Source: a virus. From it: DNA of 21,102 nt. The stretch lies in the IMG/VR virus record IMGVR_UViG_3300010148_000158, positions 1 through 21,102 of that record, one strand, 5' to 3'. Numbering within the stretch: position 1 is the first letter of the stretch; each line of letters starts with the position of its first letter. The notes below the pieces were generated by a model. That model did no database searches and was not told where the DNA came from. It saw only the letters and a list, made by a program, of their open reading frames with translations. The position numbers and the translations under genes are program-made. This document shows positions 1 to 21,102 of this stretch, one piece after another.

Positions 1-81
1 TATAGAAACAAATATGCTATAGCTTTAGTAGAGCTTAGAAGTCTAAGACAAGAAAAACGACAGTTACTACTTAACAATTAA
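1..81 (+). CDS. C-terminal end of an unidentified protein (partial)
   Basis: Frame 1 is open from the window edge to a TAA at 79-81 and gives 26 residues rich in Arg, Lys, Leu and Gln (RSLRQEKRQLLL), which look helical and basic. The start lies outside the window. It sits 42 bases before the terminase small subunit candidate. Too little is present to assign a function; a DNA-binding or coiled-coil tail is possible but is inference only. It could also be chance read-through of a non-coding edge, although the composition fits a gene. Confidence 0.45.
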   Translation, partial: YRNKYAIALVELRSLRQEKRQLLLNN

Positions 82-99
82 AGTTTTTTTTTATTATAT
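74..99 (+). promoter_or_regulatory. Variant copy of the two-box phage promoter candidate, upstream of terminase
   Basis: ACAAT at 74-78 is followed, 17 bases start to start, by TTATTATAT at 91-99. This keeps the box-to-box spacing seen in the five better copies (2290, 12015, 13421, 16136, 19011). Here the ATG at 124 lies 33 bases from the second box instead of 13 or 14, so a transcript would have a leader of about 20 nt. The first box is imperfect (ACAAT for ACAAA) and the region is very AT-rich, so this copy is the least certain of the six. Confidence 0.35.
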
Positions 100-123
100 A
101 ATTATTAATAATGTTTTTTAATT

Positions 124-363
124 ATGGATGGTAGAAAAAACAATGGAGGTCACAAAACAGCTGGGCGTAAGTCTAAAGCCGATGAGGTAGAACTTATAGA
201 GAAGCTTACACCATTAGAACCTATGGCCTTTGAAGCATTAAAGAAAGGATTAGAAAGTGCAGAGTTTAAGTATGTACAGCTATTCTATAACTATTATGCT
301 GGTAAACCTAGAGAGACTAAAGACATTACGATCAACGAGGATATTCCGTTGTTTGTAGATTAG
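124..363 (+). CDS. Probable terminase small subunit (DNA-recognition subunit)
   Basis: A 79-residue protein directly upstream of the large terminase, separated from it by one base. It opens with a basic Gly/Arg/Lys-rich stretch (GGHKTAGRKSKAD), continues into a helical segment with a possible helix-turn-helix (residues about 20-60), and ends in an acidic tail. Small terminase subunits bind the packaging site and hand DNA to the large subunit. The call rests mainly on position, size and the basic N-terminus, which recalls the opening found in terminase small subunits and HTH proteins of Bacteroidetes phages. It is short for a small terminase (often 100-180 residues). The ATG at 124 is used because the ATG at 111 is out of frame and stops after seven codons. 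Confidence 0.6.
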   Translation: MDGRKNNGGHKTAGRKSKADEVELIEKLTPLEPMAFEALKKGLESAEFKYVQLFYNYYAGKPRETKDITINEDIPLFVD

Positions 364-364
364 T

Positions 365-1537
365 ATGCAGGTTAAAAAAACCGAAGCTTTATCGAAATTA
401 CGTGCACTTAATAACCGTATTAAGGTTGTAAGAGGAGGTACGTCGGCTGGTAAGACGATATGTATTATACTTATTTTAATCGATTATGCCATAAAGAACG
501 AAGGTAGAGAGATAAGTATAGTATCAGAGTCGGTCCCACACTTACGCAGAGGCGCTCTAAAGGACTTTCTGTCTATATTAAATGGATTAAATAGGTATAA
601 AGAAAATCAGTTCAATAAGAGTACTTTAAAATACATATTTACAAACGGTAGTTACATAGAGTTTTTTAGTACAGATCAACCAGACAAATTACGAGGAGCA
701 AGAAGAACAGACTTATATATTAACGAATGTAATAATGTACCATTTGATGCATACAATCAACTAGTAGTAAGAACATCAGGTAATATATGGTTAGACTATA
801 ACCCGTCTAGTTTGTTTTGGGTAGACAAAGAAGTATTAGGACAGCCAGGAGTAGACTACGTTACACTTACTTATAAAGACAATAATGTATTACCTAAGTC
901 TATTGTAGACGAGATAGAAAAAGCTAAAGAGAAAGCAAAGACCTCAACTTACTGGTCAAATTGGTGGAAAGTATATGGCTTAGGAGAAACTGGATCTCTT
1001 GAGGGTGTATGTATACCAGATTGGAAAGAGATACCATCAGTACCAGATGAAACAAGATTATTAGGTTATGGCATGGACTTTGGATATAGTGTAGACCCTA
1101 GTACTCTTGTAGCTTTATACAAGTATAATAACTCATATATATTTGATGAGGTCTTATGCAAGAAAGGAATGCTAAATAGCGATATAAGTCAATTCTTAAA
1201 AAACAATCAAGTTAACGATATAATCTATGCAGATAGTGCTGAACCAAAGTCTATAGCTGAATTGTTAAGCTATGGCCATCCTATATATCCTGTAAGCAAA
1301 GGAAGAGACTCTATTGTATATGGAATCAACTTAATAAATCAGAATGTTATATATGTCACTCAACGAAGTAAAAACCTAATAAGAGAACTAAATGGCTATA
1401 TATGGATGCAAGATAAACAAGGCAATACATTACAAAAACCAAACCCTACAAGCGGTGATCACTGTGTTGACGCAGCAAGATATATCCTTAGCTCTATATT
1501 AGAGAATCCAAACAAAGGAGAATACTATATTTACTAA
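365..1537 (+). CDS. terL: Terminase large subunit (packaging ATPase and nuclease)
   Basis: A 390-residue protein that powers DNA translocation into the prohead and cuts the concatemer. The ATPase domain shows Walker A GGTSAGKT (residues 24-31) and a Walker B-like LYINE (117-121) following RGARRTD. The RNase H-like nuclease domain shows acidic positions typical of the family: D238 in MDFGY, D290 in YADSAEPKS, and D365/D369 in GDHCVDAARY. Length and motif order fit the PBSX/Terminase_3-like group. It begins one base after the upstream gene and is followed by a promoter-like region. No truncation or missing catalytic residue was seen. The assignment of family is secure; the packaging strategy (cos or pac) cannot be read from it here. 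Confidence 0.96.
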   Translation: MQVKKTEALSKLRALNNRIKVVRGGTSAGKTICIILILIDYAIKNEGREISIVSESVPHLRRGALKDFLSILNGLNRYKENQFNKSTLKYIFTNGSYIEFFSTDQPDKLRGARRTDLYINECNNVPFDAYNQLVVRTSGNIWLDYNPSSLFWVDKEVLGQPGVDYVTLTYKDNNVLPKSIVDEIEKAKEKAKTSTYWSNWWKVYGLGETGSLEGVCIPDWKEIPSVPDETRLLGYGMDFGYSVDPSTLVALYKYNNSYIFDEVLCKKGMLNSDISQFLKNNQVNDIIYADSAEPKSIAELLSYGHPIYPVSKGRDSIVYGINLINQNVIYVTQRSKNLIRELNGYIWMQDKQGNTLQKPNPTSGDHCVDAARYILSSILENPNKGEYYIY

Positions 1538-1550
1538 AAAAGTTAATAAA

Positions 1551-1584
1551 TTGTTTATATATTAAAAAAAATGTGTATATTTAC
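1551..1584 (+). promoter_or_regulatory. Flavobacterial-type promoter
   Basis: TTG at 1551-1553 and TATATTTAC at 1576-1584 are separated by 22 bases. This resembles the Bacteroidetes primary sigma consensus (TTG about -33, TAnnTTTG about -7, spacer 17-23), with C-terminal A/C substituted for the final G. It lies in the 81-base gap after the terminase and would transcribe the small gene at 1619. A weak ACAAA (1593) and TTATATCAA (1610) pair with the phage-box spacing of 17 also occurs just downstream, but it ends only 9 bases before ATG. Confidence 0.55.
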
Positions 1585-1618
1585 ACTATAAAACAAAGTT
1601 TAATTAAAATTATATCAA

Positions 1619-1816
1619 ATGAAAATATATAAAGACAGAACGACATCAACTAAATTAATGTCTAACCAGGACGGATCATCTTACAAATTAATTATTAAGT
1701 ATGGAGATAATTTTGCAGAAAGAATATTTGATGGAAAAAATGCTTATAAAAGAGCTACAAAATTTCAAAATGGAATTAGTGAAATTATGAGACTTGCAAA
1801 AAATATAAAACAATAA
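1619..1816 (+). CDS. Small basic protein of unknown function
   Basis: A 65-residue Lys-rich protein with no recognised domain. The first half (KLIIKYGDNFAERIFDG) looks like a beta-hairpin and the second half a helix ending in KNIKQ. It is preceded by its own promoter-like sequence and followed 11 bases later by a strong hairpin-T-tract terminator, so it looks like a monocistronic unit inserted between packaging and virion genes. Such isolated small units in phages are often accessory (moron) genes, but no function can be assigned. Confidence 0.65.
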   Translation: MKIYKDRTTSTKLMSNQDGSSYKLIIKYGDNFAERIFDGKNAYKRATKFQNGISEIMRLAKNIKQ

Positions 1817-1826
1817 TTAAAACAAT

Positions 1827-1849
1827 AGGGGTAGCAATACCCCTTTTTT
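1827..1849 (+). terminator. Intrinsic terminator with GCAA tetraloop
   Basis: AGGGGTA (1827-1833), loop GCAA (1834-1837), TACCCCT (1838-1844), then T to 1849. This is a perfect seven-base-pair stem closed by a GNRA tetraloop and followed by a T-tract, immediately downstream of the 65-residue ORF. Confidence 0.85.
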
Positions 1850-1868
1850 ATTAACCAATAATTATATT

Positions 1869-2012
1869 ATGAGAGATTTAGAAATATTAAAACAAGTATT
1901 TACAAAAAAGAACATATTATTAGGTATATTATTTAATGCTACATGGATCACAACTATGTATGGTGTGTTAGATTTATTGTTATATTTAAGATATGATTTA
2001 GGATGGATATAG
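1869..2012 (+). CDS. Small putative membrane protein, 47 residues
   Basis: ATG at 1869 to TAG at 2010-2012. The first 16 residues are charged (RDLEILKQVFTKKN). They are followed by a hydrophobic stretch (about residues 16-39: ILLGILFNATW, then LLLYL) that could form one membrane-spanning helix, and the end is LGWI. It overlaps the next gene (ATG 2003) by ten bases, which argues that it is translated as part of a pair. It falls under many ORF length cut-offs. Function unknown; small phage membrane proteins can act in lysis or host modification, but nothing in the sequence selects among these. Confidence 0.5.
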   Translation: MRDLEILKQVFTKKNILLGILFNATWITTMYGVLDLLLYLRYDLGWI

Positions 2013-2230
2013 AATACCATAAAATATTAAATAAGTGTTGGGATAACAATATTAAAGTTATTCAAAAGCCATTAGGTAGAGGTAGTCATAAAAAACCACC
2101 TGCTGTAAAGCTTATAGCATCTATAGACTATAACTATATACAAGGCAAAAAAATATATGATCAAAATAGTAAAGAACTTGAACAAGCTATAGAAGATCTA
2201 TATAGAATATTATATAATAATTACATTTAA
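2003..2230 (+). CDS. Hypothetical protein, 75 residues
   Basis: A 75-residue protein with a basic loop GRGSHKKPP near residues 25-33 and a C-terminal helix (ELEQAIEDLYRIL). No domain is recognised. It starts inside the preceding 47-residue ORF, an overlap of ten bases that implies coupled translation. It ends 27 bases before a terminator, so the two form a short operon in the cassette between terminase and tail genes. Confidence 0.6.
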   Translation: MDIEYHKILNKCWDNNIKVIQKPLGRGSHKKPPAVKLIASIDYNYIQGKKIYDQNSKELEQAIEDLYRILYNNYI

Positions 2231-2257
2231 TTTTTTTCATTTGGTTTGATTGGAATT

Positions 2258-2281
2258 AGGTAGCAGAGATGTTACCTTTTT
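2258..2281 (+). terminator. Intrinsic terminator before the tail block
   Basis: AGGTAGC (2258-2264), loop AGAGAT (2265-2270), GTTACCT (2271-2277), then a T-tract to about 2281. The stem is seven pairs including one G-T. It closes the small-gene cassette and sits just upstream of the promoter-like element of the tail block. Confidence 0.75.
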
Positions 2282-2289
2282 CCTTTTAT

Positions 2290-2319
2290 ACAAAACACTA
2301 AATAATTTATTGTATTAAT
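2290..2319 (+). promoter_or_regulatory. Two-box phage promoter candidate, copy A (tail block)
   Basis: ACAAA at 2290-2294 and TTATTGTAT at 2307-2315, 17 bases start to start, with ATG at 2320 (13 bases from the start of the second box). Copies B (12015), C (16136), D (13421) and E (19011) share the spacing. If the second box acts as a -10 element, transcription would begin at or next to the ATG. The ACAAA box then lies near -30, closer than a normal -35 box, as in promoters that need a phage activator. Confidence 0.6.
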
Positions 2320-2994
2320 ATGAAAGTTAAAATAAACGTACCTGAATCACTTAAAGAAATAACTCTAGATCAATACCAAAGATTTGAAAAGTTAAATACA
2401 GAAGAAAATAAAGAATCTACATTCTTACTACAAAAGATGGTAGAGATATTTTGTAACCTCAACTTAAAGGATGTTGCAAACATAAAATACAAATCAGTAC
2501 AAGAAATAGTAGTACACCTCAACAAGATATTTGATAAAAAGCATAGTTTAACACCTACGTTTACTTTAGGCAATGTAGAGTATGGATTTATACCTGTACT
2601 TGATGATATGTCATTAGGAGAGTTTATAGACCTTGATGAGAACTTAGGCAAGTGGGATAATATGCATAAAGCAATGAGTGTATTATATAGACCAATTAAA
2701 TTTAAGAAAGGTAACAAGTACAATATAGAAGAATACAAAGGTATGAACGACAAACTAAAGTATATGACTTTAGATATTGTATTTGGTTCTATGGTTTTTT
2801 TTTATCATTTAAGCAACGAGTTAACACAAACTATCCTGAATTATTTACAGAAGGAGTTGCCGAACAAACTGACTATTCAGCAGAAGGAAGCTTTGGATCA
2901 AAGTGGGGCTGGTATCAGTCGGTCTATGGTATTGCTAAAGGAGATGCTACCAAGTTTGACACGGTTACCAAACTTAACGTCCACAAATGTTTAA
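2320..2994 (+). CDS. Frame-0 product: probable tail assembly chaperone, short form
   Basis: A 224-residue protein read without frameshifting. Residues 1-160 are shared with the long form: a beta-start KINVPESLKEITLDQYQRF, mainly helical segments, and VEYGFIPVLDDMSLGEF near 85-105. After the T run the frame-0 tail reads FYHLSNELTQTILNYLQKEL and then a Gly/Ser-containing helix, a coherent helical end. The last 60 codons use GC-rich codons (CTG, CCG, CGG, GGG) that are rare elsewhere in this window. That would be expected if the other frame also constrains the DNA. The role as chaperone is inferred from the frameshift architecture and tail-gene context; no enzymatic motif is present. Confidence 0.6.
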   Translation: MKVKINVPESLKEITLDQYQRFEKLNTEENKESTFLLQKMVEIFCNLNLKDVANIKYKSVQEIVVHLNKIFDKKHSLTPTFTLGNVEYGFIPVLDDMSLGEFIDLDENLGKWDNMHKAMSVLYRPIKFKKGNKYNIEEYKGMNDKLKYMTLDIVFGSMVFFYHLSNELTQTILNYLQKELPNKLTIQQKEALDQSGAGISRSMVLLKEMLPSLTRLPNLTSTNV

Positions 2995-3056
2995 TGTATC
3001 TAGCATTTGAAAAAGATAAAGTAGAATTAGAAAAGAAGTTAATTAAAAAACGATGA
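2320..3056 (+). CDS. Frameshift product: probable tail assembly chaperone, long form
   Basis: Translation from ATG 2320 with a -1 shift at the T run 2795-2803 (frame 0 through 2802, then re-reading from 2802) gives about 245 residues and ends at TGA 3054-3056, overlapping the next gene's ATG (3053) as ATGA. The -1 segment contains FGSKWGWYQSVYGIAKGD and LNVHKCLMYLAFEKDK, which look strongly protein-like and recall a segment of Bacteroidetes phage proteins. The -1 frame is open from 2715 but has no ATG until near its end, so frameshifting is its likely route of expression. Two products, one by frameshift, in front of tail genes is the G/GT scheme of tail assembly chaperones. The alternative is a sequencing undercall of ten Ts as nine. 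Confidence 0.65.
2795..2803 (+). promoter_or_regulatory. Slippery T9 run, candidate programmed -1 frameshift site
   Basis: Nine consecutive T residues lie in frame as G GTT TTT TTT TAT, giving a T_TTT_TTT heptamer on which both P- and A-site tRNAs can re-pair after a -1 slip. Both frames stay open far downstream (frame 0 to 2994, -1 frame to 3056). No clear stimulatory hairpin was found after it by eye. Confidence 0.65.
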
Positions 3057-3511
3057 AAGGTTTTTACAACGTAACAAAGGAATTAAAAACAGCACTTGCA
3101 GCGGAACCATTTGTTAATACAGTTACATTTGGAAGTTTAGATGATGTAGATTTAAACAAGCAAACTATATTTCCATTATCACACATTATAGTAAACAACA
3201 CAACATTAGGAACTAAAACACTAACATTTAACATTTCTATTCTTGCAATGGACATTGTAGATATAAGCAAAGAAGCAACTGCTGATATATTTGTAGGAAA
3301 CGATAACGAACAAGATGTACTTAATACACAATTAGGATTACTAACAAGAATAATAAACATCTTACAACGTGGTGATTTATATACTGAACTTTACCAAGTA
3401 CAGGGTGATGTAAGTTGTGAACCATTTGTAGATAGGTTTGAAAACAAGTTAGCAGGATGGACTGCAACATTTGATGTAGTAGTACAAAATGATATGACAA
3501 TATGCAGTTAG
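3053..3511 (+). CDS. Putative tail-completion or tail-terminator protein
   Basis: A 152-residue alpha/beta protein with several amphipathic strands (HIIVNNTTLGTKTLTFNISI, then GWTATFDVVVQNDMTIC at the end) and a helix with TRIINILQRGDL. I recall similar proteins in tail regions of flavobacterial phages, next to HK97 gp10-like genes. Its start overlaps the stop of the frameshifted ORF (ATGA at 3053-3056), and its own end overlaps the next gene by ten bases, so it is embedded in the tail operon. The position beside a gp10-like gene suggests a tail terminator or neck role; this is inference from context and size. Confidence 0.5.
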   Translation: MKGFYNVTKELKTALAAEPFVNTVTFGSLDDVDLNKQTIFPLSHIIVNNTTLGTKTLTFNISILAMDIVDISKEATADIFVGNDNEQDVLNTQLGLLTRIINILQRGDLYTELYQVQGDVSCEPFVDRFENKLAGWTATFDVVVQNDMTICS

Positions 3512-4014
3512 AAAACTTAAATAAAGAACTAAATAAGTTTGGTAAGTTTGTAGTACAGCAAGCAAGAACAAGGTTATCTAAAAACAAATCAAAAAAAGGT
3601 AAGGGAACAACCTCATCAGATGGTCAACTATATAAAAGCCTTGCTTATTTTTTAGATAATAAAAAAAATACTTTGTCTTTTGAAATGGAAGACTACGGTA
3701 TGTTTCAGGATCGTGGTGTAAGTGGAACAGAAAAGAAATACAATACACCTTTTTCATATACAAACAAAATGCCCCCTATTAAACCATTAGCACAATGGGC
3801 AAAAAGTAAAAACATAAGATTAAGAGATAAAGAAGGTAAGTTTAAAAAAGGTAGTTATAATACAATAGGGTTTTTAATAGCAAGAAGTATATATAGAAAA
3901 GGATTAAAACCAAGTTTGTTTTTTACAAAACCATTTGAACAAGCGTTTAAAAAACTACCTGATGATTTGGCATTTGCTTTTGGTGAAGATGTAAATAATT
4001 TATTTAGAAACTAA
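3502..4014 (+). CDS. HK97 gp10-like head-tail joining / tail completion protein
   Basis: A 170-residue basic protein. The layout matches the HK97 gp10-like family: an N-terminal helix (LNKFGKFVVQQARTRL), a Lys/Ser-rich loop (LSKNKSKKGKGTTSSDGQL), a strand pair LSFEMEDYGMFQDRGVSGT equivalent to the family's Y-x-x-F-x-(E/D)-x-G-T signature, and a late KPSLFFTKPFEQAFKKL segment. Family members complete the head-tail joint. The start at 3502 overlaps the previous gene, and the stop overlaps the next ATG (TAATG at 4012-4016). Confidence 0.7.
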   Translation: MQLENLNKELNKFGKFVVQQARTRLSKNKSKKGKGTTSSDGQLYKSLAYFLDNKKNTLSFEMEDYGMFQDRGVSGTEKKYNTPFSYTNKMPPIKPLAQWAKSKNIRLRDKEGKFKKGSYNTIGFLIARSIYRKGLKPSLFFTKPFEQAFKKLPDDLAFAFGEDVNNLFRN

Positions 4015-5471
4015 TGAGTACAAAGATAAACGTAAGAAGTCCATATTTTTTAGCTTATAGTGAGCCTACAATACCTACACCTGTATTTGATTGCTTCATA
4101 GCAAACCCAAGAAATTTTAGTATAAACCAACAGGGAATACTTACACTACCTACTTTAGATTATGGTACAATAACAGCAGTTAGTACGGAAAAGTTTGCAA
4201 CAGTAACTTCACCTACAAGTAGAACAGTAACACTTACAATACAAATACCTATAGGATTTAGTAATACAGAAACAGATGGTTTTATTACTTGTGATGTATC
4301 AGCAACACAACCTGCATTTGTAGCAGGTACAACTTGTACACAAAACGTAACAACAAACGGTAGTATTCCTGCACAAACAATAACAGTAGGTGGTAATAGT
4401 GTAACTGTAGATTTATCATCTTATTTTACAGGTGGTACAATAGCAGGATATAATATCATAAACTTTCATACAAATTTAGTTACAGCAGGTGTAAATTCAA
4501 ACACACTTACGCTAACATCTAATCAAATAGGTGGTACTAAAACAATATATATAGAAGCATTTGAAAGTGCATCAGGTACTTGTACTGCAGTTCAATCTAT
4601 AGCAGTTACAGTAAATGGTTTAAGTGCAGCATTTGATTGTACAGCAGCAAATCTTGCTAATGGTGGTGGTAGTATAGCACAAAATGGTACTATTACTGAT
4701 CCTATATCAATAGCAACAATAACAGCAAAAAGTTTAACATCAGGAGGTGGGCATATTACAAGTGTTGCAGCAAATTCAGGTAGTAGTGCAATAGATGTTA
4801 CTTTATTTTTTGATTTAACTGCACCTGTAGGATATACGAATGCAGGAGCAACAGTAATTTGTTCTAAAACATTTAAACAACAAGCTACTTCTACATTACC
4901 AACTTTTGATTGTGATACTGCAAATCTTACAGAGCAAGGTATAAGTACAAGAGGTGATATACACATAGGTAAAACACAATTAGGTACAATACAAGGTTTT
5001 TCACCTATTAATTTTGCAGAAGTTACAACAGAAACAAGTAGGTCAATAGATTTTACAGTTTTAATACCAAGTGGTTATTCAAATACAGGAGATGGTTCAC
5101 AAACTTTAACTTGTACTAAAACAATAACACAACCTGCAAGTTTAGGTGTATGTGGTAGTAATAATTATTTTATATCATCTGGTAAAGCATCACCTACAGA
5201 TTTTTGTGATGGTACATTTCCTACATCAACTGCAATAGTATCAACAGCTTCTAACAGAGAAACAGGAAAAGGTAAAACAGTATGTAAACAAGGTACTGCT
5301 TTTGCAGGGCAAAACTTATATTATGCTGTAAGTACTGTATCAATAAATGCAGGAGCAGGTATAGGTGTAGGTTCATATATTTTATGGCTAATAGATAATA
5401 ATGGAATAGTAACAAATGTTGCAATAGCAAATTGTGATGTTGGTGGTTCAGGGAGTTTTACAAATTTATAG
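4014..5471 (+). CDS. Tail protein with three repeated FDC-type beta domains
   Basis: A 485-residue Thr/Ser/Ala-rich protein with no catalytic motif. A unit of about 75-85 residues occurs three times (residues about 25-101, 207-291, 298-375). Each copy opens with FDC, carries a G-T-I/A-T-I core, then an I/APxGY/FxN turn (IPIGFSN, APVGYTN, IPSGYSN) and closes with a second Cys (C93, C283, C367) before a TQPA/QQA end. Between copies 1 and 2 there is an Ig/cadherin-like segment (VTVDLSSYFTGG). The C-terminus (about 380-485) is a separate Cys-containing domain with SYILWLIDNNG. This looks like a beta-sandwich decoration or receptor-facing tail protein. It sits between tail-completion genes and tail-tip genes. 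Confidence 0.6.
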   Translation: MSTKINVRSPYFLAYSEPTIPTPVFDCFIANPRNFSINQQGILTLPTLDYGTITAVSTEKFATVTSPTSRTVTLTIQIPIGFSNTETDGFITCDVSATQPAFVAGTTCTQNVTTNGSIPAQTITVGGNSVTVDLSSYFTGGTIAGYNIINFHTNLVTAGVNSNTLTLTSNQIGGTKTIYIEAFESASGTCTAVQSIAVTVNGLSAAFDCTAANLANGGGSIAQNGTITDPISIATITAKSLTSGGGHITSVAANSGSSAIDVTLFFDLTAPVGYTNAGATVICSKTFKQQATSTLPTFDCDTANLTEQGISTRGDIHIGKTQLGTIQGFSPINFAEVTTETSRSIDFTVLIPSGYSNTGDGSQTLTCTKTITQPASLGVCGSNNYFISSGKASPTDFCDGTFPTSTAIVSTASNRETGKGKTVCKQGTAFAGQNLYYAVSTVSINAGAGIGVGSYILWLIDNNGIVTNVAIANCDVGGSGSFTNL

Positions 5472-5473
5472 TT

Positions 5474-6460
5474 ATGGCAATAAGTACAGCACAATTAAGT
5501 TTATACATATATACAGGTACATCAGGTTCTTATCAAAACTCTGATTTAAAATATACAATACAAAAAGAAAGAATTAATGCAGATGATGTTATTAATTTTG
5601 AAGTATCAAATCTTGTAAGAGATTATATTGATTTAACTTTTAATAATGATTATTTATCTAAATGTGTATGGGTTACAGCTATTGCAAATTTATTTGATGA
5701 AAACAATGAACCCTTTACTTATAGTAACCCACAAACAAATACTTATTTAGCATTAGATGGATATGGTTATTTTGAAGATGAGGTAAATCCACAACTTTCA
5801 ACAAATGCACTTATATCATCAAACAATATATACTTACCAGAAAATACAGCAGGTAAATTACCAATATTTGCAGAAGGTGTTGGAAAATATATAATAGATT
5901 CTACAACAACACAAGTAACAGATAGTGGTAATACTAATCAAAAAATACAATACATAACAGTTCCTGCAAACAGTTCTACAATACAAATATTTGATACTGA
6001 TGATGCTACATTAAGAAAAACAATAACAGTAAACAATGTCTGTGAACCCAAGTTTACACCTTATAAAATAACATTTGTAAACAAGTTTGGTGCATTTCAA
6101 GATTTATATATGTTCAAGAAAAACATAGAAAATTTAAGCGTTACTGATGAAACATTTAGAAGAAATATAATAGTAAATAATACTACAAGTTATCCTACTT
6201 ATGCAGGGCAAAGTGCAAGATATAATGTTAATGGTCAAACAACACTTACTCTTAACACAGGTTTCATAAAAGAGGATATGAACCAAACTATTGAAGAATT
6301 GTTTTTAACAGAAAATGTATGGATACGATATGAAAACAAAACATTACCTGTAATTCCTAAAACAAAATCATTGGCTTTTAAAACAAGTTTAAATGATAAA
6401 CTAATAAATTATACAATAGAATTTGAATTTGCATTTACAAAAATAAATAGTGTACGTTAA
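5474..6460 (+). CDS. Tail-tip / baseplate-like structural protein
   Basis: A 328-residue protein mostly of beta character. The segment KITFVNKFGAFQDLYMFKKN (about 198-217) is, as I recall, characteristic of a structural protein found next to the large tail gene in flavobacterial phages. An N-terminal half with DVINFEVSNLVRDYI is followed by a linker rich in Thr/Asn. The position directly before the 1277-residue tail protein (TAATG overlap at 6458-6462) suggests a distal tail or hub component that docks to it. The function is inferred from context; no enzyme motifs were seen. Confidence 0.55.
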   Translation: MAISTAQLSLYIYTGTSGSYQNSDLKYTIQKERINADDVINFEVSNLVRDYIDLTFNNDYLSKCVWVTAIANLFDENNEPFTYSNPQTNTYLALDGYGYFEDEVNPQLSTNALISSNNIYLPENTAGKLPIFAEGVGKYIIDSTTTQVTDSGNTNQKIQYITVPANSSTIQIFDTDDATLRKTITVNNVCEPKFTPYKITFVNKFGAFQDLYMFKKNIENLSVTDETFRRNIIVNNTTSYPTYAGQSARYNVNGQTTLTLNTGFIKEDMNQTIEELFLTENVWIRYENKTLPVIPKTKSLAFKTSLNDKLINYTIEFEFAFTKINSVR

Positions 6461-9400
6461 TGTTAAAATTACAGCTTTACATAAAGAATGAAGATGTATC
6501 ATCATCATATCAACATATTGAATTATTTAAAGATGAGAGCATTGAACTTACACAAGCAATACAAGATATAAGGGATATAAAAAAAGTATTTACTGATTTT
6601 ACAAAAACCTTTAATGTACCTGCTTCTAAAAACAACAACAAAATATTTAAACATTTTTACAATTACAATATATTAGATTTTGATGCTAGGAAGAAGTTTG
6701 ATGCTATACTATATTTAAACCACAACCCATTTAAAAAAGGTAAAGTAAAATTAGAAGGTACATCACTACTTTTAAACAAACCACATACATATAGATTAAC
6801 ATTTTTTGGTAGTACTGTAAACTTACCTGATTTAGTAGGAGATGATTATTTAAGTGCATTAAAAATGATTACATCAGATTTTACATTTACATACTCTGAT
6901 GCTAATATAAAAACATATTTAAGTGATGGATTAGATATAACATCTAAAATGATTACTTATACAGATGCAATTATATTTCCATTAATATCACATACTAAAA
7001 GGTTTATATATGACACAAGTGATTCTACTGCAAACACTACTACACAAAATAATATTGCGTATGAAGCAGGAACACAGCACGGATTAGAATTATCACAATT
7101 AAAACCTGCATTAAGAATTTACCCTATAATAAAAGCAATAGAGTTTCAATATGGGATAACTTTTAGTGAACATTTTTTTAATGTTACAAACCCACAATTT
7201 TATAATTTGTATTTATGGTTACATAATAAAACAGGTGGTTTATTTCAAGATGAAGGTAATATAGCAACTGTAGGAGGTTTTAATGTAACTTATTCTGATG
7301 GTGAGGTTATAGATTTAAGAAATAATTACTTTACTACACCACCACCAGATCAATCTACAGGTAGAGCAAAGAAAGAAAGAACATTAGATGTTACAGTTGT
7401 ACCAAGTAATAATTCAGTAAAGTATAATTTAGTAATATTTGAAAATGGAAATGTATTTCAAAGATATGATGATTTAACAGGTGAATATAAAGATATAAGA
7501 AATTTACCATTAAACAGGGGAGATTATAGTTTTGGTATAGAAACAGACACACCATCAACATATGAAATAAGATTTTATGTACAAAGAAAAAGAAGGGTAA
7601 GTGGTATAGCAGATATACATTTTACAGGTACAGCATCAGTATTATCAGATGTAACATTAAATACTTCAAATCAATTGCCTGAAATAAAAGTAATAGATTT
7701 TCTTACAGGCTTATTTAAGATGTTTAATTTAACAGCATTTCAAAATGATGAAGGTGTATTAGTGGTAGAAACACTAGATGAGTTTTACAATAGAAGTACA
7801 AACAAGTGGGATATAACAGAACATCTTGATAAAGAAAGTTCAACAGTAGATAGTGTATTGCCTTTTAAACAAATAGATTTTACATATGAAGGTTTAGATA
7901 ACTTCTTTGCAAAAAATCATAAAGAATTATTTAACATAGATTGGGGTGAGAATAGATTTCAAGCAAGTGCAAAGTTTGAAGGTGAAACATATACAGTAAG
8001 TTTACCTTTTGAACATTTCAAATATGAAAGATTAGTAAATGTAGCAGATGGTGTAAATACTAATGCTCAATGGGGATGGAGTGCAGATATAAAACAACAA
8101 CCTAATCTTGGTAAACCTTTACTTTTTTATCCTATACTTAAAACACAACAAATAGGTGTTATAGATAGTGGTGGTTCGCTTACATCACAAGCATCAATAT
8201 ACATACCTTCTAATTCTGTTTCAACATCTCTAATAAATATATTAAGTATAGATGGATCAGAAAATATAAACTTTAGTGCAGAAAAGAACGAGTTTACTAA
8301 TGTACCCTATTCTAAAACATTGTTTAATCAATATTATAAAAAGTATGTAACAGAAATATTTGATAAACAAAGAAGATTAACAACAGTAAAAGCATATTTA
8401 CCTATTAAGATGTTACACAACTTATCACTTGCAGATAAGGTTATAATATTTGATAGGTTATATAAGATAAATAAGATAACTACAAATTTTGAAACAAACC
8501 TTTCTACATTAGAACTCATAAACATCAAAGAAGAAGTTGTAGGTATTATAGAAACACAAACAGAAGAAATACAACCTATTGTACCTCTTAAATTTACACC
8601 AGATGCAAGATGTTATACCGCAGATTCACAAATAGAACTTGCAGATAATACTTTATTAAAAGCGGATTTAAGTTGTGCTAATGCAGAATTACCTATTGTT
8701 TCATTTGATGAAGAAGTACCACAAGATACAGCTATTAGTAATATTCCTGTAGTAGTAGATGTACCTCTTGTTGTAACAACTGCAACTATAAGCACGCCAG
8801 ATGTTAGTCAATTAACAAATAACTCATCAACAACAGTAACATTAAGAGGTAAAATAGATGAATTAGGTGAAATAGGTAATACACCAAGTTTAGATGAATA
8901 TGGATTTATACATTCACCTACCATTGATGTTTTAAAAGGTGATGATTTAGATACCATTATAGGTAGAACAGGAGTTACACAACATAAAATTACAGATGAT
9001 AAAACAGAAGGCGAAAAACTATTAGAACTTACAGGTTTAACTGATCCTGAAACAATATTTTATAGGTTTTATACAAGAACAAATACAGATAGTAATTTTG
9101 ATGAAGCAAATGAAATGACAACAATTACCTCATCAAGTACAGTACCTGCATCACCATATAGTGAAACAACAAACTCTATAAATTACAAAATATCTACAAC
9201 TGCAGATAACCCTGTTGATACAATAAGAACAATTAGAATAAAAACAGATGGTGGTGATTTAGTGGATTATGTAACATCAGGTACATTTGATGTACAATCT
9301 AAAATAGTGCCTTATGTAGTAGAAGGTGTGCCAATACCTACAAATAGCATAACAACACAATACAATGTTACTTCAAACGGTTTAGATGGTATGTTAGAAA

Positions 9401-10293
9401 CACAAATGAGCATCCCTGCTACAATAGGTGGAGTGAAAGTAAATTCAGGGGTAGGTTTTGCTTATAGTGCTACATCAAGAGAAGATGCAGAAAACGATTC
9501 AAAAGTATTTAGTTCTTCTTCTATACCATTTAAAGATGTTGCAATACCAAGCGGTACATCTAATATTAATTTTAGTACTACAAACCAAAACTATAATTTA
9601 TTCTATAATGAAGGCACAAGCGTATATACAAATTGGAATGATGAAAGAAAGTCTGATTTTGGATTTATAAGTGGTACAGCAACAACATCTACTGCAGCTA
9701 AAGCAACAGTTCCTGATGGATACTATGCTCAATGGGGTTGGAATCCTGATGGAACAGCACAAAATGTACAATCAAAATTAAGAAATTGTGGTTTTAGTGT
9801 TCACGTGGTAAGTGGGGTTATAATAAATAGAAGGCAGTTTGGTGAATGTAGTGTTATATTAACAGTTAAAGGATTTGGTGCTATAAGAGCTTATGATGAT
9901 ACACAGTTTAATTCACAATATTTAGATACAATACCATCACTTTCAGATTTATATATTTTAGATAGCACACAAAAAATAGGTTCATCAACTGCTTGTGGAT
10001 TTGTTAAAAAAATGGGTGGTATATATCATTCTGGTGCAGAACAATTCCCAGATGAAGGTGATAAAGTAAAGGCAGGAGCATCAAGTAAATGGACTTATGA
10101 TGGTGGTACAAATTCATTTCCATTACCAGCTATAAATGTAATAAACCCAAATGCAAAGTATATAGCTTATGCATATTCAGAACCATATTGCATAAATACA
10201 ACATCAGGCATATGTTTAGAAAAAATAATTAGAGGATTTATAGTAATAGAAATTGCTACTGCAACAGTAGTTGTAAAATATAATTGTAGTTAA
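6460..10293 (+). CDS. Large tail-tip / receptor-binding fusion protein
   Basis: 1277 residues, the largest gene here. The N-terminal part has QDIRDIKKVFTDFTKTFNVP (residues 35-54), a segment I recall from baseplate or tail-hub proteins of Bacteroidetes phages, followed by KFDAILYLNHNPFKKGKVKLEG. Roughly residues 1-700 look like this tail-hub part. At about 785-885 there is a fibronectin-III-like domain in the Bacteroidetes style: TVTLRGKI, then DEYGFIHS, then LELTGLTDPETIFYRFYTRT. The final ~370 residues are beta-rich with several Cys and resemble no family I can name; they are likely a host-binding tip. The fusion would join tail anchoring and receptor recognition in one chain. It starts on the stop of the previous gene. 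Confidence 0.65.
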   Translation: MLKLQLYIKNEDVSSSYQHIELFKDESIELTQAIQDIRDIKKVFTDFTKTFNVPASKNNNKIFKHFYNYNILDFDARKKFDAILYLNHNPFKKGKVKLEGTSLLLNKPHTYRLTFFGSTVNLPDLVGDDYLSALKMITSDFTFTYSDANIKTYLSDGLDITSKMITYTDAIIFPLISHTKRFIYDTSDSTANTTTQNNIAYEAGTQHGLELSQLKPALRIYPIIKAIEFQYGITFSEHFFNVTNPQFYNLYLWLHNKTGGLFQDEGNIATVGGFNVTYSDGEVIDLRNNYFTTPPPDQSTGRAKKERTLDVTVVPSNNSVKYNLVIFENGNVFQRYDDLTGEYKDIRNLPLNRGDYSFGIETDTPSTYEIRFYVQRKRRVSGIADIHFTGTASVLSDVTLNTSNQLPEIKVIDFLTGLFKMFNLTAFQNDEGVLVVETLDEFYNRSTNKWDITEHLDKESSTVDSVLPFKQIDFTYEGLDNFFAKNHKELFNIDWGENRFQASAKFEGETYTVSLPFEHFKYERLVNVADGVNTNAQWGWSADIKQQPNLGKPLLFYPILKTQQIGVIDSGGSLTSQASIYIPSNSVSTSLINILSIDGSENINFSAEKNEFTNVPYSKTLFNQYYKKYVTEIFDKQRRLTTVKAYLPIKMLHNLSLADKVIIFDRLYKINKITTNFETNLSTLELINIKEEVVGIIETQTEEIQPIVPLKFTPDARCYTADSQIELADNTLLKADLSCANAELPIVSFDEEVPQDTAISNIPVVVDVPLVVTTATISTPDVSQLTNNSSTTVTLRGKIDELGEIGNTPSLDEYGFIHSPTIDVLKGDDLDTIIGRTGVTQHKITDDKTEGEKLLELTGLTDPETIFYRFYTRTNTDSNFDEANEMTTITSSSTVPASPYSETTNSINYKISTTADNPVDTIRTIRIKTDGGDLVDYVTSGTFDVQSKIVPYVVEGVPIPTNSITTQYNVTSNGLDGMLETQMSIPATIGGVKVNSGVGFAYSATSREDAENDSKVFSSSSIPFKDVAIPSGTSNINFSTTNQNYNLFYNEGTSVYTNWNDERKSDFGFISGTATTSTAAKATVPDGYYAQWGWNPDGTAQNVQSKLRNCGFSVHVVSGVIINRRQFGECSVILTVKGFGAIRAYDDTQFNSQYLDTIPSLSDLYILDSTQKIGSSTACGFVKKMGGIYHSGAEQFPDEGDKVKAGASSKWTYDGGTNSFPLPAINVINPNAKYIAYAYSEPYCINTTSGICLEKIIRGFIVIEIATATVVVKYNCS

Positions 10294-10294
10294 T

Positions 10295-10435
10295 ATGATA
10301 CAGAATATATTAGATTTATTAGAATTTGCAAGAAGCGAGAAATGGAACGGACAATATATAGATATAGCTATGGGTAAAAATAAATACCCTGAATCAATAA
10401 GGGAAGCATACAAACAATTTAAGGAGCAGTTATGA
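10295..10435 (+). CDS. Small conserved-looking ORF before the tape measure gene, 46 residues
   Basis: ATG at 10295, one base after the TAA of the 1277-residue gene, to TGA 10433-10435, which overlaps the tape measure ATG (10432) as ATGA. The product is a short amphipathic helical protein (NILDLLEFARSEKWNGQYID, then KYPESIREAYKQFKEQL). Tight coupling on both sides and a protein-like composition argue that it is translated. The position suggests a tail assembly cofactor, but no family is recognised. Confidence 0.6.
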   Translation: MIQNILDLLEFARSEKWNGQYIDIAMGKNKYPESIREAYKQFKEQL

Positions 10436-12015
10436 GTTTAAAAAAAATTATAGAAGTAGAAGCTAAAGTAGATGATGCTAAAAAAGGTTTAGATAGTGTA
10501 AACAAAAGTGTACAACGTATAGATAAAAACCTTGAAGATGTTAAAGATACAACAGGTGGGGTTGCCAAAGGTGTAAAAGGTATTGGTACTGCTCTTAAAG
10601 CTGCTGGTATTGGTTTAGCTATTGCAGCATTTTCTAAACTTGCAGAAGTATTTAATGAAAACCAAAAAGTAACAGATGCTTTTAGTACTGCCTTTGAAGC
10701 ATTGAGTTTAGCCTTTAATGACTTTTTTAAATTTCTTAATGCAAACGTTGGTACTGTTATGGAATACTTTAAAGGTATTTTTGATGATCCTGTACAATCA
10801 ATTAAAAATTTTGGTTCATCTATTAAACAAGGTATTATAGATAGATTAAAACAAGGTTTAGAAGCATTAGGTTTATTTGGTAAAGCAGCTATTAAGTTTT
10901 TTGCAGGTGATTTTGCAGGAGCAGCACTTACTGCTAAACAAGCATCAAAAGAATTATTTGATATAGTAACAGGAGAAGATGGTGGGTTTGAAAAAATAAC
11001 TGAATCTGTAAAAACAGCAGTAAATGGAATAACTGAATATGCTAAATCAACTGTACAAGCTGCAAGAGCAACAGTTGACCTAAACAAACAAGCAGAAGTA
11101 GCTGCTGTTATCAATCAAGGGTTAATAGAAAAGTACGATAGACAAGCAGAGCAACAAAGACAGCTACGAGATGATGAAACAAAAACAATAGAAGAACGTA
11201 TAGCTGCAAACAATAGGTTAGGAGAAATACTAGATGAGCAAAGTGAAAAAATGCTTGAAAATGTTGATTTACAAATTAAAGCAGCACAATTAGAATTTAA
11301 TAAAAACCAAAACCAAGAAAACTATATAGCATTATTAGAAGCACAAAATGAACGTGAAGCTGTACTTGCACAAATAGAAGGTTTTAGATCAGAACAATTA
11401 ATAAACAGAATATCTTTACAAAGAGAAGCAGGTGAGTTAGCAATAGAGGATGCAGAAAAACTAATTGAATTAGAAGAAAAAAGAAAAGAAGCTATATATG
11501 GTGCTATGGATGCTGTAGCTGAAGCAGCAGGTGAAGAAAGTAAAATAGCAAAAGCATTGTTTCTTTTAAAAACAGGTTTTATAATTAACGAACAAATACT
11601 TGAAGCACAAGCAACATTACAAAGTATTATAAATTCAGCAGCAGAATCAGGGGTAGATGGAGCAAAAGGGTTTATGAAAGCAGCAGCAGCAGCACCTCCT
11701 CCTGCAAACGTGCCTTTAATAGCAATATTTGCAACACAAGCAGCAGGTATAGCAATGAGTATTAAGAGTGCAGTAAGTGCTGCTAAATCTATGGTAGGAA
11801 GTAAAGGTGGCGGAGCAGGTATGAGTGGTGGTCGTGGAGTATCTGCACCAGCACCTCCATCATTTAACGTAGTAGGAGCAGCACCTGAAAACCAATTAGC
11901 ACAAACAATAGGCGATCAACAAGATAAACCTATAAAAGCATTTGTAGTAAGTGGTGATGTAAGCACAGCACAATCACTAGACCGTAATATAGTAGAAGGT
12001 GCTTCAATAGGATAA
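10432..12015 (+). CDS. Tape measure protein
   Basis: 527 residues, helical and Ala/Lys/Glu-rich. The N-terminus reads as a typical tape measure start (VEAKVDDAKKGLDSVNKSVQ, then IDKNLEDVKDTTGGVAKGVK). It is followed by a hydrophobic Gly/Ala helix at about 48-68, long coiled-coil segments between about 220 and 370 (EAQNEREAVLAQIEGFR), and a second hydrophobic Ala/Pro/Ile segment near 410-450 with a Gly-rich linker after it. By the usual 0.15 nm per residue rule it would set a tail of about 80 nm. It lies downstream, not upstream, of the tail-tip genes, which is unusual. A conserved hydrophobic pair is consistent with membrane interaction during DNA ejection. Confidence 0.8.
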   Translation: MSLKKIIEVEAKVDDAKKGLDSVNKSVQRIDKNLEDVKDTTGGVAKGVKGIGTALKAAGIGLAIAAFSKLAEVFNENQKVTDAFSTAFEALSLAFNDFFKFLNANVGTVMEYFKGIFDDPVQSIKNFGSSIKQGIIDRLKQGLEALGLFGKAAIKFFAGDFAGAALTAKQASKELFDIVTGEDGGFEKITESVKTAVNGITEYAKSTVQAARATVDLNKQAEVAAVINQGLIEKYDRQAEQQRQLRDDETKTIEERIAANNRLGEILDEQSEKMLENVDLQIKAAQLEFNKNQNQENYIALLEAQNEREAVLAQIEGFRSEQLINRISLQREAGELAIEDAEKLIELEEKRKEAIYGAMDAVAEAAGEESKIAKALFLLKTGFIINEQILEAQATLQSIINSAAESGVDGAKGFMKAAAAAPPPANVPLIAIFATQAAGIAMSIKSAVSAAKSMVGSKGGGAGMSGGRGVSAPAPPSFNVVGAAPENQLAQTIGDQQDKPIKAFVVSGDVSTAQSLDRNIVEGASIG

Positions 12016-12044
12016 CAAAATAGATAAATAATTATTGTATTAAT
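12012..12044 (+). promoter_or_regulatory. Two-box phage promoter candidate, copy B (protease block)
   Basis: ATAACAAA at 12012-12019 (ACAAA from 12015), TTATTGTAT at 12032-12040, ATG at 12045. The box spacing is 17 and the distance to ATG is 13, identical to copies A and C. The 29-base gap between the tape measure stop and this ATG holds the element almost entirely. Confidence 0.6.
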
Positions 12045-13049
12045 ATGGACATAGTAGAACTTTTTATAGATGAAAATGATGAGGTTTCTGGAATTGAAGC
12101 AATATCAGTAGTAGAAAACCCAGCAATAGAAGAAAACTTTATAGCACTAAAAAACCAAGAGTTTAAACTTGCAGAAGTAGACAAAGAAAAGCGTATACTT
12201 ATGGGTGCTGCTTTGATACCTAACAAACCTATCTACCGTACAAATGGTGAGCAGGAATATTATATATACTTTAGTCAAGCAACTGTACGTAAAGCAAGTG
12301 AATTATTCTTTATAAAAGGTAACCAAAACAACTCAACATTAGAACATCAATTAGAACTTAAAGGGTTAACTGCTGTAGAAAGTTGGATAGTAGAAAGTGA
12401 ACAAGATAAAAGCCGTATGTACGATTTAAACGTGCCTATTGGTACTTGGATGGTATCTATGAAAGTAAATAACGATGATGTTTGGAAAAAAGTAAAAGCA
12501 GGAGAAGTAAAAGGGTTTAGTATTGAAGGTTACTTTGCAGATAAGTTAGAAAGACCAAACGAACCTGTAAAAGATAAGATGTCCGAGCAAGAAGAAATGG
12601 CTAACGAATTAGTTGAAGAACTAAAGCACATACTAAAAGAAGAAAATTTAGAATCTTATTCAGATTATCCAAGTGGTGTTAAAAACAATGCTAAAAAAGG
12701 TATTGAACTAAACGAAAAAGTAAACAACAAGTGTGCAACACAAGTAGGAAAAGTAAGGGCACAACAATTAGCACAAGGCAAACCAATAACTACAGAAACT
12801 ATTAAAAGGATGTTTAGTTATTTAAGCAGAGCACAAGAAGATTATGATGAAAATGATAGTAAAGCGTGTGGTACTATATCTTACTTATTGTGGGGTGGAA
12901 AAGCAGGTTTACGTTGGGCGGGTGCTAAACTTAAAGAACTTGATTTAATAGAAGAAGATTTAAAAAAGCCTTGTTACAATGGTTATGAAATGATAGGTTT
13001 CAAAATTAAAAACGGTAGAAAAGTACCTAATTGCGTACCAATAAAATAA
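12045..13049 (+). CDS. XkdF-like prohead protease with an extra C-terminal domain
   Basis: 334 residues. The N-terminal two-thirds match the XkdF-type phage serine protease family: ALIPNKPIYR (56-65), H101 in TLEHQ, WIVESEQDK (114-122), PIGTWMVSMK (131-140), and GFSIEGYF (157-164) with the likely nucleophile S159. After an acidic linker (about 178-200) comes a distinct domain (about 205-300) with YPSGVKNNAKKGIELNEK, ATQVGKVRAQQLAQGKPI and GTISYLLWGGKAGLRWA, which I recall from other Bacteroidetes phage head proteins. The protease would process capsid and scaffold proteins; neighbours downstream are a scaffold-like gene and the capsid gene. The role of the second domain is not known to me. Confidence 0.75.
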   Translation: MDIVELFIDENDEVSGIEAISVVENPAIEENFIALKNQEFKLAEVDKEKRILMGAALIPNKPIYRTNGEQEYYIYFSQATVRKASELFFIKGNQNNSTLEHQLELKGLTAVESWIVESEQDKSRMYDLNVPIGTWMVSMKVNNDDVWKKVKAGEVKGFSIEGYFADKLERPNEPVKDKMSEQEEMANELVEELKHILKEENLESYSDYPSGVKNNAKKGIELNEKVNNKCATQVGKVRAQQLAQGKPITTETIKRMFSYLSRAQEDYDENDSKACGTISYLLWGGKAGLRWAGAKLKELDLIEEDLKKPCYNGYEMIGFKIKNGRKVPNCVPIK

Positions 13050-13050
13050 T

Positions 13051-13413
13051 ATGAGTAGAATACCAAGTCCACAATCAGGTCGTAGAGGTTGCTTATGTAA
13101 AGATGATACATATTCTATAGAATGTTGCAATGGTAGCTTTCAAGCTCAAGGCGTAGGAAATGTAACAGGTACAATAGAAACACCAGGTGCAGGAGAATAT
13201 GGTTATAGGGTAGAAAAATGTGGACATAGCCAAAAAAAACACTTTTATGGTTCTACACAATTAGTAGTAGGCAATGTATATTATATAAATGCAGATCACG
13301 ATAACCATGATGGTTGTTATACTGTATTAAGCCAAGATCAAAACGCACACGGACATCATTTTAGTGCTGTAACATTATATAACGATTGTACAGCGTGTCA
13401 AGCAGCAAACTAA
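13051..13413 (+). CDS. Cys/His-rich protein, possible metal-binding virion protein
   Basis: 120 residues with eight Cys (14, 16, 25, 26, 57, 89, 113, 116) and seven His (59, 64, 83, 86, 100, 102, 103). The opening GRRGCLCKDDTYSIECCNGS is a signature I recall from a small protein encoded near head genes of flavobacterial phages. The middle (LVVGNVYYINADHDNHDGCY) looks like beta strands. The spacing of CxC, CC and CxxC suggests zinc or iron-sulfur binding, or disulfides. It starts one base after the protease stop, so it is in the same unit. Function unknown. Confidence 0.6.
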   Translation: MSRIPSPQSGRRGCLCKDDTYSIECCNGSFQAQGVGNVTGTIETPGAGEYGYRVEKCGHSQKKHFYGSTQLVVGNVYYINADHDNHDGCYTVLSQDQNAHGHHFSAVTLYNDCTACQAAN

Positions 13414-13417
13414 AAAT

Positions 13418-13451
13418 ATAACAAACTAAATATTAATTTATTATAATATAT
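13418..13451 (+). promoter_or_regulatory. Two-box phage promoter candidate, copy D (scaffold/capsid block)
   Basis: ATAACAAA at 13418-13425 (ACAAA from 13421) and TTATTATAA at 13438-13446, spacing 17; ATG at 13452, 14 bases from the second box. The second box differs from copies A-C at two or three positions. Confidence 0.5.
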
Positions 13452-14051
13452 ATGAAAGCAACAGATATGTTAAACAAAGTAAAAGAGGTACTTGGGGTAG
13501 AGTTATCTGAAGTACCTTTAGAAGTAAAGTTGGCACAAGCCGAACTTGAGAACGGTACAATTATAGAAAGCGAAAATTTTGAAGCTGGAGCAGAAGTGTT
13601 TATTGTTACCGAAGATGAAAAAGTAGCAATGCCTGTAGGCGAATACAAACTTGTAGATGGTGAATCATTAATTGTTGAAGAAGAAGGTATTATTGCTTCT
13701 ATCGGTGCAGTTGAAGAAGCACCAGAAGAAGAAGTAGAAGCTGAAAAAAAAGAAGAAATGGGTTATGCTACTAAACAAGAACTTCAAGAGGTTAAAGAAA
13801 TGGTTGAAGAAATTAAATCAATGCTTGAACCTAAAGAAGAAATGGCTGAAGAACCTGTAGAAGAAAATTCTGTTAAATCAGAAGAAACAACTACAAAAAC
13901 TGTATACGCTGAAAAAGAAGATTTAAGCGAAGTACAAAAGGTTACTCATAACCCTGAAAAAGAAAACAAACCTAACTTAAACTTGTATTCACAAAAAAGA
14001 ACTAATACAACTTTAGATAGAGTGTTAAATAAAATATCAAACATAAAATAA
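13452..14051 (+). CDS. Scaffold-like head assembly protein
   Basis: 199 residues. The N-terminal part (1-90) is beta-rich, with AQAELENGTIIESENFEAGA, VFIVTEDEKVAMPVGEYKL and IVEEEGIIASIG; I recall this from proteins encoded just before flavobacterial phage capsid genes. The second half is strongly acidic and helical (EEAPEEEVEAEKKEEM, then KQELQEVKEMVEEIKSML), and the end is basic (SQKRTNTTLDRVLNKI). An acidic coiled coil with a basic tail next to the protease and capsid genes fits an internal scaffold that is later degraded. There are no catalytic motifs. Confidence 0.65.
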   Translation: MKATDMLNKVKEVLGVELSEVPLEVKLAQAELENGTIIESENFEAGAEVFIVTEDEKVAMPVGEYKLVDGESLIVEEEGIIASIGAVEEAPEEEVEAEKKEEMGYATKQELQEVKEMVEEIKSMLEPKEEMAEEPVEENSVKSEETTTKTVYAEKEDLSEVQKVTHNPEKENKPNLNLYSQKRTNTTLDRVLNKISNIK

Positions 14052-14058
14052 ATAAATA

Positions 14059-14466
14059 ATGTCAACAACAATAACAACTTCAAATGATGTGTTGAGAGCA
14101 AGATCAGAGCAAGAAACTTTGACTACTACTCAAGATATTCCTGTAAACAAAGCAGGTACCGAATTTAATATAGCAACAGATGCTAAAGTAATGACTTTAC
14201 CAGCTATTACATCTGAAAATATTGGAATGGAATTTACATTCCGTAATACAGGTGCTGACGGTAACAACATTATCACTATTTCACCTGCTTCAACAGATGC
14301 AATTCACGGTACTGTAGGTTCAGTATCTTCTGGTGGTGTAGATGATAAAGATTGGATTAACACAAAAGCAACTGCAAATAAAGGCGATTGGTGTTCACTA
14401 AAAGCTGTAGCACTTACTGACTGGTATTTAACCGGCGGTGATGGTGTATGGGCAAGTGAATCGTAA
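14059..14466 (+). CDS. Probable capsid decoration protein
   Basis: 135 residues, Thr/Ala/Gly-rich and beta-structured: KVMTLPAITSENIGMEFTFR, then NNIITISPASTDAIHG, then KGDWCSLKAVALTDWYLTGG. The placement seven bases after the scaffold gene and immediately before the major capsid gene is that of a head-stabilising or decoration protein. I recall this fold type in marine phages as a small beta-rich virion protein. The alternative is a generic adhesive virion domain, because a similar pattern occurs in tail-fibre pieces. The start context is the A-rich AAATAAATA typical of Bacteroidetes. Confidence 0.5.
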   Translation: MSTTITTSNDVLRARSEQETLTTTQDIPVNKAGTEFNIATDAKVMTLPAITSENIGMEFTFRNTGADGNNIITISPASTDAIHGTVGSVSSGGVDDKDWINTKATANKGDWCSLKAVALTDWYLTGGDGVWASES

Positions 14467-14491
14467 TAAATAAACTTATAAATAAAATAAA

Positions 14492-15418
14492 ATGGCAACA
14501 ACAAACTCAATAACTACTACGTATTCCGGTGAATTTGCTGGTCAGTACATTTCTGCCGCGTTACTTAGTGGGGCAACTTTGGATAATGGATTAATTACCA
14601 TTAAGCCAAATATTAAATTTAAAGAAGTGATTAAAAAAGTATCAAGTGATGATATCGTAAAAGATGCAACTTGTGATTTTGATCCAACTTCAACTTTAAC
14701 ACTTACAGAACGTATTTTACAGCCTGATTTTCAGCAAGTAAATTTACAACTATGTAAAGCAGACTTTCATAACGATTGGGAAGCTGTACAAATGGGATAT
14801 AGCGCTTTTGATAGCCTACCTCCATCATTTGCTGACTTTTTAATCGGACATGTAGCTTCTAAAGTTGCACAACGTACTGAACAATCTATTTGGAATGGTG
14901 CTGCTGCAACAGCAGGACAGTTTGGTGGATTTAAAGAACTACTTTTAGCTGATGCTGATGTAACAGATGTAGGAGCTGGTGCTGCTGTAACTGCTGCTAA
15001 TGCAATTGATAAAATTGGTTTAGTAGTAGACGCAATAGGTAGTTCACTTTATACTTCAGAAGATATGTTTATTTATGTATCACAAAATGTAGCTAGAGCA
15101 TATGTAAGAGCGCTTGGCGGATTTGCAAGTAATCTTGGTGCAGCAGGTACAGATGATAAAGGTACACAATGGTACAACGGTGGAGGTCTATCTTTTGATG
15201 GTATTAAAATCGCAGTAGCAAATGGATTAGCTGATAATACAATGGTCGCAGCAGAAAAATCTAACTTATTCTTTGGTACTGGTCTTTTAGCAGACCATAA
15301 CGAGGTAAAAGTTATCGATATGGCTGACATTGATGGTTCACAGAACGTAAGAGTAGTAATGAGATTCACAGCAGGTGTTCAGTATGGCATCGGTAGCGAT
15401 ATCGTACTTTATTCTTAA
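14492..15418 (+). CDS. Major capsid protein
   Basis: 308 residues, presumably HK97-fold. Segments such as TERILQPDFQQVNLQLCKAD, NDWEAVQMGYSAFDSLPPSF, GHVASKVAQRTEQSIWNGA and the end VVMRFTAGVQYGIGSDIVLY match what I recall of flavobacterial phage capsid proteins. Context agrees: protease, scaffold and decoration genes lie upstream, and a strong terminator follows, as expected for the most highly expressed gene. There is no long N-terminal delta domain, consistent with a separate scaffold gene. Confidence 0.9.
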   Translation: MATTNSITTTYSGEFAGQYISAALLSGATLDNGLITIKPNIKFKEVIKKVSSDDIVKDATCDFDPTSTLTLTERILQPDFQQVNLQLCKADFHNDWEAVQMGYSAFDSLPPSFADFLIGHVASKVAQRTEQSIWNGAAATAGQFGGFKELLLADADVTDVGAGAAVTAANAIDKIGLVVDAIGSSLYTSEDMFIYVSQNVARAYVRALGGFASNLGAAGTDDKGTQWYNGGGLSFDGIKIAVANGLADNTMVAAEKSNLFFGTGLLADHNEVKVIDMADIDGSQNVRVVMRFTAGVQYGIGSDIVLYS

Positions 15419-15439
15419 TAGATAATTAACCAATAAATT

Positions 15440-15476
15440 AGGTGGGTAAGCCAATAGTGCCTACTCACCTTTTTTT
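15440..15476 (+). terminator. Strong intrinsic terminator after the capsid gene
   Basis: Stem arm AGGTGGGTAAGC (15440-15451), loop CAATAGT (15452-15458), arm GCCTACTCACCT (15459-15470) and a T-tract to 15476. The stem has twelve positions with one A-C mismatch and one G-T pair. It lies between the capsid and tail tube genes. Confidence 0.85.
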
Positions 15477-15493
15477 ATTTAAAATATATAGAT

Positions 15494-16069
15494 ATGGCTT
15501 GTGATTTAACACTTGGTAGAAAAGAACCCTGCAAAGATGTTGTAGGTGGCTTAAAAAATGTTTATTTTGTCGATTTTGGTGATTTAGGTACGGTAACCTT
15601 AACAAATGATGAAATAACAAATATGACAGGTAGTTCTGGTAGTTTAACAGCATTTAAGTACGAATTAAAAGGAAATAGTAGCTTTGAACAAGCTATTACT
15701 TCTTCACGTGAAAACGGTACAACTTTTGTTGAACAGACTTTAACTTTAACTTTGAAAAAACTTACTAAAGAAGATAATAAAGAGTTAAAACTGTTGGCTT
15801 ACGGTAGACCCCACGTTGCCGTAGAAGACTATAATGGTAATGTATTTATGATGGGATTAGAACACGGTGCAGAAGTAACAGGTGGTACTATTTCCACAGG
15901 TGCTGCAATGGGTGATTTATCAGGATATACATTAACGATGGCAGCAACAGAACTTGCACCTGCTAACTTTATGGATTCGGATACAAAAGATATAGACTTC
16001 CCATTTAGTGTAGTAGATTATGCAGGATTAGATGGTACAGTAACTATTACTTTAGGAACAAATACTTAA
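15494..16069 (+). CDS. Major tail tube protein
   Basis: 191 residues. The segments KLTKEDNKELKLLAYGRPHV, VEDYNGNVFMMGLEHGAEVT and GYTLTMAATELAPANFMD recall the major tail protein of flavobacterial siphoviruses. The whole protein is beta-rich, as expected for a tube subunit that polymerises around the tape measure. It stands alone between two terminators and, unlike neighbouring blocks, has no ACAAA/TTATTGTAT element upstream; the start context is AAAATATATAGATATG. Expression by read-through past the capsid terminator is therefore possible. Confidence 0.8.
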   Translation: MACDLTLGRKEPCKDVVGGLKNVYFVDFGDLGTVTLTNDEITNMTGSSGSLTAFKYELKGNSSFEQAITSSRENGTTFVEQTLTLTLKKLTKEDNKELKLLAYGRPHVAVEDYNGNVFMMGLEHGAEVTGGTISTGAAMGDLSGYTLTMAATELAPANFMDSDTKDIDFPFSVVDYAGLDGTVTITLGTNT

Positions 16070-16091
16070 TAGGGTTTTCATTTGGTAAATT

Positions 16092-16123
16092 AAGGGGTAG
16101 CCTAACGGTTACCCTTTTTTTTT
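16092..16123 (+). terminator. Intrinsic terminator after the tail tube gene
   Basis: Arm AAGGGGTAGCC (16092-16102), loop TAAC (16103-16106), arm GGTTACCCTTT (16107-16117), with the T-tract continuing to 16123. The core is eight pairs with one G-T, plus three weaker closing pairs. Confidence 0.85.
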
Positions 16124-16132
16124 GTTTTAATA

Positions 16133-16165
16133 ATAACAAATTTCATACTTTTTTATTGTATATAT
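16133..16165 (+). promoter_or_regulatory. Two-box phage promoter candidate, copy C (portal block)
   Basis: ATAACAAA at 16133-16140 (ACAAA from 16136), TTATTGTAT at 16153-16161, ATG at 16166. Spacing 17 and distance 13 are the same as in copies A and B. It follows the terminator at 16092-16123 by about ten bases. Confidence 0.6.
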
Positions 16166-16510
16166 ATGATAGTATTACAAGAAAGTGGATCAGCGCAAAA
16201 TATTGATTTTATACCAAGAGAATTTACTGCAAACGCATCTTATACGGTTAAAATAACAGATGAAACGCAAAACAAAGAAGTGTACAGTCAAGCAACAACA
16301 AGTATATCACAAAACTTATACTTCAATAGGTACAATGCTGTGTTTCCTGTAAAACAAGATATTTATTACACACTTAAAATACTTTCAGGTAGTTCAGTTG
16401 TATTTTTAGATAAAATATACTGTACAAACCAAACAGATTTACCAGCTTACACAATAAACAACGGTGAGTATACTTCTAATGCCACTACAAACGAATTTAT
16501 CACAATATAA
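16166..16510 (+). CDS. Conserved-looking small structural protein of unknown role
   Basis: 114 residues, almost wholly predicted beta: SYTVKITDETQNKEVYSQAT, then YYTLKILSGSSVVFLDKIYC, then TNQTDLPAYTINNGEYTSNA. I recall the CTNQ...YTxNxGEYT pattern from a small protein adjacent to tail and portal genes of Bacteroidetes phages, without a known function. It overlaps the portal ATG (TAATG at 16508-16512), so it is cotranslated with the portal. It could be a tail or neck beta-sandwich. Confidence 0.5.
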   Translation: MIVLQESGSAQNIDFIPREFTANASYTVKITDETQNKEVYSQATTSISQNLYFNRYNAVFPVKQDIYYTLKILSGSSVVFLDKIYCTNQTDLPAYTINNGEYTSNATTNEFITI

Positions 16511-18435
16511 TGGATAACTTACATATAGTAAAATTAGCTTCTTACAACCGCCCTAAAATAAGCGAAGATAAGCAAAAAGAATGGGTCAATTATGGAGAAG
16601 ATAATGATTATTATTCTTACTTAATTAAACTTTATACAGATTCAACTACTAATAACGCAATTATTAACGGAGTTAGTAATATGATATACGGTAAAGGGTT
16701 AGATGCTTTAGATAGCAACACCAAAACAAACGAGTATGCTGCAATGCGATCTATTATAAGCAATGTATGTTTAAAAAAGGTTGTACTAGATTTAAAACTA
16801 TTAGGTGAGGGTTCTTTTCAAGTACTTTACAAAGATAATAAAGTATTTAAAGCCGAGCATTTTCCGCGTCAAACATTACGTGCTGAAAAAATGAATGAAG
16901 ATGGTGAGATAGAAGGGTACTATTATGCGCCAGACTGGACAAAAATAAAGCCAAAAGACAAACCAGAACGTATAGCAGCATTTGGTTTTGGCAACGGAAA
17001 AGAGCCAGAAATTAAAATAATAAAAAAATATGTTAGCGGCTACGATTACTACTGCCCTGTAGATTACCAAGGAGGCTTATCTTATGCTGAGCTTGAAAGC
17101 GAGATCTCTGATTATTTAATTAATGATGTTCAACATGGCTTTAGCGGGACTAAAGTAGTAAACTTTAATAATGGCGTCCCTGATCGCGAGAAACAGATGC
17201 AAGTTAAGAATGATGTAATGTCAAAACTTACAGGCGCAAGAGGTGAAAAAGTAGTAATTGCATTTAACAACAATGCAGAAAGCAAAACAACAGTTGATGA
17301 CATACCATTAAACGATGCACCTCAACATTATGAATATTTATCAAATGAATGTAGTAATAAGTTAATAGTTTCGCATAGGGTGACTTCACCTTTATTATTG
17401 GGTATACGTACCGAAAACAATGGTTTAGGATCAAATGCAGACGAAATAAAAACCGCTGCGCTACTTTTTGACAATATTACTATAAAACCTTATCAAGAAC
17501 TTATATGCGAATGTATAGATGATATATTAGCTGTTAATGGTATTAGTTTAAAACTATATTTTAAAACACTTCAACCGTTAGCATTTATAGAAACAGATAA
17601 TGCAGTAACAGATGAAGTACGTGAAGAAGAAACAGGTGTAAAAAGAGAATTTACTTTAAAAAGCCAAGTAGTAGATAAAGACTTTGCTATTATAGATGAT
17701 AGGTTAGCATATGCAACAAAAGAAATGGCAATAGAAGCTGCTAAAAACATTGGTTGTGAAGGTCATCACGAACACGAATACGAAGGTAAGATATGGTATA
17801 TGCCTTGCGAGCAGCATAAGCAAAGTAATTTAAGTGCTGAAACAGATGATAAAGTATTTGATTTGCTTGATGAGTTTGGTGAAGATGAAGATTTAGAAAA
17901 TTGGGATTTAGTAGATGAACGCAAAGTAGACTATGACCAAGAAGAAGCATTAGATAAAATGGTAGGTTTAGCATCTACAGGTAGTGCAAGATCAAATGCA
18001 AAAAGCGAACAAGATGGTGAAGCAGATAATATGAAGTTTAAAGTACGTTATCAATATGCACCATTAACAGTTTCTGCTAACAGCAGGGAGTTTTGTAGAA
18101 AAATGGTATCAGCTAAAAAGATATACCGTAAAGAAGATATAATGCAAATGAGTAAACAACCTGTTAATGCTGGTTGGGGTAAAGGTGGTGCTGCAACTTA
18201 CGATATTTGGCTCTACAAAGGCGGTGGATCGTGTAGGCATTTTTGGATGCGAAAAACGTATATGGCTAAAGGTGTAAAACCAGATGCTACTAACCCAAAT
18301 GCAGAAATAAGTGTAAATGAAGCAAAGAAAGAAGGTTTTAAACCTGAAACTAATGATGCTAAAGTTGCAAAAAGACCAAGAGATATGAAAAATAGAGGGT
18401 TTATAAAACCTAAAAACTTTACAACACCACGATAG
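16510..18435 (+). CDS. Portal protein with a long C-terminal extension
   Basis: 641 residues. The first ~390 read as a Bacteroidetes-phage portal: VNYGEDNDYYSYLIKLY, IINGVSNMIYGKGLD, LKLLGEGSFQVLYKDNKVF, YCPVDYQGGLSYAELESEIS, and SPLLLGIRTENNGLGSNADE near residue 300. Portals form the dodecameric DNA gate. The remaining ~250 residues hold a His/Cys cluster at 419-436 (HHEHEY ... MPCEQH), an acidic stretch (about 450-495), and a domain at about 508-585 (KVRYQYAPLTVSAN, KIYRKEDIMQMSKQPVNAGW, GGGSCRHFWMRKTY) that looks like a separate fused module. Most portals lack this. The start overlaps the upstream stop. Confidence 0.85.
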   Translation: MDNLHIVKLASYNRPKISEDKQKEWVNYGEDNDYYSYLIKLYTDSTTNNAIINGVSNMIYGKGLDALDSNTKTNEYAAMRSIISNVCLKKVVLDLKLLGEGSFQVLYKDNKVFKAEHFPRQTLRAEKMNEDGEIEGYYYAPDWTKIKPKDKPERIAAFGFGNGKEPEIKIIKKYVSGYDYYCPVDYQGGLSYAELESEISDYLINDVQHGFSGTKVVNFNNGVPDREKQMQVKNDVMSKLTGARGEKVVIAFNNNAESKTTVDDIPLNDAPQHYEYLSNECSNKLIVSHRVTSPLLLGIRTENNGLGSNADEIKTAALLFDNITIKPYQELICECIDDILAVNGISLKLYFKTLQPLAFIETDNAVTDEVREEETGVKREFTLKSQVVDKDFAIIDDRLAYATKEMAIEAAKNIGCEGHHEHEYEGKIWYMPCEQHKQSNLSAETDDKVFDLLDEFGEDEDLENWDLVDERKVDYDQEEALDKMVGLASTGSARSNAKSEQDGEADNMKFKVRYQYAPLTVSANSREFCRKMVSAKKIYRKEDIMQMSKQPVNAGWGKGGAATYDIWLYKGGGSCRHFWMRKTYMAKGVKPDATNPNAEISVNEAKKEGFKPETNDAKVAKRPRDMKNRGFIKPKNFTTPR

Positions 18436-18437
18436 TT

Positions 18438-18941
18438 ATGGCTGAAGCATTATTTGTTACTCGTAAAGATATTGTAAAATACACTAATGTATCAGGAGGT
18501 GTAGATACTGATAAGTTTATACAATATGTTAAGATTGCACAAAATATACATATACAAAATTATATAGGTACAAAGCTATATGATAAAATAAGTACAGATA
18601 TCATAGCTGGTAATTTAACAGGACATTATGCAACATTAGTAGAAAACCATATAAAGCCTTGTTTAGTACATTGGGCAATGGTTGAGTATTTACCATTTGC
18701 TGCTTACACGGTATCTAATAAAGGTGTTTATAAGCATAGTAGTGAAAACGCTGAAAACGTATCTAAAACAGAAGTAGATTTTTTAATAGAAAAAGAACGT
18801 ACAACAGCACAATACTATACTGATAGAATGATAGAACATTTTAGTTTTTATGCAGCAGAGAGATATGCTGAATACTACACTAATAATAACGATAACGTAT
18901 ATCCGGATAAGGATGCTAATTTTTCTGGTTGGGTTTTATGA
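18438..18941 (+). CDS. Head-tail connector (head completion) protein
   Basis: 167 residues, helical. HIQNYIGTKLYDKISTDI, LTGHYATLVENHIKPCLVHW, AMVEYLPFAAYTVSNKGVYK and SKTEVDFLIEKERTTAQYYT are the order I recall from the DUF6712-type connector family in Bacteroidetes phages, which sits beside the portal. It begins two bases after the portal stop. Such proteins form the ring beneath the portal and create the docking site for the tail. The stop overlaps the ATG of a 30-residue ORF (ATGA at 18938-18941). Confidence 0.75.
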   Translation: MAEALFVTRKDIVKYTNVSGGVDTDKFIQYVKIAQNIHIQNYIGTKLYDKISTDIIAGNLTGHYATLVENHIKPCLVHWAMVEYLPFAAYTVSNKGVYKHSSENAENVSKTEVDFLIEKERTTAQYYTDRMIEHFSFYAAERYAEYYTNNNDNVYPDKDANFSGWVL

Positions 18942-19030
18942 TTAAAAGGACTTATAAACCAAAACAACATAATATAGTTAAGTTAAAAAACTATTTAAAA
19001 AGGATGTATAACAAAAAAGTAAAAAAGTAA
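18938..19030 (+). CDS. Very small basic ORF, 30 residues
   Basis: ATG 18938 overlaps the connector stop as ATGA, and TAA lies at 19028-19030. Twelve of the 30 residues are Lys or Arg (for example KLKNYLKRMYNKKVKK), so the product would be highly basic and helical, possibly nucleic-acid or membrane binding. The ATGA junction is the same coupling used by real genes in this window. Against it: a Lys-rich reading is easy to obtain from A-rich DNA, and its 3' end overlaps the promoter-like element at 19008. Confidence 0.35.
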   Translation: MIKRTYKPKQHNIVKLKNYLKRMYNKKVKK

Positions 19031-19040
19031 TTATATATAC
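19008..19040 (+). promoter_or_regulatory. Two-box phage promoter candidate, copy E (tail-fibre block)
   Basis: ATAACAAA at 19008-19015 (ACAAA from 19011) and TAATTATAT at 19028-19036, spacing 17; ATG at 19041, distance 13. The second box matches the A-C form at seven of nine positions. Confidence 0.45.
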
Positions 19041-19247
19041 ATGGCTAATAATATAAATTGGGGCAAAGTTTATTGTAATATGGAAACTAATTCTGCTTGG
19101 GGAGCGGATGAAGCATATACAACTGAATTTATACCTGATTTTTCTGCTCCAAGTTGTTGGACTTTAGTACCTGCTTTTACAGCGGATACAACATTATACA
19201 AAGCAGATACAACATTATTTACAGCAGATGCAACACAAATAACATAA
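19041..19247 (+). CDS. Small tail-associated protein with a heptad repeat end
   Basis: 68 residues. The N-terminus INWGKVYCNMETNSAWGADE is, as I recall, of a type seen in small proteins near tail-fibre genes of flavobacterial phages. The C-terminus contains three copies of a seven-residue unit (FTADTTL, YKADTTL, FTADATQ), encoded by a 21-base tandem repeat. It is the first gene of the last block and lies ten bases before a tail-fibre-like gene. The role is unknown; a fibre or tail accessory role is inferred from position. Confidence 0.5.
   Translation: MANNINWGKVYCNMETNSAWGADEAYTTEFIPDFSAPSCWTLVPAFTADTTLYKADTTLFTADATQIT
19176..19238 (+). repeat. Three-copy 21-base in-frame tandem repeat
   Basis: Units at 19176-19196, 19197-19217 and 19218-19238 each encode [FY]-[TK]-A-D-[TA]-T-[LQ]. 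The units are imperfect copies sharing GC(A/G)GATACAACATTA-like cores. They lie at the 3' end of the 68-residue ORF. Confidence 0.8.
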
Positions 19248-19256
19248 TATAAAAAA

Positions 19257-19826
19257 ATGGCTAAACAAACAATTAATATAGGAACTACTGCAAATGATGG
19301 TACAGGCTCAACGCTACGAGATGCCTTTGATATTTGTAACGACAACTTTACAGAATTATATTCTGATGATGCAGGAGATGTAGGTAGTATAACAGCAACA
19401 GCACCAATAGCAAGAGATTCAGCAACAGGAGCAGTAACAATATCTCTTTTAGATGATGGAGTTACACACGCTAAATTAGAACCAAGATATACAGGCACAG
19501 CAACAATTACAGCAACAAGTGGTGCAACAAGTGTTGATTGGTCTACTGCAACTGTTTTTAAAATGCAATCAGCTTGTACAGGTGCAAAAGAATTTGATTT
19601 TACAAATTACAAACTTGGTCAAGTTATTACTATACACAACCTAACAGGTGCATATACTTTGACTTTAGATTCAGATGCAGGAACAAGTGAAACCTTTAAT
19701 AAATTAGGTGCTAAAGATTACGATGGAAGCACAACAAATGCTTTAATGGTAGAATGTATAGATGATTCAGCAAATGCAATTTTTAATTACTCAATTTTAA
19801 CTTATACAAGTGATCCAACACCATAA
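19257..19826 (+). CDS. Tail-fibre-type protein
   Basis: 189 residues. The N-terminus INIGTTANDGTGSTLRDAFD followed by ICNDNFTELY is the widespread NDGTGDxLRxAFxKxNxNFxELY motif that begins many phage tail-fibre and baseplate proteins. The middle is a short Ala/Thr-rich shaft (TAPIARDSATGAVTISL) and the C-terminal half a beta domain (VITIHNLTGAYTLTLDSDAG). It would attach to the tail and present a short beta-rich head. Neighbours on both sides are also small fibre-region genes. Length is short for a full fibre, so it may be a fibre base joined by the downstream adhesin. Confidence 0.7.
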   Translation: MAKQTINIGTTANDGTGSTLRDAFDICNDNFTELYSDDAGDVGSITATAPIARDSATGAVTISLLDDGVTHAKLEPRYTGTATITATSGATSVDWSTATVFKMQSACTGAKEFDFTNYKLGQVITIHNLTGAYTLTLDSDAGTSETFNKLGAKDYDGSTTNALMVECIDDSANAIFNYSILTYTSDPTP

Positions 19827-19830
19827 TGAT

Positions 19831-20289
19831 ATGAAAGCAATAAAAGTAGGAAACGATATAAAAGTTTATAGCAATTTAAAATCTTATGGAGGTGCTATAG
19901 GTTTACAATATTCAAGTGATAGTGATTTAGAAGCTATGGGATTTTATGATGTGATTACCCCTTCTATAAATCCTTCTCAAGAATTAGGTGCTATAGAATG
20001 GGATGCAGAAAATAATGTTTTTACATATCCTGTAGTAAATAAAACCTATTCACAAACAGTTGCTGAACTTAAAACACAAAAAATAGAAAACTTAAAAGCT
20101 ATTTACGGAAGTAAGTTAGGCAAAACTGATTGGTATGTTGTAAGAGCAGCAGAAGGTGGTACAGCAATACCAAGTGATATAGCTACAGAAAGAAGTAATT
20201 TAAGAACAGAGTGTGCGAGTAAGGAAGCAGAAATAAATGCTTTAAGTACAAAGGCATCTATTATAGATTATCAATTACCAACTATATAA
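19831..20289 (+). CDS. Tail-fibre assembly / chaperone-like protein
   Basis: 152 residues from the ATG at 19831. An in-frame GTG at 19810 would add seven residues (including IQHH) that overlap the previous gene; the ATG four bases after the TAA at 19824-19826 is preferred because it begins a clean strand (KAIKVGNDIKVYSNL). The C-terminal half (LKTQKIENLKAIYGSKLGKT, DWYVVRAAEGGTAIPSDIAT, ERSNLR...) resembles the K-x-x-x-L...TDWYVxR...IPxxI...R pattern of tail-fibre assembly proteins and fibre-adjacent proteins. It is followed at once by a large adhesin-like gene (TAATG at 20287-20291), as expected for an assembly partner. Confidence 0.5.
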   Translation: MKAIKVGNDIKVYSNLKSYGGAIGLQYSSDSDLEAMGFYDVITPSINPSQELGAIEWDAENNVFTYPVVNKTYSQTVAELKTQKIENLKAIYGSKLGKTDWYVVRAAEGGTAIPSDIATERSNLRTECASKEAEINALSTKASIIDYQLPTI

Positions 20290-21102
20290 TGAGTTTAGGA
20301 AAAAAGAAAATGCTTTCGCAAGGTGGAGCAGCAGCACCTGTAGGAACTGATAATTTTAATACTGTTTTATATACAGGTAATGGTGGAACACAGTCAATTA
20401 CAGGTGTAGGATTCCAACCAGATTTTGTTTGGGGTAAAACAAGAAATGCAGCACAAGGTGGATTTTTTGTGGATTCAGTTAGAGGTAGAAACAGCAGTCT
20501 ATTACCTTATAGCAATAGTGCAAACAATCCTAATTCTTCAGCCTCAAATGACCTTGTAAGTTTTGATTCTGATGGCTTTACAGTTGGTCCTGTAGAGCAA
20601 ACTTTTTTAAATAGCGCACATAATCAAGTTGCTTGGTGTTGGAAAGCAGGAGGTGCTCCTACAGCTACAAATTCAGCAGGGGCAGGTAATGTTCCGACTT
20701 CTGGAAGTGTTATGATAGATGGAGTTTCCTCTTCAGCAGCTGTGGCAGGTAATGTAGAAGCTAAAAAAATGTCTGTTAATACTAACGCTCAATTCTCAAT
20801 AGTAAAATTTACAAGTCAAGCAGGTGCAACGAACCAAGTGCCTCACGGACTAAATGGAGTTCCTGATTTATTTATTTTTAAAAGAACTGATAGTACAGAG
20901 AGTTGGTGGGCATATACCACAGTAATTGATGGAAGTTTAGATTATTTTTCATTGAATACTGATGCTACGAAGAGCGATGCATCGGAAACAGCACCAACAG
21001 CTACAACTGTATATCAACCTACATCTTCATCAGGTAGAGATTATATTCTTTACTCCTTCAAAAGCGTAGATGGTTATCAGAAGATAGGGAGTTATACAGG
21101 AA
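20289..21102 (+). CDS. Tail-fibre/adhesin protein of the marine-phage DUF7483 type (partial)
   Basis: ATG at 20289, overlapping the preceding TAA, and open to the window edge (271 full codons). VLYTGNGGTQSITGVGFQPD, FVWGKTRNA, SFDSDGFTVG, VAWCWKAGGAPTATNSAGAG and PTSGSVMIDGVSSSAA recall a family very common in marine phage tail fibres. A second copy follows: FSIVKFTSQAG, VPHGLNGVPDLFIFKRTDS and ILYSFKSVDGYQKIGSYTG repeat the order of the first unit. It is expected to be a receptor-binding, lectin-like beta-sandwich repeat protein. Local base composition is more GC-rich than the rest of the window (20641-20760 about 48% by hand count), which may mark a recently exchanged module. The C-terminus lies beyond the window. 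Confidence 0.8.
   Translation, partial: MSLGKKKMLSQGGAAAPVGTDNFNTVLYTGNGGTQSITGVGFQPDFVWGKTRNAAQGGFFVDSVRGRNSSLLPYSNSANNPNSSASNDLVSFDSDGFTVGPVEQTFLNSAHNQVAWCWKAGGAPTATNSAGAGNVPTSGSVMIDGVSSSAAVAGNVEAKKMSVNTNAQFSIVKFTSQAGATNQVPHGLNGVPDLFIFKRTDSTESWWAYTTVIDGSLDYFSLNTDATKSDASETAPTATTVYQPTSSSGRDYILYSFKSVDGYQKIGSYTG

Follow-up and report, generated by a model that had tools for sequence, protein, structure and literature searches.

A conserved two-box element before virion gene blocks of phages related to flavobacterial phages: an almost certain late promoter, probably read by a phage ECF-like sigma factor

The window analyzed here is a 21,102-nucleotide stretch of viral DNA (IMGVR_UViG_3300010148_000158), a 21-kb fragment without the early region, which carries terminase, tail, head maturation protease, scaffold/capsid, portal and fibre genes (Table 1). 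The N-terminal part of PHROG 24921 matches the protease and its C-terminal part matches the probable scaffold. Five gene blocks are each preceded by a two-box element on the + strand. Box 1, with ACAAA starting at 2290, 12015, 13421, 16136 and 19011, is followed by box 2, starting at 2307, 12032, 13438, 16153 and 19028, always at 17 nt start to start, and all five elements reported in a preliminary description are thus found at their positions and with the fixed spacing it gave. Box 2 starts 13, 13, 14, 13 and 13 nt before the ATG (sites in positional order) and ends 4–5 nt 5′ of it at all five sites. Box 1 is ATAACAAA at four of the five sites, the exception being TATACAAA at 2287, and box 2 is TTATTGTAT at three, TTATTATAA at 13438 and TAATTATAT at 19028. 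The protease-block copy overlaps the 3′ end of the preceding gene, whose stop ends at 12015. No copy precedes the major capsid gene (14492), the portal gene (16510) or other tightly coupled genes of the window; the preliminary description had likewise noted none at closely coupled starts. An Rfam scan of the window gave no match, and a generic sigma70 promoter scan found fewer sites in it than in shuffles.

Table 1. Putative late promoters, genes and terminator-like stem-loops of the window, with the gene starts of phage P12024S that carry matching elements (coordinates of the phage)
Feature	Position	Strand	Remarks
Weak sixth copy before small terminase gene, ACAAT-N12-TTATTATAT	74..99	+	2 mismatches; ATG 124
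Small terminase-like gene	124..363	+	named from position before large terminase gene
Terminator-like stem-loop closing preceding unit	2258..2277	+	directly upstream of tail-block promoter
Putative late promoter, tail block, TATACAAA-N12-TTATTGTAT	2287..2315	+	ATG 2320; terminator-like stem-loop directly upstream
First tail-block gene, PHROG 32199 (unknown function)	2320..2994	+
Putative late promoter, head maturation protease block, ATAACAAA-N12-TTATTGTAT	12012..12040	+	ATG 12045
Head maturation protease gene	12045..13049	+	PHROG 3017, E 4e-16
Putative late promoter, scaffold/major capsid block, ATAACAAA-N12-TTATTATAA	13418..13446	+	ATG 13452
Probable scaffold gene	13452..14051	+	matches C-terminal part of PHROG 24921
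Major capsid-like protein gene	14492..15418	+	without promoter copy of its own
Terminator-like stem-loop closing preceding unit	16092..16117	+	directly upstream of portal-block promoter
Putative late promoter, portal block (114-aa gene, then portal), ATAACAAA-N12-TTATTGTAT	16133..16161	+	ATG 16166; stem-loop upstream
Portal gene, coupled to 114-aa gene at 16166	16510..18435	+	PHROG 33693, E 2e-104
Putative late promoter, fibre block, ATAACAAA-N12-TAATTATAT	19008..19036	+	ATG 19041
P12024S promoter-bearing gene starts	179, 3031, 5412, 21280, 23961, 25201, 26802

A loose search of the window with 3 mismatches returns 23 matches against a shuffle mean of 16.5, which is not significant alone, and for this count the worry about chance in AT-rich DNA voiced in the preliminary description was justified. 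A weight matrix trained on 28 sites from five diverged relatives only, with the spacer ignored, ranks exactly the five sites 1–5 in the window (scores 25.3, 24.7, 21.1, 17.4 and 15.8). In the comparison with shuffled sequence that had been proposed, these five sites score above 14 versus 0.19 per shuffled copy, and no site above 14 is found on the other strand. The preliminary description missed a weaker sixth copy, before the small terminase gene (terS), which ranks seventh in the window; its box 1 lies 50 nt from the ATG, and a leader of ~20 nt is predicted. Its orthologues before terS in five relatives (G001, G004, G019, G022 and G023) score 17–24 with held-out matrices.

Using the capsid protein (14492) as query, we found 80 loci of uncultured phages at 70–100% identity. 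With gene starts assigned through homology, independently of the motif, the element in the relatives precedes the protease, scaffold, 114-aa, fibre, tail and small terminase orthologues, and none lies upstream of their capsid and portal genes. At the scaffold-block promoter, box 2 of the relatives is TTATTGTAA or TTATTGTAT. Six relatives of 27–34 kb, three of them circular, were scanned with matrices trained with each genome's own clade held out, which gave 6–7 sites per genome, all on the coding strand and nearly all where a recognizable virion gene begins or before an additional gene that sits between protease and scaffold; the early region of the six held no site. The earlier proposal that each copy opens a virion gene block extends to the relatives, where the same blocks are marked and no early ones, and the element is conserved in related phages. 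The automatic ATG look-up left two extra coding-strand matches unlabelled, G001 30746 and G004 13337, the former lying 30 nt before a protease gene that spans the contig end. In G032, G036 and G038, box 2 is weak or unclear at some genes. A search for hosts, in which bacterial genomes were screened for the capsid genes, matched only three metagenome bins, one of them labelled Woesearchaeota and probably mis-binned.

The geometry of the copies distinguishes a promoter from a signal for translation. In a loose-match search, the boxes are separated by N12 in 50 coding-strand copies and in none on the other strand, and counts at other spacer lengths are near zero. The distance from box 1 to the ATG is 30–31 nt in 55 of 64 candidates, a loosely matched list that includes chance matches inside genes (G000 12240 and G003 28430); in a minority it is 39, 43 (three) or 50–52 nt (three) with unchanged box spacing, the longer distances belonging to inserted-gene, scaffold and terS copies. 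Since the box spacing is fixed while the ATG distance varies, the element behaves as a promoter and not as a signal for translation. An A/T-rich translation-initiation context held at a set distance from the ATG would agree with the near-constant distance of most copies and with the use, in flavobacteria, of sequence just 5′ of the ATG in place of a Shine-Dalgarno (PMC6847099), but we consider it very unlikely, as it is largely refuted by the copies moved relative to the ATG, namely terS and some scaffold copies, which lie 9–25 nt farther away with the same box spacing. Furthermore, no element precedes the capsid and portal genes, although efficient translation is needed there too, two window copies come directly after terminator-like stem-loops, and the promoter-led genes are less A-rich upstream than the capsid gene (A fraction 0.32–0.46 for the tail, protease, 114-aa and scaffold genes versus 0.68). 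This lower A content weakly fits the absence of a leader at most promoter-led starts. Chance likeness in AT-rich intergenic DNA would explain why the 3-mismatch counts come near those of shuffles, but its probability is negligible: it is refuted by the relatives-trained matrix, the held-out scans and the N12 counts, and conservation, fixed spacing and the concerted change of box 2 described below also speak against it.

Read directly, the window sites contain neither the TAHHTTTG −7 element nor the TTG at about −33 of flavobacterial sigmaA promoters (consensus from PMC6847099), in agreement with the preliminary description, which had found no match to TTG/TAnnTTTG. Host-type TTG...TAnnTTTG promoters are present in early-region gaps of several relatives; in G003, one precedes a small gene located after the large terminase gene and ahead of the tail block, and the window has a near copy at the equivalent place (TTG at 1551, then TATATTTA). 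Because the −7 element of F. johnsoniae covers −12 to −5 (PMC6847099) and box 2 of the window sites would cover −13 to −5, counting the A of the ATG as +1, transcription is expected to start at the ATG or within ~3 nt of it. With the start point placed in this way, the geometry of most sites is consistent with late mRNAs that are mostly leaderless or nearly so; for the terminase copy and those of several relatives, a short leader is required.

In diverged genomes, box 2 takes GTTAT-like or other forms and box 1 stays ACAAA-like; the box 2 clades among the relatives include TTATTGTA and GTTAT. Across the tail, protease and 114-aa-gene promoters of 19 representatives, box 2 cross-gene identity is 0.695 versus 0.496 expected (p 0.0002, in a permutation that ignores kinship), and the controls, which share the kinship of box 2, are null (spacer, p 0.17; upstream DNA, p 0.53). 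That unrelated promoters within a genome share their changes in box 2 points to a trans-acting reader.

The candidate is a sigma-like protein of ~160–200 aa, which is encoded in 29 of 29 genomes that include the early region; the three of 32 genomes without the gene are fragments, the window among them. In an AlphaFold2 model (64 sequences, pLDDT 87), two helical domains are joined by a linker, and the predicted fold has regions 2 and 4 without region 3. The best matches among solved structures are ECF sigmas, SigL (E 7e-4), sigmaE, SigH and AlgU, with a sigma-like chain of an RNA-guided transcription complex also among the leading matches, and the predicted region 4 superposes on sigmaE region 4 bound to −35 DNA at 1.9 Å. 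These matches share about 10–19% identity; their whole-protein TM-scores are low (0.3–0.4), which would be expected of two domains free to change their mutual orientation, and single domains fit at about 2–4 Å. Among viral proteins in the structure search, the named matches include an "ECF sigma factor" of Cronobacter phage GAP52 (E 0.02) and a "sigma factor" of Citrobacter phage CVT22 (E 7e-4). By sequence alone, the sigma scores of the family are weak, with hints of sigma-70 regions 2 and 4: at E up to 0.01, Pfam detects Sigma70_r2 in 13 of 64 members (best 7e-7) and Sigma70_r4_2 in 14 of 64 (best 3e-5), most members lying below the cut-offs, and a PDB sequence search with the sigma profile returned no sigma chain, only antibody noise.

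Sequence searches of GenBank phages gave no match with a core-clade sigma and matched only P12024S/L with a diverged member. Nonlabens phage P12024S, which is cultured and whose capsid protein is 30% identical, encodes a homologue of the family, gp33 (hhalign 96.7%, E 4e-10), which passes the Pfam r2 cut-off and is annotated in the record as hypothetical with sigma-70 region 2 noted. Seven gene starts of P12024S carry an ACA-type box, ~15 nt, CGTTA and then directly the ATG (Table 1), the one at 21280 being two genes upstream of the large terminase gene.

Box 2 distance between genomes correlates with the distance between their sigma-like proteins (r 0.62), and this persists after correction for capsid distance and, given the distance of a DnaA_C-type protein encoded by the same phages, at 0.48 (p 0.0005). 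The protease distance correlates as strongly (0.63), and partial correlation did not tell sigma and protease apart as predictors of box 2 distance, so common descent is inseparable from recognition here and the correlation is support rather than proof. Together, the sequence comparisons strongly support a phage-specific late promoter in a large and mostly uncultured group of phages of marine flavobacteria, conserved, confined to late genes, rigid in its box spacing and with a co-evolving box 2.

We think it quite likely that these late promoters of the phage are read by an ECF-like sigma of its own, with starts at the ATG or close to it. This small sigma, made from the early region and carried by the host RNA polymerase core, would read both boxes, region 2 contacting box 2 (TTATTGTAT) as a −10-type element at −13 to −5 and region 4 contacting box 1 (consensus ATAACAAA) as a −35-type element at −33 to −26, 12 nt away; early genes would be served by host-type TTG/TAnnTTTG promoters. 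With box 2 ending 4–5 nt before the ATG, transcription would begin at or within ~3 nt of the start codon.

The preliminary description had offered an activator or a sigma factor, and the evidence favours the latter, an ECF-like sigma reading both boxes, over an activator of the MotA type. Host polymerase with its own sigma could be helped by a phage activator on box 1, as by MotA in T4, and a candidate exists in the DnaA_C-type helix-turn-helix protein, which is found in 29 of 32 genomes (131–181 aa), has a clear DNA-binding domain (PF08299, 6e-14) and is encoded just before terS, where many phages keep their late regulators. We judge this improbable, since a MotA-type activator box is joined to the host sigma's own −10, whereas box 2 departs from TAHHTTTG, the host −7 element, and the concerted, clade-wise change of box 2 would be left unexplained by an activator bound to box 1; moreover, the distance of the DnaA_C-type protein adds nothing beyond that of the sigma (0.02, p 0.39). 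Still less probable is that an alternative ECF sigma of the host reads the promoter and the phage protein has another role: flavobacteria have several ECF sigmas, F. psychrophilum seven, and one motif class in that species has a CGT −10 box (PMC9723704) resembling the CGTTA box of P12024S, but a sigma-like gene is present in every phage genome that includes the early region, the boxes and this gene vary together from one related phage to the next, and the distant CGTTA form also comes with a homologue, gp33.

On balance, we lean towards the broader view that late transcription in a whole family of phages, abundant, mostly uncultured and related to those of flavobacteria, depends on an ECF-like sigma of the phage itself acting at two-box promoters, that the resulting mRNAs are mostly leaderless, a type rare in the hosts, and that sigma and −10 box have diverged together as pairs. 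If so, these phages would amount to a natural set of sigma-promoter pairs for Bacteroidota that differ in specificity, and matched pairs could become expression tools for flavobacteria. The promoter rule splits the phage genomes into early and late units and names a probable regulator, and the late-promoter question is directly testable in a culturable phage-host pair (P12024S). Starts at the ATG would make most late operons of these phages dependent on leaderless translation, in hosts with few such mRNAs (~5.5% in F. psychrophilum; PMC9723704).

Phage-encoded sigma factors with their own promoters are already known from phiEco32 and 7-11, where, as proposed here, the phage sigma switches transcription to structural genes (PMC4331800). 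The kind is thus known; the new part is the two-box form, the phage group and the probable leaderless starts, and in the open-access literature we found no earlier description of a late promoter or late sigma in Bacteroidetes phages. Box 2 reads TATTGTATA at some sites and is similar to the phiEco32 consensus tAATGTAtA (PMC4331800), a likeness that may be coincidence. Unlike the single short block reported for phiEco32 and 7-11, the element here has two boxes at a fixed 12 nt, and the phages are of 30–35 kb, related to flavobacterial phage, with most starts predicted leaderless. The flavobacterial primary sigma promoter (−33 TTG, −7 TAHHTTTG) lies at the same place relative to the start point and shares T-12 and A-11 with box 2, but the element has no TTTG core and an ACAAA box in place of the −33 TTTG/TTG. 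As in the middle promoters of T4 (MotA box and sigma70 −10), a box near −30 accompanies a −10-type box; unlike there, box 2 differs from the −7 element of the host and varies from phage to phage, and a scan of early genes identified no MotA-like protein. The upstream box is ACAAA-like here and not the GGAAC known for many ECF promoters, whereas the CGTT/GTT-type −10 boxes of diverged relatives are like those of cellular ECF promoters, and the predicted regions 2 and 4 with a flexible linker are like those of cellular ECF sigmas such as E. coli sigmaE, M. tuberculosis SigL, SigH and AlgU.

Beyond the five copies of the two-box late promoter in the preliminary description, the window holds one more, ahead of the small terminase gene (terS), where the predicted leader is ~20 nt. 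The late promoter can also accompany genes that only some relatives carry: in the related phage genomes G001 and G004 an additional gene, with a promoter copy of its own, sits between the protease and scaffold genes, and likewise at the matching place in G019, G020 and G021, which suggests that promoter and gene travel as a pair. Since a likely terminator follows the capsid gene and no promoter copy lies upstream of the next gene, at window 15494, that gene may depend on read-through.

Coordinates of the features in the window and in related phages (G001 and G004, genomes; L092, locus with a related capsid gene)
Feature	Position	Setting
Sixth promoter copy, weaker	window 74-99	before small terminase gene, 124-363
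Near host-type promoter, TTG...TATATTTA	window 1551-1582	ahead of small gene, 1619-1816
Likely terminator, GGTGGGTAAGCC...CTACTCACC then T-run	window 15419-15493	3' of capsid gene
Extra gene with own promoter copy	G001 1020-1532; G004 7654-7986	protease-scaffold interval
131-aa protein, DnaA C-terminal DNA-binding domain	L092 3123-3518 (= G001 18923-19318)	shortly upstream of terS

A near match to the host-type (flavobacterial) promoter precedes a 65-aa gene lying after the large terminase gene and before the tail block; the relative G003 has an exact match (4481), TATATTTG. This gene has the appearance of an early-expressed insertion within the late genes. The DnaA C-terminal-domain protein has relatives in 29 of the 32 genomes of the phage family.

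The capsid gene is present in no more than three genome bins: L310 (Bacteroidia), in which part of a sigma-like gene also appears to be present (around 6975); L311, labeled Woesearchaeota and probably mis-binned; and L312. In a structure search, the predicted model of the phage sigma-like protein also matched 9n9q_C, a chain from an RNA-guided transcription complex of solved structure.

Follow-up and report, generated by a model that had tools for sequence, protein, structure and literature searches.

Layout of the gene at 2320

The DNA analysed here is from a marine phage and comprises a whole IMG/VR virus record, 21,102 bases long and called the window, whose genes include a terminase, a protease, a capsid-like gene and a portal. 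The gene under study begins at position 2320, and its frame 0 extends from 2320 to 2994 and encodes 224 aa. Within it lies a run of nine Ts (T9) at 2795-2803, read in frame 0 as ATG GTT TTT TTT TAT, which holds the heptamer T_TTT_TTT in phase with that frame at 2796-2802. Both the run and the phase of the heptamer had been proposed in a preliminary description of this DNA, together with about 63 open codons of frame 0 past the site, and our count gives 63 sense codons beyond the heptamer. From the run, the -1 frame is open as far as a TGA at 3054-3056, and this stop shares an ATGA with the start codon of the next gene at 3053, as had also been described. The features of the locus are as follows.

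2320..2802, + strand: shared N-terminal part, a putative G-like domain; 161 codons of frame 0; matches phrog_32199 (unknown function)
2795..2803, + strand: T9 run, the probable frame-transition site, with T_TTT_TTT at 2796-2802; T9 or T10 in all checked loci
2803..2994, + strand: frame-0 C-terminal tail, 63 codons and a stop, of the predicted 224-aa product; the same DNA also codes in the -1 frame
2802..3056, + strand: putative T-like domain in the -1 frame with its TGA stop; motifs FLSFKQR...FGSKWGWY...LIKKR
2320..2802 joined to the -1 domain at 2802..3056, + strand: predicted 245-aa fusion
3053..3511, + strand: next gene, 152 aa; matches phrog_30964 (unknown function); start codon and -1 stop share the ATGA

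GC contents counted by hand for the preliminary description (about 45%, 23% and 27%) were reproduced on recomputation as 44.5% at 2881-2990, 23.3% at 3001-3060 and 26.7% at 2701-2820. Taken as a whole the overlap (2804-2994) has a GC content of 39.8%, against 28.8% for 2320-2794. On the + strand of the window, the run at 2795 is the sole T9 within a predicted gene; two more T9 runs, at 84-92 and 16115-16123, are both located outside predicted genes.

Conservation of the T run in related phages

Relatives were gathered through four overlapping searches, which returned 550, 550, 575 and 589 confirmed relatives and from each of which 80 were kept. The run was T9 in 303 of 318 locus checks and T10 in the other 15, and in none was it shorter. 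Contigs recur between the searches, and the checks correspond to 239 distinct sequences, counted as distinct 270-nt sequences over the four search sets.

The frame-0 protein was searched against viral contigs, and the best 80 of 550 relatives all carried T9. This set was picked by frame-0 similarity and thus favours frame 0; in the same 80 loci the -1 frame reached its stop in 76, while in the other 4 it was still open where the contig ended. The searches were repeated with the -1 domain, a choice that favours neither the run nor frame 0. Querying with the -1 domain of one relative (L086) gave T9 in 80 of 81 loci (80 kept of 158 relatives, plus L086 itself) and T10 in one, L214. An alignment query of the -1 domain gave 69 T9 and 8 T10 loci (80 kept of 575 relatives, 77 examined, the three left out being contigs already seen), while a third -1 domain search gave 74 and 6, respectively (80 kept of 589 relatives). 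In six of the eight T10 loci from the 575-relative search the run is placed one codon upstream and in phase (CTT TTT TTT TTC or ATT TTT TTT TTG), and the remaining two have TTT as their first slip codon. A search of 395 genomes sampled from the phylum gave a single match, which was the genome of L086 itself, and a search of genome contigs identified one relative among 44 candidate stretches.

Two marine isolates, Nonlabens phages P12024S and P12024L, carry T9 at the same place with a frame-0 identity of 27-29%. Their GenBank annotation presents the homologous gene as two hypothetical ORFs, P12024S_38 and P12024S_39. The P12024S locus (3001-3695 in our numbering of L002) corresponds to JQ823122 23136-23830, and its T9 and -1 domain indicate one frame-transition gene.

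Homopolymers are error-prone and L214 does have T10, both of which would suit a sequencing or assembly error at a true T10, or a decayed gene. However, T9 or T10 occurs in the split arrangement in the 239 distinct sequences, L214 excepted, which come from many contigs, and in two isolate genomes with T9, and purifying selection acts on both frames (see below). We regard such an error or decay as extremely improbable, and sequencing error and pseudogene were both ruled out by the homologues; the nine Ts are taken to be genuine. The L214 locus (2654-3252) has a single frame at the site and an N-domain broken by a stop, and looks damaged or misassembled.

The -1 domain is joined to the upstream frame

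Starts and stops were surveyed in 250 records chosen by the presence of the run and the domain (196 distinct 300-nt sequences). Between the last upstream stop and the run, the -1 frame contained an ATG in 0 of the 250 records. This stretch lacked ATG, GTG and TTG altogether in 228 of the 250, and it was four codons long or less in 22. At the other end, of the 242 records having the -1 stop, 238 show an ATG at that stop or close to it, in 136 of them as ATGA.

Among 30 sequences, conservation of the -1 domain extends from the run, with 8 of 92 columns invariant, and its conserved FLxF(K/R)xR block starts at the run. Seven of the 30 domain members matched phrog_38404, a separate family of unknown function, the window's own domain not being among the seven.

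Because no upstream ATG is present in the -1 frame of any record, the run is the sole route into the -1 domain. The annotation of P12024S_39 as a separate ORF would agree with a domain that forms a gene with a start of its own, the two frames merely overlapping. Yet neither the lack of a -1 start in every record surveyed nor the beginning of the conserved block at the run suits such a gene; we give it almost no credence, and an independent start was ruled out by the survey. The conservation among homologues that the preliminary description called for extends to the run, its phase, both reading frames and the absence of a -1 start.

Selection on both frames of the overlap

The frame-0 tail, measured from the end of NTT TTT TTT, is 52-65 codons long in 243 of the 250 records. 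It is 25 codons in 3 P12024-type records, and the other 4 end at the contig end.

Substitutions were sorted by their effect in the two frames within three clades of 27, 21 and 5 representatives. Frame-0 dN/dS was below 1 in each, with NN/NS of 0.53, 0.33 and 0.47 and SN/SS of 0.30, 0.09 and 0.17. Synonymous change in the fused frame fell by a factor of 1.7 to 3.5, from pS of 0.61, 0.34 and 0.59 upstream of the run to 0.35, 0.10 and 0.28 in the overlap, and four-fold sites showed the same, at 0.44, 0.24 and 0.45 before the run and 0.21, 0.03 and 0.22 in the overlap. The synonymous-site conservation over the overlap that had been suggested as a check is thus borne out. The drop starts around the run, the ten-codon bin just before and including it being already low. 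Past the frame-0 stop the fused-frame pS is 0.44, 0.23 and 0.27, values that rest on few sites and do not make a clear-cut recovery; in the clade of the window, the 0.44 (CI 0.27-0.62) is no clear return to the upstream level.

The openness of frame 0 was assessed by holding the -1 protein fixed and shuffling its codons synonymously. For the window, 0.7% of shuffles left frame 0 as open as it actually is; for 13 other long-tailed relatives the share was 0.08-5.2%, so that P was below 0.05 in 13 of 14 long-tailed sequences and 0.052 in the remaining one.

Frame-0 similarity was also compared with a synonymous null in 120 non-independent pairs drawn from 16 members. Mean frame-0 identity was 0.39, against 0.28 under the null, and similarity exceeded the null in 118 of the 120 pairs (z>1.64 in 83) and fell below it in 2. 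As a synonymous null erases shared ancestry, the matching non-coding frame in the 58 codons that precede the run served as a control, and there the median z was 0.05, with 62 of 120 pairs above the null and z>1.64 in 4. Within the overlap, the 42 pairs whose -1 proteins were less than 50% identical had a median z of 2.0, and 41 of these 42 were above the null. Because the upstream control lies near the null and divergent pairs are still above it, the pairwise signal is specific to the overlap.

By these measures of substitution, openness and similarity, selection acts in both frames on the DNA past the run, in agreement with the earlier proposal that two frames constrain it. Selection in both frames argues that the frame-0 tail is a working part of the gene and not mere read-on. 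Several observations would be compatible with a tail of no function, in which only the -1 fusion matters and frame 0 owes its openness to passive coupling or to an RNA or DNA element that overlaps it. The tail of P12024S and P12024L is just 25 codons, and in P12024S this short tail is not unusually open (P=0.25); the window's own clade shows less frame-0 constraint (SN 0.37 against an upstream S of 0.61); and the model of the tail has low confidence (pLDDT<50 at residues 195-224). The openness of the long-tailed sequences, however, and the excess of frame-0 similarity over both the null and the upstream control speak against it, as does the lack of an RNA structure signal downstream of the run (see below). 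A non-functional tail therefore appears quite unlikely.

Probable slippage, by the ribosome or by RNA polymerase

The site has the features associated with either kind of slippage. A heptamer of the X_XXY_YYZ type, T_TTT_TTT, is present in phase with frame 0, and the A/T run of at least nine bases that serves as a criterion for transcriptional slippage is present as T9 or T10 in all loci checked. The slip codon was always NTT in the loci checked. The last base of the heptamer is T in 57 of 57 representatives, even though a change from T to C at this position is silent in both frames; in the upstream codons TTT makes up 85% of Phe codons and GTT 31% of Val codons. From this pattern the run seems to be conserved beyond coding need, which fits ribosomal -1 slippage and also slippage by RNA polymerase.

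RNA structure downstream of the site gave no average signal relative to shuffles in 22 sequences (mean z 0.19, -0.25 and 0.44 at 50, 80 and 120 nt), the one exception being L161, with z of -2.6 at 80 nt. Structure or a hairpin upstream of the site likewise gave no signal in 18 sequences (mean z 0.21). According to one report, U_UUU_UUU shifts weakly in E. coli relative to A_AAA_AAG, and bacterial RNA polymerase slips efficiently in vivo at 9 As or Ts (PMC5009743).

Polymerase slippage at T9 or T10 would give some mRNAs an extra U and so yield the 245-aa fusion with no ribosomal shift. This would account for a run that is never shorter than nine in any checked locus, while seven Ts suffice for the ribosome, and for the invariant last base of the heptamer, to be seen against the 85% of TTT among upstream Phe codons. 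Nine Ts are moreover described as being used for slippage in T. thermophilus dnaX (PMC5009743), and a structure that would stimulate ribosomal slippage was sought and none was found. However, the flanking Ts are also explained by the protein (V/I/L/F before the run, Y/W/F/L after it, and Leu in the -1 frame), and the upstream hairpin signal was absent. Because the tail-chaperone shifts described in the literature consulted are ribosomal, the ribosome is favoured about two to one. Slippage by the polymerase is thus a possible but less likely origin of the fusion, and we are doubtful of the fuller proposal that the polymerase, not the ribosome, sets the product ratio, with T9/T10 kept over deep divergence and over 50 codons held in two frames.

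With ribosomal slippage as the mechanism, most ribosomes would stay in frame 0 across the run and produce the 224-aa protein, consisting of 161 shared residues and the 63-residue tail. A minority would slip back one base on T_TTT_TTT and produce the 245-aa protein, with the same 161 residues followed by the 84-residue T-like domain, and the frequency of the slip would set the ratio of the two products. Both proteins are presumably made, the fusion probably being the minority product.

The patterns described above make it most likely that this tail-assembly-chaperone-like gene undergoes a programmed -1 frame transition and yields two proteins with different ends. Of the programmed -1 frameshift put forward in the preliminary description, the conserved transition site and the two frames have held, and we infer the ribosome to be the likelier cause. 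We place a probability of roughly 60% on the complete reading, in which a ribosomal -1 slip yields the 224-aa and 245-aa products of a G/GT-like gene and the frame-0 tail is functional.

Probable role and neighbouring genes

The G/GT type is characterized by a common N-terminus and a conserved in-phase -1 transition site, and both were found at the sequence level. The gene at 2320 is probably a member of the G/GT tail-chaperone pairs, as judged from this architecture together with weak family and fold matches. If the pair works like lambda gpG/gpGT, the tape-measure protein would be bound by the shared domain, and recruitment of the tail-tube protein would fall to the -1 domain.

Weak matches to phrog_166 ('tail protein') were obtained with 11 of 33 members, the best at 3e-5, and a second listing gave E of 0.0016-0.0037 in four of ten members. 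No chaperone match was found in Pfam or NCBIfam. The AlphaFold model of the frame-0 protein has a mean pLDDT of 78 and is confident to about residue 170. Its fold matches in BFVD are mostly uncharacterised phage proteins, although they include a 'Tail assembly chaperone protein' (ctCpR1, rank 41, E 0.014, prob 0.99, TM 0.36/0.41) and a Wanderer tail assembly protein (E 0.29). A PDB fold search with the same model gave 60 matches at E<=10 and none at E<=0.001, an absence that is compatible with membership of the family, and VIA-align gave one row, with Z of 2.2. When the PDB was searched by sequence, using the frame-0 profile and the two genes that follow, the single match was at chance level (E 0.2).

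The sole tape-measure candidate of the window, at 10432-12015, is 7 kb downstream and matches the tape-measure family phrog_1272 weakly (E 0.0077); it also matches phrog_21537, a virion structural protein, at 1.5e-20. No clear tape-measure gene adjoins the gene at 2320, and there was no sure major tail protein in the window. The module order between 2320 and 20289 is odd, running from terminase and chaperone-like gene to the tape-measure candidate at 10432, then protease, capsid-like gene and portal. In addition, 12045-13049 and 13452-14051 match the N-terminal and C-terminal parts of phrog_24921, respectively, such that this family (protease plus a downstream part) is split into two genes in the window, with 13051-13413 between them. 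A G/GT-like gene of a Bacteroidota phage is the best explanation for the gene at 2320.

Relation to known systems

This kind of gene is already known from lambda, HK97 and SPP1. As far as the literature searched shows, the family, its T9/T10 site and the selection measured in the two frames are new; a search for literature on this frameshift gene or on long chaperone overlaps, covering the titles and abstract openings of open-licence papers, found none naming it. What has been identified is a well-supported, unannotated and deeply conserved frame-transition gene, which unites phrog_32199 and phrog_38404, two families without an assigned function. Its relatives form a large natural alignment of two mutually constrained frames over some 52-65 codons, useful for the study of overlap evolution, and the gene makes slippage by ribosome or polymerase at T9 testable in Bacteroidota phages.

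When phages were searched with the frame-0 protein, P12024S and P12024L were the only matches. Flavobacterium phage 6H (L319, minus strand, R9VW65) holds a fold relative of the frame-0 protein that ends in TGT TTT TTC TAT, with a possible T-like ORF beginning just past the -1 stop, so the arrangement differs. Its gene at 10352-10927 was dropped as a comparison, the -1 frame stopping at once.

T. thermophilus dnaX has a nine-base T run as its site, as does the gene described here (PMC5009743). For genes with transcriptional slippage a mixed mRNA population is reported in the same source.

In lambda gpG/gpGT and HK97 gp13/gp14, a -1 shift joins a G domain to a T domain, as it would here. The site in those phages is GGGAAAG and lies close to the G stop, and the annotated T start of lambda lies 19 nt before the end of G. 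The -1 frame is open before the G stop for at most 21 codons in lambda and 17 in HK97, in contrast to the 63-codon overlap of the window. The preliminary description was therefore correct that the overlap is longer than that of lambda, although a precedent for the length exists in SPP1.

SPP1 gp17.5/gp17.5* is described as a pair of 173- and 297-aa products with the first 112 residues in common (PMC6316719). A putative -1 shift is placed there at the U-rich heptamer UUUUUUC, resembling the T-rich site reported here, and by the published lengths frame 0 continues for about 61 codons past the shift, nearly the 63 of the window (PMC6316719). The SPP1 site is T6C and not T9/T10, and its -1 part is about 185 codons, compared with 84 here, making the SPP1 fusion far longer than its frame-0 product (PMC6316719). 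The available text of the SPP1 report makes no mention of dual selection (PMC6316719), which in the present family has been measured across the overlap.
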